Shown: in pieces, positions 1-64,000 of the stretch
How positions within the stretch are numbered: the first letter of the stretch is position 1
How the letters are laid out: the number at the start of each line of letters is the position of its first letter
NCBI RefSeq assembly: GCF_010994755.1
Contig: NZ_WHSB02000003.1
Location: 124,001 to 188,000, forward strand
DNA from: Shinella lacus
GTDB lineage: Bacteria; Pseudomonadota; Alphaproteobacteria; Rhizobiales; Rhizobiaceae
Direction of reading: 5' to 3'
DNA: 64,000 nt
The notes under the pieces: generated by a model
What the model was told of the DNA's origin: nothing
The model's input: the letters and a program-made list of their open reading frames with translations, nothing else
Database searches by the model: none
Translations under genes and position numbers: made by a program

Positions 1-944
1 ATCGCCTCCTCGACCGTGCCCGAGAGCCGGTTTTCGCCGGTGACGGCGTCTGCGCCGGGGCGTTTCAGCGCCGTGCGCTCGGGTCGGAGTAGGATCACCG
101 GTCGCGCATCGCCGGGCAGGCGGCCGTGCGCTACGACCTTGTCTTTGCCGATGGTCATCACGGTGTTGCCGTCCACGGTCTCCGTCGGGCCGCGCAAAAC
201 GGTGGATTCGCCGATGAAGCGGCCGACGAACAGCGTTGCCGGGTGGTCATAGAGTTCGCGGCCCGTGCCGATCTGCTCGATGCGGCCGCCGTTGAAGACG
301 GCGATGCGGTCGGAGAGCACCAGCGCCTCTTCCTGGTCATGGGTGACATAGACGAAGGTGGTGCCGAGTTCGCGGTGGATGCGCTTGATTTCGAGCTGAA
401 GCCATTCGCGCAGCTTCTTGTCGAGCGCGCCGAGCGGCTCGTCCATCAAAAGCAGCGGCGGATCGAAGACCAGGGCGCGGGCAAGCGCCACGCGCTGCTG
501 CTGGCCGCCGGAAAGCTCGTTCGGGTAGCGATGGGCGAAATCGGTCATCTTCACCATGTCGAGCGCGCGTTTTACGCGCCGCTCGCGGTCCTCGCCCTTG
601 ATGCCGCGCAGCGTCAGCGGATAGGCGACGTTCTTGCCCACCGTCATGTGCGGAAACAGCGCGTAGTGCTGGAAGACGACGCCGATATTGCGCTTGTGCG
701 AGGGCAAGCCGGTGACGCTCTTGCCGCCGATTTCCAGCGCGCCGGAGCTGATATCGGTAAAGCCGGCGATCAGGTTCAGCGTCGTCGTCTTGCCGGAGCC
801 GGAAGGGCCGAGCAGCGTCATGAACTCGCCGGGGCGGATGTGCAGGTCGATATCGTTGAGGGCCGTGAAGGCGCCGTAGCGCTTGGAGGCCTTGCGGATT
901 TCGATCGCGGCGCCGGCGGAGCGTTGGGGTGCATTCATGGTCAT
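1..944 (-). CDS. ABC transporter ATP-binding protein, PotA-like (3' end outside window)
   Basis: ATPase subunit that would energise import by the two permeases encoded just upstream. About 314 codons are visible and the frame is still open at the window edge, so roughly the last 40-60 residues are missing. Seen in order: Walker A GPSGSGKT near residue 40, Q-loop in [11 protein letters not shown], signature [15 protein letters not shown], Walker [14 protein letters not shown]-loop VTHDQEEAL, then the start of a TOBE-like C-terminal domain ([10 protein letters not shown]). The PLGALD and HYALFPH forms are typical of the spermidine/putrescine/iron class (PotA/FbpC). The chosen ATG shares ATGA with the stop of the preceding permease gene, so translation is probably coupled. 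The substrate is not shown by this subunit; a polyamine or quaternary amine is inferred from the operon. Confidence 0.93.
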
Positions 945-1726
945 GTCCTTCCGCGGCGCATGCCGAAGAGCAGGCCGGCAACGATGATGAGCGAGGTCGC
1001 GATGAAGAGCAGCGTGCCGACGGCGGCGACCGTCGGGTCGGCGTCGCGGGTGATCGAGGTGTAGATCTGCACCGGCAGGGTCTTCAGGTACGGGCTCGTG
1101 ATGAACAGCGCGACGATGATCTCGTCGAACGAGGTGATGAAGGCGAAGAGCGCGCCGGAGAGGATGCCCGGCAGGATCAGCGGCAGCGTCACCGTGCGGA
1201 AGACGGTGAGCCGCCCGGCGCCGAGGCTCGATGCGGCGGTCTCCAGTCGGCGGTCGAAGACTTCAAGGCTCGCCTGCACGGCGATCAGCACGAAGGGGAT
1301 GGCGAGCATGGTATGCGCCAGCACGAAGCCGACGACGGTTCCGACCAGATGTGCGTCGAGATAGACCGCATAGATGCCGATCGCCAGCACCACGCCGGGC
1401 ACGACCATGGGCGTGATCAGCAAGGCCCTGAGCAGCCCGCCGGTGCGCGCCGCAGCCCTCGTCACGCCGAACGCGGCGAGCGTGCCGACCACGGTCGCGA
1501 CGACGGCGACGATGAGCGCGATGATCAGCGAATTGGTGAAGCTCGTCGTCCAGTCGGGATTGCTGAAGAAGTTGGCGTACCATTGCCAGGAGAAGCCCAC
1601 CGGCGGGAAGGCCAGCGACTTGTTGCCGTTGAACGACATCGGAATGACCACCAGCGTCGGCGCCAAGAGCAGCACGGCGACAAGCAGGCAGAACAGGCCG
1701 AGGAAAACGCGCGGGAAGGAGGGCAT
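941..1726 (-). CDS. ABC transporter permease, PotC-like
   Basis: Inner-membrane permease of 261 residues with about six hydrophobic segments; the first follows directly after MPSFPRVFLG. A cytoplasmic loop carrying an EAA-type coupling sequence (ETAASSLGAGRLTVFRTVTLP) lies around residues 165-190, which is the ATPase contact in type I importers. The length matches PotC/YdcV proteins. It follows the other permease gene by 5 bp and overlaps the ATPase gene by 4 bp, so the three form one translationally coupled set. The start was placed at the ATG that gives a normal N-terminal membrane anchor; the longer open frame upstream belongs to the other permease in a different frame. Confidence 0.93.
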   Translation of the reverse strand: MPSFPRVFLGLFCLLVAVLLLAPTLVVIPMSFNGNKSLAFPPVGFSWQWYANFFSNPDWTTSFTNSLIIALIVAVVATVVGTLAAFGVTRAAARTGGLLRALLITPMVVPGVVLAIGIYAVYLDAHLVGTVVGFVLAHTMLAIPFVLIAVQASLEVFDRRLETAASSLGAGRLTVFRTVTLPLILPGILSGALFAFITSFDEIIVALFITSPYLKTLPVQIYTSITRDADPTVAAVGTLLFIATSLIIVAGLLFGMRRGRT

Positions 1727-1731
1727 AGGTC

Positions 1732-2622
1732 TCAGGCCTCCCTGCGATTGCTGGTGTGTTTCTGGCGCATCAGCGGCGCTGCGATGGCGAGCAGCAGGAA
1801 GGTCGCGACCAGAAGCACCACGCCCATGGCGCCGCCGCGGCCCCAGTTGAGCAGGCTCAGCACCTGGTTCTGTACGAGCGACGACAGCATGGTGCTGCGC
1901 GGGCCACCAAGAAGGGCCGGCGTGATGTAGAAGCCGAGCGACAGGATGAAGACGATGATCGCGCCGGCATAGACGCCGGGCAGCGATAGCGGCACGTAGA
2001 TCTGCACGAAGGCGCGCCAGGGTTTCGCGCCGAGGCTGCGGGCGGCCTGCAACAGGCGCGTATCGATGCCCCGCATCACCGAATAGATCGGCAGGATCAT
2101 GAAGGGCAGCAGCACCTGCGTCATGCCGATGATGACGCCGGGCAGCGTGCGGATGAGCTTTACGGGGGAAAGCCCGATACCGCGCAGCATGGAATTGATC
2201 ACGCCGGAATCCTGCAGCAGGATGACCCAGGCGAGCGTGCGCACCACGCCGCTCAGCCAGAAGGGCACGAGCACGCAGAGGATGAGCGCAAGCCGCACGT
2301 TCCGGCCGACGATGGTCATGGCATAGGCATAGGGGTAGGCGCAGATCAGCGAGGCGAGCGTCACCCAGGCGGCGACGACGAAGGTTCGTTGCAGCACGTT
2401 CCGGTTCACCGCGGACTGGAAGAACCAGATGTAATTGTCGATGCCGGGCGCCGGATCGGTAAAGCTGCGCACCACGACGATCGCCAGCGGATAGGCGAGC
2501 GCCACGAGCAGCACCAGCACGGCAGGTGCTGCCAGCCACACCGCGCCCCGCAGCTGGAAGCGCGACAGGAAGGTGGGTCGTTCGGAACCGGTATGCGCGC
2601 CTTGGTCGGGTATCGCTGTCAA
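1732..2622 (-). CDS. ABC transporter permease, PotB-like
   Basis: Inner-membrane permease of about 296 residues, the first of two in this importer. Hydrophobic segments begin at AVWLAAPAVLVLLVALAYPL. The EAA-type loop (QAARSLGAKPWRAFVQIYVPLSLPG) is clear in the second half. I chose a TTG start because GGGAGG stands 5 nt before it and the protein then starts close to its first membrane segment, as in the family. An ATG 51 nt further upstream (2673) is in frame but would add a weak, non-conserved leader. It lies 63 bp downstream of the binding-protein gene. Pairing with the downstream PotC-like permease gives a heterodimeric membrane channel. Confidence 0.88.
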   Translation of the reverse strand: MTAIPDQGAHTGSERPTFLSRFQLRGAVWLAAPAVLVLLVALAYPLAIVVVRSFTDPAPGIDNYIWFFQSAVNRNVLQRTFVVAAWVTLASLICAYPYAYAMTIVGRNVRLALILCVLVPFWLSGVVRTLAWVILLQDSGVINSMLRGIGLSPVKLIRTLPGVIIGMTQVLLPFMILPIYSVMRGIDTRLLQAARSLGAKPWRAFVQIYVPLSLPGVYAGAIIVFILSLGFYITPALLGGPRSTMLSSLVQNQVLSLLNWGRGGAMGVVLLVATFLLLAIAAPLMRQKHTSNRREA

Positions 2623-2685
2623 GGAAACCTCCCGTGCTGGGGAAGCAAGCCCGGCATCACGCCGGACTTGCATGGGATCACGCTC

Positions 2686-3756
2686 TTAGTTGCCGGAAAG
2701 AAGGGCGGACCACTTTTCCGCGGCAAGGTCGAAGTTCTTCACCCAGAACGGGATGTTCTGCTGGTAGCCCTGGCCAATGCGCTCGGGCGTCGAGGTGAGG
2801 AAGGCCGCGGTCACGTCGTCGACCTTCGGCTTGGCGTCGAGGTTGATCGGCGTGTAGGAGGTCTTTTCGGTGAGGATCGCCTGGGCGTTCGCGCCGAGAT
2901 AGGCATTGAGCAGCGCATAGGCGGCGTCCGTGTCCTTGACGCCGACCGGAATGGTCATCTGGTCCATGACGACCAGCCAATCCTGCCAGACGGGCGTATA
3001 GGCGGCGCCGTTCTTCACGGCGGTCATGGCGCGGCCGGTCCACATCATCACCATGTCGGCCTCGCCGGATTCGGCGAGCTGCTGGGATTCAGCACCGGTT
3101 TTCCAGTAGATCGTGTCGGGGCCGAGATCGCGCAGCTTCTGGATGCCCTTCTCGATATCGTCCGGCGTCATCGCCCTCGGGTCGCCGCCGGATGCCTTGA
3201 AGGCCTGTTCGATCAGGCCGCCGGTCGGATCGCCGCTGCCGTCGATGGCGCGGATGCCGGGGAATTTCTCCGTGTCGAAGAAATCGACCCAGTTCTTCGG
3301 CGGATTGTCCTTGTAGGTCTCGTTCTTGTACATCAGCACGACGCCGTAGTTCATCGCCGGAACCGAGCACTCGCCGACCTGGCCGGGCGGGATTTTCGAG
3401 ACGTCGAGCTTGGAGAGGTCGAGCTTCTGGAACAGCGTGCCGCAATGCACGTAAGGCGGCAGGTCGGCGGTATCGACCACGTCCCAGGTGACGTTGCCGG
3501 CATCGACCTGGGCCTTCAGCTTGGCGATTTCCGTCGGACCGTCGTTCAGCAGCGTCACGCCGGATTTCGTCACGAAATCCTGCAGCGCGGCGACCTGGCC
3601 GTCCTGGTAGATGCCGCCATAGGAGACGAAGGTCAGCGTCTTGCCCTTGAGCGAGCCTTCCTTCACTTCGCCGGCGACCGGCTTGTCCTGTGCGAACGCC
3701 GGCAACGCCAGGGCGCACGTCATCGTCAGGGCGAAAGCCCTCGCAAAATTCTTCAT
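2686..3756 (-). CDS. Periplasmic substrate-binding protein, PotD/PotF-like
   Basis: Extracytoplasmic solute-binding protein of about 356 residues, family SBP_bac_8-like. The N-terminus MKNFARAFALTMTCALALPAFAQD is a signal peptide with a type I cleavage site after AFA. The mature start (KGKTLTFVSYGGIYQDGQ) and TWDVVDTAD are typical of the polyamine/quaternary amine/iron-binding group. I prefer the second of two close ATGs because GGGAG lies 8 nt before it but only 2 nt before the first (3762). It is the first transporter gene of the operon, 45 bp after the regulator gene. The ligand cannot be read from the sequence; the neighbouring N-demethylase-like flavoprotein suggests a methylated amine or betaine. 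Confidence 0.92.
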   Translation of the reverse strand: MKNFARAFALTMTCALALPAFAQDKPVAGEVKEGSLKGKTLTFVSYGGIYQDGQVAALQDFVTKSGVTLLNDGPTEIAKLKAQVDAGNVTWDVVDTADLPPYVHCGTLFQKLDLSKLDVSKIPPGQVGECSVPAMNYGVVLMYKNETYKDNPPKNWVDFFDTEKFPGIRAIDGSGDPTGGLIEQAFKASGGDPRAMTPDDIEKGIQKLRDLGPDTIYWKTGAESQQLAESGEADMVMMWTGRAMTAVKNGAAYTPVWQDWLVVMDQMTIPVGVKDTDAAYALLNAYLGANAQAILTEKTSYTPINLDAKPKVDDVTAAFLTSTPERIGQGYQQNIPFWVKNFDLAAEKWSALLSGN

Positions 3757-3801
3757 CGTCATTACTCCCAGTAGCGCTCGCGTGCGTTGTTCCTGCCGCG
3801 G

Positions 3802-4419
3802 TTACGAGCCCGGCCGTGGCAGGTATTTGTCGAGGTCATCCGCGACGCTGGTGGGCGGCGCGATCATCCAGAGGACTTCAGCCGTTTCCGTGCCGATATT
3901 GACGGTCTTGTGCGGAACCGAGGTCGGATATTCGATGCTGTCGCCGGCCGACAGCACATGGCGCTCGTCGCCGAGGGTGAGTTCCACCTCACCCCGCAGC
4001 ACAAAGAACAGTTCATGCGAATCCCCATGGCTGTAGGGCTTTTCGCCCGTCGAGCCGCCGGGGTCGAATTCGCCGATATAGACTTCCATGTCGCGGATCG
4101 GGCGCCGCGACAGCAGCATCTTTCGGTAGCCTTCGGCCGGCGGCAAGGCCGGGCGTTCGTGCTTGCGCAGCACGCGGCCGACGGGCGGGGCGGTCTCTTC
4201 GAACAGGTCGGTCAGGCTGATGCCGAGCGCGCCGGCAATGCGCATCAGCGTGCTGATGTTGACTCCGCTCAGCCCCCGCTCCAACTGGCTGAGGAAGCTC
4301 GCCGTCGTTCCCGTGGCGTCGCCCAGCGTGCGAAGCGACATGCGCCGGGCAGTGCGGAAAGTCTTCACCTTCTCGCCCACAGCAGCCTGATTCTTCGTCG
4401 CAACCGCGATGTCGTCCAT
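3802..4419 (-). CDS. XRE-family regulator with C-terminal cupin domain
   Basis: Transcription regulator of 205 residues. An N-terminal helix-turn-helix (residues about 15-70; FRTARRMSLRTLGDATG, then SFLSQLERGLSGV) is followed by a cupin sensor domain with the metal/ligand motif HGDSHELFFVLRGEVELTLG and a closing PHKTVN. This is the PuuR-type architecture that controls polyamine and amine catabolism genes. The ATG start has a GGGTGAG ribosome site; a GTG 15 nt earlier is in frame but lies inside a perfect palindrome that is probably its own operator. It heads the transporter operon and most likely regulates both itself and the importer. The effector is unknown. Confidence 0.9.
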   Translation of the reverse strand: MDDIAVATKNQAAVGEKVKTFRTARRMSLRTLGDATGTTASFLSQLERGLSGVNISTLMRIAGALGISLTDLFEETAPPVGRVLRKHERPALPPAEGYRKMLLSRRPIRDMEVYIGEFDPGGSTGEKPYSHGDSHELFFVLRGEVELTLGDERHVLSAGDSIEYPTSVPHKTVNIGTETAEVLWMIAPPTSVADDLDKYLPRPGS

Positions 4420-4429
4420 GGCCTCACCC

Positions 4430-4454
4430 TTCACTTAACAGCGTATTAAGTGAA
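4430..4454. promoter_or_regulatory. Perfect palindrome, likely operator of the XRE-cupin regulator/importer operon
   Basis: TTCACTTAA at 4430-4438 and TTAAGTGAA at 4446-4454 are a perfect 9-bp inverted repeat with a 7-bp spacer. It sits between the stop of the flavoprotein gene (4503) and the regulator start (4419), directly upstream of the ribosome site. Autoregulation by the XRE protein is inferred from position. Confidence 0.7.
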
Positions 4455-4502
4455 GGGCACTTTGGCAACTGCTAAAATCACCGGCCGGCTATTTTGTGTG
4501 TC

Positions 4503-6461
4503 CTACAGCGCCGCGCCGGCCTTCAGCCCGTCATAAACCGCCTCTTCCGCGGTGCGCGGGGCGAGACAGTCGCCGATGAGATGGATTTCAGGCACGAGGC
4601 CCGCCAGCGCGGCCTTGAGCGCGTCCACCGGCGCGTGCCCGAGACAGAGCACGAGCGTATCGATATTCTCGAAGACGATCGGCTGTTCGCTGACGGTGTG
4701 TTGCAGGTAGACGGTGCCGCCATCGCAGCCGTAGAGCCGGGCGTAGGGCGTGATGCCGATGCCCTTCTTGTGCAGTTCGGCGGCGATGTTGTCGCGCACA
4801 TAGAGTGGCAGCAACTCGCCGGGATGGGTGCCGTTGACCGCGAGCTCGACGCTGCATCCGTCATTGACCAGCAATTCGGCAATGCCGGGGCCGATCCAGT
4901 CGCAGCGCCAGTCGGCGACGACGACGCGGCTGCCGGTCTTCACCTCGCGGCGCAACACCTGCCAGGCATCGACCACCTGCACGCTGTCGTCTGCGGGAAT
5001 TTCCGGCAGATAGGGTCTTCCGCCGGTCGCGAGCACGACGGCATCCGGCTTTTCTCGCTCGACAAGCGCCGCATCGACGCGCACGCCCTTGACCACGCGC
5101 ACCTGCGCCAGTTCGAGCTCACGCGATAGATTGGTGATGATGCCGCCGAATTCCGCGCGGCGCGGCAATTGCTGGGCGAGCAACGCCTGTCCACCAAGCT
5201 GGCTGGCGGCCTCGTAGAGCGTGACCTGATGGCCGCGCGCGGCGGCGATGGCGGCGGCCTTCATGCCGCCCGGCCCGCCGCCGATCACCATGACCTTTTT
5301 CGGCCGCGTGGCGGGTGTGAGCGTCCCGAATTTCAGCTCGCGGCCGGTTTCCGGGTGCTGGATGCAGGAGATCGGAACGCCGCGATGGAAATGGCCGATG
5401 CAGGCCTGGTTGCAGGCGATGCAGGCGCGGATGTCGTCGGTGCGGCCTTCCTCGGCTTTCACCGGCATGTCCGGATCGCAGATCAGCGCGCGCGTCATGC
5501 CGCAGACGTCGGCGGCGCCCTCGGCCAGCACGGCCTCGGCCTCATGCGGCTGGTTGATGCGGCCGGCGACGAAGACGGGGACTTTCAGCGCGCGGCGGAA
5601 GCGGGCCGCATCGCTGGAAAGATAGGCGTTGCGATAGGCCATTGGCGGCACGATATGCACGGCGCCGCCAAGCGAGGCCGAGGTGCCGGCCGTGACGTTG
5701 ACATAGTCGACCAGCGGTTCGAGCAGGCGACAGCTTTCCAGCGCCTCGTCGGAGGTGAGGCCGTTTTCATCCCGATCCCCGGCGCTGATGCGCAGGCCGA
5801 CGACAAAATCCTCCGACGTCGCCGCGCGGATCGCTTTCAGTGCCTCGGCAGCGAAGCGCAGCCGGTTTTCCAGCGGTCCGCCATAGACGTCCGTGCGCAG
5901 GTTGACGCGCGGGTTCAGGAACTGCGCCGGCAGATAGCCGTGGCTTGCCACCAGCTCCACGCCGTCGAGACCCGCCTGGTGCATGCGCCGTGCCGCCGCA
6001 CCATAGCCGGCGACGATCTCGTCGATCATCGTCTGGTCGAGCGCGCGCGGCATGACGCGAAAACGCTCGTTGGGCGTGACGGAGGGCGCGTAGGCGACGG
6101 TCAGCAGCCCGTCGCCACCCTCCATGATCTCCCGTCCGGGATGAAAGAGCTGCGAAAAGAGGGCGGTGCCATGGGCGTGACAGGTCTCCGCCAGCCGGCG
6201 ATAGCCGTCGATGCAGTCGTCTTCCGTGGCCATCAGCATGTGCGAGGTATAACGCGCCGTCTCGTGCACGCCGGCAACCTGGGAGACGATGAGCCCGACG
6301 CCGCCCGCTGCCCGCGCCTCGTGATAGGCGATGAGCGCCTCGTTGACGAGGCCATCGGTCGGCAGCGTCGTGTCGTGTCCGGTGGACATGATGCGGTTCT
6401 TCAGCAGCACGCCGCGGATCTGCAAGGGCTGGAAAAGGTTCGGAAAGGGAGAGGCGGTCAT
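4503..6461 (-). CDS. NADH:flavin oxidoreductase / N-demethylase-type [4Fe-4S] flavoprotein
   Basis: Cytoplasmic redox enzyme of 652 residues. Residues 1 to about 345 form an Old Yellow Enzyme-type FMN barrel (LFQPLQIRGVLLKNRIMSTG; AGLDGVELVASHGYLPAQFLNP). Then comes a cluster motif C-x2-C-x3-C-x11-C starting ACIACNQAC, and a C-terminal FAD/NAD(P)-binding part (MVIGGGPGGMKAAAIAAARG). This order is that of trimethylamine dehydrogenase, dimethylamine dehydrogenase, 2,4-dienoyl-CoA reductase and rhizobial N-methylproline demethylase. I favour an N-demethylase role because the gene lies between two amine-type XRE-cupin regulators and beside a PotABCD-like importer. The exact substrate is not visible. 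It runs in the same direction as the importer but is separated from it by the operator palindrome. Confidence 0.88.
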   Translation of the reverse strand: MTASPFPNLFQPLQIRGVLLKNRIMSTGHDTTLPTDGLVNEALIAYHEARAAGGVGLIVSQVAGVHETARYTSHMLMATEDDCIDGYRRLAETCHAHGTALFSQLFHPGREIMEGGDGLLTVAYAPSVTPNERFRVMPRALDQTMIDEIVAGYGAAARRMHQAGLDGVELVASHGYLPAQFLNPRVNLRTDVYGGPLENRLRFAAEALKAIRAATSEDFVVGLRISAGDRDENGLTSDEALESCRLLEPLVDYVNVTAGTSASLGGAVHIVPPMAYRNAYLSSDAARFRRALKVPVFVAGRINQPHEAEAVLAEGAADVCGMTRALICDPDMPVKAEEGRTDDIRACIACNQACIGHFHRGVPISCIQHPETGRELKFGTLTPATRPKKVMVIGGGPGGMKAAAIAAARGHQVTLYEAASQLGGQALLAQQLPRRAEFGGIITNLSRELELAQVRVVKGVRVDAALVEREKPDAVVLATGGRPYLPEIPADDSVQVVDAWQVLRREVKTGSRVVVADWRCDWIGPGIAELLVNDGCSVELAVNGTHPGELLPLYVRDNIAAELHKKGIGITPYARLYGCDGGTVYLQHTVSEQPIVFENIDTLVLCLGHAPVDALKAALAGLVPEIHLIGDCLAPRTAEEAVYDGLKAGAAL

Positions 6462-6582
6462 GCTTACGCGACACCTCCCGTCTTCCGACAGAGGCGCACG
6501 AAGCGCTTGAAAGGTTCAATCCCGGCCATCCAGTCCTCCCATCCTGAGCGAGCGAAACGAGACCGCTTCTATTTTATCTTGA

Positions 6583-6608
6583 GTAAAAAATCGACTGATT
6601 TTTTTACT
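6583..6608. promoter_or_regulatory. AT-rich inverted repeat between divergent flavoprotein and XRE regulator genes
   Basis: AAAAAATC (6585-6592) and GATTTTTT (6597-6604) are perfect arms around GACT; the outer AGT and ACT also match if one extra T is allowed. It lies in the 214-bp gap between the divergent starts at 6461 and 6676, a fitting place for an operator of the 6676 regulator. Binding is inferred. Confidence 0.5.
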
Positions 6609-6675
6609 AGCGGCAAAATCTGTTGCCATTACCCGCAATCTGAACGACTTTGCCGGGGACACGAGGAATGAAACG

Positions 6676-7278
6676 ATGGCAGACGAGAACGCTCCAGAGC
6701 CGGCCATGGATGCCGCCGCCGGCGAGGATCCGGTGCTCGGCGAGCGCATCCGCGGCCTGCGCAAACGGCGCAGGATGACGCTCGCCCAGCTTGCAGACAG
6801 TGCCGGCCTTTCGACCGGCTATATCAGCCAGATCGAGCGCAACCTCGCCTATCCATCGATCCCCGCGTTGGTCGGCATTGCCCGGAGCCTCGGCGTGACG
6901 GTGCAATGGTTCTTCGGCGGCGCGGCGCCCGTGCCGCAGGCCGAGCATGGTTATGTCATCCGGCGCGGCAATCGCCTGAGGATCCAGTACGACCACGGCA
7001 TCGTCGACGAATTGCTGACGCCGAAGATGAGCCTGCAGGTCGAGATGATCTACACGCGCCTGCCGCCGGGCACCGAGAGCGCGGAGAGCTACAGCCATGC
7101 GGGCGACGCGGTGGGCTTCGTGATGGCGGGCGAACTCGAAATCTGGATCGGCGAGCGCCATTTCCACCTGCGCGAAGGCGACAGCTTCTCCTATTCCGCC
7201 GGCGAGCCGCACCGCTACCGTAACCCGGCAGAGCGCGAAGCCATCGTGCTCTGGGCAATCAGCCCGCCGAGTTTCTGA
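6676..7278 (+). CDS. XRE-family regulator with C-terminal cupin domain
   Basis: Regulator of 200 residues with an acidic N-terminal tail (about 20 residues), an XRE helix-turn-helix (IRGLRKRRRMTLAQLADSAG ... STGYISQIERNLAYPSI) and a cupin domain (SYSHAGDAVGFVMAGELEIWIG ... SAGEPHRYRN). It is transcribed divergently from the flavoprotein gene, with an AT-rich inverted repeat between them, so that gene is its most likely target. It resembles the regulator at 3802-4419 only in architecture; the two differ along most of their length. It ends 7 bp from the convergent lrgB gene. Ligand unknown, probably related to the amine substrate of the neighbouring operon. Confidence 0.9.
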   Translation: MADENAPEPAMDAAAGEDPVLGERIRGLRKRRRMTLAQLADSAGLSTGYISQIERNLAYPSIPALVGIARSLGVTVQWFFGGAAPVPQAEHGYVIRRGNRLRIQYDHGIVDELLTPKMSLQVEMIYTRLPPGTESAESYSHAGDAVGFVMAGELEIWIGERHFHLREGDSFSYSAGEPHRYRNPAEREAIVLWAISPPSF

Positions 7279-7285
7279 GGGCCTT

Positions 7286-7990
7286 TCAGAGAAAGAGGTG
7301 GACGATCAGGGATGTGAGGACGGCGTTCAGGCCCATGGCGATGCCGGAAAACAGTCCCGCGACCGGATCCACCGAATAGGCGCGCGCCGTGCCGATCCCG
7401 TGCGAGGCAAGCCCGACCGCAAACCCGCGCGCGCTGAAATCCTTGATGCGCATGGCGTTCATCATCGGCGTGACGACGATCGCGCCGCAGATGCCGGTGA
7501 GGACGACGACGGCCGCCGTCAGGGCCGGGTCACCCTGCAAGCCGGAGGAGATCGCCATGGCGACGGCGGCCGTCGTGGATTTCGGCGCCATCGAGGCGAC
7601 GACTTCGGGCGAAAAGCCGAACAGGTCGCTGAAGAACACCGTCGAGCCGACCGCCGTGAAGCTGCCGACGACGAGCGCGCTCAGCATGGGCACGAGATTG
7701 CTCTTCACCAGCGAAAGTTTTTCGAAGAGCGGGATGCCGAGCGCCACGGTCGCCGGCCCCAGCAGGAAGTGGATGAACTGGGCGCCCTCGAAATAGGTGG
7801 CATAGTCGATGCCGGTCACGCAAAGCACGGTAGCGATGGCGGCGATCGAGATCATGATCGGGTTCAGCAGCGGATTGCCGGGGGCGAGCCCGGAAAGGCC
7901 GGTGGCTGCCAGCCAGACGACCAGCGTTCCGGCGAGCCACAGAAGCGGCGAGGTGGCGAGATAGACCCAGAGCCCGTCAGTCATTGGCAT
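7286..7990 (-). CDS. lrgB: LrgB/CidB-family membrane protein
   Basis: Inner-membrane protein of 234 residues with about seven hydrophobic segments. The LrgB family core is clear: NPLLNPIMISI, FLLGPATVALGIPL, MAPKSTTAAVAMAIS and GLASHGIGTARAYSVDP. In firmicutes LrgA and LrgB modulate murein hydrolase activity and cell death; related proteins in bacteria and plants move small organic acids such as pyruvate or glycolate. In this catabolic setting an organic-acid role is at least as likely. The gene overlaps lrgA by 14 bp. No LytSR or LysR regulator lies beside it. Confidence 0.92.
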   Translation of the reverse strand: MPMTDGLWVYLATSPLLWLAGTLVVWLAATGLSGLAPGNPLLNPIMISIAAIATVLCVTGIDYATYFEGAQFIHFLLGPATVALGIPLFEKLSLVKSNLVPMLSALVVGSFTAVGSTVFFSDLFGFSPEVVASMAPKSTTAAVAMAISSGLQGDPALTAAVVVLTGICGAIVVTPMMNAMRIKDFSARGFAVGLASHGIGTARAYSVDPVAGLFSGIAMGLNAVLTSLIVHLFL

Positions 7991-8351
7991 AGCCCCCGGA
8001 AAGCCGCTTGACGAGGATGAAGACCCAGACCGTCACGGTGAGGGTGATGACGGTCGACAACAGCACGATCGCCATCAGCGCGAAGCCGCGGTCGCGGATG
8101 AGATCCAGATGCTGGATGATGCCGACGCCTGCCGGCACGAAGAGCACGCCGAGATTGGCGAGGATCGCCTTGGACGTGTCGATGGTCCGTTCATGGGCCG
8201 GTTGCAGGAAAGCCGAGCCTTTCGTCAACGTGAGCACGATGGCGGCCATCGCCATGCCGATGACGGGACCGGGCACGAAACCTCCGAGGAAATAAGCGGT
8301 GACTTCGCCAACGAGCTGAAAAACAAGAAGAATCGTTATTCCGACGAGCAT
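7977..8351 (-). CDS. lrgA: LrgA/CidA-family membrane protein
   Basis: Small holin-like membrane protein of 124 residues with four hydrophobic segments, starting LVGITILLVFQLVGEVTAYF. The motif VPGPVIGMAMAAIVL and the loop ending FVPAGVGIIQHLDLI are family hallmarks. It is the first gene of a two-gene unit with lrgB, overlapping it by 14 bp. The length is normal for the family (110-150 residues). The physiological role in alphaproteobacteria is not established; export of organic acids or envelope effects are both possible. Confidence 0.92.
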   Translation of the reverse strand: MLVGITILLVFQLVGEVTAYFLGGFVPGPVIGMAMAAIVLTLTKGSAFLQPAHERTIDTSKAILANLGVLFVPAGVGIIQHLDLIRDRGFALMAIVLLSTVITLTVTVWVFILVKRLSGGYAND

Positions 8352-8521
8352 GTGCGCACTCCCGAGCCTGGCATTGTTTCGAAGGCGGCACGGGGCCGCT
8401 TCCTGGCAGGATTAAAGGCGTTCCGCCGTTAAATCCATGGCCATGCCCGGCCCGTTGCGCTCGCATGGCATGCTTTCCTCGACCGCGAAGACGAACATCG
8501 CGCCGCAGGTTGCACGATCTA

Positions 8522-8550
8522 TTGACACCGGCAAAATTTCACAATTAATA
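8522..8550 (+). promoter_or_regulatory. Sigma-70 type promoter for the dioxygenase/importer operon
   Basis: TTGACA at 8522-8527, a 17-bp spacer and TTAATA at 8545-8550 form a near-consensus promoter pointing to the gene at 8678. The -10 box is covered by the degenerate operator at 8540-8555, which suggests repression by blocking RNA polymerase. Confidence 0.6.
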
Positions 8551-8555
8551 TTGCT
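8540..8555. promoter_or_regulatory. Degenerate copy of the TGCAA-N6-TTGCA operator
   Basis: CACAA-N6-TTGCT with spacer TTAATA matches 7 of 10 arm positions of the palindrome found perfect at 13928, 21533, 22817 and 47743. Taken alone it would be weak; its overlap with a good -10 box before a related importer supports it. Confidence 0.4.
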
Positions 8556-8677
8556 GATAGTTGATGGCCGCAATTTTTGATCTGCGCTTGCGGCTCGCGG
8601 TGCCCGAGGAGGGGTGCCGCGAGAAGGATGCATGCCGCCATCAAACCGGGTTTCACGCATCGGGTAGGAGGATTTCG

Positions 8678-9787
8678 ATGAACGATATTGCAACGGTGAT
8701 CGACCTTGCGCAATTCCGGCGTCAGGTGGAGACCGAGACCACCATGGCGATGTGCCCGACGGCGATCGCCATCGAGAAGAACATTCCGATCTATGACGGC
8801 GCCTCTGTCAATGACGAAATCGGCCCGGAATGGGCGTCGATCATCGGCGAGGGGCCGGGTGTGTTCGTGGTGAAGCGCGCCTTTACCGATCCGGGTGCCA
8901 TCGATGCGGCGAGCGAGGTGTTTCGCCAGATCATCGCCGACGAGCGCGCGGCCGGCACGGCAGCAGGCGACCATTTCGCCAAGGCCGGCGCCAATGACCG
9001 CATCTGGAACAGCCTGCAAAAGCTCTGCCTGCGCGATCCCGCCGTTTACGCCCGCTACATGGCCAACCCGGTGATCGATATCGCCTGCCGCGCTTGGCTC
9101 GGCCCGGGCTACCAGATCGCCACGCAGGTCAACCAGGTGCGCCCCGGCGGCAAGGCGCAGGCGCCGCACCGCGATTACCATCTCGGCTTCATGAAGCCGG
9201 AGCAGATGGCGGAATATCCGAGCCACATCCACGCCACCGGTCCGACCCTCATCCTGCAAGGCGGCGTCGCCCATTGCGACATGCCCGTCGAGAGCGGCAC
9301 GACGAAGCTGCTGCCGCATTCGCAGCGCTACCTGCCGGGCTATGTCGCCGCCACGCGGCCGGAATTCCGCGATTATTTCGAGGAGAACTATGTCCAGCTC
9401 GCCCTCGAAAAGGGCGACGCGATCTTCTTCAGCCCCGCGCTGTTCCACGCTGCCGGCGAGAACCGGACCGCGGATGTCGTGCGCATGGTCAACCTCATCC
9501 AGACGGCCTCGGCCTTCGCGCGCCACATGGAAAACCTCGACCGTACCGCCATGGCCCGCGCCGTCTACCCGCATCTGGCGGCACTCTCGCCGCAGGGTCG
9601 GCGCGCGGTGATCGCCGCGACGGCGGACGGCTACCCGTTCCCGACCAATCTCGACACCGATCCGCCGCTCGGCGGTCTTGCGCCGGAAAGCCAGCAGGAG
9701 CTGCTCGCCCGGGCCGTCGCGGAAGGCTGGGACCAGGCGAAACTGGACGCCGCTTTGTCTGCACAGGGCGCCAAGCGCGCGGCCTGA
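8678..9787 (+). CDS. PhyH-family Fe(II)/2-oxoglutarate dioxygenase
   Basis: Probable non-haem iron, 2-oxoglutarate-dependent dioxygenase of 369 residues. The double-stranded beta-helix metal triad can be read as H164-x-D166 (APHRDYH) and H257 (ALFHAAG), with R269 as the likely 2-oxoglutarate anchor, spaced as in phytanoyl-CoA dioxygenase relatives. Such enzymes hydroxylate or oxidatively demethylate small molecules. The start has GTAGGAGG 8 nt before it; an upstream in-frame extension has no ribosome site. The gene is followed after 63 bp by a sugar-type importer, so it probably acts on what that importer brings in, for example an O-methylated cyclitol. That substrate is inference only. Confidence 0.88.
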   Translation: MNDIATVIDLAQFRRQVETETTMAMCPTAIAIEKNIPIYDGASVNDEIGPEWASIIGEGPGVFVVKRAFTDPGAIDAASEVFRQIIADERAAGTAAGDHFAKAGANDRIWNSLQKLCLRDPAVYARYMANPVIDIACRAWLGPGYQIATQVNQVRPGGKAQAPHRDYHLGFMKPEQMAEYPSHIHATGPTLILQGGVAHCDMPVESGTTKLLPHSQRYLPGYVAATRPEFRDYFEENYVQLALEKGDAIFFSPALFHAAGENRTADVVRMVNLIQTASAFARHMENLDRTAMARAVYPHLAALSPQGRRAVIAATADGYPFPTNLDTDPPLGGLAPESQQELLARAVAEGWDQAKLDAALSAQGAKRAA

Positions 9788-9850
9788 CAGTTACCCGCAA
9801 CGGCTTCGGGCGGGGAGGAACAGGAAGCCAATTTCGGGAGGAAATCGTTC

Positions 9851-10795
9851 ATGAAGAAAATTCTGCAATCGCTCGCCCTCGGCGCGCTGCTCGCCACGAC
9901 GGCCTTTGCCGGTGTGGCCAATGCGGATGGCGAAAAGTTTGTCTGGATCAGCCATGGCCCGGATAGCGACAGCTGGTTCAACGTCATCAAGAACGCCATC
10001 AAGGTCACGAACGAGCAGATGGGCGTCGAGACCGAATATCGCAATCCGCCGACGGGCGACCTCGCCGACATGGCGCGCCTCGTGCAGCAGAGTTCGGCTG
10101 CCGGCGTCGACGGCATCATCGTCACGATCGCCGACTTCAACGTGCTCGAAGGGCCGATCAAGGACGCCATCGCCAAGGGCATTCCGGTTGTGACCGTCAA
10201 TTCGGGCACGGTCGAGGAAAGCCAGAAGCTCGGCGCGCTGATGCATGTCGGCCAGCCGGAATTTGAAGCGGGCCTCGGCGCCGGCAAGCGCGCCAAGGAA
10301 GCGGGCATCAAGAGCTTCCTCTGCGTCAACCACTACATCACCAACCCGGCCTCCGTGGAGCGGTGCCGCGGTTTTGCCGAGGGCATCGGCGTGGAACTCG
10401 GCAACCAGATGGTCGATTCCGGCATCGACCCGTCGGAAGTACAGAACAAGGTGAAGGCCTACCTCACCGCCAATCCCGATACCGGCGCGATCCTGACGCT
10501 CGGCCCCAACTCGGCCGAACCGTCGATCCGGGCGGTCAAGGAAATGGGCCTCGACGGCGATCTCTATTTCGGCACGTTCGACCTCTCGGCCGAGATTTCC
10601 GCCGCCATCAAGGACGGCACGATCAACTTTGCGATCGACCAGCAGCCGTTCCTGCAGGGCTCGATCCCGATCCAGGTGCTGACGAGCTATGTGCGCTACG
10701 GCGTGGCGCCGGCCAACTCCATCTTCACTGGCCCCGGCTTCGTTACGAAGGACAATATCGCGCTCGTCGAGTCGCTGGCGGGCCAGTACCGTTGA
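9851..10795 (+). CDS. Sugar/cyclitol ABC importer, periplasmic binding protein
   Basis: Ribose-type (Peripla_BP_4) binding protein of 314 residues. Residues 1-25 are a signal peptide ([20 protein letters not shown], cleavage near VANADG). The mature part has [28 protein letters not shown] and the second-domain motif [19 protein letters not shown]. The class includes binding proteins for ribose, fructose, myo-inositol and rhizopine (MocB). It precedes permease and single-domain ATPase genes, with a strong hairpin in between, so it is likely made in excess over the membrane parts. The surrounding IolE/G/D-like genes favour a cyclitol ligand. Confidence 0.92.
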
Positions 10796-10806
10796 TCTGA
10801 CGGGTT

Positions 10807-10844
10807 TTTTGGCGCGCCGGGCGACCTGCCCGTGCGCGCCAAAA
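10807..10844 (+). terminator. Intra-operon hairpin after the binding-protein gene
   Basis: TTTTGGCGCGC (10807-10817) pairs with GCGCGCCAAAA (10834-10844); inside it CGGGC (10818-10822) pairs with GCCCG (10828-10832). A short T run follows. Placed 11 bp after the stop and 28 bp before the permease start, it may stop part of the transcripts or protect the 3' end of the binding-protein message. Confidence 0.65.
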
Positions 10845-10872
10845 GTCTTTTTCGAGGGAGGAGAATGCATTC

Positions 10873-11994
10873 ATGACGGACGTCATTCCAGACGCGCTGA
10901 AGGACGAGCGCATCAAACCCGTCTCGCCGCTTCGGCGCGCGCTGATCCGGCCCGAGCTCGGCGGCATCTGCGGCACCATCCTGGTCTTCCTGCTGTTTGC
11001 CGTCATTGCCGGCGACAGCGGCATGTTCGCCGCGGAAGGCGTGATGAACTGGACGGTGGTCTCGGCCCAGTTCATGGTGATCGCGGTCGGCGCCTGTCTC
11101 CTGATGATCGCCGGCGAGTTCGATCTTTCGACCGGCTCGATGATCGGCTTTTCCGGGGTGATGATCGCCATTCTCTCGGTCCATATCGGCGTGCCGCTGT
11201 GGCTCGCCATCATCGCGACCTTCGTCTTCTGCATCCTGCTCGGCGGCGTGAACGGCTGGCTGGTCATCCGCACCGGCCTGCCGTCCTTCATCGTGACGCT
11301 CGCCTTCCTCTATATCCTGCGCGGGCTGACCATCTGGGGCTCGATCTACTTCACCCGGCAGACCATCATCGGCGGCGTCGCGGAGAAGGCGGCGACCGAT
11401 TGGCTAGCGCCGATCTTCGGCGGCAAGGTTCTGGGCTGGCTCTTCACCTGGATGGGGGAGGCGGGCTGGATCGCCACCTTCACCCGCGGCAACCGCGCCG
11501 GCCAGCCGGTCATCGACGGCATCCCGATGCTCGTCGTCTGGGCGATCGTGCTGGTGATCTTCGGCCATTGGCTGCTGACGCGCACCAAGTTCGGCAACTG
11601 GATCTTTGCGGCCGGGGGCGATGCGCTCGCCGCGCGCTACGTCGGCGTGCCGGTGAATCGCGTCAAAATCCTCATGTTCATGTTTTCCGCCTTCTGCGCC
11701 TGCGTCTTTGCGACCTGCCAGGTGATGGAATTCGGCTCGGCGGCGGCCGACCGCGGTCTCCTGAAGGAGTTCGAGGCGATCATCTGCGTGGTCATCGGCG
11801 GCGCCTTGCTGACCGGCGGTTACGGCTCGGTCATCGGGGCCGCACTTGGCGCCATCATCTTCGGCGTGGTGCAGCAGGGCCTGTTCTTCGCCAATGCGGA
11901 AAGCTCGCTCTTCCGGGTGTTCCTCGGCCTTATCCTGCTGACGGCCGTGATCATGAACACCTATATCCGCCGCATCATCACGGGAGAACGCTGA
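10873..11994 (+). CDS. Sugar/cyclitol ABC importer, permease
   Basis: Inner-membrane permease of 373 residues, BPD_transp_2 (RbsC/FrcC) family, with about ten hydrophobic segments after a 35-residue cytoplasmic start. Family motifs are [17 protein letters not shown], the [17 protein letters not shown] segment, and [21 protein letters not shown], the latter being the ATPase contact. It is longer than RbsC (about 320) because of an extended loop around residues 155-215 ([13 protein letters not shown] ... [11 protein letters not shown]). The stop overlaps the ATPase start by one base. The single permease with a single-domain ATPase recalls the FrcBCA arrangement of rhizobia. Confidence 0.92.
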
Positions 11995-12770
11995 TGGCCG
12001 CCATCGTGGAGATGAAAGACATCACCAAGCATTTTGGCCATGTCATCGCGCTGGCCGGCGTCTCCTTCGATATCCGCGCAGGCGAATGCCATTGCCTGCT
12101 CGGCGACAACGGTGCCGGCAAATCGACCTTCATCAAGATCATGTCCGGCGTCTACAAGCCGAGCGGCGGCGAGGTGCTGGTGGAAGGCACGCCGACGCTG
12201 TTCCAGAGCCCGCGCGATGCCATGACGGCGGGCATCGCGACGGTCTACCAGGACCTCGCCATGATCCCGCTGATGAGCGTCAGCCGCAATTTCTGGATGG
12301 GACGTGAGCCGGAGCGCGGCGTCTGGCCCTTCCGGACCTTCGACACGGCCAAGGCCGACGACATTACCGTCAAGGAAATGCGCAAGATGGGCATCAGCCT
12401 GCGCGGCCCCGACCAGGCGGTGGGCACGCTTTCCGGCGGTGAACGCCAGACGGTCGCCATCGCCCGCGCCGTCTATTTCGGCGCCAAGGTGCTGATCCTC
12501 GACGAACCGACCTCGGCACTCGGCGTGCGCCAGACGGCGAATGTGCTGAGCACCATCGACCGGGTGCGCAAGCAGGGCATCGGCGTCGTCTTCATCACCC
12601 ACAATGTCCGCCACGCGCTCGCCGTCGGCGACCGCTTCACGGTGCTGAACCGCGGCCAGACGCTGGGCACCGCCGAACGCGGCACGGTGGATGCAGCGGC
12701 GCTGCAGGACATGATGGCCGGCGGGCAGGAGCTGGCGCTGCTGGAATCCTCGCTCGGCGGGACGATCTGA
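11994..12770 (+). CDS. Sugar/cyclitol ABC importer, single-domain ATPase
   Basis: ATPase of 258 residues with one nucleotide-binding domain, unlike two-domain RbsA. Seen: Walker A GDNGAGKS near residue 37, signature [15 protein letters not shown], Walker [16 protein letters not shown] and H-loop FITHNVRHA. The [10 protein letters not shown] form is shared with FrcA-like ATPases. It is the last gene of the unit that begins with the dioxygenase. The 195-bp region after it carries a palindromic repeat rather than a T-tailed terminator. Confidence 0.93.
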
Positions 12771-12857
12771 GAAGCGCACGCCGGACAGACAATCCGGCGT
12801 GCATCGCATTGCATGCGGGGTCTGGTTTGCGGGGTTGCGAGCCTTCCTACCCTCCAA

Positions 12858-12933
12858 CGTCATCCTCGGGCTTGACCCGAGGATCCGCGCAGTACCCGCG
12901 GCATGGATGGTCGGGTCAAGCCCGACCATGACG
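12858..12933. repeat. Palindromic extragenic repeat of rhizobial type
   Basis: A 76-bp element bounded by CGTCAT (12858-12863) and ATGACG (12928-12933). It holds two stem-loops: CCTCGGG/CCCGAGG and GGTCGGG/CCCGACC. Chance translation gives the GLDPRIR and GSSPTMT peptides often seen as false genes in Rhizobiales. It sits between the ends of two convergent genes, where it could stop transcription from both sides. Confidence 0.75.
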
Positions 12934-12965
12934 GAGGAAAGGGCGGAGTCCGGAGGTTCTCGCGC

Positions 12966-13865
12966 TCAGCAGACAACCTCGTAACCGGCGGCAGCCATCA
13001 CGCGGAGGAGTTCCTTATGGCCGATCTTTGCCATGTCGAGCGGCGGATTGTGGGTGGGGTCCTGCTCCGCCTCGACGACGAACCAGCCCTCGTAGCCGTA
13101 GGAGGCGAGGCGCTTGACGATGGCCTCGAAATCGAGGCTGCCATCGCCGGGAACCGTGAAGGCGCCCTTGATCACGGCGTCGAGGAAACTTTCCCGCGTG
13201 CGGTCGAGCGCGTCGATCACCGGCAGGCGCACGTCCTTGGTGTGCACGTGGGTGATGCGCGTGTGGTGCTTGTCGATGACCCGCAGCACGTCGCCGCCGG
13301 CGAAGGCCATGTGGCCGGCGTCGAAGAGCAGGGGGAGGCCCTCGCCGGAATGTTTCATCAGGAGGTCGAGTTCTTGCTCGGTCTCGATCGGGGCGGCCAT
13401 ATGGTGGTGGTAGGAAATCGGCATGCCCTGGTCGGCGCACCATTCGCCAAAGGCCGTCATCTTGCGGCCATAGGTCTTGATCTCGTCCTCGGAGAGCTTG
13501 CGCTTCGTCGCAAGCGGCGCCGTACGGTCGCCCTGGATCGTGCCCGCCGTCTCGCCATAGACGATGCAGGGCGCGCCGACGGCCTTGAACAGGGCCATCT
13601 GCGCTGCGATCCGGTCCTTTTCTGCCGCGATGTCACCGTCGAGCAGCAGGCCCGAGAACCAGCCGCCGCACACGCTCATGCCGTGCTGGTCGAGGATCGG
13701 GCGCAGCGTCGCCGCATCCATCGGGAAACGGCGGCCGGTCTCCATGCCGGTGAAACCCGCTTCGCGCGCTTCGGCAAGGCATCCTTCCAGCGAGATATCG
13801 CTGCTGATTTCCGGCAGGTCGTCGTTCCACCAGGCGATGGGCGCAATGCCGAGTTTGGCTTTCAT
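12966..13865 (-). CDS. iolE: myo-Inosose-2 dehydratase-like protein (IolE family)
   Basis: TIM-barrel protein of 299 residues of the AP-endonuclease-2/xylose-isomerase-like superfamily. The start KAKLGIAPIAWWNDDLPEI is the IolE-type NPIAW.NDD signature. Metal or substrate residues sit at the strand ends: YHHHMAAP, LLFDAGHMAFAG, ITHVHTKDVR and VVEAEQDPTHNP. IolE dehydrates scyllo-inosose to the trihydroxycyclohexanedione that IolD cleaves. GGAG stands 8 nt before the ATG; longer upstream frames have no ribosome site. It is divergent from a Gfo/Idh gene, and the gap between them carries a perfect TGCAA-N6-TTGCA palindrome. Assignment to IolE is good; the real substrate may be a derivative, since IolB and IolC are missing here. 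Confidence 0.85.
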   Translation of the reverse strand: MKAKLGIAPIAWWNDDLPEISSDISLEGCLAEAREAGFTGMETGRRFPMDAATLRPILDQHGMSVCGGWFSGLLLDGDIAAEKDRIAAQMALFKAVGAPCIVYGETAGTIQGDRTAPLATKRKLSEDEIKTYGRKMTAFGEWCADQGMPISYHHHMAAPIETEQELDLLMKHSGEGLPLLFDAGHMAFAGGDVLRVIDKHHTRITHVHTKDVRLPVIDALDRTRESFLDAVIKGAFTVPGDGSLDFEAIVKRLASYGYEGWFVVEAEQDPTHNPPLDMAKIGHKELLRVMAAAGYEVVC

Positions 13866-13909
13866 GGTCGGGCTCCAGGTTCGAGGGAAGGCGTCTTGCA
13901 AAACAAATA

Positions 13910-13943
13910 TTGACACTTTCATATTTTTGCAACGATAATTGCA
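13910..13943 (+). promoter_or_regulatory. Promoter with overlapping TGCAA-N6-TTGCA operator
   Basis: TTGACA (13910-13915), an 18-bp spacer and GATAAT (13934-13939) face the gene at 13981. The palindrome TGCAA (13928-13932), CGATAA, TTGCA (13939-13943) is perfect and covers the -10 box. It lies between divergent starts at 13865 and 13981 and could control both. Confidence 0.75.
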
Positions 13944-13980
13944 TTCAACAAACTGCGCATCATCTGAGGAAACACAGAGA

Positions 13981-15093
13981 ATGAAAAAGAAGCTCCGTCT
14001 TGGCCTTATCGGCTCGGGTTTCATGGGCAAGACGCACGTCTTCGGCTTTGCCGCCGCCGAGCGGGTCTTCGATCTGCCCTGTGACGTGGAGCTGGCGACG
14101 ATTGCCGACGTGACCCTGGCGCAGGCGGAAGCCGCACGCGCCGCCTTCGGTTTCGCACGGGCCACGGATGACTGGCGGAGCCTGGTGGCGGACCCGGACA
14201 TCGACGTGATCGACATCACCGCCCCCAACGCCCTGCACAAGGAGATGGCGCTCGCGGCAATCGCCGCCGGCAAACACGTCTATTGCGAAAAGCCGCTCGC
14301 CCCGCTTGCGAGCGACGCGCGCGAAATGGCGGACGCCGCGGAAAAGGCCGGCGTCAGGACGCAGGTCGGCTTCAACTATCTCTGCAACCCGATGCTCGGC
14401 CTCGCGAGGGAGATGATCGCCGGCGGGGAACTGGGGGACATCCGCGGCTATCGCGGCCTCCATGCGGAGGACTATATGGCCGATCCGGCCGCACCCTTCA
14501 CCTTCCGGCACGATCCGGCGGGCGGCGGGGTGCTGGCGGATCTGGGCAGCCATGCGCTGGCGACGGCCGAGTTCCTCGTCGGCCCGATCACCAGGGTCAT
14601 GGGCGATTGCGTGACGGTGATCGCCAGCCGCCCCGACGGCAAGGGCGGCGTGCGGACCGTCGAGACGGACGATATCGGCCGCGCCTTCCTGCGCTTCGAA
14701 AACGGCGCGACGGGCTCGATCGAGGGCAACTGGGTCGCCACCGGCCGCAAGATGCAGCACGATTTCGAGGTCTACGGCACCAAAGGCGCGCTCGCCTTCT
14801 CGCAGGAGCGCTTCAACGAACTTCATTTCTATTCGACGGGCGATGCCAAGGGCCGCCAGGGTTTCCGCCGCATCGAGGCCGGTCCAGACCATGTGCCCTA
14901 TGGTCGCTTCTGCGTCGCACCCGGCCACCAGCTCGGCTTCAATGACCTGAAGGCGATCGAAGTCGCCGGTTATCTCGACGCGATCGCCGGCCTCAGGCCA
15001 GAACCGTTCAATTTCCGCGCCGGCCTGCGCATTCAGACGCTGGTGGAGACGATCCAGACATCGTCGCGCAACGGCGCCTGGCTTGCGGTTTGA
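13981..15093 (+). CDS. Gfo/Idh/MocA-family oxidoreductase
   Basis: NAD(P)-dependent dehydrogenase of 370 residues. A Rossmann fold starts at LRLGLIGSGFMGKTHVFGF, and the family lysine is in YCEKPLAP near residue 100. The C-terminal alpha/beta domain carries GGGVLADLGSHALATAEFLVG, whose histidine is usual in the active site. The family oxidises ring hydroxyls of inositols, sugars and rhizopine. The start ATG follows GAGGAAACACAGAGA; an upstream in-frame ATG crosses the operator and is rejected. It is the first gene after the 13928 operator and is followed after 20 bp by a second Gfo/Idh gene, with which it shares little beyond the family motifs. Confidence 0.9.
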   Translation: MKKKLRLGLIGSGFMGKTHVFGFAAAERVFDLPCDVELATIADVTLAQAEAARAAFGFARATDDWRSLVADPDIDVIDITAPNALHKEMALAAIAAGKHVYCEKPLAPLASDAREMADAAEKAGVRTQVGFNYLCNPMLGLAREMIAGGELGDIRGYRGLHAEDYMADPAAPFTFRHDPAGGGVLADLGSHALATAEFLVGPITRVMGDCVTVIASRPDGKGGVRTVETDDIGRAFLRFENGATGSIEGNWVATGRKMQHDFEVYGTKGALAFSQERFNELHFYSTGDAKGRQGFRRIEAGPDHVPYGRFCVAPGHQLGFNDLKAIEVAGYLDAIAGLRPEPFNFRAGLRIQTLVETIQTSSRNGAWLAV

Positions 15094-15113
15094 CGCGGAT
15101 GGGAGGAAGAACC

Positions 15114-16097
15114 GTGAAAAGCATCGGAATTGGCGTCATCGGCGCGGGCGTGATGGGGGCGGAGCATGCGCGCATCCTTGCCAGCGATGTTTCGGGCGCG
15201 CACCTCGTTGCCGTGGCCGATGCCGACCCTGCCCGTGCCGAGGCGGCCGCGCGCGGGGCGAGGGCGACGACGGACGCCGAGGCGCTGATCGCCGATCCCG
15301 CCGTCGAAGCAGTGCTCATCGCCTCGCCGGATGCGACGCATCACCGGCTCGTGCTGGCGGCGATCGCGGCGGGCAAGCCGGTCCTCTGCGAAAAGCCGCT
15401 CGCGACAAGCACCGCCGAATGCCTGGAGATCGTCACGGCCGAGGCGCGATCCGGCCGGCGGCTGGTCCAGACCGGCTTCATGCGCCGCTTCGATCCCGCC
15501 TATCGCGAAATGAAGGCAGCGATCGACGACAACACGCTCGGTGCCGTGCGCATCCTGCATTGCCAGCATCGCAATGCGGCAGCGCCATCGTGGTTCACCG
15601 GCGCGATGGCCGTCACCAATTCGCTGGTGCACGAGATCGACGTCTGCCGCTGGCTGCTCTCGACGGAATACACCGCCGTCACCGTCATTCCCTGCCCGTC
15701 TGAGGCGAGCAACGACCCCGCCATGTTCATCTTCGAAACGGCGGCGGGCAGCCTCGTTTCCGTGGAACTCTTCATGAATGCCGACTACGGCTACCACGTC
15801 CACGCCGAAGCGGTCTGCGCGGGCGGCACGATCGGCATGGCGCATCCGGCCGTCACCCGCACACGGCGCAACGGCGCGGAGGAGGGGTCTTTCCCGGCAA
15901 ACTGGGTGCCCCGCTTCCGCGATGCCTATCGCCTCCAGAATCAGGCCTGGATCGACGGTATCCGCGGCGGCACGCCGGCGGCGGATGGCTCGACGGCCTG
16001 GGACGGGCTCGTCGCCACCTGCCTCGCGGACCAGATTGTCGTCGCAATGACGACACGCGAGCGCACGCGGCTGACGCTGCCCGAAAGTCCAAGCTGA
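15114..16097 (+). CDS. Gfo/Idh/MocA-family oxidoreductase (inositol 2-dehydrogenase-like)
   Basis: NAD(P)-dependent dehydrogenase of 327 residues. Rossmann motif IGVIGAGVMGAEHARIL, EKP motif VLCEKPLAT, and the segment GFMRRFDPAYREMKAA with HRNAAAPSWFTGAMAVTNSLVHEIDVCR in the substrate domain, a pattern of inositol 2-dehydrogenase relatives. I use a GTG start because GGGAGGAAGAACC precedes it with good spacing; an ATG at 15099 would place the ribosome site inside the gene. It is strikingly close to the protein at 44969-45982 over this whole segment, so the two clusters share a duplicated gene. It lies in the unit that starts at 13981. Confidence 0.9.
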   Translation: MKSIGIGVIGAGVMGAEHARILASDVSGAHLVAVADADPARAEAAARGARATTDAEALIADPAVEAVLIASPDATHHRLVLAAIAAGKPVLCEKPLATSTAECLEIVTAEARSGRRLVQTGFMRRFDPAYREMKAAIDDNTLGAVRILHCQHRNAAAPSWFTGAMAVTNSLVHEIDVCRWLLSTEYTAVTVIPCPSEASNDPAMFIFETAAGSLVSVELFMNADYGYHVHAEAVCAGGTIGMAHPAVTRTRRNGAEEGSFPANWVPRFRDAYRLQNQAWIDGIRGGTPAADGSTAWDGLVATCLADQIVVAMTTRERTRLTLPESPS

Positions 16098-16149
16098 ATA
16101 GTGGGCGGGAATGCGGGTCCGCACCAAACGTTGCGGATAATTCTTGACT

Positions 16150-16165
16150 TGCAATAAAGATTGCT
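16150..16165. promoter_or_regulatory. TGCAA-N6-TTGCT operator before the aldehyde dehydrogenase unit
   Basis: TGCAA, TAAAGA, TTGCT; nine of ten arm bases fit the palindrome consensus. It lies 68 bp before the ATG at 16233 within an AT-rich stretch. A plausible -35 is TTGCGG at 16131-16136 with the operator spacer acting as -10, or TTGACT at 16144-16149 with a later -10. Confidence 0.65.
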
Positions 16166-16232
16166 TCTTTTGTGAATGGGAAATGCTGCTGGCGGATGCG
16201 GCCTTTTGCACCGCCGGCATGGAGGAGGTGAC

Positions 16233-17669
16233 ATGTACGGTTCCTACGGTTTGTTCATTGACGGCGCCTGGTCGGGGCCGGCGCGCGGGGCCTCCACCGA
16301 GATCACCGATCCCGGCAATGGCGAGGTTCTCGGCGTGGTGCCCGCCGCCGCCGTGGAGGATACGGAAAGGGCGATCGCCGTTGCCGAACGCGCCTTCCGC
16401 AGCTGGAAGGCGACGCCCGCCTGGGCGCGCGCGGATGCACTGCACAAGGTCGCCGATGTCATGGCTGCGCGCGCTGCGGAAGCGGCCCGCCAGATCACGC
16501 TCGAAACCGGCAAGCCGCTGGCGCAGGCCGGTCGTGAATGGGGCCTCGCCGTCGACCAGTTCCGCTGGTACGCGGAAGAGGCCCGTCGCATCTACGGCCG
16601 CATCGTCGAAAGCCGCGCGCCGGGCGGCCGGCTGGAAGTGTCACATGAGCCCGTCGGTGTCGTCGCGGCCTTCACGGCGTGGAATTTCCCGGCGGCGCTG
16701 ATCGCCCGCAAGGTCGCGCCCGCACTTGCGGCCGGCTGTGCCGTCATCGTCCGGCCTTCGGTCGAGGTGCCGGGTGTGGCGATGATCCTGTTCGATTGCC
16801 TGCGCGAGGCCGGCCTTCCCGCAGGCGTCGCCAATCTTCTGATCGGCCCGACCGGCAATACCTACAAGCCCATTATGGCCTCGGCCCTCGTGCGCAAGGT
16901 TTCGCTGACGGGCTCGACCCGCGTCGGCCAGCAGATGATCCGCGACAGCGCCGAGACGGTGAAGCGCGTCAGCATGGAACTCGGCGGCAATGCGCCGATG
17001 ATCGTCTTCGACGATGCCGATCTCGACCGGGCGCTCGACCTCGCCGTGCCGACGAAATACGCCAATGCCGGCCAGGTCTGCGTCACGCCGGACCGCTTCT
17101 ACGTGCACGAGTCGCTGCACGATCGCTTTGCCGATGGTTTCGCGGCGCGGGCAAAAGCGCTGAAGCTCGGCCATGGCCTCGACGAGGCGACGCAGATGGG
17201 GTCGCTGATCAACGAGCGCCGCAGGCTGGCGATCGAGGAGATCATCGCCGACGCCAGCGACCGCGGCGGCAAGATCCTTGCCGGCGGCCGCCGCCCGGCC
17301 GGCATGAATGCCGGCTTCTTCTTTGAGCCGACCGTCGTCACCGGCCTGCCGGACGATGCCAAGGCGATCGCCGAGGAGAATTTCGGCCCGATCGCCGCCA
17401 TCACGCCTTTCTCCTCGGCGGACGAGGTCTTCGAGCGGGCGAACGCCTCCGAGATGGGCCTCTCCGCCTATGTCTTCACGCGCGATGCCGGGCGCGCCCG
17501 AGAGGCGGCGGCGCGGCTGGAGGCGGGCATGGTCGGCGTCAACAGCTTTGCGCTCGCGGCGGCCGAGGCGCCCTTTGGCGGCATCAAGGCAAGCGGCATG
17601 GGCCGCGAGGGTGGCACCGAGGGCATTCTGGATTATTCCAATGTCAAACTCGCGCAGATGACGGTTTGA
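16233..17669 (+). CDS. NAD(P)-dependent aldehyde dehydrogenase
   Basis: Cytosolic aldehyde dehydrogenase of 478 residues. Coenzyme-binding motif FTAWNFPAALIARK, glycine loop SLTGSTRVGQQM, general-base glutamate in SMELGGNAPMIVF and catalytic cysteine in NAGQVCVTPDRF are all in place. The strong GGAGGAGGTGAC before the ATG fixes the start. It opens a three-gene unit (dehydrogenase, aldolase, hydroxyacid dehydrogenase) preceded by the 16150 operator. It is not the CoA-acylating IolA type by these motifs and looks closer to succinate- or 2-oxoglutarate-semialdehyde dehydrogenases. Likely job: oxidising an aldehyde released further down the cyclitol route. Confidence 0.92.
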   Translation: MYGSYGLFIDGAWSGPARGASTEITDPGNGEVLGVVPAAAVEDTERAIAVAERAFRSWKATPAWARADALHKVADVMAARAAEAARQITLETGKPLAQAGREWGLAVDQFRWYAEEARRIYGRIVESRAPGGRLEVSHEPVGVVAAFTAWNFPAALIARKVAPALAAGCAVIVRPSVEVPGVAMILFDCLREAGLPAGVANLLIGPTGNTYKPIMASALVRKVSLTGSTRVGQQMIRDSAETVKRVSMELGGNAPMIVFDDADLDRALDLAVPTKYANAGQVCVTPDRFYVHESLHDRFADGFAARAKALKLGHGLDEATQMGSLINERRRLAIEEIIADASDRGGKILAGGRRPAGMNAGFFFEPTVVTGLPDDAKAIAEENFGPIAAITPFSSADEVFERANASEMGLSAYVFTRDAGRAREAAARLEAGMVGVNSFALAAAEAPFGGIKASGMGREGGTEGILDYSNVKLAQMTV

Positions 17670-17679
17670 GGAGAGAGCC

Positions 17680-18495
17680 ATGATCAAGAACGGTGTCAAG
17701 CAGCGCTGGGCGGAGGGCAAGCCCGTCATCAACGGCTGGCTTTCGATCGGCAATTCCTTCAGCGCCGAAATCATGGCCGGTCAGGGCTACGATTCGCTCA
17801 CCATCGACATGCAGCACGGCATCGTCGGTTATGACGGCACGGTGCCGATGTTGCAGGCGATGCGGGCAAGCGGCGTGACGCCGCTGGTGCGTGTGCCCTG
17901 GCTTGACCCCGCCGATATCATGAAGGCGCTGGACGCCGGCGCCTACGGCGTCATCTGCCCGATGATCAACACGCGCGCCGAGGCCGAACGGCTGGTCTCC
18001 TACGTGCGCTATCCGCCCGCAGGCGTGCGCAGTTTCGGGCCGAGCCGGGCACTCTTCTCCGCCGGCCCCGGTTATGCCGCGGAAGCCGATGACGAGATCA
18101 TCTGCCTCGCCATGATCGAGACCGCGCAGGCCTATGAGAACCTCGAAGACATTCTCGCCACCCCCGGCCTCGACGGCGTCTATATCGGCCCGGCGGACCT
18201 GACGCTCGGGCTTCAGGGCAAGCGCTATGCGCCCGGCTTCGACCGCCGCGAGCCGGAGATGATCGAGGCGATCAAGCGGATTCTCCATGCGGCGCACAAG
18301 GCCGGCAAGCGTGCGGCCCTCCACAACGGCACCCCCGAATATGCGGCCGAGGCCGTCGGCTGGGGCTTCGATTTCATCACCGTCTCCAACGACGTCCGCC
18401 TGCTTGCCGCCGCCGCCGATGCGAGCGTGCGAAAATTCCGCGAGCTCGTGCAGGAGGTCGCTCCCGAAAACAAGATCGATACGGGAGGCTATTGA
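17680..18495 (+). CDS. HpcH/HpaI-family aldolase
   Basis: Class II metal-dependent aldolase of 271 residues. It shows the family signatures GYDSLTIDMQHGIVGYD near residue 40 (base/metal region), GAYGVICPMINT, GVRSFGPSRA, MIETAQAYEN (metal glutamate) and GVYIGPADLTLGL. HpcH, GarL and related enzymes cleave 4-hydroxy-2-oxo acids into pyruvate and an aldehyde. It starts 10 bp after the aldehyde dehydrogenase gene and its stop abuts the next ATG, so all three genes are coupled. The aldehyde product could feed the preceding dehydrogenase. This would be an alternative end route to the IolJ aldolase, which is absent here. Confidence 0.9.
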   Translation: MIKNGVKQRWAEGKPVINGWLSIGNSFSAEIMAGQGYDSLTIDMQHGIVGYDGTVPMLQAMRASGVTPLVRVPWLDPADIMKALDAGAYGVICPMINTRAEAERLVSYVRYPPAGVRSFGPSRALFSAGPGYAAEADDEIICLAMIETAQAYENLEDILATPGLDGVYIGPADLTLGLQGKRYAPGFDRREPEMIEAIKRILHAAHKAGKRAALHNGTPEYAAEAVGWGFDFITVSNDVRLLAAAADASVRKFRELVQEVAPENKIDTGGY

Positions 18496-19485
18496 ATGCC
18501 GAGGATCCTGGTGGCCGGCAAGATCCATGCGGATGGACTTGCGGTCCTGCACTCCGCGCCGGGCGTGACGGTCGATTATGTCGAGGAGGTTTCCGCGGCG
18601 AGCTACCGGCCGTTCCTCGCCGCCGCCGATGCGCTGCTCATCCGCACCCAGCCGCTGCCGGCGGAGTTCATCGCCGGCGCGCCGCAGCTCAAGATCGTCT
18701 CGCGCCACGGCGTGGGGTATGATTCCGTCGATGTTGAAGCGCTGAACGGCCGCGGTATACCGCTTGCCGTCGTGGGTGACGTGAATTCGCGAGCCGTGGC
18801 CGAACATGCCGCGATGCTGATGCTGTCGGCCGCACGCCGCACCGTGCTTTTTGACCAAAAAATGCGGGCCGGCGACTGGAACTACCGCAACACCCTCGAT
18901 GCTGACGAACTCGACGGGCGGACCCTGCTTGTCGTGGGTTTCGGGCGCATTGGCCGGAGACTGGCGCAGATCGCGATGGTGCTCGGCATGGCGGTGCTGG
19001 CCTATGACAAGTTCCAAGACGCCGCCGAGATCGCGGCGGCCGGCGTGACCCCGGTCGCAGACCTGCGCGATGGCCTCCGGCAGGCCGACGTGGTGTCGCT
19101 GCATGTGCCGAAATCCGGCGCGGAACCGCTCATCGGGGCGGCGGAACTGGCGGTGATGAAGCGCTCCGCCATCCTCGTCAACACGGCGCGCGGCGGGCTG
19201 ATCGACGAGGCGGCGTTGCTCGCCGCGCTCAACGAGGGGCGCCTGTCCGCGGCCGGCCTCGACGTGCTCGATTCCGAACCGCCGGCGCGCGACGACCCGA
19301 TGCTCGCCTGCGAGCGCGTCGTGCTCTCGCCGCACAATGCCGGGCTGACCGAAGCCTGTGGGCGGCGCATGGCGATCTCGGCGGCGACCAACATCCTCGA
19401 TTTCTTCAAGGGCACGCTCGATCCGGCGCTCGTCGTCAACCGCGACGAGATCGCGGCGCATGCCCGTTCGAGTGTCGGCGCCTGA
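18496..19485 (+). CDS. D-isomer-specific 2-hydroxyacid dehydrogenase
   Basis: NAD-dependent dehydrogenase of 329 residues of the D-3-phosphoglycerate dehydrogenase/glyoxylate reductase family. The nucleotide fold is at LLVVGFGRIGRRLAQIA, the catalytic arginine in LVNTARGGLIDEAAL, the glutamate in DVLDSEPPARDDPML and the histidine in VVLSPHNAGLTE. The substrate-binding part shows RHGVGYDSVDVEALNGRGI. The ATG follows the aldolase stop without any gap. It lacks the ACT domain of SerA, so a catabolic 2-hydroxy or 2-oxo acid is more likely than serine synthesis. Confidence 0.9.
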   Translation: MPRILVAGKIHADGLAVLHSAPGVTVDYVEEVSAASYRPFLAAADALLIRTQPLPAEFIAGAPQLKIVSRHGVGYDSVDVEALNGRGIPLAVVGDVNSRAVAEHAAMLMLSAARRTVLFDQKMRAGDWNYRNTLDADELDGRTLLVVGFGRIGRRLAQIAMVLGMAVLAYDKFQDAAEIAAAGVTPVADLRDGLRQADVVSLHVPKSGAEPLIGAAELAVMKRSAILVNTARGGLIDEAALLAALNEGRLSAAGLDVLDSEPPARDDPMLACERVVLSPHNAGLTEACGRRMAISAATNILDFFKGTLDPALVVNRDEIAAHARSSVGA

Positions 19486-19593
19486 CGCTTTTGAGTGCTG
19501 TTTCCCGGCTTCGGCCAAAACGTTGCAGACTTTTGATTTATGCAATACTGCACGGTTTCTGAAATGACACGAACTCTGGGGAGTGGAGGCTCA

Positions 19594-20505
19594 ATGCCGC
19601 GGGTAAAACAGTCCGACCAGCCGCCACCGAAAACGGCGAACTACGAGACCTTCTTCAACATCGTCACGGAAGCCTATCCCAACCTCAGCGACCGGTTCCA
19701 GCAGGTCGCGCGGTTCATCACGCAGAACCCCAACGTCGTGGCCATGCAGTCGATCAATGCGATTGCCGAACAGTGCGGCGCGCATCCGTCCATCCTCGTG
19801 CGTTTCGCGCAGAATTTCGGCTTTTCCGGCTTCAAGCAGCTCCAGTCGGTGTTCCAGAGCCGGCTGTCGACCGCCGCACCCGGTTATCGCGAACGCATCA
19901 GCGCGCTCGACGTCGATCTGGAAAAGACCAAGCGCAAGGGCAATCTCGGTTTCCTGCACGATCTAGTCGTGCGCGACATCGCGACCTTGCAGGAGCTTTT
20001 GAACACGACGACGGAGGAGAGCCTTTCGCAGGCCGCCCGCGCGCTGAAGAACGCCAACACGATCTTCATCGCCGGCCAGCTGCGGTCGGAGCCGATTGCG
20101 AAATTCCTGCGCTACGTGCTCTCCATGCTGCAATGCCGCGTCATTCTTCTCGATCCGGCTGGCGGGCTTGCGCCGGAAATGGCGAAGGTGATGGGCAAGA
20201 AGGACGTGCTGGTCGCCATCGCCTTCCGGCACTATGCCAAGGAAGTGGTGACGATCGCCGATGTCGCGGCGGAAAACGGCACGCCGATCGTGGCGATCAC
20301 CGACAGCCAGCTCTCGCCGCTCGCCAAGAATGCGACGGTGCTCTTCACGATTCCGGAAGACGAATATTCGTTCTCGCGCTCGCTCGCCGCACCCATGTGC
20401 CTGACGCAGACGATTGCGGTGGCGCTCGCCGCGCTGCTTCAGGAAGACAAGAAGGGCTCGCCCGAGATCCCGACAGTCACGGGCAAGCAGCGGCGCAAGC
20501 ATTGA
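19594..20505 (+). CDS. RpiR-family transcriptional regulator (probable IolR-type repressor)
   Basis: Regulator of 303 residues: an N-terminal RpiR helix-turn-helix (FQQVARFITQNPNVVAMQSI, then CGAHPSILVRFAQNFGFSGF) at about residues 25-85 and a C-terminal SIS sugar-isomerase domain (NANTIFIAGQLRSEPIAKFL ... VTIADVAAENGTPIVAITDS). SIS domains bind phosphosugars or inosose-like ligands; RpiR-type IolR represses inositol genes in rhizobia. The start follows GGAGTGGAGG; an ATG at 19564 is less well placed. It lies amid the iol-like genes and is the best candidate to bind the TGCAA-N6-TTGCA palindromes. Its own promoter region has half-sites (TTGCA at 19523, TGCAA at 19541) but no full copy. Confidence 0.9.
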   Translation: MPRVKQSDQPPPKTANYETFFNIVTEAYPNLSDRFQQVARFITQNPNVVAMQSINAIAEQCGAHPSILVRFAQNFGFSGFKQLQSVFQSRLSTAAPGYRERISALDVDLEKTKRKGNLGFLHDLVVRDIATLQELLNTTTEESLSQAARALKNANTIFIAGQLRSEPIAKFLRYVLSMLQCRVILLDPAGGLAPEMAKVMGKKDVLVAIAFRHYAKEVVTIADVAAENGTPIVAITDSQLSPLAKNATVLFTIPEDEYSFSRSLAAPMCLTQTIAVALAALLQEDKKGSPEIPTVTGKQRRKH

Positions 20506-20507
20506 GG

Positions 20508-21509
20508 TCAGCCGGTAATCTCGCCGACCTTCACGAAGCGGCCTTCCGCCTTGGAGCGAATGGCCGCCTCGGCCAGCACCAGTGCCTTCTCGCCATCCTC
20601 GAAGGTGGCGTCCGGCCTGGTGTTTGAGGCGACGCAGGCGAGGAACGACTGGAGGCCGAGTTCGAAGGCTTCGACGTAGCGTTCGATGAAGAAGTCGAGA
20701 TAGGGCTCGCCCGCACCCGTCGTCGTGGCATTGAAGCGCTCGACATGGTGGGCGCGGCGGTTGCCGGAGATCAGCATGCCCTTCGAGCCGAAAAGCTCGA
20801 CGCGCTGGTCGTAGCCATAGGCCGCGGCGCGGGAATTGTTGATGTGGCAGAGCTTGCCGCTTGCGGTGCGCATGACGATCATCGTGGAATCGACGTCGCC
20901 GAATTCCGCGAGCGTCGGATCGACGAGCGTGCTGCCGGTGGCGAAAACCTCGACGGGCTCTTCGCCCAGCATGAAGCGGGCGAGGTCGAAGTCGTGGATG
21001 GTCATGTCGCGAAAGATGCCGCCGGAGACCCTGAGATAGTCGCGTGAGGCGAGGCCCGGATCGCGCGAGGTGATGATGACCTGCTGGAGATCGCCGATCT
21101 CGCCGGCGCGCGTCGCATCGTGGGCGGCGCGGTGGCCGGGGTCGAAGCGGCGGTTGAAGCCGATCTGCACGGGCCGTTCGAAGCCCGCGATGGCCTGGCG
21201 GCAGGCGATGACGCGGTCGAGCGACAGGTCGATCGGCTTCTCGCAGAAGATCGCCTTGCCGGCCTTGGCGGAAGCTTCGATGAGGTCCGCATGGGTCGCC
21301 GTCGAGGTCGCGATCAGCACGGCGTCGGCGAGCGCGATCGCCTCCTCAGCGCTGGCGGCGACGGTGCAGCCGTAGCGCCGGCCGATCTCTTCGGCGGCGG
21401 CTGCGACCGGGTCGTAGACGGCGGTGAGTTCGGCGCCTTCGGCGCGCACGATGGTGGCCGCGTGCATTTTGCCAATGCGGCCGCAGCCGAGCAGGGCTAT
21501 TCTCGTCAT
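20508..21509 (-). CDS. iolG: myo-Inositol 2-dehydrogenase-like protein (Gfo/Idh/MocA family)
   Basis: NAD-dependent dehydrogenase of 333 residues. Rossmann start RIALLGCGRIGKMHAATIV, AIFCEKPIDLSLDRV with the catalytic lysine, GFNRRFDPGHRAAHDA, and the active-site stretch GGIFRDMTIHDFDLARFML with the D-x3-H type pair of inositol dehydrogenases. IolG oxidises myo-inositol to scyllo-inosose with NAD. GGGAGG precedes the ATG. It converges on the RpiR gene with only 2 bp between stops and is divergent from the gene at 21621, with the perfect 21533 palindrome in between. The name rests on family motifs; scyllo- or chiro-inositol are also possible substrates. Confidence 0.85.
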   Translation of the reverse strand: MTRIALLGCGRIGKMHAATIVRAEGAELTAVYDPVAAAAEEIGRRYGCTVAASAEEAIALADAVLIATSTATHADLIEASAKAGKAIFCEKPIDLSLDRVIACRQAIAGFERPVQIGFNRRFDPGHRAAHDATRAGEIGDLQQVIITSRDPGLASRDYLRVSGGIFRDMTIHDFDLARFMLGEEPVEVFATGSTLVDPTLAEFGDVDSTMIVMRTASGKLCHINNSRAAAYGYDQRVELFGSKGMLISGNRRAHHVERFNATTTGAGEPYLDFFIERYVEAFELGLQSFLACVASNTRPDATFEDGEKALVLAEAAIRSKAEGRFVKVGEITG

Positions 21510-21532
21510 CGGTTCCTCCCGGAAAATCGGAA

Positions 21533-21548
21533 TGCAAAATTCGTTGCA
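21533..21548. promoter_or_regulatory. Perfect TGCAA-N6-TTGCA operator between divergent iolG-like and Gfo/Idh genes
   Basis: TGCAA (21533-21537), AATTCG, TTGCA (21544-21548). It lies 24 bp upstream of the iolG start and 73 bp upstream of the ATG at 21621, so one site may control both directions. Confidence 0.75.
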
Positions 21549-21620
21549 CTTTTGATATTCTGTCAATAATAATTCTGCAAGCCCGTTTTCGGGCCAGCGA
21601 GGATTTTGAGGGAGGTGACA

Positions 21621-22814
21621 ATGGCAGAGGGTTCCGACAAGGCAGAATTCCCGTTGGCCGAGCGCCGCTTGCGGCTCGGTGTCGTCGGCGGCGGGCAGGG
21701 CAGTTTCATCGGCAAGGTGCATGCGCGCGGTGCGCGGCTCTCCAACCGCTGGGATGTGGTTGCCGGCGCGCTGTCGTCCCGGCCGCAGGTCGCAAAGGAA
21801 TCCGGACGGGCCTGGCTGCTCGCCGACGATCGCATCTATACCGACTACCGCGTGATGGCGGAGCGCGAGGCGGCGCGGCCGGACGGCATCGATGCCGTCG
21901 CGATCACCACGCCCAACAATTCCCACCATGCCATCGCCGTCGCCTTCATGGAAAAGGGCATCGACGTGATCAGCGACAAGCCGCTGACCACGACGCTCGA
22001 CGATGCGCTCGATCTGGTGCGCCGGCAGAAGGAAACGGGCCTCGTCTTCGGCGTGACCTATGCCTATGCCGCCTCCGCCATGGTGCGCCAGGCCCGCCAG
22101 ATGATCCGCGAGGGCGCGCTCGGCAAGTTGCAGCAGGTGCATGTCGAATATCTCCAGGAATGGGCGCTGACGCCGCCGAAGGATGCCGGTGCCGGCGCGC
22201 AATGGCGCGTCGATCCGTCTATCGTCGGCCCTACCTTCACGACCGGTGATATCGGCACCCATTGCCACCATCTCGGCGCCTTCGTCTGCGGCCGCCCGGT
22301 CACGGCGGTGCGCGCCGAGTTCCACACGCTCGGGCCGCCGAAGGCGCTGGAGGACACCGCCTTCATGCATGTGCGCTACGAGGGCGATATTCCCGGCACG
22401 ATCATGATCTCGCAGGTCGCGCCCGGCGCCCATTGCGGCCTGCGCATCCGCGCTTTCGGCGACAAGGCGAGCCTGGAATGGAACCAGGAAGAGCCGGAAC
22501 TCCTGCATTTCCGCCGCTTCGGCGAACCCGCGCGCATCCTCACGCGCGGCGAGGGTGCCGGCATCGGCGTGCATGCGGCGCGTTTCGTGCACATGCCGCG
22601 CGGCCATCCCGAGGCGTTGAGCGATGCCTGGGGCAATCTCTACGAGGAATTCGCCATCGCCGTCGAGGCGCGGCGCCTCGGCCGGACCTTGCCCGAAGGG
22701 TTGCTGGAATATCCGACGGTGGAGGATGGTGCGCTCGGCGTGAAGTTCATCGAGGCGGCGCTGGCGTCCAGCCAGTCGAGCGGCGCCTGGGCGGATTGCA
22801 CCCTGCAGTTCTGA
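21621..22814 (+). CDS. Gfo/Idh/MocA-family oxidoreductase, DKP variant
   Basis: Dehydrogenase of 397 residues, longer than IolG. The Rossmann motif is RLGVVGGGQGSFIGKVHARG; the family EKP motif reads DVISDKPLTT, with Asp for Glu but the lysine kept. The substrate domain has TGDIGTHCHHLGAFVCG and VEYLQEWAL. The closest relative in the window is the protein at 25854-27029, with which it shares start, GVTYAY/GVTYTY, VEYxxEW and GDIGTHxxHLxxFV segments. GGGAGGTGAC before the ATG fixes the start. It is followed by the iolD-like gene after an intervening operator. Probable role: oxidation of a cyclitol or keto-sugar at another ring position. Confidence 0.9.
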   Translation: MAEGSDKAEFPLAERRLRLGVVGGGQGSFIGKVHARGARLSNRWDVVAGALSSRPQVAKESGRAWLLADDRIYTDYRVMAEREAARPDGIDAVAITTPNNSHHAIAVAFMEKGIDVISDKPLTTTLDDALDLVRRQKETGLVFGVTYAYAASAMVRQARQMIREGALGKLQQVHVEYLQEWALTPPKDAGAGAQWRVDPSIVGPTFTTGDIGTHCHHLGAFVCGRPVTAVRAEFHTLGPPKALEDTAFMHVRYEGDIPGTIMISQVAPGAHCGLRIRAFGDKASLEWNQEEPELLHFRRFGEPARILTRGEGAGIGVHAARFVHMPRGHPEALSDAWGNLYEEFAIAVEARRLGRTLPEGLLEYPTVEDGALGVKFIEAALASSQSSGAWADCTLQF

Positions 22815-22816
22815 TC

Positions 22817-22832
22817 TGCAATAAGTATTGCA
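22817..22832. promoter_or_regulatory. Perfect TGCAA-N6-TTGCA operator before the iolD-like gene
   Basis: TGCAA (22817-22821), TAAGTA, TTGCA (22828-22832), starting 2 bp after the stop of the preceding gene and followed by a very AT-rich stretch to about 22865. It gives the downstream unit (22904-27896) its own likely control point. Confidence 0.75.
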
Positions 22833-22903
22833 AAAAATAATTACATGAAATAAAAGTTTCTCAATAGGAGCCGGCGCCGGAGGCCAGCTCAGGGAGGTTT
22901 ACC

Positions 22904-24745
22904 ATGTCCACCATCCGCCTGACCATGGCACAAGCCCTGGTGCGCTACCTCTGCAACCAGTTCACCGAGATCGATGGACAGCGCGAGCCGCTGTTTCCCG
23001 GCGTCTTCGCCATCTTCGGCCACGGCAATGTTACATGCCTTTCGGAAGCGCTGGAAGCGGTCAAGGACACGCTGCCGACCTGGCGCGGCCAGAACGAGCA
23101 GTCGATGGCGCTCGCCGCGATCGGCTTCGCCAAGGCGACGCGCCGCCGCCAGATCATGGTCGCGACCAGCTCCATCGGCCCCGGCGCGCTGAATATGGTG
23201 ACGGCCGCGGGCGTGGCGCATACCAACCGCCTGCCGATCCTGCTTCTTGCCGGCGACAGTTTTGCCAACCGTCGTCCCGACCCGGTCATGCAGCAGGTCG
23301 AGCATTTCGGCAATCCGACGATCACCGTCAACGACGCCTTCAAGGCCGTGACGCGCTATTGGGACCGCATCGTCCATCCGGAACAGATCCTTTCCTCGCT
23401 GCCGCAGGCCGTCGCCGTCATGCTCGACCCGGCCGATTGCGGCCCCGCCTTCATCGGCTTGCCGCAGGACGTGCAGGAAGTCGCCTGGGACTATCCGGAG
23501 AGCTTCTTCGCGCCGACTGTCCACAAGGTTCCCCGCCCGCGCCCCGATCGCGACAGCCTTGCAGAAGCCGTGCGCGTATTGAAAGCGGCAAAACGCCCGC
23601 TGATCATCTCCGGCGGCGGCGTGCGCTATTCCGGTGCGGAAACGGCACTCGCCGCCTTCGCCGAAAAACACGGCATCCCGCTCTGCGAAACCATTGCCGG
23701 CAAGGGCACGGTCACCCACGACCACCCGGCCCATGTCGGCCCGATCGGCATTGTCGGCTCCACCTCGGCCAATGCGCTAGCGGCGGAAGCCGACGTGGTG
23801 CTCGCCGTCGGCACGCGGTTGATGGATTTCACCACCGGCTCCTGGACGGCCTTTTCGCCGGACGCCCGCTTCGTCTCGATTAACGCCGCGCGCTGGGATG
23901 CCAACAAGCACCGCGCCGTCGCCGTCGTCGGCGATGCGCTGGAAACGGTGGGCGAACTGGAAGCAGCGCTCGGCGACCACAAGGCCGATGGCGCTTGGAC
24001 GGAAAAGGGCCGGCTGGAATTCGCCAAGTGGAACGATGCGCTCGACGGCTACCAGAAGCCCACGAATGCGCCGGTGCCGACCTATGCCCAGGTCGTCGGC
24101 ATCGTCAATTCCAAGGCGAAGGACCGTGACCTGATCATCACCGCCGCCGGCGGCCTGCCGGGCGAGGTGATGAAGAACTGGCGCGTCAAGGCGCCGAACA
24201 CCTTCGATTGCGAGTTCGGCTTCTCCTGCATGGGCTACGAGATCGCCGCCGGCTGGGGTGCCGCCATGGCTGACTCCACCCGCACGCCCATCGTCATGAT
24301 CGGCGACGGCACCTATATGATGATGAACTCGGACATCTATTCGACCGTGCTCTCCGGCCACAAGATGATCCTCCTCGTCTGCGACAATGGCGGCTATGCG
24401 GTGATCAACCGCCTGCAGAACGCCAAGGGCACGCCGGGGTTCAACAATCTCATCAAGGATTGCCGCGTCAAGGAACCCTTCGCCGTCGACTTCGCCAAAC
24501 ATGCCGAGGCGATGGGCGCGCTGACGCGCCGCGTCGAAAGCCTCGCCGATCTCGGCGACGCCGTCGAATGGGCGCAGACGACCGACCGCACCACAGTCAT
24601 CACCATCGTCTCCGACGCCTTCACCTGGACGCCGGGCGACGCCTGGTGGGATGTCGGCGTGCCGCAGGTGAGCGAGCGGGCGGAAGTCAACGCCGCTTCG
24701 AAGGACCAGCTTGAAGGTCGCAGGAAACAGCGCGTCGGCGTCTAA
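22904..24745 (+). CDS. iolD: 3D-(3,5/4)-trihydroxycyclohexane-1,2-dione hydrolase-like (IolD family)
   Basis: Thiamine-diphosphate enzyme of 613 residues, the normal IolD length. The N-terminal Pyr domain has FGHGNVTCLSEAL and the ThDP-activating glutamate in RGQNEQSMALAAIGFAKA. The central domain follows at about 200-340 (RPLIISGGGVRYSGAE). The C-terminal PP domain carries the GDGTYMMMNSD to CDNGGYAVI motif for ThDP/Mg binding. IolD opens the cyclohexanedione ring to 5-deoxy-D-glucuronate. The ATG follows AGGGAGG. The next enzymes of the classical path, IolB and IolC, are not in the window. An epimerase, a Gfo/Idh dehydrogenase and an SDR follow on the same strand. Confidence 0.92.
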   Translation: MSTIRLTMAQALVRYLCNQFTEIDGQREPLFPGVFAIFGHGNVTCLSEALEAVKDTLPTWRGQNEQSMALAAIGFAKATRRRQIMVATSSIGPGALNMVTAAGVAHTNRLPILLLAGDSFANRRPDPVMQQVEHFGNPTITVNDAFKAVTRYWDRIVHPEQILSSLPQAVAVMLDPADCGPAFIGLPQDVQEVAWDYPESFFAPTVHKVPRPRPDRDSLAEAVRVLKAAKRPLIISGGGVRYSGAETALAAFAEKHGIPLCETIAGKGTVTHDHPAHVGPIGIVGSTSANALAAEADVVLAVGTRLMDFTTGSWTAFSPDARFVSINAARWDANKHRAVAVVGDALETVGELEAALGDHKADGAWTEKGRLEFAKWNDALDGYQKPTNAPVPTYAQVVGIVNSKAKDRDLIITAAGGLPGEVMKNWRVKAPNTFDCEFGFSCMGYEIAAGWGAAMADSTRTPIVMIGDGTYMMMNSDIYSTVLSGHKMILLVCDNGGYAVINRLQNAKGTPGFNNLIKDCRVKEPFAVDFAKHAEAMGALTRRVESLADLGDAVEWAQTTDRTTVITIVSDAFTWTPGDAWWDVGVPQVSERAEVNAASKDQLEGRRKQRVGV

Positions 24746-24789
24746 TCGCGGCACTGCCTCGACACCATTTTGATCTGAGGACGACAAGC

Positions 24790-25842
24790 ATGAGAACCAT
24801 CAAGGGTCCCGGCGTGTTTCTTGCGCAATTTGCCGGCGATGAAGCGCCTTTCAACTCGTTGAAGGGCTTAGCGGGTTGGGCTGCCGACAAGGGGTTCAAG
24901 GGCGTACAGATCCCGACCTGGGACAGCAGGGTGATCGATCTCGAACGTGCGGCGGATAGCCAGGACTATGTCGACGAGATCAAGGGTACTCTTGACGCGC
25001 ATGGCCTCGTCGTGACGGATCTTGCCAGTCACTTGCAGGGACAACTCGTCGCCCTTCACCCATCCTTCAACCTGCCGGCCGATTCTTTTGCGCCTGCCAG
25101 GGTGCACCGTGATCCCAAGGCCCGGCAGGAATGGGCTGTCAACCAGTTGCTCTGCGCTGCCAAGGCCTCGCGCCGGTTCGGTGTCGATCGTCATACGACG
25201 TTCAGCGGAACGCTTCTGTGGCCCTATTTCTACCCCTATCCGCAATGGCCGGACGGGCTGATTTCCGATGGCTTCGATGAACTGGCGCGGCGATGGCGGC
25301 CGATCCTCGATGCCTTCGACCAGGAGGGGGTCGACGTCTGCTACGAAATCCATCCGACCGAGGATCTGCATGACGGCCTGACCTTCGAGATGTTCCTGGA
25401 GCGCGTCGACAACCATGCGCGCTGCAACATCATGTACGATCCGAGCCATCTGGTGCTCCAGTCGATCGACTACCTCGCCTACATCGATCATTACCACCAG
25501 CGTATCAAGACCTTCCACGTCAAGGATGCGGAGTTCCGGCCCACGGGCAAGACGGGGGCCTATGGCGGGTATCAGCCTTGGGTCAACCGCGCCGGCCGCT
25601 TCCGCTCGCCGGGAGACGGACAGGTCGATTTCGGCGCCATCTTCTCGAAACTCACGGGCTACGGCTTTGACGGATGGGCAGTGCTCGAGTGGGAGTGCTG
25701 CCTGAAAAACTCGGAAGACGGTGCGGCCGAGGGCGCACGCTTCATTCGCGACCATATCATCAAAGTTTCGGATCGCGCTTTCGACGACTTCGTGAAGTCC
25801 GGCGCGGACCGGTCCGTCAACAAAGAAATTCTCGGGATCTAA
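24790..25842 (+). CDS. Sugar isomerase/epimerase, AP-endonuclease-2-like TIM barrel
   Basis: TIM-barrel protein of 350 residues. Likely metal ligands are the acidic and histidine residues at strand ends: VCYEIHPTEDLHDG, IMYDPSHLVLQS, KTFHVKDAEFRP and AVLEWECCLKN. The family includes IolI, IolH and keto-sugar epimerases or dehydratases. It follows the iolD-like gene by 44 bp and is followed by a MocA-like dehydrogenase 11 bp later. Such epimerase/dehydrogenase pairs are usual in catabolism of inositol isomers and glycosides via keto intermediates. The wobble positions are visibly less GC-rich than in the iolD-like gene. The exact reaction is not deducible. Confidence 0.88.
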   Translation: MRTIKGPGVFLAQFAGDEAPFNSLKGLAGWAADKGFKGVQIPTWDSRVIDLERAADSQDYVDEIKGTLDAHGLVVTDLASHLQGQLVALHPSFNLPADSFAPARVHRDPKARQEWAVNQLLCAAKASRRFGVDRHTTFSGTLLWPYFYPYPQWPDGLISDGFDELARRWRPILDAFDQEGVDVCYEIHPTEDLHDGLTFEMFLERVDNHARCNIMYDPSHLVLQSIDYLAYIDHYHQRIKTFHVKDAEFRPTGKTGAYGGYQPWVNRAGRFRSPGDGQVDFGAIFSKLTGYGFDGWAVLEWECCLKNSEDGAAEGARFIRDHIIKVSDRAFDDFVKSGADRSVNKEILGI

Positions 25843-25853
25843 GGGCCTTGTCC

Positions 25854-27029
25854 GTGTCGAAAACAAACCTGTCCGACCGTCGTCTTCGTCTCGGCATGGT
25901 CGGTGGCGGCGAAGGGGCCTATATCGGCGGCATCCATCGCTTTGCCGCACGTCTCGATAACCACTACGATCTCGTCGCAGGCGCGTTCGATGTCGATGCC
26001 GAACGGGGGCACAGTTTCGCCTCTACTAACTTCATCGACCGGGACCGCTCTTATGGCGACTATCTCGCTATGGTCGCGGGAGAGCGCACACGGGATGACC
26101 GCATCGATGTCGTTGCGATCTGCACGCCCAACCATACGCACTTTCCGATCGCCAAAGCGTTTCTCGAAGCCGGGTTCGACGTCATCTGCGAGAAGCCGAT
26201 GACGACAACCGTCGAGGATGCGATCGCTCTTCATGACCTGGCGCAAACGACGGGGCGTTTCCTCGGGGTGACCTACACATACAGCGGTTATCCGATGGTT
26301 CATGAGGCGCGCGCAATGGTTGCGCGCGGGGACCTTGGCAAAGTCCGCGTGGTGCAGGTCGAATATCCGCTGGAATGGATGGCCACAGGGATCGAACTGC
26401 AAGGCAACCAGCAGGCGGCCTGGCGCACGGATCCGAAGAAGAACGGGCGCGGCGGTTCGATTGGTGACATCGGCACTCATGCCTATCATCTCGCGGGTTT
26501 CGTAAGCGGATTGAAGGCCGAGGCCGTCGCCGCCGATCTCGCGACTTTCGTCGAGGGGCGAGCACTGGACGACAACGCCCACGTGATGATCCGCTACGAA
26601 GGTGGTGCGCGGGGCCTTCTGTGGTCTTCACAGGTGGCGATCGGCCAGTCGAACGGCTTGAGGCTGCGGGTCTTCGGCGAGAAAGGCAGTCTCGTCTGGC
26701 ATCAGGAGCAGCCGAATGAGCTGGTCTTCACCGGGCTCTTCGGCGCTCCAGCCACGATCAAGCGCGGCCGCGACGATCTCACCGATGGTGCGCGCATTCG
26801 AACCCGGACGCCGCCGGGCCACCCGGAAGGCTATATCGAAGCCTTCACGAACCTCTATTCCGGCTTCGCCGCCGCCATCCGGGAGAAGGAGAGCGGAGCC
26901 TCGGCCGGGACGTTCGGGGAGGGACTACCGTCGTCCTATGACGGACTTAAAGGCGTCGCCTTCGTCGATGCCGTCGTCGACAGCCATGAGAAGCACAATG
27001 GTGGATGGTTGTCGTTGCAGTTCGCTTAG
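25854..27029 (+). CDS. Gfo/Idh/MocA-family oxidoreductase
   Basis: NAD(P)-dependent dehydrogenase of 391 residues. Rossmann motif RLGMVGGGEGAYIGGIHRFA, DVICEKPMTTT with the catalytic lysine, GVTYTYSGYPMVHEARAMV, GSIGDIGTHAYHLAGFVSG and a long C-terminal part. It is a paralogue of the protein at 21621-22814, sharing these blocks in the same order. A GTG start fits the family N-terminus (VSKTNLSDRRLRLGMV); TTG at 25848 is possible and no strong ribosome site is seen. It is 11 bp after the epimerase gene and probably co-transcribed with it and the following SDR gene. Confidence 0.88.
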   Translation: MSKTNLSDRRLRLGMVGGGEGAYIGGIHRFAARLDNHYDLVAGAFDVDAERGHSFASTNFIDRDRSYGDYLAMVAGERTRDDRIDVVAICTPNHTHFPIAKAFLEAGFDVICEKPMTTTVEDAIALHDLAQTTGRFLGVTYTYSGYPMVHEARAMVARGDLGKVRVVQVEYPLEWMATGIELQGNQQAAWRTDPKKNGRGGSIGDIGTHAYHLAGFVSGLKAEAVAADLATFVEGRALDDNAHVMIRYEGGARGLLWSSQVAIGQSNGLRLRVFGEKGSLVWHQEQPNELVFTGLFGAPATIKRGRDDLTDGARIRTRTPPGHPEGYIEAFTNLYSGFAAAIREKESGASAGTFGEGLPSSYDGLKGVAFVDAVVDSHEKHNGGWLSLQFA

Positions 27030-27089
27030 AGCGCGCACCGGACAAGCCGAACCGCAAGACAACGCGTAAGCGCAGGAGAGGAAATCCGA

Positions 27090-27896
27090 ATGGCACAGTT
27101 TGAAAACAAGATCATCGTCGTGACAGGCGGCACCCAGGGACTCGGTGCCGCAACTGCAAAGCTTCTTGCGGAACGCGGCGCGAAGGGGCTGGTCATTTGC
27201 GGGAGATCTGAAGAAAAAGGTGCGGCACAGGCGGCCCAGCTTGGAGCTCTGGGTGCCGAGACCGTTTTCGTCAAAGCCGATCTATCGAATGTGGAGGATT
27301 GCAAGGCCGTCATCGCTGCGGCGGACAAAAGGTTCGGTCGGCTCGACAGCTTGGTCAATGCTGCCGGCATGACAAATCGCGGGACCATCCTCAGCACTAG
27401 CCCGGAACTCTTCGACCAGCTGTTTGCGGTCAACACCCGGGCGCCGTTCTTCCTCATTCAAAGCGCGATCGAGCTTTTCAAGCGCGACAGCATTGCGGGA
27501 ACCATCGTCAACATTTCGACGATGTCCTCGATGGGCGGACAACCGTTCCTGGCCGCCTACAGCGCCTCCAAGGGCGCCCTTGACACGCTCACACGCAACA
27601 CCGCTTACGCCGCACTTCGGAACCGCATCCGCGTCAACAGCCTCAACATCGGCTGGATGGCCTCCGAGGGAGAAGACAGGACGCAACGCGAACTGGACGG
27701 CCAGCCGGCCGATTGGCTCGAGAAAGCCGTCGTCGCCCAACCAAATGGCCGCCTGATCGAGCCCGAAGAGGTCGCCCGGGCAATCGCGTTCCTTGCGTCC
27801 GGGGAATCCGGCCTGATGACCGGTGCGATCATAAACTTCGACCAGGCGATCTGGGGCGCCTATGACAGCCTGCCGCACGCGAATTCGGCTCTGTGA
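27090..27896 (+). CDS. Short-chain dehydrogenase/reductase
   Basis: Classical SDR of 268 residues. Cofactor motif VVTGGTQGLGAATAKLL, the NAAG structural motif, the catalytic serine in VNISTMSSMGG and the tyrosine-lysine pair in AAYSASKGALDTL are present, with a C-terminal FLASGESGLMTGAIINFDQ. SDRs of this type interconvert ring alcohols and ketones. GGAGAGGAAATCCGA precedes the ATG. It is the last plus-strand gene of the cyclitol block and converges on the AraC gene 16 bp later. A role as a further cyclitol dehydrogenase is inferred from context only. Confidence 0.9.
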   Translation: MAQFENKIIVVTGGTQGLGAATAKLLAERGAKGLVICGRSEEKGAAQAAQLGALGAETVFVKADLSNVEDCKAVIAAADKRFGRLDSLVNAAGMTNRGTILSTSPELFDQLFAVNTRAPFFLIQSAIELFKRDSIAGTIVNISTMSSMGGQPFLAAYSASKGALDTLTRNTAYAALRNRIRVNSLNIGWMASEGEDRTQRELDGQPADWLEKAVVAQPNGRLIEPEEVARAIAFLASGESGLMTGAIINFDQAIWGAYDSLPHANSAL

Positions 27897-27912
27897 TGCA
27901 GGCGAAAAGGGC

Positions 27913-28977
27913 CTAGCTTTCAATATGCCGCGGCACCAGCGGATGGATATAAGGGATCGCTTCCGGCGATACCGGGAACGGAATGTCCTTGCCGGCCGGG
28001 CGGATGGCGAGCGTCCTAACATCCTTGGGCGTCAGGCCGAAAAGCGCCTTAAAGGAGCGCGTAAAGGTCGAAGCATGCGCAAAGCCAAGTTCGAATGCCA
28101 TGTTCGAGACGCGCAGGTTTTTTTCGGAAGGGTCGGTCATCCGGCGGAACGCATGCCGCAATCGTCGCTCGGTGATGTAGGCGGTGACGCCTCCAAGCGG
28201 CTCGAAGGCGCGGTACAACGTCGAGCGCGTCATGCCGAACTCCTCGAGCAATGCCTGGACCCCCAAATCGGGATCGGTCAATCTACGTTCGATTGCAGCT
28301 TTCACGCTTGCAAGCGACACGGTGCTCCCCTGTATGTCGGGCGTCACCTTTGAATGTGATATGGTTTCAAGGCAGGATTTGACGAGCAGGATCATCGCCT
28401 CGGCGATCGGGCTTGCGTGCGGCGATTGTATCGCCGGCCCCATCTCCATGGTGTGCTCCATGATGCCGATCAGTATTCTTGAGAGTGCTCCTGGCCGGAC
28501 CACAAGACCATGCGCGCTGTCAAGCAGCGGAATGGCCCGCTCCAGTTTCCGCCGTTGAATGGCGAGGCTGATATTCTCGACAGACGGTGCCTCGATGACG
28601 ATCTCCTGTGAGAGATCGAAGAACGCAAGTTCTCCTTGCTCGACCCGCCGGGTTTTATCGCCGATACGATAGGTAAAATGGCCGCTCGTGTAGCAAACGA
28701 CCAGGATATCGTCGGTCGCCGACCTGGCAATCGTTCGCACTGTCCGCGTAAACCGGGAGGCGGTCGCTCTTGCACGCGAAACGGTGACGTCCGGTAGGCA
28801 ATAGATCTCTGACTCAGAAGAGAACGGTGTCATTCCGCCAGAATCCGGCACCTCGAACTCGAACAGCGGAAGCATCATTTCACTGTATGCTGCCAGCGCC
28901 TGGGGATCGGCCTCGGGGAAGATCATCTTGAAGCAATCGATGGTCGAGGCGGCGTTGGGAAGCGAATGTTTTGTCAT
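27913..28977 (-). CDS. AraC-family transcriptional regulator
   Basis: Regulator of about 354 residues. An N-terminal AraC_binding_2-like sensor (ILVVCYTSGHFTYRIGDKTRRVEQGELAFFDLSQE at about 90-130) is followed by a C-terminal double helix-turn-helix: LGVQALLEEFGMTRSTLYRAFEP and LRVSNMAFELGFAHASTFTRSFKALFGLTPKDVR. The sensor type is the AraC_binding_2 group, several of which control aromatic or amide catabolism. I chose the ATG at 28977 as the natural start; one at 29061 is in frame but adds a poorly structured leader. No ribosome site is strong. The gene is convergent with the SDR gene and does not share a promoter with it; its target is unclear. Confidence 0.87.
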   Translation of the reverse strand: MTKHSLPNAASTIDCFKMIFPEADPQALAAYSEMMLPLFEFEVPDSGGMTPFSSESEIYCLPDVTVSRARATASRFTRTVRTIARSATDDILVVCYTSGHFTYRIGDKTRRVEQGELAFFDLSQEIVIEAPSVENISLAIQRRKLERAIPLLDSAHGLVVRPGALSRILIGIMEHTMEMGPAIQSPHASPIAEAMILLVKSCLETISHSKVTPDIQGSTVSLASVKAAIERRLTDPDLGVQALLEEFGMTRSTLYRAFEPLGGVTAYITERRLRHAFRRMTDPSEKNLRVSNMAFELGFAHASTFTRSFKALFGLTPKDVRTLAIRPAGKDIPFPVSPEAIPYIHPLVPRHIES

Positions 28978-29358
28978 GAAACTTTCGACGGGTGGAGATG
29001 TACATCCAGCTAAATAATAGGCCCGACCTCCGACGATATTCAAGGACCATGTCAGGGGCATTTCTCGCCGATTGGTGACAGGGCAGTCCGGTCTCTATAC
29101 CGCCCGTCCCAGATGCTTATCACAGCGTCCAAACCGCCTTTATGCGTCTTGACTGTAACGTCGCTCCATTCAGACAGTCTCCTCCGCGTGGAGACGGTGT
29201 CCGTGCCGGCCATGAGTTGCATAAGTCATCATGACGCGAAGAGAAGAGAGACCTATCCGGTTCCGGAGACATTCGGATCGCGGGAGAATAGCGACCTCTT
29301 TGAAGAACAAACCGGATCGACCTGCACTTGGCCATCCGCCATGATATTCGAGGGGAAA
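28978..29358. other. Region between the AraC gene and the hypothetical gene (381 bp)
   Basis: An open frame spans 29113-29358 ahead of the hypothetical gene, but its translation is rich in Ser, Thr and Cys without any domain character and it has no ribosome site. I treat it as non-coding promoter DNA for two divergent genes. No clear palindrome or promoter was found. Confidence 0.4.
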
Positions 29359-30024
29359 ATGTACGTTACGCAGAGTTATATTGATGTTGACGAAGCCGCA
29401 GAGAACCCAGATCTTGTTAATGGGAGTGTTACGATCGGCATCACCTTGATCGACAATAAAACGTTGATAAGGCCCATGGTAACCGACTTTGGACCCAGAA
29501 GTGGCAATAGTCTCGTTCTGTTTGCGAAGGACATGGACACAATCATCCGGGGACTGAGCGCTTATACCGGCAGCTCGTCCATTGCTCTCACGGGACCGGT
29601 CGCCGCTCTTCCAATGGTGTTTGGCGATCCGAGGAAGCGACAGAACGTCACTGCCCAGTACATCAAGGGTCAGGTCCAGAATGTTGGCAATAATGTCAAA
29701 GGATTACGCGTAAAGGCGATGGGGACGTTCGAGCGCTGGCAGAACAAGAGGGGAGGCACGCCGAACGCGAAACTGATGGAGATGCAAAGATTTGGCAACA
29801 GGATCGGCTTCGATGGACACCTTTGGCATGACGGCCCGAAGAACTACGGTGGCACCAAAGATACTGTAAGGGATTACAATCTTGCCGTGAGCCACGCTCT
29901 CGTCTACTTGTTTCCTGCCTCTTACCGAATGTCATTTAACCGCAATGTCGTCTGCGCCATAGATGGCAAAGGGGAAACTTCACTTGCAGCAATTGCCAGG
30001 CTTTTGAGAACCGTCAAGCTCTAG
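29359..30024 (+). CDS. Hypothetical protein of atypical composition
   Basis: I do not recognise this protein. From the ATG at 29359, which has GAGGGG 4 nt before it, it is 221 residues; the frame is open back to 29113. It has no signal peptide or membrane segment. It looks like a soluble mixed alpha/beta protein with an early conserved-looking stretch (NGSVTIGITLIDNK, MVTDFGPRSGNSLVLFAKD), a basic middle (RKRQNVTAQYIKGQ, FERWQNKRGG) and FDGHLWHDGPKNYGG. Codons use A and T at the third position far more than its neighbours, suggesting recent transfer. It stands alone between an AraC regulator and a convergent aroE-like gene. Function unknown. Confidence 0.6.
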   Translation: MYVTQSYIDVDEAAENPDLVNGSVTIGITLIDNKTLIRPMVTDFGPRSGNSLVLFAKDMDTIIRGLSAYTGSSSIALTGPVAALPMVFGDPRKRQNVTAQYIKGQVQNVGNNVKGLRVKAMGTFERWQNKRGGTPNAKLMEMQRFGNRIGFDGHLWHDGPKNYGGTKDTVRDYNLAVSHALVYLFPASYRMSFNRNVVCAIDGKGETSLAAIARLLRTVKL

Positions 30025-30237
30025 CGCATCGGGCTTTGTGGTTCATCATCCGCCGCCTAAGGGGTTCCCGAAGCCCGAGACGTTCCGACAACAGGTTAGG
30101 AAACTTCTGGCCAATGCAGGTGGTTGCAGAGTGGGAATGCGCTTGGAAATAGCGTGGCTACGCTTGAACCGTGCGGCGAACGGTGTTGCGATTATCAACC
30201 GCGCTGCAATGCTATTGAACAAGGGTTGAGTCCTTCG

Positions 30238-31029
30238 TTATACGCTGTCCTCGGCACAGGAACCGGGAAGACGAAAGAAGTTCCAGATCGCTTCCACCTG
30301 GTAGTCGAGCATGTGACGGCCCTCCTGGATGGGGTGTCCCAGATTTTCGGCTTCTGCCAGCAGGCGCGTCTTCGGCGGCTTCATAATGGCCTCGCACACC
30401 AACGCCCCCGGTCGCAGACCTGCCGGGTCGAAGGGGAGCGCGTCGGTGGGGGACATACCGGCTGAGCTTGCATTGATCGCAATGTCATCGAGTGCGGATG
30501 GTGGACCGACGGTGATGGGGACTGCCGTATGCGCGGCAAGCCGCGCGCTGAGGCGTTCGGCGAGTGGCTGGTTGATGTCGAAGATCCGGATTGTCGCCGC
30601 ATCCCGGTCGATGAGGGAGAGCGCTATAGCCGTGCCCGCCCCACCTGCACCGACGATAGCGCAGCGCCGGCCCGCGATGGGTCCGTGTCTGGCCTCCACC
30701 CCGATGGCAAATCCTTCGCCGTCATAGAGGTCGCCCGCCCACCCGTCTTTCGTCGGGCGGATCACATTGGCGGCGTGCGCGATCTCGGCGCGATGCGAGG
30801 CATCCGACAAAAGCCGCGCGGCGGCGAATTTGTGGGGGACCGTGATCACCAATCCCCCGAGGTTGCGCATGTGTCGCAGGCCCTTCAGCGCGTCCTCGAA
30901 ATCGCCGGTCGTGACGTGCATGGGAACCATGACGGCATCGATACCCCTTTCCCGAAAGAGCGCGTTGAAGACTTCGGGGGAGCGGGCCTGTGCGATGGGA
31001 TCACCGACGATGCCGAAGATCGTTGTCAT
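30238..31029 (-). CDS. Shikimate/quinate dehydrogenase-like protein (AroE family)
   Basis: Protein of 263 residues with the two-domain AroE fold. Substrate part: GIVGDPIAQARSPEVFNALF (SxS region altered to RSP), VITVPHK with the catalytic lysine, and GDLYDGEGF in place of the usual NTDGxGF. The cofactor fold is at RCAIVGAGGAGTAIALSL, then INASSAGM and a C-terminal MLDYQVEAIWNFF. It is the last gene of a catabolic operon and overlaps the aldehyde dehydrogenase stop by 4 bp (ATGA). Placement away from aromatic amino acid genes and the altered binding motifs argue for a catabolic carbocyclic or hydroxy acid substrate rather than shikimate synthesis. Confidence 0.88.
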   Translation of the reverse strand: MTTIFGIVGDPIAQARSPEVFNALFRERGIDAVMVPMHVTTGDFEDALKGLRHMRNLGGLVITVPHKFAAARLLSDASHRAEIAHAANVIRPTKDGWAGDLYDGEGFAIGVEARHGPIAGRRCAIVGAGGAGTAIALSLIDRDAATIRIFDINQPLAERLSARLAAHTAVPITVGPPSALDDIAINASSAGMSPTDALPFDPAGLRPGALVCEAIMKPPKTRLLAEAENLGHPIQEGRHMLDYQVEAIWNFFRLPGSCAEDSV

Positions 31030-32540
31030 TGCCGACCTACTCCAGCCGCCGGCACCCAGAGATTGGTCCGCGGTCCCTGGTGGAACAGCACCGACTTCGT
31101 TTCCATGAAGTCTTCAATCGCGTGTGGACCCTGTTCCCGGCCGATTCCGCTTTCGCGCATGCCACCGAAAGGCATTTCGGGAAAACCGTCCATCCAGCAA
31201 TTCACCCAGATCGTGCCTGCCGAAAGTTCGCGACCTGCTTTGAGAGCGCTTTCGTAGCGGCTCGTCCAGATGCCGGCGGACAGGCCATAATGCGTGCCAT
31301 TGGCAATCGATATGGCGTCATCGAGATCCTCGAAGGTCAGTGTCGAGAGCACCGGGCCGAAGACTTCGTCGGTTGCAATCGGCATCTGGCGGGTGACGTC
31401 GCTGACGACCGTCGGCGTCATGAAGAGGCCCTTGGCGGTCTCCATGCGCGTCCCACCGAGGCGGACTTTCGCGCCGTCGCTACGCGCGCCGCTGACGAAG
31501 CCGAGGATGCGGTCCATCTGGTTCTGGTTGACGATTGCGCCAACCTTGGTCGCTTCGTCGAGCGGGTCGCCGACGGTTACGCGCTTCGTCAAGGCCTCGA
31601 CGCGGGCGAGGAATTCCTCGCTGATCGACTTTTCGACGATGAGGCGGCTTGACGAATTGCAGCACTGGCCGGCGTTGAAGAAGACGCCGAACACGACGGC
31701 ATCTGCCGCAGCGTCGAGATCGGCATCCGCGCAGACGATCTGCGGGTTCTTGCCGCCGAGTTCGAGTGCGACACGCTTGAGGTTGCCTGCCGATGCGCGG
31801 ACGATACCCTTGCCGACGGCGGTGGAGCCGGTGAACGAGATCATGTCCACATTCGGGTGCTCGGCAAGCCGCTGGCCAACGGTTGCGCCATAGCCAACGA
31901 TGATGTTGACGACGCCGGCAGGCACGCCCGCTTCGTCGAGGATGGCGCCGAGCCGCAGTGCCGATCCGGGGGTGAGTTCGCTGGGCTTGACGACGACGGT
32001 GCAGCCGGCCGCCAGCGCGAAGGGCAGCTTCTGGCTGAGGATCACGAAGGGGAAGTTCCAGGGCGTGATGAGCGCGACAACGCCGACCGGCTCACGCGTC
32101 GTCAGGCCGAGCATGTGGGGACCGAGGCTGGAGTTGCTTTCACCATGCTGGGAGCGGGCCTGCCCGGCGGCGTAGCGCCAGAGGTCGATCGCGCCCGCGA
32201 TCTCCGCGCGGACCTGCGTGATCGGCTTGCCGCCTTCCAGGACGTCGGCGAGGACCAGTTGGTCCTTGTGGGTCTCGACGAGATCGGCCACGCGAAAGAG
32301 GACGCGCGAGCGCTCAGCGCCGCTCATGCGTGGCCATGGGCCGGTGTCGAATGCCTTGCGCGCGGCGGCGACCGCGCGGTCCGTGTCGGCGACATCGGCG
32401 AGCGGATAATCGCCGACCACGATGTCATGGGCAGGGCTCGAGCGGGTGAAGCGCTCGCCGGAGGCCGCGTCGCAGGCGTTCCCGTCGATCCATTGCTGGT
32501 AGGATTGGGCCTTGATCCCGGTTGCCTGGTCAATCGTCAT
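31026..32540 (-). CDS. NAD-dependent aldehyde dehydrogenase, BetB-like
   Basis: Aldehyde dehydrogenase of 504 residues. Motifs: ITPWNFPFVILSQKLPFALA, SFTGSTAVGKGIV, the glutamate in ALELGGKNPQIVC, the catalytic cysteine in NAGQCCNSSSRLIV and EVFGPVLSTLTF. It overlaps the aroE-like gene by 4 bp downstream and the GMC oxidoreductase gene by 4 bp upstream, so the three are translationally coupled. A GMC alcohol oxidase followed by this enzyme is the usual alcohol-aldehyde-acid pair, as in BetA/BetB, but the CoA-transferase in the same operon argues for an acid that becomes a CoA ester rather than betaine. Confidence 0.93.
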   Translation of the reverse strand: MTIDQATGIKAQSYQQWIDGNACDAASGERFTRSSPAHDIVVGDYPLADVADTDRAVAAARKAFDTGPWPRMSGAERSRVLFRVADLVETHKDQLVLADVLEGGKPITQVRAEIAGAIDLWRYAAGQARSQHGESNSSLGPHMLGLTTREPVGVVALITPWNFPFVILSQKLPFALAAGCTVVVKPSELTPGSALRLGAILDEAGVPAGVVNIIVGYGATVGQRLAEHPNVDMISFTGSTAVGKGIVRASAGNLKRVALELGGKNPQIVCADADLDAAADAVVFGVFFNAGQCCNSSSRLIVEKSISEEFLARVEALTKRVTVGDPLDEATKVGAIVNQNQMDRILGFVSGARSDGAKVRLGGTRMETAKGLFMTPTVVSDVTRQMPIATDEVFGPVLSTLTFEDLDDAISIANGTHYGLSAGIWTSRYESALKAGRELSAGTIWVNCWMDGFPEMPFGGMRESGIGREQGPHAIEDFMETKSVLFHQGPRTNLWVPAAGVGRQ

Positions 32541-34150
32541 CGTGCGGTTCCTTTCACACTGTGACCCGCTGCGGCCAGGATGAGATCCGATGCCTTCTCA
32601 GCGATCATGATGGTGGGTGCGTTGGTGTTCGCACTGATTTCGAGCGGCATGACCGAGGAATCGCAGACGCGAAGGCCCTCGATGCCGCGCACGCGCAGTT
32701 CGGGATCGACGACGGCGAGGTCGTCTGTTCCCATCTTGCAACTGCCGACCGGGTGGTAATCGGTCTTTGCCCACTGGCGCACATAGGCTTCAAGCTCCTG
32801 GTCCGTCTTCATCTGCGGGCCGGGCATGCGTTCGGTCTTGAGGTACGGGCGCATCGACGGGGCGGCCATGACCTCGCGTGCCAGTTTCAGGCCGGCAACC
32901 GCCATGCGCATATCGTCCGGGTGCGACAGGTAGTTGGGATCGATGAGTGGGGCGGTCGTTGGGTCTGCGCTTGCAAGCCGAACCGTTCCCCGGCTCTTCG
33001 GCCTGAGCAGATTCGTATAAAGACAGACACCATATCCCGGGATGCGCATGAGGCCATGATCGACGACATAGGCCGGTAAGAAATGGAGCTGGGTGTCGGG
33101 AATTTCCGATGTGGGATCGGCCTTCACGAAGGCGCCGGCCTCGACGATGTTGGTGGTAACCGGACCGTTGCGAAACAGCAGATACTGCAGCACCCACCAC
33201 GCCTGGCGGATATGCTGGTCAACCCCATAGTAGCTGTGCGGGCCGCTACAGTCGTAGACTGTGTAGCAGTCGAGATGGTCTTGCAGGTTTTCGCCAACAC
33301 CTTTGATATCGGCGACGACAGGGATGCCATGTTTGCCAAGGTGCTCCGCCGGGCCAATTCCGGACAGCATGAGCAGTTTCGGCGAGCCGATGGCGCCGCT
33401 CGTCACGACGATTTCGCGGCCAGCATGGGCGCGCTCGATACTGGTGGAACCATCGACACGATATTCGACGCCAACGGCGCGACCGTTCTCGAGGATCAGC
33501 CGGCCGACCTGCGCCCGTGTGATCACCGTGAGGCCCTTGTTCTTGCGCGCAGGCCGCAGGTAGGACACCGCAGAACTTCCTCGCCGGCCGTCCCGGGTAG
33601 TCGTCTGGTGGTAGCCGACACCTTCCTGTTCGGCGCCGTTGAAGTCGGGGTTGTAGGGAATGCCGGCTTCCTGCGCGGCCTTGATGAAGGCGGCAGAAAT
33701 CTTCAGGGGGCTGATCGCATCCGAGACGGCAAGCGGTCCATCGACGCCGTGGTACTCGTTGGAAAATCGCGCGTTCGATTCCGCCTTCCGGAAATAGGGG
33801 AGCACGTCGTCGTAGGACCAGCCATGCGCACCGCCGGCTGCCCATCTGTCGTAGTCGGTGCGATGGCCGCGGGTATAGATCATGGCGTTGATGGAGCTGC
33901 CGCCGCCGAGCGTCTTACCCTGCGGATACCACATGTCGCGGTTGTTGAGGTGTTTCTGTGGAACGGTGCGGAAGCCCCAATTGACGCGCGGACCACTCAA
34001 TTTGGTAAAGCCGGCAGGGACATGGATGAACGGGTGGTTGTCCGGGTAGCCCGCTTCGAGAAGAAGAACGGTCGCACCCGAATCGCTCAATCGCGCCGCC
34101 AGAACGCAACCCGCGGCTCCGCCGCCCGCAATGATATAGTCATAAGTCAT
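32537..34150 (-). CDS. GMC-family FAD oxidoreductase, choline dehydrogenase-like
   Basis: Flavoprotein of 537 residues. Dinucleotide motif YIIAGGGAAGCVLAARLSD, GMC signature 1 in GKTLGGGSSINAMIYTRGH, signature 2 in VTSGAIGSPKLLMLSGIGP, and the active-site histidine in TDYHPVGSCKMG with the second residue region TNAPTIMIAEKASD. GMC enzymes oxidise primary alcohols with FAD as acceptor. The ATG follows GAGG with 7 nt spacing; an earlier in-frame start at 34168 is less likely. It overlaps the aldehyde dehydrogenase gene by 4 bp and lies 55 bp after the CoA-transferase gene. The substrate is unknown. Confidence 0.92.
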   Translation of the reverse strand: MTYDYIIAGGGAAGCVLAARLSDSGATVLLLEAGYPDNHPFIHVPAGFTKLSGPRVNWGFRTVPQKHLNNRDMWYPQGKTLGGGSSINAMIYTRGHRTDYDRWAAGGAHGWSYDDVLPYFRKAESNARFSNEYHGVDGPLAVSDAISPLKISAAFIKAAQEAGIPYNPDFNGAEQEGVGYHQTTTRDGRRGSSAVSYLRPARKNKGLTVITRAQVGRLILENGRAVGVEYRVDGSTSIERAHAGREIVVTSGAIGSPKLLMLSGIGPAEHLGKHGIPVVADIKGVGENLQDHLDCYTVYDCSGPHSYYGVDQHIRQAWWVLQYLLFRNGPVTTNIVEAGAFVKADPTSEIPDTQLHFLPAYVVDHGLMRIPGYGVCLYTNLLRPKSRGTVRLASADPTTAPLIDPNYLSHPDDMRMAVAGLKLAREVMAAPSMRPYLKTERMPGPQMKTDQELEAYVRQWAKTDYHPVGSCKMGTDDLAVVDPELRVRGIEGLRVCDSSVMPLEISANTNAPTIMIAEKASDLILAAAGHSVKGTAR

Positions 34151-34205
34151 TGAAAAGCCTCTTCCCATGCGGCGGCCCTGCTGAGCGCCGAAACACGGTC
34201 TCCTA

Positions 34206-35774
34206 TTATGCGGAGACGGAAATTTCTCCGGTATCGTTCAACGATGCGGGTGCGAAATGGGCCTTGTCCATTTCGACCGGGTTGCGCACGATCGGCGCGA
34301 AGGCCATGCGTTCGAGAATATCTGTGCGGACATCGACGCTGGGCGCATGCTCGATCAGTTCCACGCCGCCATCCGTCAGCTTGAAGACCGCGCGTTCGGT
34401 GACGTAGTGGACGGTCTGGCCGCGTTTGATCGCTTCGCTGCCGCTGAAGGTGATCCCGGCCACCTGCTCGACCAGCTTGGTGATCTGGCCGTGCCGCTCG
34501 ATCTTCAATCCACCGTCAGCGAGGCCAATGCTTGCGCCCTTGGCATCGAAGCTACCGCAGAAGACGACATTCTTCGCGCCTTGCGAGATGTCGATGAAGC
34601 CGCCGGGACCGCTGATCTGGCCGCCGAAATGCGAGACGTTGACATTGCCGAACCGGTCCATCTCGGCAAGGCCGAGGAAGGTCTGGTCAAGGCCACCACC
34701 GCTGTAGAGATCGAACTGTTCGCTCGCAGACAGGATTGCGACCGGGTTGGCGGCGATGCCGAACAGGTCTCCGGTTAACAGGTCGCCGCCGTGGATGCCT
34801 TGTTCGATGGTGAACCAGTAGTGACTGCTTTCGCCTGCCCGCACAATGTGCTCGGCAACACCGGCCGACATGCCAAAGCCGAAATTGATGGTCGCACCCT
34901 TGATCAGCTCGACGGCGCCCCGACGCGCCACGATCTGGCGCACGATATCTGCGGTCGCGGGCAGCTCGACGGGCGTCTCATGCGGACCAAGGCCGGCGAG
35001 CGCGAGGTCATAGGGGCCGTGATAGGTCTGGGCCTGATCCGGGTCGGCGAAGACATAATCGACGAGGTTGCCGGGAATGGACACTTCGCGCGGTCGGAGC
35101 CTGCCCTTCGGCACCACCTCCCGAACCTGCGCGATGACGATGCCGCCGCTGTTCTTGGCGGCAAGGGCGATCGAGTAGGAATCGAGATCCGCCGGTTCTT
35201 CCGACGCACTGATATTGCCGAGCTCGTCGCTGAAAGTGCCGCGGACAACTGCGACATGAACGGGGAATGGCTTATAGCGAAGCACTTCCCGACCGTCGAT
35301 TTCAAAAAGCTCGATGATTTCTTCCGTGGTCCGATCATTGCAGCGCCCGCCGCCAAGACGCGGATCGACGAAGGTGCCGAGGCCGACATGAGTGAAAAGA
35401 CCCGGCCGCCGGGCGCCGATCTCACGGAAAAGATTGGTGATCGCGCCGCTCGGCAGGCAATAGGCCTCGATCTTGTTTTCCTGGGCGAGGCGGAGCATGC
35501 GCGGCGACCAGATCCAGTGGCCTCCGATGACGCGCTTCACCATGCCTTCATAGGCGAAACGGTTGGTGCCTTTCTCGATGCGATCGCCCATGCCGAGTGC
35601 GTGGATCAGTGTAAGCTGCGAAGGGCGACCCGTCGAAAGGAACGTCTCCTCGAAGGCGCCGAGAATGGTTTCCGGTTCGAGCAGGCCGCCGCCTGCGCCC
35701 GAGATCGCAACCGTTGCGCCCTCGGCGATGGTCTCGATCACCTGCCGCAAGCCGGCTTTATCGACGATCTTCAT
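34206..35774 (-). CDS. Acetate/propionate-type CoA-transferase (fused alpha and beta domains)
   Basis: Protein of 522 residues with both CoA-transferase domains on one chain, the YdiF/propionate CoA-transferase type. The N-terminal domain shows ATVAISGAGGGLLEPETIL and LTLIHALGMGD; the C-terminal domain starts near residue 300 and carries the catalytic glutamate in WFTIEQGIHGGDLL, then GGLDQTFLGLAEMDRFGNVNVS. It transfers CoA from a donor such as acetyl-CoA to a carboxylate. It is the second gene of the LacI-led operon, 1 bp after the LacI stop. With an enoyl-CoA hydratase encoded in the divergent arm, it implies CoA-bound intermediates in this pathway. Confidence 0.92.
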   Translation of the reverse strand: MKIVDKAGLRQVIETIAEGATVAISGAGGGLLEPETILGAFEETFLSTGRPSQLTLIHALGMGDRIEKGTNRFAYEGMVKRVIGGHWIWSPRMLRLAQENKIEAYCLPSGAITNLFREIGARRPGLFTHVGLGTFVDPRLGGGRCNDRTTEEIIELFEIDGREVLRYKPFPVHVAVVRGTFSDELGNISASEEPADLDSYSIALAAKNSGGIVIAQVREVVPKGRLRPREVSIPGNLVDYVFADPDQAQTYHGPYDLALAGLGPHETPVELPATADIVRQIVARRGAVELIKGATINFGFGMSAGVAEHIVRAGESSHYWFTIEQGIHGGDLLTGDLFGIAANPVAILSASEQFDLYSGGGLDQTFLGLAEMDRFGNVNVSHFGGQISGPGGFIDISQGAKNVVFCGSFDAKGASIGLADGGLKIERHGQITKLVEQVAGITFSGSEAIKRGQTVHYVTERAVFKLTDGGVELIEHAPSVDVRTDILERMAFAPIVRNPVEMDKAHFAPASLNDTGEISVSA

Positions 35775-35775
35775 T

Positions 35776-36810
35776 CTAATTCTCCGTGCCTGACCGACAG
35801 CCGCAAGAGCGTCGGATGCAAAGCGTAGGTTGGAGGACCATGCGCACCTGCCGGCTTTCGGCCGGCGTGCGCTGGTCCCGTTCGATGCGGTCGATGAGAA
35901 GCTGGAGGGCGCGCTGGCCCATGATCAGCCCCGAGCCATCGACGCTGGTAAGCGGTGAGAGTGAAACCGCGCCGAAAGGCACGGCGTCGAAGCCGACGAG
36001 AGCCAATTCGCCCGGGATGGTGCGGTTCATCTCGTCGCATGCCTGCATGATCCCGAAGGCAAGGTTGTCGGTTGCCGCAAAGATTGCGGTCGGTGGGTTT
36101 TCCAGCCTCAGAAGTCTGAGACCTGCCTGATGACCGGCCTCGACATCCATGCGATCGAGCGACAGTTCATGCATGGCCGGGGGCTCGATGCCTGCCTCGG
36201 CAAGGGCGCCCTTCCATCCTTTCAAGCGATCCTGGAACTGGGCAATGCTGAGGGGACCGCCGACATAGGCGATCGATCTGTGACCGTGCTGCAGGAGGTG
36301 ATTGACGGCGAGCTTGGCACCCTTGACGCTGTCGACGAGCACCATGTCAACCTCCGCATCCGGCAGATGGCGGCTTGCGAGAACAACGTTGACGCCGTCC
36401 TTTGCAAGCGCCGTCACCTCGCGGTCCGCAAGCCTGACGGAGGCGAAGGCGATGCCGTCCACCTGACGCTGACGCATCGCATTGACGATCGTGCTCTCGC
36501 GTCTTGGCTCGCCGTCGGTGCTGGCGAGAAGGAGCGTGTATCCGCGGGCAGCGGCCACTTCCTCGGCGCCACGAATAAGCTCTGCATAAAAGGGGTTGCC
36601 GATATTGGCGACGACGAGGCCGATCGTGTGGCTGCGCTTAAGGCTCAGCCCCTGTGCCACCCTGTTCGGCGCATAACCGAGCTCGGACACGGCAGCCGCA
36701 ATACGCTCTTTGGTTTCCTGCGAGACGTAATGGGTGCCGTTCAGAAATTTCGAAACGGTCGCCTTCGACACGCCCGCCGCCTTTGCGACGTCTGTAATTG
36801 TCACTGCCAT
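35776..36810 (-). CDS. LacI-family transcriptional regulator
   Basis: Regulator of 344 residues. The N-terminal LacI helix-turn-helix MAVTITDVAKAAGVSKATVS with hinge YAPNRVAQGLSLKRS is followed by a periplasmic-binding-protein-like sensor (TIGLVVANIGNPFYAELIRGAEE). The sensor ends with RRSCGCRSG. GAGGAGG precedes the ATG by 10 nt. It heads the minus-strand operon with CoA-transferase, GMC, aldehyde dehydrogenase and AroE-like genes, and is divergent from an RbsBAC-like importer. Two GAAACCGGTTTC palindromes fill the gap and are almost surely its operators, so it represses both arms and itself. Confidence 0.93.
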   Translation of the reverse strand: MAVTITDVAKAAGVSKATVSKFLNGTHYVSQETKERIAAAVSELGYAPNRVAQGLSLKRSHTIGLVVANIGNPFYAELIRGAEEVAAARGYTLLLASTDGEPRRESTIVNAMRQRQVDGIAFASVRLADREVTALAKDGVNVVLASRHLPDAEVDMVLVDSVKGAKLAVNHLLQHGHRSIAYVGGPLSIAQFQDRLKGWKGALAEAGIEPPAMHELSLDRMDVEAGHQAGLRLLRLENPPTAIFAATDNLAFGIMQACDEMNRTIPGELALVGFDAVPFGAVSLSPLTSVDGSGLIMGQRALQLLIDRIERDQRTPAESRQVRMVLQPTLCIRRSCGCRSGTEN

Positions 36811-36857
36811 AGCATCTTGGCCTCCTCGGATTCTGGTACCATAACGGATTTTGAAAG

Positions 36858-36869
36858 GAAACCGGTTTC
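36858..36869. promoter_or_regulatory. LacI operator, copy 1
   Basis: GAAACCGGTTTC, a perfect 12-bp palindrome of LacI/GalR type with central CCGG. It lies 48 bp upstream of the LacI start and 67 bp centre-to-centre from copy 2. Confidence 0.85.
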
Positions 36870-36923
36870 TTAAATCATCACTTTTTTGTCTATTGCATCG
36901 TTCAATTGCAGGAACTATAGGTA

Positions 36924-36937
36924 GGAAACCGGTTTCC
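36924..36937. promoter_or_regulatory. LacI operator, copy 2
   Basis: GGAAACCGGTTTCC, a perfect 14-bp palindrome containing the same core as copy 1. It stands 33 bp before the binding-protein ATG, where a bound repressor would block the plus-strand transcription unit. Confidence 0.85.
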
Positions 36938-36969
36938 GGTCGATCATCGTTCTTGGAGGAGAAACTTCG

Positions 36970-38034
36970 ATGGCCTACACCAATACGACGTCCCGCCTGC
37001 GGGTTTCCGCTATTGCCGCGCTTGCATGCGGCGTGGCGCTGTTCGCATCTCATTCGTTCGCCGCTGACTACACCTATAATTCCGACAAGCCCGAGGCCAA
37101 GCAGATCGTCGGCGCCGAGCTGAGCAAGACGCTGGGTGCGGCGCCGAAGAAGGAAGGCGTCAAGATCGGCGTCGTCCTGAAGAGCCTCACCAACCAGTAT
37201 TGGCAGGGCATCGCGAGGGGCGTGGAAGCGGCTGCGAAGGATCTCGGCGTCGAGGTCACCATCCAGGCCGCCAACAGCGAGGCGGACCCGACCCAGCAGC
37301 TCACCATCGCCCAGACGATGATCGGCCGCAATTTCGATGCCTACGTGCTTTCGCCGGTGTCCGTCTCAAACCTCACGCCGGCCGTGCGCGAGCTGCAGAG
37401 CCGCAACGTGCCGATCGCCAATGCTGACGATGCGCGCATCGCTGCAACGGTCTATATCGGCCCGAACCACGAGCTGAACGGCGTGGTTGCGGCCGATTAC
37501 ATGGCCGAGCACTTGCCGGATGGCGGCGAGGTGGCGCAGATCGAGGGCCAAGCCGGCTCGAGTGCTGCAATTCTGCGCATCAAGGGCTTCAAGGAAGGCA
37601 TTGCGAAACACGCGAACCTGAAGCTCGTGGCGAGCGTTCCGGGTAACTGGGATGGAACCCAGGCTTATAATGCGACCCAGACGATCCTGCGCAAGAATCC
37701 CGACATCAAAGCGATCTACGCCAATAACGACACGATGGCCGTTGGCGTCGCCAAGGCGGTCACCGACATGGGTCTGACCGGCAAGATCATCGTCATTGGC
37801 ACGGACGGCATTCCTGCCGCACTTGACGGCATCAAGAACGGGACGATCACCGCAACGGTCACGCCGCTTCCCTACTACCAGGGCTATTGGTCGGTGGAAT
37901 CGCTTGTTCGCCTGCTCGGTGGCCAGCAGGTCCCGGACTGGATCGTTGCGCCCGCGCAGCTCATTACCAAGGACAACATGACCGAGTTCTTCGACGACAA
38001 GTATGAGGTGAAGGAAGGTCTCTACAACAAGTAG
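36970..38034 (+). CDS. Ribose-type ABC importer, periplasmic binding protein
   Basis: Binding protein of 354 residues. The first 36 residues form a signal peptide (VSAIAALACGVALFASHSFA, cleavage before ADYTYN). The mature protein shows KIGVVLKSLTNQYWQGIARG, NFDAYVLSPVSVSNLTPAV, the IEGQAGSSAAILRIKGF motif and NDTMAVGVAKAVTDMG, all of the RbsB/Peripla_BP_4 family. A 35-residue insert between signal peptide and first strand is unusual for RbsB. GGAGGAG precedes the ATG. It opens an importer operon under the LacI regulator. The ligand is likely a sugar, polyol or related ring compound. Confidence 0.92.
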   Translation: MAYTNTTSRLRVSAIAALACGVALFASHSFAADYTYNSDKPEAKQIVGAELSKTLGAAPKKEGVKIGVVLKSLTNQYWQGIARGVEAAAKDLGVEVTIQAANSEADPTQQLTIAQTMIGRNFDAYVLSPVSVSNLTPAVRELQSRNVPIANADDARIAATVYIGPNHELNGVVAADYMAEHLPDGGEVAQIEGQAGSSAAILRIKGFKEGIAKHANLKLVASVPGNWDGTQAYNATQTILRKNPDIKAIYANNDTMAVGVAKAVTDMGLTGKIIVIGTDGIPAALDGIKNGTITATVTPLPYYQGYWSVESLVRLLGGQQVPDWIVAPAQLITKDNMTEFFDDKYEVKEGLYNK

Positions 38035-38070
38035 GCGCGGCCTCACGCTCAATCTGGTCCGGAGTGCATC

Positions 38071-39576
38071 ATGTCCGCATCCACCGCAAAGCCGCTTCTG
38101 AGCCTCAAGGGAATCTCGAAGAGCTTCCCGGGCGTCAAGGCACTGCAAAACGTCCATCTCGATCTCTATCCGGGTGAAATTCATGCCCTGATGGGGGAGA
38201 ACGGAGCTGGCAAGTCGACGCTCCTGAAGGTGATGTTCGGTGCTTATTCCGCGGATGAAGGTGCGTTCGAACTCTCAGGCGAGCCGGTCTCGATTCGAGG
38301 CCCCGTAGATGCCCTGCACAAGGGCATCTCGATGGTCCATCAGGAACTGAGCCTCGTGCCGCAACTGTCGGCTATCCAGAATATCGTCCTCGGCTGGGAG
38401 AAGTCGGTTGCCGGGTTCATAGACTGGTCGGCGGCGCGGCGCGAGGCACTTGCCGCACTCGCGCGGCTGGACTTCCAGGGTAACCCGCATGTCCCCGTAT
38501 CGCGCCTCAGCGTGGGCCAACAGCAGACGGTCGAGTTGGCGAGGGCCATTGCGGCGAATGCCAAGATCATCATTCTTGACGAGCCGACAGCGAGCCTGAG
38601 CACGAAGGAATCGGAGAAGCTCTTCAGCATCCTGCGCGAGCTGCGGGCAGACGGGCACGCGCTCGTCTATGTCTCGCACCGCCTGGCGGAAGTGTTCGAC
38701 CTTGCGGACCGGGCGACGGTGCTGCGGGATGGCCAATATGTTGGAACACTCCTGCGTGGCCCGGATCTCAACGAGACATCCCTCGTCAAGATGATGGTGG
38801 GTCGATCACTCGAAGATTTCGCAATCCAGCATGAAGCGACGCTCGGCGCCGTGGCGCTGAAGGTCGATGGCCTGGCGCGCAACGGCGTTTTTCAGAACGT
38901 CAGCTTCGAGGTGCGCCGCGGCGAAATCGTCGGCATGGCCGGTATGGTCGGCGCCGGGCGAACGGAAGTCGCGCGCTGCATCGCCGGTGCCGATCGTATC
39001 GATGCGGGATCGGTCTCCGTCAACGGCAAGGCTCTCTCTCTTTCATCGCCGAGCGATGCGGTGCGTGCGGGCATCGCGTTCCTCACCGAGGATCGCAAGC
39101 ATCAGGGGCTCGCCTTGCGCATGTCACTTGCCAAGAACGCGACGCTGACCCGCGTACCCACCCGCATGGGGTTCATCAACCGCACGAAACAGGCGGCTGA
39201 CGCGAAAAGCGCGCTCGCGTCGGTCGGTGCGCGAATGCCGACGACGCGGCTTGCGGGCCAACTCAGCGGCGGAAATCAGCAGAAGGTCGTGCTCGCGAAA
39301 TGGCTTCTGAGCGGATGCGACATCTTCATCTTCGACGAACCGACGCGCGGCATCGACGTGGGCGCAAAGGCCGAAATCTACGCGCTCATGCGCGATCTCG
39401 CCGATAAGGGCGCGGCTATCCTGATGATCTCGTCGGATCTTCCCGAGGTCCTTCGGATGAGCGACCGCGTCCTCGTCATGCGCGAAGGCACGCTGTCCGG
39501 TGAAGTCGCGCGCGCTGAAGCAACGGAAGAGCGGATCATCGCATTCGCGAGTGGAGGAAATACATGGCAAAGCTAG
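38071..39576 (+). CDS. Ribose-type ABC importer, two-domain ATPase (RbsA-like)
   Basis: ATPase of 501 residues with two nucleotide-binding domains. N-terminal domain: GENGAGKSTLLKVMFG, LSVGQQQTVELARAI, IIILDEPTASLS. C-terminal domain: a degenerate Walker A GMVGAGRTEVARCI, then LSGGNQQKVVLAKWL and FIFDEPTRGIDVGAK. This is the RbsA/MglA/XylG type and differs from the single-domain ATPases of the other two sugar importers in the window. It follows the binding-protein gene by 36 bp and overlaps the permease gene by 13 bp. Confidence 0.94.
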   Translation: MSASTAKPLLSLKGISKSFPGVKALQNVHLDLYPGEIHALMGENGAGKSTLLKVMFGAYSADEGAFELSGEPVSIRGPVDALHKGISMVHQELSLVPQLSAIQNIVLGWEKSVAGFIDWSAARREALAALARLDFQGNPHVPVSRLSVGQQQTVELARAIAANAKIIILDEPTASLSTKESEKLFSILRELRADGHALVYVSHRLAEVFDLADRATVLRDGQYVGTLLRGPDLNETSLVKMMVGRSLEDFAIQHEATLGAVALKVDGLARNGVFQNVSFEVRRGEIVGMAGMVGAGRTEVARCIAGADRIDAGSVSVNGKALSLSSPSDAVRAGIAFLTEDRKHQGLALRMSLAKNATLTRVPTRMGFINRTKQAADAKSALASVGARMPTTRLAGQLSGGNQQKVVLAKWLLSGCDIFIFDEPTRGIDVGAKAEIYALMRDLADKGAAILMISSDLPEVLRMSDRVLVMREGTLSGEVARAEATEERIIAFASGGNTWQS

Positions 39577-40553
39577 AAGCGGCCAATGCGTCACCTGGAG
39601 CAGCTGCGACCGAGAAGTGGTCGGTCCGTCGGCTGTTCAGCGAATGGCGCGAGCTCGGGATCATCGCCGCTCTGATCATGACCGTGCTGGTCTTCACGGC
39701 GATCGATCCCGAATTCCTGAGCAGCTACAACCTGGTCAATATCGTGCTTCAGGCATCGGTAACGGCCATCCTCGCCATGGCTGTCACCTTCGTCATCATC
39801 ACCGGTGGCATTGATCTGTCGATCGGTACGGCGCTGGCACTCTCTGCCGTCGTCAGCGGCCTGTTGATGTCACAGGGCTATCCCTTGCCCGTCGTCGTGC
39901 TCGGCACGCTTGCTACGGGCGCGCTCGCAGGGCTTTTTAACGGCACCATTATCACGCTCAGCGGCATCACGCCCTTCGTCGTGACGCTGGGTTCAATGAG
40001 CATCTTCTCGGGACTTGCGCTGATCGTCTCCGGCGGCCAGACCGTTTATGGCATACCGCCCGAGTTCAGCGACCTGCTCGCCGGGAAGATCGGACCGATA
40101 CCGACGCCGATCGTTATCGCCTTTGTGGTCCTTGTCGTCTCCTCCGTCGTCATGCGGATGACGAAGCTCGGAGAGTATCTGATCGCACTCGGCGGTGCCC
40201 GCGAAGTTGCGCGCCTTGCCGGCATCAAGGTAGGCTTCTACACCGCAATCGCCTATGTCATCTCAAGCTCGCTCGCCGCCGTCGGCGCTATGGTGACGGT
40301 GGGGCGCCTCGGCGCGGCCGATCCGGCGCTCGGCGCGGACCTTCTCCTGCCCGCGATCGCCGCGGCCGTCATGGGCGGTGCCGATCTCAACGGTGGGGAG
40401 GGCAGCATGCTCGGCGCTGTCATCGGCGCTCTCCTGATCGCCACGTTGCAGGCGGGCCTGACCTTCCTGAACGTACAAGCCTTCTACCAGCAGGTCGCAA
40501 TCGGTGTGGTCATCATCCTCGCACTGCTGTCCAACCGGCTGCAGAAAGCTTGA
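39564..40553 (+). CDS. Ribose-type ABC importer, permease (RbsC-like)
   Basis: Inner-membrane permease of 329 residues with about ten hydrophobic segments. Family motifs: ITGGIDLSIGTALALSAVV near residue 80, GITPFVVTLGSMSIFSGLAL, and IALGGAREVARLAGIKVGFY, the ATPase contact loop; the end GVVIILALLSNRL is also typical. Length fits RbsC. GTGGAGG lies 5 nt before the ATG, inside the end of the ATPase gene. The enoyl-CoA hydratase gene starts 4 bp after its stop, showing that transport and catabolism are co-transcribed. Confidence 0.94.
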   Translation: MAKLEAANASPGAAATEKWSVRRLFSEWRELGIIAALIMTVLVFTAIDPEFLSSYNLVNIVLQASVTAILAMAVTFVIITGGIDLSIGTALALSAVVSGLLMSQGYPLPVVVLGTLATGALAGLFNGTIITLSGITPFVVTLGSMSIFSGLALIVSGGQTVYGIPPEFSDLLAGKIGPIPTPIVIAFVVLVVSSVVMRMTKLGEYLIALGGAREVARLAGIKVGFYTAIAYVISSSLAAVGAMVTVGRLGAADPALGADLLLPAIAAAVMGGADLNGGEGSMLGAVIGALLIATLQAGLTFLNVQAFYQQVAIGVVIILALLSNRLQKA

Positions 40554-40556
40554 ACC

Positions 40557-41309
40557 GTGTCCAATCTCAAGATTGAAACTGACCCGCGTGGCTGCCGGAG
40601 CCTCTGGCTCGACCGTCCGGCGAAAAGAAACGCACTCGACGAGGCTCTGCTTTCGGACCTGCTCGACGCGGCGATTGACACACGGATGACGCCTGACCTT
40701 CGGCTCGTGGTTCTCCGGTCCACGTCGCCCCTTTTCTGCGCGGGCGCGGACCTGAACGACTGGGCGGACATAACGCCTGCAAAGGCGCAACGCCTGTCCC
40801 TGCTCGGTGCAAAGGCATTTCAGGAGCTGGCGGATCTGCCCGTTCCGGTCGTCGTGGTGGTGGAAGGTGCTGCGCTCGGCGGTGGCTTCGAGCTGGCGTT
40901 GGCGGGCGATATCCGGATTGCGACGACGCAGGCGCGGTTCGGTTTCCCCGAAGCCCGTCTCGGTAACACGCCGGCCTGGGGCGGCGTGCCGCGCCTTACC
41001 AAGCTTTGCGGTGTGGGGACTATCCTTGATGTGCTTCTCACTGGCGATCCGATCAACGCGGAGCGCGCCGAACGTCTTGGGATCGTGCAGCGACTGTGTG
41101 CGCCGGACGATCTGGATAGGACGCTGATGGGTCTGATCGACAGCCTTCTGTCGTGCGATACCACCACGCAAGGTTACATCAAGGCAATGTTTGGCAATCC
41201 CAGCGTGCTGATCGCGGCCAAGGAGGCCGCGTTGGCCGGCTTTACCGCAACGCGCGAGGAGGCGAGCGCCCGCAAGCAGGCATTCCTGGATAGCCGCCGC
41301 AAGGCATAG
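40557..41309 (+). CDS. Enoyl-CoA hydratase/isomerase family protein
   Basis: Crotonase-fold enzyme of 250 residues. The oxyanion-hole segments are SPLFCAGADLNDW and EGAALGGGFELALAGDIRI. Both catalytic glutamates of true hydratases are present, in GGGFELAL and in ARFGFPEARLG, so a hydratase rather than an isomerase or hydrolase is favoured. The GTG start is 4 bp after the permease stop. With the CoA-transferase in the divergent arm it implies an unsaturated CoA ester intermediate. It is not part of a standard fatty-acid set, as no acyl-CoA dehydrogenase or thiolase is near. Confidence 0.9.
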   Translation: MSNLKIETDPRGCRSLWLDRPAKRNALDEALLSDLLDAAIDTRMTPDLRLVVLRSTSPLFCAGADLNDWADITPAKAQRLSLLGAKAFQELADLPVPVVVVVEGAALGGGFELALAGDIRIATTQARFGFPEARLGNTPAWGGVPRLTKLCGVGTILDVLLTGDPINAERAERLGIVQRLCAPDDLDRTLMGLIDSLLSCDTTTQGYIKAMFGNPSVLIAAKEAALAGFTATREEASARKQAFLDSRRKA

Positions 41310-41376
41310 GGCGCCGACTGAAGTCGCCAGCGGCGCCCATAGAAGGTTGGCGGCGCCACGGAAAAGAGGAGTTTCC

Positions 41377-42411
41377 ATGTTGCCGAAAACGATGACCGCC
41401 GCTGTGCTGGTCCGTCCGGGAGCCTTCGAGATACAGATGGTGCCGATGCCGCAGATTGGCCCCGGTGACGTGCTGATCAAGGTGGCGCGAGTAGGGGTCT
41501 GTGGCACCGACATCCATATTTACCGTGGACACTACGCGGCCGGCTGGTTGCCGCTCATCCCCGGCCACGAGTTTTCCGGAACGGTCGCGGCAGTTGGCGA
41601 TGGCGTCATAGCGGTCGATGTCGGCATGCGGGTGATCGCGGATATCAATATCGGTTGCGGTCACTGTTTCTACTGCCGCAAGAACGAGGTGATGAGTTGC
41701 TCGGAGGTGAAGCAGCTAGGCATCCACATTAACGGCGCCTTCGCGGAATATGTGAAGGTCCCACAGCGCCTCGTCATTCCGATTCCCGATGACATGCCGT
41801 TCGATGTCGCAGCTCTGGCCGAACCGCTGGGCTGCACGGTACGCGCCGCGAAAAAGAGCGCGATCCGGTTCGGTGAGAGCGTGCTCGTCATCGGCGCCGG
41901 GCCGGTCGGCAATTTTCATATCCAGCTTGCGCGCGCAATCGGGGCGGCGCCGATCATAGCCGCCGACCTCAATCCCGAGCGGTTGCGTTTGGCGAAGAAA
42001 TGCGGCGCGGATGTTGTCGTTTCCGATATGAGCACGCTCGATTCCGCTGTGCGGGCGGTGACCGGTGGGCGCGGCGCCGATGTCGTCATCGAAAGCGTCG
42101 GCTTGCCTGCGCTTTACGAAAGGGCATTTGATCTCGTCCGGCCGGGCGGGCGAATCGCCGCCTTCGGTCTCGGGGGCGAGGATGCGGTGGTCCGGTTCGC
42201 ACCGCAGAAGATGGTGCTGAAAGAGACCGGGATACGAGGCTCCGTGGCGGCCATGGGCGACGACATGCACGACGCCCTGACCCTCCTGCGTTTCAAACGC
42301 ATAGACGTGCGGCCCTTCCTGCAGGAGACCCGCACCCTTTCCGAAGTGCAGGACGCGATCGAAGCCTTTGCCGCAGATCCCGGCATCCTGAAGATGCAGA
42401 TCATCGTATGA
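41377..42411 (+). CDS. Zinc-dependent alcohol dehydrogenase, sorbitol/threonine dehydrogenase-like
   Basis: Medium-chain dehydrogenase of 344 residues. Catalytic zinc ligands are in VGVCGTDIHIYRG and PGHEFSG; the structural zinc cysteines C-x2-C-x2-C-x7-C are intact in INIGCGHCFYCRKNE. The cofactor fold is SVLVIGAGPVGNFHIQLA, with an acidic strand end (AADLNPERL) that suggests NAD. AGAGGAG precedes the ATG. It is the last gene of the importer operon. A ring or chain secondary alcohol of the imported compound is the likely substrate. Confidence 0.92.
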   Translation: MLPKTMTAAVLVRPGAFEIQMVPMPQIGPGDVLIKVARVGVCGTDIHIYRGHYAAGWLPLIPGHEFSGTVAAVGDGVIAVDVGMRVIADINIGCGHCFYCRKNEVMSCSEVKQLGIHINGAFAEYVKVPQRLVIPIPDDMPFDVAALAEPLGCTVRAAKKSAIRFGESVLVIGAGPVGNFHIQLARAIGAAPIIAADLNPERLRLAKKCGADVVVSDMSTLDSAVRAVTGGRGADVVIESVGLPALYERAFDLVRPGGRIAAFGLGGEDAVVRFAPQKMVLKETGIRGSVAAMGDDMHDALTLLRFKRIDVRPFLQETRTLSEVQDAIEAFAADPGILKMQIIV

Positions 42412-42645
42412 AAGCTTGGCGTAGTGCTTGCTGAGCGCCCCGAGACCATAAAAGGAAGTCTTTTCCAGAGAACATCCGACGAATTGCCTGCCTACACCGG
42501 CAGATGAGGTGAATCATCGAAACACTGTCTCGCGCTTCCGTCATCTCTGTGCGGCGACCTTGCGGGTTGGGATCGGCAGCTTATCGATGGCCCTGCCAAA
42601 AAGGAGATCGGTCATCATACTGCGGTTTGCCTGACGCCATAAGGC

Positions 42646-42879
42646 TCAAGATGCCGAGTATTTCACCGTTACGCCGCGTTGTCGGAAATAGGCCTGCATC
42701 AGCTTCCTGCCAGAACGGTTATTGTGCGCGAGCCTAGCCGGGTCGAATGTCGCTTCTTTTAAACCTGCCCGCGTCAACGCTGCCTTGAGGGTCGCGATAT
42801 GCACATCAATGTCGGCATTGTCAGCCTGAAGCGATTCATAGATGCGGTTTGTTGCATCTTCCACGGTCGGTTCGCTCAC
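42646..42879 (-). CDS. Small conserved-looking hypothetical protein
   Basis: Protein of 77 residues, mostly helical and charged. It starts MSEPTVEDATNRIYESLQAD and has a basic C-terminal part (ARLAHNNRSGRKLMQAYFRQ). I do not recognise it. Translation from a GTG with CAGGAG 7 nt upstream and a coherent composition argue for a real gene. No membrane segment or signal peptide. It lies alone after the alcohol dehydrogenase gene and is divergent from the membrane-protein gene at 42948. About 230 bp before its end (42412-42645) hold nothing I can identify. Confidence 0.6.
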   Translation of the reverse strand: MSEPTVEDATNRIYESLQADNADIDVHIATLKAALTRAGLKEATFDPARLAHNNRSGRKLMQAYFRQRGVTVKYSAS

Positions 42880-42947
42880 TACTAAACTCCTGCTATTGTT
42901 TGACTGCGACTACCACATTTTTCCGATCGGCCCAATTCTGATAAGAA

Positions 42948-43532
42948 ATGCCGACATCATGTTTTCACAGAATGTCTGGGGTCGGGCTGCCGCAAAGCGG
43001 GGGCAGGCCCATTTTCAGAGCGCAGAAGTTGGCGAACGCGGAACATAAGACCAAATCGTTGGCGGCAAAGGCGGCATGGCCTCTGCTCGTTCTCACGGCT
43101 GCACTGCAGGTATATGTAGGTCTGTCGTCCGTGGCCTACGTCTTCATGGGGGTGGCGAACCCGGCCTCTGGGCTTGGTGGATGGACAACTGCCGCTATGG
43201 GTGGGCTTCAGTCTCTCGCCGCCGTCGCGGCGTTCGTCTTGGCCGCTCGACGCGATCTTCGCGGCACTACCCTTGCAGTTGCCGGCAGCATAGTGCTGGG
43301 CTGGCTTTCGACGTTGCCGTCCGTCGTTGAGCAAGGGCTCGACTTTCATGGCGACGATAGAGTCACCCCGGTTTACTTCGTCGTATCGCCTCTTTTTGCA
43401 ATCGCTGCGGCAACGCTTGCATGGCGCAACGTTTATCCGATCGCGGCCGCCCTCTTCGTGAGCGCGATGACCTTCGTCGGCATTTTGATCGTTGCCGCCT
43501 TCGCAATCATCATCGCGATGTACGGCTTCTAA
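42948..43532 (+). CDS. Small membrane protein of unknown function
   Basis: Up to 194 residues with four or five hydrophobic segments: PLLVLTAALQVYVGLSSVAY, MGGLQSLAAVAAFVLAA, GTTLAVAGSIVLGWL, VYFVVSPLFAIAAATLAW and a C-terminal FVGILIVAAFAIIIAMYGF. The first 27 residues from the ATG at 42948 look unlike coding sequence; a TTG at 43029 just before the hydrophobic core is a plausible true start. No ribosome site decides. It resembles small multi-pass proteins without assigned function. The SnoaL-like remnant begins at its stop codon. Confidence 0.6.
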   Translation: MPTSCFHRMSGVGLPQSGGRPIFRAQKLANAEHKTKSLAAKAAWPLLVLTAALQVYVGLSSVAYVFMGVANPASGLGGWTTAAMGGLQSLAAVAAFVLAARRDLRGTTLAVAGSIVLGWLSTLPSVVEQGLDFHGDDRVTPVYFVVSPLFAIAAATLAWRNVYPIAAALFVSAMTFVGILIVAAFAIIIAMYGF

Positions 43533-43911
43533 GGCACTGGTCCTGGATGCGAGACGTCGTCGTTCCAGCGCCGCGATGCCTCTGCGACGCCTCTACGCCG
43601 ACGATTACATCCAGCACAATCCGAACATTCCTCAGGGCAGGGACGTGTTGCGGCGCCTCGTCGAGATCCTGTCACCTTCCGTCCACTACGAACCGGGATT
43701 GATCATCGCCGAAGGCGACTTGGTCGCTATCCACGGCCGTATCTGGAGCTGGGCGGACGAGCCCCAGATTGTGGTTGATATCTTCCGGGTCGAGGGTAGC
43801 AAGCTCGTCGAACACTGGGACGTGTTGCAGAACGAAGTGCCGGTAACCGCTGGCGTTGCCGGCCTTGCGATGTTCGATCCCGAAGAAAGTGCCAGCCGCG
43901 CTGGACAATAA
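43531..43911 (+). pseudogene. SnoaL/NTF2-like protein, N-terminally frameshifted remnant
   Basis: From about 43594 the frame reads LYADDYIQHNPNIPQGRDVLRRL and on to VVDIFRVEGSKLVEHWDVLQNEV, a clear SnoaL-like domain. The expected N-terminal helix is split over three frames: KALVLDA in the main frame (from 43531), RDVVV in the next (43549-43563), FQRRDASAT in the third (43563-43589), then back to the main frame. That fits compensating small indels in a once intact gene. No start codon with a ribosome site precedes the domain. A shortened protein could still be made from an internal ATG at 43576, but most likely it is a decaying gene. Confidence 0.6.
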
Positions 43912-43997
43912 CCTGTTGCGTTTTTCCACGCCTCCTACATCCGCGGCGACGCTCTAATTTCGTCGTCCGCGGAACTTCGCTTTCGATGGCATGGCCG

Positions 43998-44957
43998 TCA
44001 AATCGCTTGCAGTTTGAAATCGCTTGCGGCGACGGGCATGACGGTCTTCAGCAGTACCACCGATTTCTCCAGCCCTTCGAAACTGTTGAGCAGTACGTCT
44101 TCGTGCTCGATCGAAAGCCAGCCGTCGTAGCCTGCCATCTGCAAGCGGTAACAAAATTGCCGCCACCAGGCTTCGCCGTGGCCGAAACCGAGTGTGACGT
44201 AGGACCAGCTTCGAGCCGGAACGTTCATCAGGGAACCATTTTCCAGAAGCGAGGTCGTCGCCTGAACCGGCGCATTCAGCATCGTGTCCTTGGCGTGCAC
44301 ATGGAAGATGGCATCTCCGAGCGCTTCGGCCGCCATCAGCGGATCAGCACCCATCCAGAAAAGGTGCGAGGGGTCGAGATTGGCGCCGACGACTGGACCG
44401 ATGGCGGCCCGCAGCTTCAAAAGCGAGGGGACGTTGTAAACATATTGATTGCCATGCAATTCCAGCGCGATGCGCTCGACGCCGCATTCCTTTGCGAGAT
44501 CGGCGATCTCCGCCCAGAATGGCAGAAGCTTCTCTTCCCACTGGTAGCGCAATACTTCCTGTGTTTCCGGCGGCCAGGACGAGACGACCCAGTTAGGCAT
44601 GAGATCGCCTTCACGCCCGGCGGGCAGGCCGGACATGGTGCAGACGGTCTTGATGCCCATTTCTCCGGCAAGCCGGATCGTATCCTTGAGGCACTCGCCC
44701 TGCTTAGGCTGGGTCGGGTGCAGTGGATTGCCGTTGGCGTTGAGTGCAATGATCTCTAGGCTACGCTCCTCGAAGGCTCTGGTGAAGCGCCGACGCGAAT
44801 CGGCGCTGCCTTTCATCGCCTCGAGATCGAAATGTGGAGCCGTGGACCAGCCGCCGGTGTTCACCTCGACGCCCGAGACGCCGAGTTGCGCGGCACTGTC
44901 GAGGAGGGCGTCGAAAGGCATGCCGCCAAGGCTGTCGGAGACGAAACCGAGCTTCAT
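43998..44957 (-). CDS. Sugar isomerase/epimerase, AP-endonuclease-2-like TIM barrel
   Basis: TIM-barrel protein of 319 residues. Start KLGFVSDSLGGMPFDALLDS. Candidate metal ligands at strand ends: IALELHGNQYV, VGANLDPSHLFWMG, IFHVHAKDTML and LSIEHEDVLLN, a pattern shared with the protein at 24790 and with inosose isomerases or dehydratases. It is 11 bp downstream of a MocA-like dehydrogenase gene, repeating the epimerase/dehydrogenase pairing of the 24.8-27.0 kb segment. Substrate inferred to be a keto-cyclitol or keto-sugar. Confidence 0.89.
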   Translation of the reverse strand: MKLGFVSDSLGGMPFDALLDSAAQLGVSGVEVNTGGWSTAPHFDLEAMKGSADSRRRFTRAFEERSLEIIALNANGNPLHPTQPKQGECLKDTIRLAGEMGIKTVCTMSGLPAGREGDLMPNWVVSSWPPETQEVLRYQWEEKLLPFWAEIADLAKECGVERIALELHGNQYVYNVPSLLKLRAAIGPVVGANLDPSHLFWMGADPLMAAEALGDAIFHVHAKDTMLNAPVQATTSLLENGSLMNVPARSWSYVTLGFGHGEAWWRQFCYRLQMAGYDGWLSIEHEDVLLNSFEGLEKSVVLLKTVMPVAASDFKLQAI

Positions 44958-44968
44958 TATCGAATTCC

Positions 44969-45982
44969 TTATCGTGCGTTGTAGAGAGGGGGCCTGACCA
45001 TTGGGTCGAGGCTGACGCGCTTGCCCGTCCGCAGTGCCTCGACGCCTGCTTCTGCGACGAGAGTGGCGCAGTAGCCATCCCAACTGTCGGAGGCGATTGG
45101 GGGGAACGTGCCAGTTCGGACGAAATTCACAAAGGCCTTGTTCTGCAGCCGGTAGGCTTCCGCAAAGCGCGGCCGCCAGTCGGATGGATAGTGCTCGAAA
45201 GCCATGAGATGGGCGTTGCGGCGCGTGTGGACAGGGGCGTTGAGCAGGATCGAGCCCCTTTCGCCCACCAATTCGCCGCGCACGTCGTAGCCATAGGCAG
45301 CGTTGTTGTTGACCTCGATGTTGACGATGTGGCCCCGATCGGTTTCGAGAACCATGAAGACCGGAGCGCCGGTCTTCGATGCATCCACTCCGCTCGGCTG
45401 GAAGACGGATATCGCGGTGTAATCGGCGTCGAGGATGAAGCGTGCGACATCGAATTCGTGCGGGGCCGAGTTGGTGATTGCCATCTGGCCGGTGAAGTTT
45501 GCGGGCGCTTCGACATTCCTGTGGGTGTTGTGCATCATGATCGCCTGGCCGAGCGATCCATCCGCGAGCGCGGCCTTCATGTCGCGATAGGACGGGTCGA
45601 AACGGCGCATGAAGCCGAGCTGGACAAACCTGCGACCGCGCGCGACTTCCGCGTCGATGACCGCGCGGCATTCTCCGGAATTCTGCGACAGGGGTTTTTC
45701 GCAGAGCACGGGTTTGCCCACCTCGATTGCGGCAAGCGACAAGGGCGCGTGGGTTTGGTCCGGGCTGGCGATGATCACGGCGTCGATGTCTTCGCGCCGG
45801 ATCGTCTGAAGTGGGTCGGTGGAGATGTCGGCTGCGCCGCAATCCTCGGCTATCGCACGGGCGCGCGTTTGGGATGCGTCGCAGACGACCTGCAACACGG
45901 CTCCGGGCAAATCCTCAGACACGATCCGTGCATGGTCGGCACCCATGATGCCTGCACCGATAATTGCAATTCTGACCGACAT
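44969..45982 (-). CDS. Gfo/Idh/MocA-family oxidoreductase (inositol 2-dehydrogenase-like)
   Basis: NAD(P)-dependent dehydrogenase of 337 residues. Rossmann motif RIAIIGAGIMGADHARIV, VLCEKPLSQ, then GFMRRFDPSYRDMKAA and APANFTGQMAITNSAPHEFDV. Over these blocks it nearly mirrors the protein at 15114-16097, so the two are recent paralogues. The start ATG was chosen by the family N-terminus; an in-frame start at 46018 adds 12 residues. It heads a two-gene unit with the epimerase and is divergent from a LacI-type regulator gene. It probably oxidises an inositol-like ring hydroxyl. Confidence 0.9.
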   Translation of the reverse strand: MSVRIAIIGAGIMGADHARIVSEDLPGAVLQVVCDASQTRARAIAEDCGAADISTDPLQTIRREDIDAVIIASPDQTHAPLSLAAIEVGKPVLCEKPLSQNSGECRAVIDAEVARGRRFVQLGFMRRFDPSYRDMKAALADGSLGQAIMMHNTHRNVEAPANFTGQMAITNSAPHEFDVARFILDADYTAISVFQPSGVDASKTGAPVFMVLETDRGHIVNIEVNNNAAYGYDVRGELVGERGSILLNAPVHTRRNAHLMAFEHYPSDWRPRFAEAYRLQNKAFVNFVRTGTFPPIASDSWDGYCATLVAEAGVEALRTGKRVSLDPMVRPPLYNAR

Positions 45983-46333
45983 TCCATGTTCCTTGTTTTC
46001 GAAGCGCGATGGGCACAACGACGGGTCGCTATGAGCGAGTTCCTATTGCGACAATTCAAGTTTGAAGCCTCGCGGCGGGCCCTGAGCTGGAGCAAGGCAC
46101 TCGTCGATGAGAAGCAATGCCAGCTTCGAGGGTGAGGATTTTCTTCAATTGATTGGTTGGATTATCTGGATTGAAATGCCATCATTCAACGAAAGCGAAG
46201 GACGAATTTCGATGTCTTTCACATCAAATATATCGCACCGCACAAATCCAGACCGACGTCGTCGTCTTCTTGGTAACACGCGGTCACTCAGTCGATTCCA
46301 TGATTTAAATCGCATCAGACTGTGAGAGGAAAA
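45983..46333. other. Divergent promoter region between MocA-like and LacI-type genes (351 bp)
   Basis: AT-richer than the genes on either side. I see GATGT-N5-ACATC (46212-46226) and the palindrome GATTTAAATC near 46303-46312, either of which might bind the LacI-type protein. A 72-codon frame at 46107-46325 has no ribosome site or domain character and is not called. Confidence 0.4.
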
Positions 46334-47359
46334 ATGCCAAAACCGGCAAAGCCTGGAACATGGAAAGGGCCATCGGTCCAAGCGATCGCGAAGATTGCGG
46401 CTGTGGGCTCCGCGACGGTCGACCGAGTGCTCAACAACCGTAGCGGTGTGCGGGAGAAGACCCGTGCACGGGTTCTCGCGGCGCTTGAAAAACTCCGCCA
46501 TGAGAGCGCCGACAGCGACGTTCCCGTCCTCATTCGCCTGTTCTGTGAATCGGGTGAAACATTCAATGCGGCCATGGCGGCGGCGGTGTCAGAGGTGAAC
46601 CGCACGCAGGCCGGCATCGACATACAAGGCGTTTACGTAACAACAAGCGACGCCGAACCGCTCGCCTTCGCGCGGCGGATCGAGCAGGAAGGCGGAGAGG
46701 GAGACGGCGTCGTCGTCATTGGCCGGGAGCATCCGGCAACGAACCGGGCCATTCGAAAGCTCCGGACGATCGGCCGGCCGGTGGTCTGCCTTACAACCGA
46801 TCTGCCGAGTTCACGACGAAGCACTTATGTCGGGAACGATCAGTATGCCGCCGGCAGTGTTGCGGCACTCTTGATCGGCAATGCGCTGCCGAAGGAAAAC
46901 AGCAGCATTCTGGTTGTCATGAGCGTGCCGTTTCGCTGTCAGCAGGAGCGGGAGATGGGCTTTCGGCGAGTTCTGCGGTCCGATTTTCCGTACCTGAAGA
47001 TCGAGGAACGCATGATCTCGGACGAAAGGCCCGAGAGCACATGCGAACAGCTAACGCGATACTTCGAGACGAATGGGCATCCCGCGGCAATTTACAACGT
47101 CGCTGGCGCCAATCGCGGCATTGCCAAGGCGCTGGAAAATGCGGGCAAGGCGAATGAGACAGTGTTCGTCGGTCATGAATTGTCCATCCATTCCCGCGCG
47201 CTTCTGGAGTCCGGAGTGATGGATTATGTCATTTCGCATGATTTCGCGGCCGAACTCGCCTCGGCAGCAAGATGGATAAAAAGCAATTTGAATGGCGTGA
47301 CCAGCGAGCCAAGCTATTCGCAGGTTCTCGTCCACACGCGATACAATTGCGGCCCTTAG
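46334..47359 (+). CDS. LacI-type regulator with periplasmic-binding sensor domain
   Basis: Regulator of 341 residues. The N-terminal helix-turn-helix is SVQAIAKIAAVGSATVDRVL with the hinge helix VREKTRARVLAALEKL; the sensor starts DVPVLIRLFCESGETFNAAM and resembles sugar-binding proteins (NVAGANRGIAKALENAGKANETVFVGHEL). The TVDRVLN recognition helix differs from the classical TVSRVLN, as in the subgroup that regulates inositol or xylitol use. GAGAGGA precedes the ATG. It sits between the MocA/epimerase pair and the third importer, so either or both may be its targets. Confidence 0.88.
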   Translation: MPKPAKPGTWKGPSVQAIAKIAAVGSATVDRVLNNRSGVREKTRARVLAALEKLRHESADSDVPVLIRLFCESGETFNAAMAAAVSEVNRTQAGIDIQGVYVTTSDAEPLAFARRIEQEGGEGDGVVVIGREHPATNRAIRKLRTIGRPVVCLTTDLPSSRRSTYVGNDQYAAGSVAALLIGNALPKENSSILVVMSVPFRCQQEREMGFRRVLRSDFPYLKIEERMISDERPESTCEQLTRYFETNGHPAAIYNVAGANRGIAKALENAGKANETVFVGHELSIHSRALLESGVMDYVISHDFAAELASAARWIKSNLNGVTSEPSYSQVLVHTRYNCGP

Positions 47360-47870
47360 CGCCTTCTGTGGGCATCTAAGTGGTGCCGGCCCGGGTGGCC
47401 TTGCTGCCCATCGGCGACGGGGGAATATCCGTTCGTTTCGTCGATGATGCTCTATTTGAAGCTTAAAAGCTGCAAACGTACGATGTAGTTTACATCATTC
47501 TCATTTCTCCTTTCAGAATAAATGAAATATTTTCAATATGTTATGTGAAGTATGCTCTCCACGCCAATTTGATGAAGAGAAAATCAGAATTCATCCCATG
47601 AAAACCTTGCGATCCTTCATCTTCATCAATGAAAATACGTCCAAGCGATCTGGTTGCCAGGTCGCCCCAGATAGTCACGAACGCCCACCGCAACGCCGAC
47701 TTCGGTCCGAATCTGGAATAAATATTGACTATCTGAATCTTGTGCAATAAATGTTGCATCGAGGAGTTCAGCAGGCAGCGTGGAGGTTGCCTGTGATGCC
47801 GTCTGAAAACGACTGAGCCAGGCGCTCGCATCGAAGACTCCGTTGCTTCAAATCAAGGAGGAGGAACCTT
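47360..47870. other. Intergenic region before the second cyclitol-type importer (511 bp)
   Basis: Markedly AT-rich from about 47480. It contains the promoter/operator at 47725-47758. A 70-codon frame at 47538-47750 ends inside the operator, lacks a ribosome site and is not called. Nothing else was identified. Confidence 0.5.
47725..47758 (+). promoter_or_regulatory. Promoter with overlapping perfect TGCAA-N6-TTGCA operator
   Basis: TTGACT (47725-47730), a 17-bp spacer and TAAATG (47748-47753) as -10. The palindrome TGCAA (47743-47747), TAAATG, TTGCA (47754-47758) covers the -10 box exactly as at 13928. It is 112 bp before the importer's first gene and 27 kb from the RpiR gene. Confidence 0.75.
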
Positions 47871-48899
47871 ATGAAAATTGCAAAGAGCATCCTGTACTCT
47901 GCGCTTTTGACGTCTGCTGCGCTTGGCATCGCCCACGCCCAGGATGCCGAAAAGCAGTATCGCTTCGTCATGGTATCTCATATCGGTTCTAACGATCCGA
48001 ACATGAATTGGCTGACGACATCCTTGAAGGAGTTCGAAGCGAAGTATCCGGACGTGAAGACCGAATACATCTCCACGAACAACTATTCCGTTCAGGAGCA
48101 TGTCCGTCTGCTCGAACAAGCGATCGCAACCCAGCCGGATGGCATTGCGGTGCCGATCGTCAGTTCCGATGCCTTTGAAGGCCCGCTGCGCAAGGCGATC
48201 GAAGCCGGCATCCCGGTCGTCGCCTTCAACATTCCTGACGGTCGTCCGGACGGCGAGCGCATTCCCTATCTGACCTATGTCGGCGGCGACGAGTTCCTGA
48301 CGGGCAAGAAGCTCGGCGAATATGCACTTACGAAGGTCGAGGCCGGGGAAATCCCGAAGCCCACGCATGTCGTCTGCGCAAGCCATGACTCGGCACATCA
48401 GGGCCTCAAGGCGCGCTGCGCGGGCATGAAAGAGGTGATGGAGAAGGCGGGCGCCAAGTTCGACGAACTCTTCATCGGCGCGGAGCCAGCAACGGCGCGC
48501 AACACGCTGCAATCGTTCCTGCAGGCCAATCCGGACACCAACTATATCTTCACGGTTGCCGGCTGGTCGTCTCCCTGGGCCTGGGGTGTGGCGAACGAAA
48601 TGAAGCTCGATCCGGACGTCGATGACAAGGGCGTCACCGTCCTGACCGTCGATGAAGGTCCTGTGTCGATCGAAGGCGTGCGCGCGGGCCATATTCTCGC
48701 GACGAACAGCCAGGGCTTTTGGTTGCAGGGCTATGCTCCCATGGAGTGGCTCTATTGGAACAAGAAGTTCGGATACGCGCCCCAGCAAAGCATTCTGACG
48801 GGTCCGCTCGTGATCAACAAGGATAATGCGGATCAATGGGCAACGCAGGTCCGCGGCGTGTTCGGCGACAAGGCCTACGACGAACAGAACACCTGGTAA
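47871..48899 (+). CDS. Sugar/cyclitol ABC importer 2, periplasmic binding protein
   Basis: Binding protein of 342 residues with a signal peptide ending IAHAQD (residues 1-23). Mature motifs: FVMVSHIGSNDPNMNWLTTS, QPDGIAVPIVSSDAFEGPL, HDSAHQGLKARCAGMKEVM and QANPDTNYIFTVAGWSS. It belongs to the Peripla_BP_4 family and shares a general layout with the protein at 9851 (VSHI/ISHG start, EGPLRKAIEAGIPVV versus [15 protein letters not shown]), suggesting related ligands. GGAGGAGGAACC precedes the ATG. A perfect TGCAA-N6-TTGCA operator is upstream. It opens a four-gene importer operon. Confidence 0.92.
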   Translation: MKIAKSILYSALLTSAALGIAHAQDAEKQYRFVMVSHIGSNDPNMNWLTTSLKEFEAKYPDVKTEYISTNNYSVQEHVRLLEQAIATQPDGIAVPIVSSDAFEGPLRKAIEAGIPVVAFNIPDGRPDGERIPYLTYVGGDEFLTGKKLGEYALTKVEAGEIPKPTHVVCASHDSAHQGLKARCAGMKEVMEKAGAKFDELFIGAEPATARNTLQSFLQANPDTNYIFTVAGWSSPWAWGVANEMKLDPDVDDKGVTVLTVDEGPVSIEGVRAGHILATNSQGFWLQGYAPMEWLYWNKKFGYAPQQSILTGPLVINKDNADQWATQVRGVFGDKAYDEQNTW

Positions 48900-48916
48900 C
48901 CGGTACCCTCCCGGGC

Positions 48917-48952
48917 GAGGGCGGCTGGCCTTTCGACAGGCTGGCTGCCCTC
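48917..48952 (+). terminator. Intra-operon hairpin after the binding-protein gene
   Basis: GAGGGC (48917-48922) pairs with GCCCTC (48947-48952), with further imperfect pairing inside including CCT/AGG around the TTCGA loop. No T run follows, so it is more likely an RNA-protecting structure than a full terminator, as at 10807. Confidence 0.4.
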
Positions 48953-48996
48953 ATTTGCGCATCCCGCGGCGCATATCAACGAGCAGGACCAGAACC

Positions 48997-49953
48997 ATGA
49001 AATACCTTGTCCGCAGCCAGGGTTTTGGCGCGACGGTTGGCGTCATCGCCATGCTGGCCGTTTTCACAGTGATCGATTTTTCTGGCTGGTGGACGGTGCA
49101 GACGCTGTCCAACGTCACGCAGTTTACGGCGATCCTCGCCCTTGTGGCATTGGGTCAAGCCCTCGTGATCATGACGAAGGAAATCGATCTGTCCGTCGGT
49201 TCGATCTATGGGCTGACGGGCGTTGCATTCATAACGCTGGAGCCCTCTTTGGGCGTGCCGGGCTCTCTGGTCGTGGCTCTGGGCATTGCGGCTGCTGCGG
49301 GGTTTCTTCAGGGAACCGCTGTCGTCAAAGGTGAACTCCCGTCGATGATCGTCACGCTTGGCGGCCTGTTCGCGGCGCGCGGCATCATCTATGTCTGGAC
49401 AGGCGGCTCCGTCCACAATTTCTCTCCCGATGCCCGTACCCACGCCCTGACCCGCCTCTTGGGCGGAGAGCTCTTCGGCATTGCAGCGGCAATATACTGG
49501 GTGGGCATCATTTCCGTCTTGTTGTCCATCATGCTCTGGGGCACCCGCTTCGGGAACCGGCTGTTAGCGACCGGCGGCAGTCGGGAAAGCGCTGAATCAC
49601 GCGGCGTCCGCACCGACCGCATCAAGACGGCAGCCTTTGTCCTATGCTCGCTGCTCGCTGGCTTTGCCGGCATCCTGACGCTGTGCAATCAGCCGCAGAC
49701 CCATGTTACGCTCGGCGAGAACATGGAACTTGAGGCCATCTCGGCAGCGGTGATTGGTGGGTGCCTGCTGACCGGCGGGCGGGGATCGATCCTCGGTGTC
49801 ATCCTCGGCGCCTTGATCGTCGTCGGCTTCCGCTACGAGTTGATCGCGCTCGGCGCGCCATCGTCCTGGTACATCACATTCGTCGGCGCCGTTCTCATCG
49901 TGGCGGTTATTTTCAATCAGAAGCTTGCCCGCTTTATCGGGCACAGCGTTTGA
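48997..49953 (+). CDS. Sugar/cyclitol ABC importer 2, permease A
   Basis: Inner-membrane permease of 318 residues, RbsC-like, with about ten hydrophobic segments. Motifs: IMTKEIDLSVGSIYGLTGV, ELPSMIVTLGGLFAARGIIY and LLATGGSRESAESRGVRTDRIK (ATPase contact). It is followed 17 bp later by the ATPase gene, and a second permease gene follows that. The two permeases share the GGSxxSAxSRGVRxDRIK block, so they are paralogues that may form a heterodimer, which is uncommon for ribose-type systems that have one permease gene. Confidence 0.92.
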   Translation: MKYLVRSQGFGATVGVIAMLAVFTVIDFSGWWTVQTLSNVTQFTAILALVALGQALVIMTKEIDLSVGSIYGLTGVAFITLEPSLGVPGSLVVALGIAAAAGFLQGTAVVKGELPSMIVTLGGLFAARGIIYVWTGGSVHNFSPDARTHALTRLLGGELFGIAAAIYWVGIISVLLSIMLWGTRFGNRLLATGGSRESAESRGVRTDRIKTAAFVLCSLLAGFAGILTLCNQPQTHVTLGENMELEAISAAVIGGCLLTGGRGSILGVILGALIVVGFRYELIALGAPSSWYITFVGAVLIVAVIFNQKLARFIGHSV

Positions 49954-49970
49954 CGCGGGAGGACGCTCAA

Positions 49971-50744
49971 ATGACCCAACAACCTCTCATCCAGGTGAAA
50001 AACCTCGACCTCTATTTCGGTGCCTTCCACGCCCTGAAAAACGTCTCGGTCGATTTTAACGCGGGCGAACTGATCGGCCTGGTCGGCGACAACGGTGCCG
50101 GCAAGACCACACTGATCCGCGTTCTGTGCGGCATCCACCCCCCGACAAAAGGGGAGGTGTTCTTCGATGGCAAGAAGGTGGAAAAATTCCATCCGAAGCT
50201 CGCCATCGATCAGGGTATCGAGACCATTCAGCAGTCCGTTGGCCTCTGCGACAACCTTTCGATCGCGCGCAACTTCTATCTCGGCCGGGAGCCGGTCAAA
50301 CGGATCCTCGGCATACCATTCCTCGATTTCGCGAAGATGCGCGAGAAATCGAGCCGCGTTATCCGGCAATTCGGCCTTCGCGAGAATGTCTCGGCGGACG
50401 ACGAGGTGGAACGGCTGTCGGGTGGAGAGCGTCAATCGGTCAAGATCGGCCGGGCCGTCGAGTTCAAGAATCGCGTCGTGATCATGGACGAGCCGACCAA
50501 CCACCTGTCGGTTCGCGAACGCGAGCATGTCAATGAACTGGCGGTGCAATTGAAGGAGCAGGGCTTGCTCGTCATCTACATCACGCACGACATCTTTCAG
50601 GTGCACAAGCTCGCCGATCGCATCGTTATCATGGAAAACGGCGAAAAGGTCGCCGATGCGTCGACGGACAGCATATCGGCGGAGGCGCTCGAAGACGTCA
50701 TCCGCCAAGGCGGCCGTCTTGTCGAGAAGCAGGAGGCGGTCTGA
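49971..50744 (+). CDS. Sugar/cyclitol ABC importer 2, single-domain ATPase
   Basis: ATPase of 257 residues with one nucleotide-binding domain. Walker A GDNGAGKTTLIRVL, signature LSGGERQSVKIGRAV, Walker B VVIMDEPTNHLSVRE and H-loop YITHDIFQVHKLADR. It matches the ATPase at 11994-12770 in organisation, with a shared GDNGAGK and EPTxxLxVR pattern. GCGGGAGGACGCTCAA precedes the ATG. Its stop overlaps the start of the second permease gene. One ATPase gene would serve two permeases. Confidence 0.93.
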   Translation: MTQQPLIQVKNLDLYFGAFHALKNVSVDFNAGELIGLVGDNGAGKTTLIRVLCGIHPPTKGEVFFDGKKVEKFHPKLAIDQGIETIQQSVGLCDNLSIARNFYLGREPVKRILGIPFLDFAKMREKSSRVIRQFGLRENVSADDEVERLSGGERQSVKIGRAVEFKNRVVIMDEPTNHLSVREREHVNELAVQLKEQGLLVIYITHDIFQVHKLADRIVIMENGEKVADASTDSISAEALEDVIRQGGRLVEKQEAV

Positions 50745-51718
50745 TGGCGCTGTCCGCGGCAAAGCCGGTCATTCGCCGTCACACGGAAATCGGCATCTTC
50801 CTGATCGGCGCCATCCTGATTGTCATTTTCGCTTCGACCTCTGAGGGGCGTTGGGCAAACCTCTATAATATCGGAACGATCATGCAGGTGACCGCGACGC
50901 TCGGCTTGATGAGCCTAGGTGTTGCCATCGTGATCGGGACCGGCGAAATCGACATTTCGGTCGGCTCGACCTTCGGCATGGGTGCGCTCGCTCATCTCTG
51001 GCTTGCCGTCCGCGTTGATCCCGTATTTGCCGCTTTGGCCGCCATCGTCGTGGGCGCGGCGATCGGTTACGTGAACGGCTGGCTGGTAACCAGGACCAAA
51101 ACGCCTTCGCTGATCATCACGCTTGGCACGCTGATGATTTTCCGCGGCATCGCCATCGCTTTGACGGACGGCTTTTCCTTTTCCATTCCCTATGCTGCGC
51201 GCAACGGTTGGACCTACTTCCTTCTCGGTGGTGGTGACCTTCTCGGCTTCAACACTGCCCTGTTCTGGTTGATTGCCGCCTTTGCCGTGCTCATCGTCGT
51301 CCTGAAGGCGATGCCATTCGGCAACCGGCTGCTGGCCGTTGGTGGCTCAGCCGACAGCGCGCATTCGCGCGGTGTGCGTGTCGATCGGATCAAGCTCTCC
51401 GCATTCGTCATCTGCGGCACGCTCGCAGCCTTTGCCGGTGCGCTTGAGGCTGGAAAGCTCGGGTTTGCGGATGGTTCCATGGGGCGCCTGATGGAATTGC
51501 AAGCCATCGCTTCCTGTGTTCTGGGCGGTTGCTTGTTGGCCGGCGGACGGATTTCACTGATCGGAGCGCTGATGGGCGCTTTCGTCCTGTCCTCCATTCA
51601 GTCTTATCTGGTCGTCACAGGCGTTCAGCCGCAATGGTTCATCCTCATTCTCGGCCTCATCGTCGTTGGGGCGGCCTATGGAGACAAGTCACTGCGAAAT
51701 TGGGCGATCCGAAAATAG
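50744..51718 (+). CDS. Sugar/cyclitol ABC importer 2, permease B
   Basis: Inner-membrane permease of 324 residues, the second of the operon. Motifs: IGTGEIDISVGSTFGMGAL, TKTPSLIITLGTLMIFRGIAI and LLAVGGSADSAHSRGVRVDRIK. The start ATG overlaps the ATPase stop (TGATG), with GCAGGAGG just before, so translation is coupled. Length and about ten hydrophobic segments fit RbsC. A short stem-loop without a T run follows at 51737-51755. This is the last gene of the accessory segment before the high-GC macAB genes. Confidence 0.92.
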   Translation: MALSAAKPVIRRHTEIGIFLIGAILIVIFASTSEGRWANLYNIGTIMQVTATLGLMSLGVAIVIGTGEIDISVGSTFGMGALAHLWLAVRVDPVFAALAAIVVGAAIGYVNGWLVTRTKTPSLIITLGTLMIFRGIAIALTDGFSFSIPYAARNGWTYFLLGGGDLLGFNTALFWLIAAFAVLIVVLKAMPFGNRLLAVGGSADSAHSRGVRVDRIKLSAFVICGTLAAFAGALEAGKLGFADGSMGRLMELQAIASCVLGGCLLAGGRISLIGALMGAFVLSSIQSYLVVTGVQPQWFILILGLIVVGAAYGDKSLRNWAIRK

Positions 51719-51736
51719 CGAATATTTGCCTAGTCA

Positions 51737-51755
51737 AGGCTCGGCGGCGGAGCCT
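51737..51755. terminator. Possible stem-loop after the importer operon
   Basis: AGGCTC (51737-51742) and GAGCCT (51750-51755) around a 7-nt GC-rich loop, 19 bp after the permease stop. There is no T tract, so it is only a weak terminator candidate. The rest of the 148-bp gap to 51867 shows no other feature. Confidence 0.3.
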
Positions 51756-51866
51756 AAAGAGGACTTCTAGGTCTGCTCCGGCGAACATTACGAAAATATA
51801 ATGATCACAAGGGCTTCTCCTTTGGCGGTTACGGTGCCACCTTTCTTTTAAAGGGACGGCAGAGGC

Positions 51867-53174
51867 ATGGCCTCGACCTATGGGAAGCCGATGACCAAGA
51901 CCGCACGACCGCAAAAGGACGACAAGCCTGCCGATGAGGCGGGCCGGACCAATGTGACCTTCATGCCCGGCGCGACCCCGCCCGCCCGGCGCAAGCGGCG
52001 CTCGCGCGCCTGGATTTGGCTGCCGGTGATCGCCGTGCTTGCCGGCGCCGGCTATTATGCTTGGACCCGCTATGCGCCGGCCGAGACGACGACCGCGGTC
52101 ATCACGCAGGCCGTCGTGCGCGGTGATGTCGAGAATGCGGTGACGGCGGTCGGCACGCTGGAGGCGGTCAAGTCCGTCGATGCGGGCGCGCAGGTCTCCG
52201 GCCAGCTCAAGGTTCTGCATGTCGAGATCGGCGATACGGTCACGAAGGATCAGCTCGTCGCCGAGATCGACCCCGCGACCATCGAGAACCGCATCGAGAT
52301 CAACCGCGCCGAACTTGCCAATCTCCAGGCGCAGCTTCAGTCGCGCAAGGCGCAGCTCGTCTTCAAGCAGGCCAACATCACCCGCCAGCGCAACCTCATC
52401 GCCGGCAATGCCGTGGCCCAGCAGGCGCTCGATCAGGCCGTGGCCGATCTTGCGGCGGCGGAAGCCGACGTCAACGCCATCGACGCGCAGATCCGCAAGC
52501 AGCAGGCGACGCTGGCCGGCGACGAGGTCGATCTCGGCTATACCAAGATCTTTGCGCCCATGGCGGGCACCATCGTCGCCAATCCGGTGAAGGAAGGCCA
52601 GACGCTGAACGCCAGCCAGACCGCGCCGACCATCGTCACCATCGCCGATCTCTCCACCATGACGGTGCGCGCCGAAGTCTCCGAGGCCGATGTCAGCCGC
52701 CTGAAAGTGGGCATGGAGGCCTATTTCACCCTGCTCGGCCAGCCGGGAAAACGCTTTGCCGGCAAACTCCGCCAGATCCAGCCCTCGCCGACCGTCGAGA
52801 ACAATGTCGTGCTCTACAACGCGCTGTTCGACGTGCCGAACCCGGAGGGCGAGCTGATGATCTCGATGAGCGCGCAGGTATTCTTCGTGCAGGCGGCCGC
52901 GCGCGACGTGCTGGTCGTGCCGAGCGGTGCCATCAGCCTGAAGCGGAACGAGGCGGGCGGCAAGCCGGAAACCGAGGTGACGGTCGTCACCGCATCCGGC
53001 GCCACCGAGACACGCAAGGTCGAGACCGGCATCCGCAACCGCGTCAGCGTCGAGGTGAAGAGCGGGCTTCAAGAGGGCGACCGAGTCGTCATCGGCGCAG
53101 GCGCCGACAGCGGGCGCCCGGCCGGCGGCAACCGGGGGCAGCGCCGCGGCATGCGCATGCCGCCGATGTTCTGA
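51867..53174 (+). CDS. macA: Efflux periplasmic adaptor, MacA-like (HlyD family)
   Basis: Membrane-fusion protein of 435 residues. A basic cytoplasmic start of about 45 residues is followed by one membrane anchor ([18 protein letters not shown]). Then come a lipoyl half ([23 protein letters not shown]), a coiled-coil hairpin rich in Ala, Gln and Asn (about 140-235), the second lipoyl half ([19 protein letters not shown]) and a beta-barrel region. It links the MacB-type transporter to an outer-membrane channel. The C-terminus is an odd Arg/Gly/Met tail ([14 protein letters not shown]). The macB-like gene starts 10 bp later. No TolC-like gene is nearby. Confidence 0.9.
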
Positions 53175-53184
53175 GGGCGATGCC

Positions 53185-55122
53185 ATGACCGCACTCCTCT
53201 CCCTTCGGGACGTCACAAAGACCTTCTTCAACGACGGTTTCGCCGTGGAAGTCCTGCACGGCGTCACGCTCGATATCGAGGCGGGAGAATTCGTCGCGAT
53301 CATCGGCCAGTCCGGTTCCGGCAAGTCGACGCTGATGAACATTCTCGGCTGCCTCGACCAGCCGACCTCCGGCGACTACCGCATCGACGGCGAGCCGGTG
53401 TCGGATTTCGAGACGGATGAGCTCGCGGCGCTGCGCCGCCGCACCTTCGGCTTCGTCTTCCAGAGCTACAACCTCATCCCGACCGCGAGTGCCCGCGAAA
53501 ATGTCGAGGTTCCGGCGATCTATGCCGGCCTTCCGGCGCGCGACCGGCAGGAGCGGGCGGAGGGGCTGCTCCAGTCGCTGCGCCTCGGCGACCGGCTCGA
53601 CCATCGCCCGAACCAGCTCTCCGGCGGCCAGCAGCAGCGCGTGTCGATTGCCCGCGCGCTGATGAACGGCGGCCGCGTCATCCTCGCCGACGAGCCGACC
53701 GGCGCGCTCGACAGCCAGAGCGGCGAGGAGGTGATGTTGCTGCTGCGCAAGATGCACCAGGACGGCCATACGATCATTCTGATCACCCACTCGCGCGAAG
53801 TGGCCGAGGCCGCCGACCGTCTGATCGAGATCCGCGACGGCCGCATCGTTTCCGACCGCGCCCGCAAACCGCGGCCCTCCTCCGAGGCGGCGGCTGGGTT
53901 GCATGCAGCGGGGAAGGAAGGCTCCGCTGCGATCGCCGATATTTCCGAAGCGATCAAGATGGCGCTACGGGCGCTGCACGCCAACCTGTTCCGCACGGTG
54001 CTGACCCTGCTCGGCATCGTCATCGGCGTCGGCTCCGTGGTGGCGATGCTGGCGATCGGCACGGGCGCGCAGAATTCCGTGCTCGACCGCATCTCCTCGA
54101 TGGGCTCGGACCTGCTGCTGGTGCGGCCCAACATGGCGAATTTCCGGGGCACCGGCCAGCCGGTGACGCTTATCCCGTCCGATGCCGACGCGATCCTCAC
54201 TGTGCCGAACGTCAGCTTTGCGGTGCCGGAAATGACGAGCTCCGTCACGCTGCGCTCCGGCAATATCGACTACCAGACGACGGCCAACGGCACGGTGCCG
54301 GACTTCCCGCGCGCCAAAAGCTGGTCGGTCGCTTCCGGCGAATTTATCAATGCCGACGACATGGACACCTATGCGCCTGTCGCCGTGCTCGGCCAGACGG
54401 TGGCGAAGACGCTGTTTCCCGATGGCGGCAATCCGCTCGGCCAATATGTGCTGGTCAACAAGATCCCCTTCCAGGTGATCGGCGTGATGAGCGAGATGGG
54501 GGCGAGTGCCGGCGGCAACGACCAGGACGACGTCATCCTCGTGCCGTTGTCGACCGGCAGCATGCGGCTCTTCGGCCAGCGCAACGTGCGCACCATCACC
54601 GTGCAGGTGGAGGATGCCGCCGCGATCGACCAGACGCAGGAGGCCGTGCAGGCGCTGCTTAACGAGCGCCACAAGGCCGAGGATACGCAGATCACCAACA
54701 TGTCCTCGGTGCGCGAGGCCTTCACCGAGACCTCCAACACGATGAAGCTCTTCCTCGGCTCGGTCGCCGCGATCTCGCTGCTGGTCGGCGGCATCGGGGT
54801 GATGAACATCATGCTGGTGAGCGTGCGCGAGCGCACCCGCGAGATCGGCGTGCGCATGGCGACGGGCGCGCGAAGGCGCGATATCCTGCTGCAGTTCCTG
54901 ATCGAAGCCCTGGTCGTCTCGGCGATCGGCGGGGCCATCGGCGTCGTGCTGGGGCTGTCGGTCGGCGGGCTGGCGCAGGCCTTCGGCATGCCGGTGAGCT
55001 TCACGATCGGCCCGGTCGCGCTCGCCTTCGCCTGCTCGTTCCTGACCGGGCTGGTCTTCGGCTACCTGCCCGCCCGCAACGCCTCGCACCTGCAACCGGC
55101 CGTGGCGCTCGGCGCGGATTGA
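53185..55122 (+). CDS. macB: MacB-like ABC exporter (fused ATPase and permease)
   Basis: Protein of 645 residues. ATPase domain at 1 to about 230: [55 protein letters not shown]. Permease part: first membrane segment [21 protein letters not shown] at about 265-290, a large periplasmic domain, then three segments near the end ([35 protein letters not shown] is the conserved coupling region). Four membrane segments and the length are those of MacB. Likely exports a peptide, macrolide or siderophore-like product with the upstream adaptor; the substrate cannot be read. Confidence 0.93.
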
Positions 55123-55190
55123 GTGGCCCCGACGAGATGGATTGTCGTCAAGCGCCTCCTGTGCGACCATGCGCGCGGGAGGATGGATGC

Positions 55191-57052
<1,862 letters not shown>

Positions 57053-57053
<1 letters not shown>

Positions 57054-57093
57054 TGCAACAGCTGCAACACCTGTTGCGCGCGACCTGTTGCAT
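57053..57093. promoter_or_regulatory. Upstream activator sites for the AcoR-like protein
   Basis: ATGCAACAG (57053-57061) and CTGTTGCAT (57085-57093) are perfect outer arms; inside, GCAACA-CC-TGTTGC (57064-57077) is a second perfect palindrome. The cluster begins at the last base of the regulator's stop codon and ends about 72 bp upstream of the -24 element, suitable for a looping activator. Confidence 0.8.
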
Positions 57094-57164
57094 CGGCTTT
57101 GCCTGCCAAGCCGCCTGTTTCGTAAATCATTGAAAATGCGGAAAGAACGAGCCGCTTGCCGTTC

Positions 57165-57180
57165 TGGCACGCCGCTTGCT
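57165..57180 (+). promoter_or_regulatory. Sigma-54 (-24/-12) promoter
   Basis: TGGCAC-N5-TTGCT with GG (57166-57167) and GC (57178-57179) separated by exactly 10 bp, a near-perfect RpoN promoter. It lies 35 bp upstream of the alcohol dehydrogenase ATG. Confidence 0.88.
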
Positions 57181-57214
57181 GACCTCCTGTGCAAGAATAA
57201 CAGGAGGAAAACCA

Positions 57215-58288
57215 ATGAAGGCTCTGCGCTTTCACGCTGCCAAGGATCTGCGCATCGAGGAGGTCGATACGCCGCCCACGCCCGGTCCGGGCGAGGTGCT
57301 GGTCGAAAACAGGTTCTGCGGCATCTGCGGCACGGACCTGCACGAATATGCCTATGGCCCGATCTTTGTGCCGAAGGAACCGCATCCCTTCACGGGCGCG
57401 CACGGGCCGCAGATCCTCGGCCATGAATTCGGCGGCGTCGTCAAGGCGGTGGGCGAGGGTGTCAGCCATGTGAAGGCCGGAGACCGGGTGTCGATCCAGC
57501 CGCTGATCATGCCACGCAGCGGCGACTATTATGCCGATCGCGGCCTGTTTCACCTGAGCGGCAATCTCGCGCTCGCCGGCCTGTCCTGGCATTCCGGCGG
57601 CATGGCGCAGGCCGCCCTTCTCAACGACTATAACGTCCAGCCTATTCCTGACGCGCTTTCCGATCAGGAAGCAGCCCTCATCGAGCCGACGGCCGTTGCC
57701 GTCTATGCCTGCGATCGCGGCGGGGTGGCGGCCGGCAACAGCGTGCTCGTCACCGGCGCCGGGCCGATCGGCATTCTCGTCGCCATGGCCGCGCGTGCCG
57801 CCGGGGCCTCGCAACTCTTCCTCTCCGACCTCAACGATACCCGGCTGGCGCTGGCGCGGGAGGCGCTCGGCGAGGTACGCACGATCAACCCAAGGACGGA
57901 AAAGGTCGGTGATGTCATCCGCGCCGAGACGGAAGGCGGCGTCGGCTGCGATGTTGCCATCGAATGTGTCGGCAACGAACATGCGCTAAAGAACTGCGCG
58001 GATGCCGTGCGTAAGCAGGGCGTTGTCGTGCAGACGGGGCTTCACCCCGGTGAAAATCCGCTGAACTGGTTCGACGTCACCTTCAAGGACATCGATATCC
58101 GCGGCTCCTGGGCCTATCCGACCCATTACTGGCCGCGCGTCGCGCGTCTCATCGCCAGCGGCCAGATCCCGGCGAGCCGCATCGTCACCAAATATGTCTC
58201 GCTCAGCGAGGCCGTCACGGAGGGTTTCGACCAACTGCTCGACCCGGCCGGCAAACACCTGAAAATCCTGATCGACCTGTCCCGATAG
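57215..58288 (+). CDS. Zinc-type alcohol dehydrogenase, butanediol dehydrogenase-like, lacking structural-zinc cysteines
   Basis: Medium-chain dehydrogenase of 357 residues. Catalytic zinc ligands are present in FCGICGTDLHEY and LGHEFGG, and the insert GPIFVPKEPHPFTGAHGPQ is typical of (R,R)-2,3-butanediol dehydrogenases. The cofactor fold is SVLVTGAGPIGILVAMAA. The loop that normally holds four structural-zinc cysteines reads IQPLIMPRSGDYYADRGLFH and has none. CAGGAGG precedes the ATG. Expression should depend on RpoN and the AcoR-like protein. It is followed after 65 bp by a flavin monooxygenase gene. Likely substrate: a small secondary alcohol such as butanediol, acetoin or a related diol. 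Confidence 0.92.
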   Translation: MKALRFHAAKDLRIEEVDTPPTPGPGEVLVENRFCGICGTDLHEYAYGPIFVPKEPHPFTGAHGPQILGHEFGGVVKAVGEGVSHVKAGDRVSIQPLIMPRSGDYYADRGLFHLSGNLALAGLSWHSGGMAQAALLNDYNVQPIPDALSDQEAALIEPTAVAVYACDRGGVAAGNSVLVTGAGPIGILVAMAARAAGASQLFLSDLNDTRLALAREALGEVRTINPRTEKVGDVIRAETEGGVGCDVAIECVGNEHALKNCADAVRKQGVVVQTGLHPGENPLNWFDVTFKDIDIRGSWAYPTHYWPRVARLIASGQIPASRIVTKYVSLSEAVTEGFDQLLDPAGKHLKILIDLSR

Positions 58289-58353
58289 GCGATCCGTCTT
58301 GCAGGGCGGTTGAGGAGCCGTCCCGTTTTTGAAACTGAGCAGGAGGAGAAACT

Positions 58354-60153
58354 ATGCTCGACAAGACCCCGACCACCCGCATCCAGGCGCTTCTCGATGC
58401 CTTTGGCGCGGCACTCGAAGCCGGCCGGATCGACGACGCCGTCAGCCTGTTTGCCGAGGAATGTTACTGGCGCGACCTCGTCGCCTTCACCTGGAACCTC
58501 AAGACCGTCGAGGGCCGCGACCAGGTGCGCGACATGCTGCAAGCGCAGCTTTCCACCGCAAAGCCGTCTAACTGGCGCGTCGCCCCCGGCGAGGAAGCGA
58601 CGGAAGCGGATGGCGTTCTTGAAAGCTGGATCACGTTCGAGACGGCGACCGGGCGCGGCTATGGCCTCGTGCGTTTCAAGGACGGCCTGATCTGGACGCT
58701 GCTGACGGCCCTTTCCGAGCTGAAGGGCCACGAGGAGAAATCCGGTTTCACCCGCCCGCTCGGCGCAAAACACGGGCAGAACCTCGGCGCGAAAACCTGG
58801 AAGGAGGAGCGCGAGGACGAAGCCCGCACGCTCGGCTACGAGACGCAGCCCTATACCGTCATCATCGGCGGCGGGCAGGGCGGTATTGCGCTTGGCGCGC
58901 GGCTGCGCCAGCTCGGCGTGCCGACCATCATCCTCGAAAAGAACGAGCGGCCGGGCGACAGCTGGCGCAAGCGCTACAAGTCGCTCTGCCTGCACGATCC
59001 CGTCTGGTACGACCACCTGCCCTATATCGATTTCCCGAAAAACTGGCCGGTCTTCGCGCCGAAGGACAAGATCGGCGATTGGCTGGAATTCTACACCAAG
59101 GTGATGGAGCTGAACTACTGGACCCGCTCCACCGCCAAATCCGCCAAATGGGACGAGGCGGCGAAGGAGTGGACGATCGTGGTCGATCGCGACGGCGAGG
59201 AGGTCGTGCTCAGGCCGAAACAACTGGTCTTCGCCACCGGCATGTCCGGCAAGGCGAACATCCCGGATTTCAAGGGCCGCGAGCGGTTCCAGGGCGAGCA
59301 GCACCATTCCTCGCAGCATCCGGGGCCGGATGGCTACAAGGGCAAAAAGGTCGTGGTCATCGGCTCGAACAATTCGGCCCATGATATCTGCGCCGCGCTC
59401 TACGAGGCGGGCGTCGACGTCACCATGATCCAGCGCTCGACGACGCATATCGTGCGCTCCGATACGCTGATGGATATCGGCCTGGGCTCGCTCTATTCCG
59501 AACAGGCGCTGGCCAATGGCGTGACAACGGCCAAGGCCGACCTGATCTTCGCCTCGCTGCCCTACCGGATCATGCACGAGTTCCAGATCCCACTCTATGA
59601 CAAGATGCGCGAGCGCGACGCCGACTTTTATGCGGCGCTGGAAAAGGCCGGCTTCCAACTCGACTGGGGTTCGGATGGCTCCGGTCTCTTCATGAAGTAC
59701 CTGCGCCGCGGCTCCGGCTATTACATCGATATCGGTGCCTCGCAGCTCATCATCGACGGCAAGGTGAAGCTCGCTGCCGGGCAGGTGGAGGAGATCACGG
59801 AGAATTCCATCAAACTCTCCGACGGCAAGGAAATCCCGGCCGACGTCATCGTCTATGCCACCGGCTACGGCTCGATGAACGGCTGGGTCGCCGATCTCAT
59901 CGACCAGCAGACGGCGGACACGGTGGGCAAGGTCTGGGGTCTCGGCTCCGATACGCCGAAGGATCCGGGGCCGTGGGAAGGCGAGCAGCGCAACATGTGG
60001 AAGCCGACGCAGCAGGAGGCGCTGTGGTTCCACGGCGGCAACCTGCACCAGTCGCGGCACTATTCACAATATCTGTCGCTGCAATTGAAGGCGCGCATGG
60101 AAGGCATCCCGACGCCGGTCTACGCCCTCCAACCGGTTCATCACCGGAAGTAG
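58354..60153 (+). CDS. Flavin-containing monooxygenase with N-terminal SnoaL/NTF2-like domain
   Basis: Protein of 599 residues. Residues 1 to about 130 form an NTF2-like domain (LLDAFGAALEAGRIDDAVSLFAEECYWRD). An FMO-type flavoprotein follows: FAD motif TVIIGGGQGGIALGARL near 168, GDSWRKRYKSLCLHDPVWYDHLPY, the fingerprint FxGxxxHxxxHP (FQGEQHHSSQHP) near 310, NADP motif VVVIGSNNSAHDICAAL and ATGYGSMNGW near the end. The fingerprint is close to, but not identical with, the Baeyer-Villiger form, which has Trp where this has His. It shares the sigma-54 unit with the alcohol dehydrogenase, so it may oxygenate the ketone that enzyme forms. A terminator follows. Confidence 0.9.
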   Translation: MLDKTPTTRIQALLDAFGAALEAGRIDDAVSLFAEECYWRDLVAFTWNLKTVEGRDQVRDMLQAQLSTAKPSNWRVAPGEEATEADGVLESWITFETATGRGYGLVRFKDGLIWTLLTALSELKGHEEKSGFTRPLGAKHGQNLGAKTWKEEREDEARTLGYETQPYTVIIGGGQGGIALGARLRQLGVPTIILEKNERPGDSWRKRYKSLCLHDPVWYDHLPYIDFPKNWPVFAPKDKIGDWLEFYTKVMELNYWTRSTAKSAKWDEAAKEWTIVVDRDGEEVVLRPKQLVFATGMSGKANIPDFKGRERFQGEQHHSSQHPGPDGYKGKKVVVIGSNNSAHDICAALYEAGVDVTMIQRSTTHIVRSDTLMDIGLGSLYSEQALANGVTTAKADLIFASLPYRIMHEFQIPLYDKMRERDADFYAALEKAGFQLDWGSDGSGLFMKYLRRGSGYYIDIGASQLIIDGKVKLAAGQVEEITENSIKLSDGKEIPADVIVYATGYGSMNGWVADLIDQQTADTVGKVWGLGSDTPKDPGPWEGEQRNMWKPTQQEALWFHGGNLHQSRHYSQYLSLQLKARMEGIPTPVYALQPVHHRK

Positions 60154-60162
60154 GCCGGCAAC

Positions 60163-60196
60163 GGCGGGCAGCGCTTTACGCTGCCCGCCGCTTTTA
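60163..60196. terminator. Rho-independent terminator, bidirectional
   Basis: GGCGGGCAGCG (60163-60173) pairs fully with CGCTGCCCGCC (60179-60189) across a 5-nt loop, then GCTTTTAT. It lies between the convergent monooxygenase and aminotransferase genes and can serve both. Confidence 0.9.
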
Positions 60197-60201
60197 TAAG
60201 C

Positions 60202-61575
60202 TTAACCGAGAACCGACTTGATCGCGTCGGCGGCGGCCTTCACCACGATATCGGCTTCGTCCTTCGTCAGGCAAAGCGGCGGCGCGAAGCCGAGGATATC
60301 GCCCTGCGGCATGGCGCGGCCGATGACGCCGCGTTCCAGAAGGGCGGTGGAGACCTGCGGGCCGATCTTCTTCGAGGGATCGAAGAAGGCCCGGTCGTCC
60401 TTGTCCTCGACGAATTCGATCGCCGCCATCAGGCCATCGCCGCGCACCTCGCCGACGTGCTTGTGACCGCCGACGGCCTTTGCCAGTTCGCCACGGAAAT
60501 AGGCGCCCGTCGAGCCGGCATTTTCGACGAGGCCGAGTTCGTCGATCAGTTCGAGATTGGCGACACCGGCGGCGGCGCAGATCGGGTGCGAGGAATAGGT
60601 CCAGCCATGGCCGATGGCGCCGAGTTCGTCCGAGCCCTTGACCAGAACCTCCCACATCTTGTCCGAGACGATGGTGCCGGAGAGCGGCGCGTAGGCCGAG
60701 GTGAGACCCTTGGCGATGGTGATCAGCGCCGGCTTCATGCCGTAATGGTCCGAGCCGAACATCGTGCCGAGGCGGCCGAAGCCGGTGACGACCTCGTCGG
60801 CGACGAGCAGGATGTCGTACTTGTCGAGCACGGCCTGGATCTTCTGCCAATAGCCCTTCGGCGGCGGCACGATGCCGCCGGTGCCGAGGATCGGTTCACC
60901 GATGAAGGCGGCGACCGTGTCCGGGTCTTCCGCGAGGATCATCTCCTCCAGCTTGTCGGCGCAATATTGCGAGAACTGTTCCTCGTCCATCGAGCGATCC
61001 GGACGGCGGAAGAAGTAGGGGGCTTCCGTGTGCAGGATCGGCGCGCGCGGCAGGTCGAAGGCATTGTGGAAGAGGTGAAGGCCGGTCAGCGAGCCGGTCA
61101 TGACGCCGGAGCCGTGATAGCCGCGCCAGCGCGAGATGATCTTCTTCTTCTCCGGCCGGCCGAGGATGTTGTTGTAGTACCAGATCAGCTTGATGTTGGT
61201 CTCGTTGGCGTCAGAACCCGAAAGACCGAAATAGACACGGCTCATGCCCTCCGGCGCGCGGTCGATGATCATCTTGGAGAGCGTGATCGAGGCTTCCGTC
61301 CCGTGGCCGACATAGGCGTGGTAATAGGCGAGGTTCTTGGCCTGCTCGGCGATCGCATCGGCGATCTTCTGGCGGCCGTAGCCGACATTGACGCAATAGA
61401 GGCCGGCAAAGGCATCGAGGCTCGTCTTGCCGTTGCTGTCCGTGATGTAGACGCCTTCGCCGCCCGCGATGACGCGCGTCGGCGTCTCGCCGCGGGCGTG
61501 CATGCCCATATGGGTAGACGGGTGGAAGAAGTGATCGCGGTCCCAGGCGGTCAGTTCGTTGCGTTGGTCGAGCAT
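60202..61575 (-). CDS. Class III aminotransferase, omega-amino acid:pyruvate type
   Basis: PLP enzyme of 457 residues. Start region HFFHPSTHMGMHARGETPTRV, PLP-phosphate region FGLSGSDANETNIKL, SRWRGYHGSGVMTGSLTG, the Asp in LLVADEVVTGFGRLG and the Schiff-base lysine in ITIAKGLTSAYAPLS. The pattern is that of putrescine, GABA or beta-alanine:pyruvate aminotransferases. GAAAGGAAAGACC precedes the ATG. It is 11 bp downstream of an aldehyde dehydrogenase gene that would oxidise the semialdehyde product. The exact donor (GABA, putrescine, taurine) cannot be fixed. Confidence 0.93.
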   Translation of the reverse strand: MLDQRNELTAWDRDHFFHPSTHMGMHARGETPTRVIAGGEGVYITDSNGKTSLDAFAGLYCVNVGYGRQKIADAIAEQAKNLAYYHAYVGHGTEASITLSKMIIDRAPEGMSRVYFGLSGSDANETNIKLIWYYNNILGRPEKKKIISRWRGYHGSGVMTGSLTGLHLFHNAFDLPRAPILHTEAPYFFRRPDRSMDEEQFSQYCADKLEEMILAEDPDTVAAFIGEPILGTGGIVPPPKGYWQKIQAVLDKYDILLVADEVVTGFGRLGTMFGSDHYGMKPALITIAKGLTSAYAPLSGTIVSDKMWEVLVKGSDELGAIGHGWTYSSHPICAAAGVANLELIDELGLVENAGSTGAYFRGELAKAVGGHKHVGEVRGDGLMAAIEFVEDKDDRAFFDPSKKIGPQVSTALLERGVIGRAMPQGDILGFAPPLCLTKDEADIVVKAAADAIKSVLG

Positions 61576-61586
61576 GGTCTTTCCTT

Positions 61587-63083
61587 TCAAGCAGCCGTAT
61601 CGATGCAGAGATATTTGAGTTCGGTGAAGGCCTCCATGCCGTGGCGCGAGCCCTCGCGGCCGAGGCCGGATTGTTTCCAGCCGCCGAAGGGGATCGGGCC
61701 ACCGGTGATTTTTACGCGATTGACCGCCACCATGCCGTATTCCAGCGCGCGGGCAAGCCGCATCTGGCGGGCGCCGTTTTCGGTTACGACATAGGCGACG
61801 AGGCCGTATTCGGTGTCGTTGGCGCGCGCGATCACTTCGGCCTCGCTGTCGAAGGCGGTGACGGCGGCGACGGGGCCGAAGGTTTCTTCGCGCATGATCA
61901 GCATATCGTCGGAAACGTCGGCCAGCAGCGTCGGCTCGTAGAACAGCGGCCCGGCCTTGTGGCGCTTGCCGCCGGTCAGAAGCGTGGCGCCCTGCGTGAG
62001 CGCGTCGGCCACCTGTTCCTCCACCTTGGCGATGGCGCGTTCGTGCATCAGCGGGCCGATTTCCGCACCCGCTTCAAGCCCGGCGCCAACCTTCAGCGCC
62101 TCGATGCGCGCCTTGAAGGCTTTCGTGAAGGCGGCAAGCACGGGGCGCTCGACATATATGCGGTTGGCGGCGAGGCAATCCTGGCCGGAGGTGGCGAACT
62201 TGGCGTTGATCGCGATGGCGGCCGCCTTGTCGATATCGGCATCGGCGAAGACGATCAGCGGCGCATGGCCGCCCAGTTCCATCACGAGGCGCTTCATGGT
62301 CGGCGCGCACTGGCCGGCGATCAGCTTGCCGATCTCCGTCGAGCCGGTGAAGCTTAGCGCCCTTATGCGGGCATCGGCATTCATGCGGCCGACGATGGTC
62401 GCAGCATCGCCCGTCACGACGTTGAAGACGCCGGCCGGGAGGCCTGCCCGCTCGCCCAGTTCGGCAAGGGCCAAGGCTGAAAGCGGCGTCTCGCTGGAGG
62501 GGTGCGCGACCACGGTGCAGCCGGCGGCAAGCGCTGCGGCGGCCTTGCGGGTGATCATCGCGCAGGGGAAATTCCACGGCGTCACGATGCCGACGACGCC
62601 GAGCGCTTCGCGGCGCACGATCATCTCGGCGCCGGGCAGGTGGCTGGTCACGCTCTCGGCATTGAGGCGTTTGCCTTCCTCGGCATACCACTCGATGAAG
62701 GAGGCGGCATAGTCGATCTCGCCACGGGATTCGGCAAGCGGCTTGCCCTGTTCGAGCGTCATCAGCAGCGCGAGGTCTTCGCGCGCTTCGAGGATCAGCC
62801 CATGCCATTTGCGCAGAATGACGGCGCGCTGCTGCGGCAGCAGGTCCCGCCAGGCGGAAAAGGCCTGCGCCGCGGCTGAAATGGCCTCCGTGGTCTGCTC
62901 GGCATCGAGTGCGGCGACCCAGGCGAGCGTCGCGGACGAGGCCGGGTCCGTCACGGCAAAACTGTTGCCCTCGCGGCCCGCCACCCAGCGGCCGCCTATA
63001 TAGGAGAGTTCGCGCAGCAGATGAGGGTCGGAGAGGCGGGCAAGCGCGTCGTGGAAAGTCGTCCGGGCGAATACGGCGGTCAT
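61587..63083 (-). CDS. gabD: NAD(P)-dependent aldehyde dehydrogenase, succinate-semialdehyde dehydrogenase-like
   Basis: Aldehyde dehydrogenase of 498 residues. Motifs: VTPWNFPCAMITRKAAAALA, SFTGSTEIGKLIAG, the glutamate in VMELGGHAPLIVFAD, the catalytic cysteine in FATSGQDCLAANRIYVERP and EETFGPVAAVTAF, with the C-terminal PFGGWKQSGLGREGSRHG. The HAPLIVFADAD and QDCxxxNR blocks are typical of GabD. GAGGAGG precedes the ATG; the longer upstream frame has no such site. It is the first gene of a two-gene unit with the aminotransferase, downstream of an inverted repeat that may bind the Lrp protein encoded next door. Confidence 0.9.
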   Translation of the reverse strand: MTAVFARTTFHDALARLSDPHLLRELSYIGGRWVAGREGNSFAVTDPASSATLAWVAALDAEQTTEAISAAAQAFSAWRDLLPQQRAVILRKWHGLILEAREDLALLMTLEQGKPLAESRGEIDYAASFIEWYAEEGKRLNAESVTSHLPGAEMIVRREALGVVGIVTPWNFPCAMITRKAAAALAAGCTVVAHPSSETPLSALALAELGERAGLPAGVFNVVTGDAATIVGRMNADARIRALSFTGSTEIGKLIAGQCAPTMKRLVMELGGHAPLIVFADADIDKAAAIAINAKFATSGQDCLAANRIYVERPVLAAFTKAFKARIEALKVGAGLEAGAEIGPLMHERAIAKVEEQVADALTQGATLLTGGKRHKAGPLFYEPTLLADVSDDMLIMREETFGPVAAVTAFDSEAEVIARANDTEYGLVAYVVTENGARQMRLARALEYGMVAVNRVKITGGPIPFGGWKQSGLGREGSRHGMEAFTELKYLCIDTAA

Positions 63084-63134
63084 GGCGGCCTCCTCTGGCT
63101 TCAGTGGCCGGGAGTCTGCCAGAGGCGGGGCGAC

Positions 63135-63201
63135 AGATTGTCTATTGCCGGGGTGGCAGGCAGAGACTTTGGCCAAATGGGCGACGTGCCGTAGACAATC
63201 T
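63135..63201. promoter_or_regulatory. Long-spaced perfect inverted repeat upstream of the aldehyde dehydrogenase/aminotransferase unit
   Basis: AGATTGTCTA (63135-63144) and TAGACAATCT (63192-63201) are perfect 10-bp arms 47 bp apart, between the Lrp stop and the aldehyde dehydrogenase start. Two-site binding by an Lrp octamer, wrapping the promoter, is a fitting explanation but is inferred. Confidence 0.6.
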
Positions 63202-63203
63202 CT

Positions 63204-63686
63204 CTATTCGGGGGAGGGCAGCAGCGTCGTCAGCGGCAGCACGGTCTCCTCCTTCACCGTCTTGGTGACGATGTAGGTGAAATAGCGGTCGATGCCGAGT
63301 TCGCGGTCGAGCAGACTGTCGACGAGGCGCTGATAGGCGTCGATGTCGGGCGCCATGATCTTCAGGATGTAATCGACGCCGCCGCCGACCGACCAGCAGG
63401 CGACGATCTCCGGCGTCGTCGCCACCGCGCGCTCGAACCGGTCGAAATCCGCCTGCCGGTGGTTGGCCAGCGTCACCTCCATCATGACGCTCGCGACCGG
63501 CGCCAGCCGCCGCACCGCGACCCGCGCGTGATAGCCCGTCACGATGCCCGCCTTCTCCAGCTTGCGCAGCCGGAGCCAGCACGGGGTCGGCGAGAGGCCC
63601 GCCTTTTCCGCCAGCGACAGCTTGGTGATGCGCCCGTTCTCCTGGATCGCTTCCAGGATGCGCAGGTCGATGGCGTCGAGTTTCAT
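63204..63686 (-). CDS. Lrp/AsnC-family transcriptional regulator
   Basis: Regulator of 160 residues. N-terminal helix-turn-helix (MKLDAIDLRILEAIQENG, LAEKAGLSPTPCWLRLRKLE) and C-terminal RAM ligand domain (EIVACWSVGGGVDYILKIMAPD, DRYFTYIVTKTVKE). It lies 120 bp upstream of the aldehyde dehydrogenase/aminotransferase unit on the same strand and, by position, likely activates or represses it in response to an amino acid. It is divergent from a MocR-type regulator gene. Confidence 0.93.
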   Translation of the reverse strand: MKLDAIDLRILEAIQENGRITKLSLAEKAGLSPTPCWLRLRKLEKAGIVTGYHARVAVRRLAPVASVMMEVTLANHRQADFDRFERAVATTPEIVACWSVGGGVDYILKIMAPDIDAYQRLVDSLLDRELGIDRYFTYIVTKTVKEETVLPLTTLLPSPE

Positions 63687-63788
63687 GCGGTCGCCCTCCG
63701 GGCGGGTATCATGTCAAATACGGGAAAAAGACCATGGAAAGGCATTTTGGCGTTGTCAATTGAACTGAATTTGAGCACTGTTGAAATC

Positions 63789-64000
63789 ATGACAAATTGG
63801 CGTCCCGATATATCCCAATTGCGCCGGCCGGCCTACCTCTCCCTTGCCGAGCAGATCGCCCGCGCCATCCAGGAAGGGCTGCTGCCGAACGGTACACGCC
63901 TTCTGCCACACCGCAAGCTCGCCGACGACCTCAAACTGTCGGTGCAGACCGTCAGCCGCGCCTATGACGAGCTGATCCGCCGCGGCCTGATCTCCGGCGA
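63789..64000 (+). CDS. MocR-type (GntR/aminotransferase) regulator, N-terminal part
   Basis: Only the first 70 codons are in the window. They encode a GntR winged helix (PAYLSLAEQIARAIQEGLLPNGTRLLPHRKLADDLKLS then SVQTVSRAYDELIRRGLISG). The LLPHRKLADDLxLSVQTVSRAYxEL wording is that of MocR/PdxR/GabR-like proteins, which carry a PLP-binding aminotransferase-like domain after it; that domain is outside the window. Divergence from lrp next to a GABA-type aminotransferase supports a role in amino acid or vitamin B6-linked control. The start ATG has no strong ribosome site. Confidence 0.8.
   Translation, partial: MTNWRPDISQLRRPAYLSLAEQIARAIQEGLLPNGTRLLPHRKLADDLKLSVQTVSRAYDELIRRGLISG

Follow-up and report, generated by a model that had tools for sequence, protein, structure and literature searches.

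The closest described system to the regulator examined here is IolR of Caulobacter crescentus and rhizobia. According to the passages of PMC2597717 used here, IolR is an RpiR-SIS protein encoded beside inositol genes, and its 16-bp dyad with an N6 spacer is located before catabolic and importer operons. These passages give the motif GGAA-N6-TTCC, which the first-pass annotation of our locus had given correctly for rhizobial IolR. They also report that in 2008 neither this motif nor an IolR homologue was found in Bradyrhizobium japonicum. Inositol genes and even palindromes are likewise features of the IolR groups of the LacI family, which differ in protein family and in having a mostly CG-centred motif (extracts of PMC4052901). 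Within the RpiR family, a DNA-bound structure is available for NanR of Streptococcus pneumoniae, and in the relevant part of the preprint (PMC12713135) the layout of its recognition helix is like that of our protein. NanR differs in being an activator of sialic-acid genes with an 18-bp operator of the TCTGAAA type.

We analysed a stretch of 64,000 nucleotides from Shinella lacus, called the window below. The RpiR-family protein encoded at 19594-20505 (+) is very probably the local regulator, and most likely a repressor rather than an activator, of a cyclitol-degradation regulon with the operator TGCAAY-N4-RTTGCA. Footprints in 80 orthologue loci and 12 genus regions argue for such a regulon. 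The protein would bind this 16-bp operator where it overlaps or abuts promoters, and a pathway intermediate on the SIS domain would free it again. The controlled units would be importer 1, IolE/GfoA, the ALDH-HpaI-2HADH-RpiR operon, IolG/GfoB, IolD and importer 2.

Cyclitol genes and predicted operators in the window

The protein belongs to the RpiR/MurR family, with HTH_6 (PF01418, 44.3 bits) and SIS (PF01380, 69.8 bits) domains that both scored above cut-off, and its gene is the last of an operon (16233-19485 for the preceding genes, +) that encodes an ALDH (16233-17669), an HpaI-type aldolase (17680-18495) and a 2-hydroxyacid dehydrogenase (18496-19485). The inositol catabolism proteins around it, IolD, IolE and IolG, all exceeded their NCBIfam cut-offs. 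IolE, inosose dehydratase (12966-13868, −), reached 389 bits with TIGR04379 (cut-off 290), and it is divergent from GfoA (13981-15093, +), a levoglucosan-dehydrogenase-like Gfo/Idh/MocA dehydrogenase with 292 bits, below the model cut-off of 650. GfoA is followed by a second inositol-dehydrogenase-like protein (15162-16097, +), also below cut-off. IolG, inositol 2-dehydrogenase (20508-21509, −; TIGR04380, 393 bits, cut-off 355), is divergent from the dehydrogenase GfoB of the same superfamily (Gfo/Idh/MocA; 21621-22814, +). The operon at 22904-27896 (+) encodes IolD (22904-24745; TIGR04377, 838 bits, cut-off 715), an IolE-like TIM barrel (24790-25842), GfoC (25854-27029) and an SDR (27090-27896). 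At the other end, a PhyH (phytanoyl-CoA dioxygenase-like) protein (8678-9787, +; PF05721) precedes importer 1 (9851-12770, +) of the ribose/rhizopine type, with the SBP at 9851-10795, the permease at 10873-11994 and the ATPase at 11991-12770. The SBP scored 263 bits with the NCBIfam rhizopine SBP model, below its cut-off of 420.

Canonical IolB and IolC accompany IolD and IolE, and neither was found among the matches listed for the 20 scanned proteins; the copies of this genome with scores above cut-off map to contigs C11 and C48. IolB was absent in 6/22 regulator-bearing genomes, whose completeness was not given, and the same 6 were without IolC above cut-off. The gene set differs from that of IolR by its composition, IolD/IolE/IolG with ALDH-HpaI-2HADH and PhyH in a cluster without IolB/IolC.

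The first-pass annotation had described perfect copies of TGCAA-N6-TTGCA at four places, and all four were confirmed by sequence check: TGCAACGATAATTGCA (13928-13943) between IolE and GfoA, TGCAAAATTCGTTGCA (21533-21548) between IolG and GfoB, TGCAATAAGTATTGCA (22817-22832) before the IolD operon and TGCAATAAATGTTGCA (47743-47758) upstream of importer 2, whose start codon is 127 bp away. The 9/10 copy TGCAATAAAGATTGCT (16150-16165) and the weak 7/10 copy CACAATTAATATTGCT (8540-8555) were also present as claimed. Five of the six were classed as upstream of genes; the 8540 copy, before the PhyH/importer 1 operon, was outside called genes, some 130 bp upstream of the PhyH gene. Overlap with −10 boxes had been proposed for three sites. 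It held at 13928, where the spacer overlaps the −10 GATAAT of a TTGACA-18-GATAAT promoter (13910-13939), and at 8540, where the site lies over the −10 of TTGACA-18-TAATAT (8522-8551). At 47743 a consensus scan found no promoter, though a TTGAC before this site was kept in 6/6 aligned sequences having the site. The 16150 copy is directly 3' of a −35-like TTGACT.

Conservation of the sites with the regulator gene

Conservation in relatives was borne out at the promoters of 12 genus regions (L140-L151). GCAA-N6-TTGC was found at the 13928 position in 11/11 regions (L140-L150) and before IolG, at the 21533 position, in 9/9 aligned loci. The 22817 position had a site in 8/10 aligned loci, and an operator match was present upstream of ALDH, at the 16150 position, in 12/12 regions (L140-L151). 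Five relatives had TGCAATTAATGTTGCT or TGCAATTATTTTTGCT at the position aligned with 8540, and another five had CACAATTAATATTGC. Thus, the two imperfect copies at 16150 and 8540 corresponded to aligned predicted operators in relatives.

Comparative footprinting was performed on 80 loci of RpiR orthologues. When all 256 tetramers with 15 spacers were ranked, the top dyad was GCAA-N6-TTGC, with 234 copies against a mean of 50.07 at other spacers, and it occurred in 76/80 loci. After removal of the Shinella-like loci it was still first (187 vs 44.0; 65/69 loci). As expected from the claim that the motif stands before genes rather than inside them, 175/234 copies stood upstream of genes at a distance of at most 400 bp, in regions that together made up 8.9% of the sequence, and 54/234 were in genes, which was about the level of most other spacers. 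Each of the other spacers (N3-N10) gave 1-11 upstream GCAA/TTGC copies. The IolR-type GGAA-N6-TTCC had 27 copies in these loci, 5 of them upstream. Beyond the imposed dyad, the spacer and flanks showed a pyrimidine at base 6 and an A/T centre.

With genera assigned by hand, an upstream site was found in 25/26 genera outside Shinella. It was not found in 11/80 loci, all of them MAG records, 8 of which were shorter than 14 kb. The site preceded the RpiR gene itself in 37/79 loci and IolD in 50/69 loci having IolD, and in distant genera IolD, ALDH and RpiR were preceded by the same site. In the case of importer genes, no preceding site was found for SBP1-like (0/4) and SBP2-like (0/8) genes of the 80 loci, and ATPase genes were seldom preceded by one (6/36 and 4/16).

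Alternative explanations for the sites

The repeats might be chance palindromes in A/T-rich promoter DNA. The window, which is 0.9% of the genome length, holds 4/10 perfect copies of the genome (binomial P 1.4e-6, for a window that had been picked because of these copies). The genome-wide scan that had been proposed as a check gave no excess of perfect copies, 10 against 8 for a reversed-pattern control, and with two mismatches the window showed no enrichment (24 matches vs 21.6 in shuffles). Perfect-copy counts also failed to separate 21 genus genomes with and without the regulator, or either group from the reversed control, so that such a scan is uninformative by itself. However, chance does not account for the exact spacing dependence or the conservation across classes, and it is refuted in practice by the first rank of the dyad and its upstream placement; we regard its probability as negligible. 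Control of the window sites by another, distant His-type RpiR of the same genome (G000:C6:88999-89853), or by both proteins together, was also considered. Proteins of the C6 type share the TGCAA-N6-TTGCA core in 15/15 loci, and at one such locus, cut by a contig end (L171), the residue was His and two sites lay roughly 55 and 85 bp upstream of the gene. The palindrome therefore does not define the regulon by itself, as had been supposed, and motif scans alone cannot assign sites. The first spacer base, however, was a purine in 37/44 half-sites of distinct C6-type sites and a pyrimidine in 234/264 half-sites of the window clade, and the six window sites had a pyrimidine in 11/12 half-sites (counted by hand). 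C6-type RpiR was present in 14/297 family genomes, and window-type footprints are located around window-type RpiR. Control by the C6 protein is thus very improbable.

Importer 2 (47871-51718, +; SBP at 47871-48899, permease, ATPase, permease) adjoins a LacI-family gene (46322-47359, +; PF00356 and PF13407), and the 47743 copy could be the operator of this protein, with importer 2 outside the RpiR regulon. A LacI gene adjoins importer 2 in each of the 6 relatives inspected (L140-L144, L138), and most LacI-family motifs are even palindromes of 16-22 bp in the extracts of PMC4052901. The same extracts give a central CG for the motifs of 1173/1303 TFs, a feature missing from all four perfect copies of the window, the 47743 site included. 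Sites of this type also precede six places in the window, plus IolD, ALDH and RpiR in distant genera, and in L138, a single case, LacI and importer 2 are distant from RpiR and the site is missing. We consider LacI control unlikely. The claim that importer 2 belongs to the RpiR regulon was upheld by the genus: importer 2 was present in 7/13 genus genomes with RpiR and 0/8 without (Fisher P 0.018), the 47743 site was at the same place in 6/7 genus genomes with importer 2 (the window's genome counted), and importer 2 adjoins importer 1 in 5 relatives. The link is drawn from the genus because few or no sites precede importer genes in the 80 loci.

Several other matches were examined. The copy at 45953, absent from the earlier list, agreed with the 13928 site in 15/16 letters and was rejected as apparent chance because it falls within the opening codons of a Gfo/Idh gene. 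An iterated weight matrix had all six named sites among its eight best window matches; it drifted toward A/T-rich sequence, and no claims rest on it. Six perfect copies are found elsewhere in the genome, and none could be linked to the window regulon, as judged from mechanical ORFs and by eye. The copies at C1:272296 and C50:41116 have a CG centre, the former close to where a sugar-type binding protein begins, C1:867278 is before a GntR-like ORF, and the copy on C6 adjoins the second RpiR. C24:421631 and C33:167524 are inside ORFs, the former where a Ser-type RpiR begins, a misfit to the His rule.

Recognition helix, half-site base and significance

The window RpiR showed 31% identity to the IolR paralogue of the same genome. 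In the tree, the two groups were separate clades (support 100/98 and 100/100) that were joined to each other with 100/100. The regulator appears to be close kin of rhizobial IolR in which one base of the half-site would have changed, TGGAA becoming TGCAA, alongside a change to His where the recognition helix begins. A specificity with other bases than IolR had been proposed; the difference stood, and it amounts to one base per half-site, G at base 3 for IolR and C for the window type. Residue 64, the first of the recognition helix, was His in 89/89 window-type proteins and Gln in 20/21 IolR-like proteins. The genome's own paralogue has Gln and CGGAATATTCATTCCG between iolR and iolC. The residue was His in L187. 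Pro was found in the IolR-like L032, where no site was found, and in the Bradyrhizobium IolR-like L190, L193 and L194, two of them beside TAGAATATTCATTCCA. In the extract of PMC12713135, Ser50 of NanR contacts the phosphate of operator position 4, and base 4 is contacted by Arg56. By the S-x5-R spacing, the 4ivn alignment and this preprint, these residues correspond to 64 and 70 of the window RpiR, and position 4 and base 3 of TGCAA are equally far from the dyad.

These results suggested a joint reading, which we hold tentatively. Helix residue 1 may help to select half-site base 3, His for C and Gln or Pro for G. Paralogous His-type regulators may be kept separate by whether the spacer starts with a pyrimidine or a purine. 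One genome would then hold three insulated RpiR circuits in one 16-bp frame. The His-type circuit would govern a kinase-free cyclitol route in which the ring is opened by IolE/IolD, and an unphosphorylated ALDH/HpaI-aldolase/hydroxyacid-dehydrogenase branch would replace IolB-IolC-IolJ. The Pro-type proteins led us to allow Pro besides Gln in the code, and they slightly lowered our confidence in it.

A TGCAA-N6-TTGCA motif of an RpiR protein was not found in the literature searched. Window-type RpiR was present in 5/60 genomes of the Bradyrhizobium genus group, with His in 5/5, and B. japonicum was not identified among them; the protein may bear on the 2008 gap in that species (as given in the cited part of PMC2597717). 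An inositol survey, as its criterion is stated in the extract of PMC9430895, required three of iolB, iolC, iolD and iolE, and a module without IolB and IolC would escape it. Predicted operators can now be named for a catabolic module that occurs in three proteobacterial classes, and the pairing of one residue with one base allows the way in which RpiR regulators read DNA to be tested specifically and cheaply.

Predicted operator copies and orthologue loci

Sequence comparison gave good support to the predicted RpiR regulon as a new variant, and the first-pass annotation was right in substance. It had claimed perfect TGCAA-N6-TTGCA copies at 13928, 21533, 22817 and 47743 and imperfect copies at 16150 and 8540, and all were found. 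Its label of cyclitol type for the units was right because IolD, IolE and IolG exceeded NCBIfam cut-offs. The other cluster products were a PhyH protein, a ribose-type importer, several Gfo/Idh/MocA dehydrogenases, ALDH, an HpaI-type aldolase, a 2-hydroxyacid dehydrogenase (2HADH), the RpiR protein (19594-20505), a TIM-barrel protein and an SDR. The claimed overlap with the -10 box stood at 13928 and 8540, where the operator covered the -10 of a TTGACA-18 promoter; at 47743 the promoter scan called none. A near-copy of the 13928 site at 45953 lay within coding sequence.

With up to two mismatches, the window held 24 matches versus 21.6 in shuffles, which was no excess. The 7.04-Mb genome held 10 perfect copies versus 8 for the reversed pattern. 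Four of the ten lay in the window, which was picked for them (binomial P 1.4e-6). Motif frequency alone was weak evidence, so the comparison had to decide. The eight best-ranked named regulator orthologues were 91-98% identical and every one was from Shinella. Orthologues were searched with an alignment of eight, and the best 80 of 253 relatives were kept with up to 10 kb per side. Dyads of the form W-Nx-rc(W) were counted for 256 tetramers and spacers of 0-14. The top dyad was GCAA-N6-TTGC: 76/80 loci held 234 copies of it, and other spacers averaged 50.07; these counts are not probabilities because the relatives are not independent. When Shinella-like loci were left out, it gave 187 versus 44.0, in 65/69 loci.

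Genes in the 80 loci were called by homology among loci. The motif was not as frequent in genes as before them: 175 copies lay within 400 bp upstream of a gene, a class making up 8.9% of the sequence, 54 lay in genes and 5 elsewhere. Upstream copies at spacers N3, N4, N5, N7, N8, N9 and N10 numbered 1 to 11 each. The site was conserved in related genomes: when genera were assigned manually from record titles, 25 of the 26 other than Shinella had at least one upstream site. The signal spanned Caballeronia, Halomonas, Marinobacterium, Pantoea, Raoultella, Massilia, Bradyrhizobium, Rhizobium and Paracoccus. The 11/80 loci without any upstream site were all MAG records. Signal also came from bases that the site search had not used: the spacer began with Y and had an A/T centre, and the flanks were T-rich and A-rich.

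Predicted target genes and the second importer

Targets were counted with a site within 450 bp upstream, and gene families were assigned by best match to window genes. The site preceded IolD in 50/69 loci having it, ALDH in 38/52, the RpiR gene itself in 37/79, IolG in 25/52, GfoA in 13/57, GfoB in 10/15 and IolE in 8/58 (GfoA and GfoB being Gfo/Idh/MocA dehydrogenases). ATP1-like and ATP2-like ATPases had it in 6/36 and 4/16 loci. No site lay within this distance upstream of SBP1-like (0/4) or SBP2-like (0/8) genes, or of several families sitting inside operons.

In Shinella upstream alignments, predicted operators were kept while surroundings changed. The GfoA site was kept in 11/11 aligned genus regions; among the loci listed, 9/9 had the IolG site and 8/10 the one before IolD; an operator match preceded ALDH in 12/12 aligned regions. 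Five relatives have TGCAATTAATGTTGCT or TGCAATTATTTTTGCT at the position of the weak 8540 copy, and another five have CACAATTAATATTGC, so this copy is a predicted aligned operator and not a chance 7/10 match.

The first-pass annotation tied the second importer (47871-51718, beside the LacI gene at 46322) into the regulon through the 47743 copy, and this link held. The RpiR orthologue was present in 13/21 genus genomes, the window's genome counted, and importer 2 in 7/21, all among these 13 (Fisher P 0.018). TGCAA-N6-TTGCA lay 126-128 bp before importer 2 in 6/7 genomes. The exception (L138) had LacI and importer 2 without the site, with importer 2 about 670 kb from RpiR on one contig. Five relatives shared the order LacI, site, importer 2, site, PhyH with importer 1 (9851-12770 in the window), IolE, site, GfoA, sites, ALDH, HpaI, 2HADH, third ABC transporter, RpiR. 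By this shared gene order, importer 2 belongs to the same cluster there, and the window's arrangement is probably the displaced one. The third ABC transporter lay between 2HADH and RpiR in L140-L150 and was absent from the window. Beside the LacI gene, a TIM-barrel and Gfo/Idh pair (43998-45982) had no true operator.

Probable repression and effector

2-Deoxy-5-keto-gluconic acid 6-phosphate is the product of the IolC kinase. PMC8877191 describes it as the effector of IolR, and IolR as a repressor. Since IolR is described as a repressor, predicted operators lie on promoters and the regulator gene is last in an operon preceded by such an operator, the RpiR protein at 19594 would most likely repress the cyclitol regulon. 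IolB was absent from 6/22 genomes having the regulator, and IolC was above cut-off in 0/6 of those. The effector of window-type RpiR would therefore likely differ from that of IolR. In four loci (L055, L059, L069, L083), IolD/IolE occurred alongside ALDH, an HpaI-type aldolase and 2HADH, in genome assemblies where neither IolB nor IolC was above cut-off; the window counterparts are 16233-19485 with 22904-24745. This set is possibly a kinase-free inositol branch. As a guess, 5-deoxyglucuronate might be oxidised and then split by retro-aldol cleavage into hydroxypyruvate and malonate semialdehyde.

Related regulators and residue 64

GGAA-N6-TTCC, the IolR motif named in the first-pass annotation, is reported in PMC2597717 for IolR-regulated genes of Caulobacter, where mutation of one copy, TGGACCATATGTTCCA, raised iolC promoter activity. 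The 21 IolR-like loci (1.5-kb flanks) held it 8 times, GAAT-N4-ATTC 16 times and GCAA-N6-TTGC twice. The genome's own Gln-type paralogue adjoined IolC and IolD; the gap from iolR to iolC held CGGAATATTCATTCCG. The proposed divergence of specificity was borne out in the predicted operators: in each half, only base 3 separates TGGAA-N6-TTCCA of IolR from TGCAA-N6-TTGCA of the window clade. The two clades grouped together against other RpiR proteins (100/100). Residue 64, the first of the recognition helix, was His in 89/89 window-type proteins, some of them nearly the same sequence and at least two (L013 and L100) identical, and Gln in 20/21 and Pro in 1/21 IolR-like proteins; many other residues also differed between the clades. 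Bradyrhizobium IolR-like L190, L193 and L194 had Pro, with TAGAATATTCATTCCA near the L193 and L194 genes.

The genome's 12 RpiR proteins began this helix with His (2), Gln (1) or Ser (9). The second His protein (G000:C6:88999-89853, VHEAT) had a perfect copy outside the window, at G000:C6:89860, between its gene and an importer gene; the adjoining ABC binding protein gene was of iron type by eye. Fifteen loci of this kind came from 14/297 family genomes. Their top dyad was again GCAA-N6-TTGC (28 versus 2.07, 15/15 loci), and His was present in 15/15. In 13/15 the site preceded the regulator gene by no more than 400 bp; in the other two it lay just after the gene. The kind formed a separate clade in a tree that takes in nine of the 15 and is compatible with either one or two origins of His. 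Among distinct sites, the first spacer base was a purine in 37/44 half-sites, giving predicted operators TGCAAR-N4-YTTGCA, versus a pyrimidine in 234/264 for the window clade.

One perfect copy, in the first codons of a Ser-type RpiR gene (L174, G000:C24:421432-421650), does not fit the pairing of His with TGCAA. CG-centred TGCAAAACGATTTGCA preceded a permease, nucleobase-type by eye, at G000:C50:41116 (L010). Genomes G200, G202 and G206 had perfect pairs 47 bp apart, and G208 had at least one copy. Since G200 and G208 were without the RpiR orthologue, these sites probably serve another regulator.

In the NanR-DNA structure of preprint PMC12713135, the recognition helix opens with Ser50, which contacts the phosphate at operator position 4, while base 4 is contacted by Arg56. 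Counted outward from the dyad, this position is base 3 of TGCAA. In the alignment with 4ivn, H64 fell on the matching Ser, and from this we infer that residue 64 would correspond to base 3. The RpiR regulon yields a crisp residue-to-base prediction.
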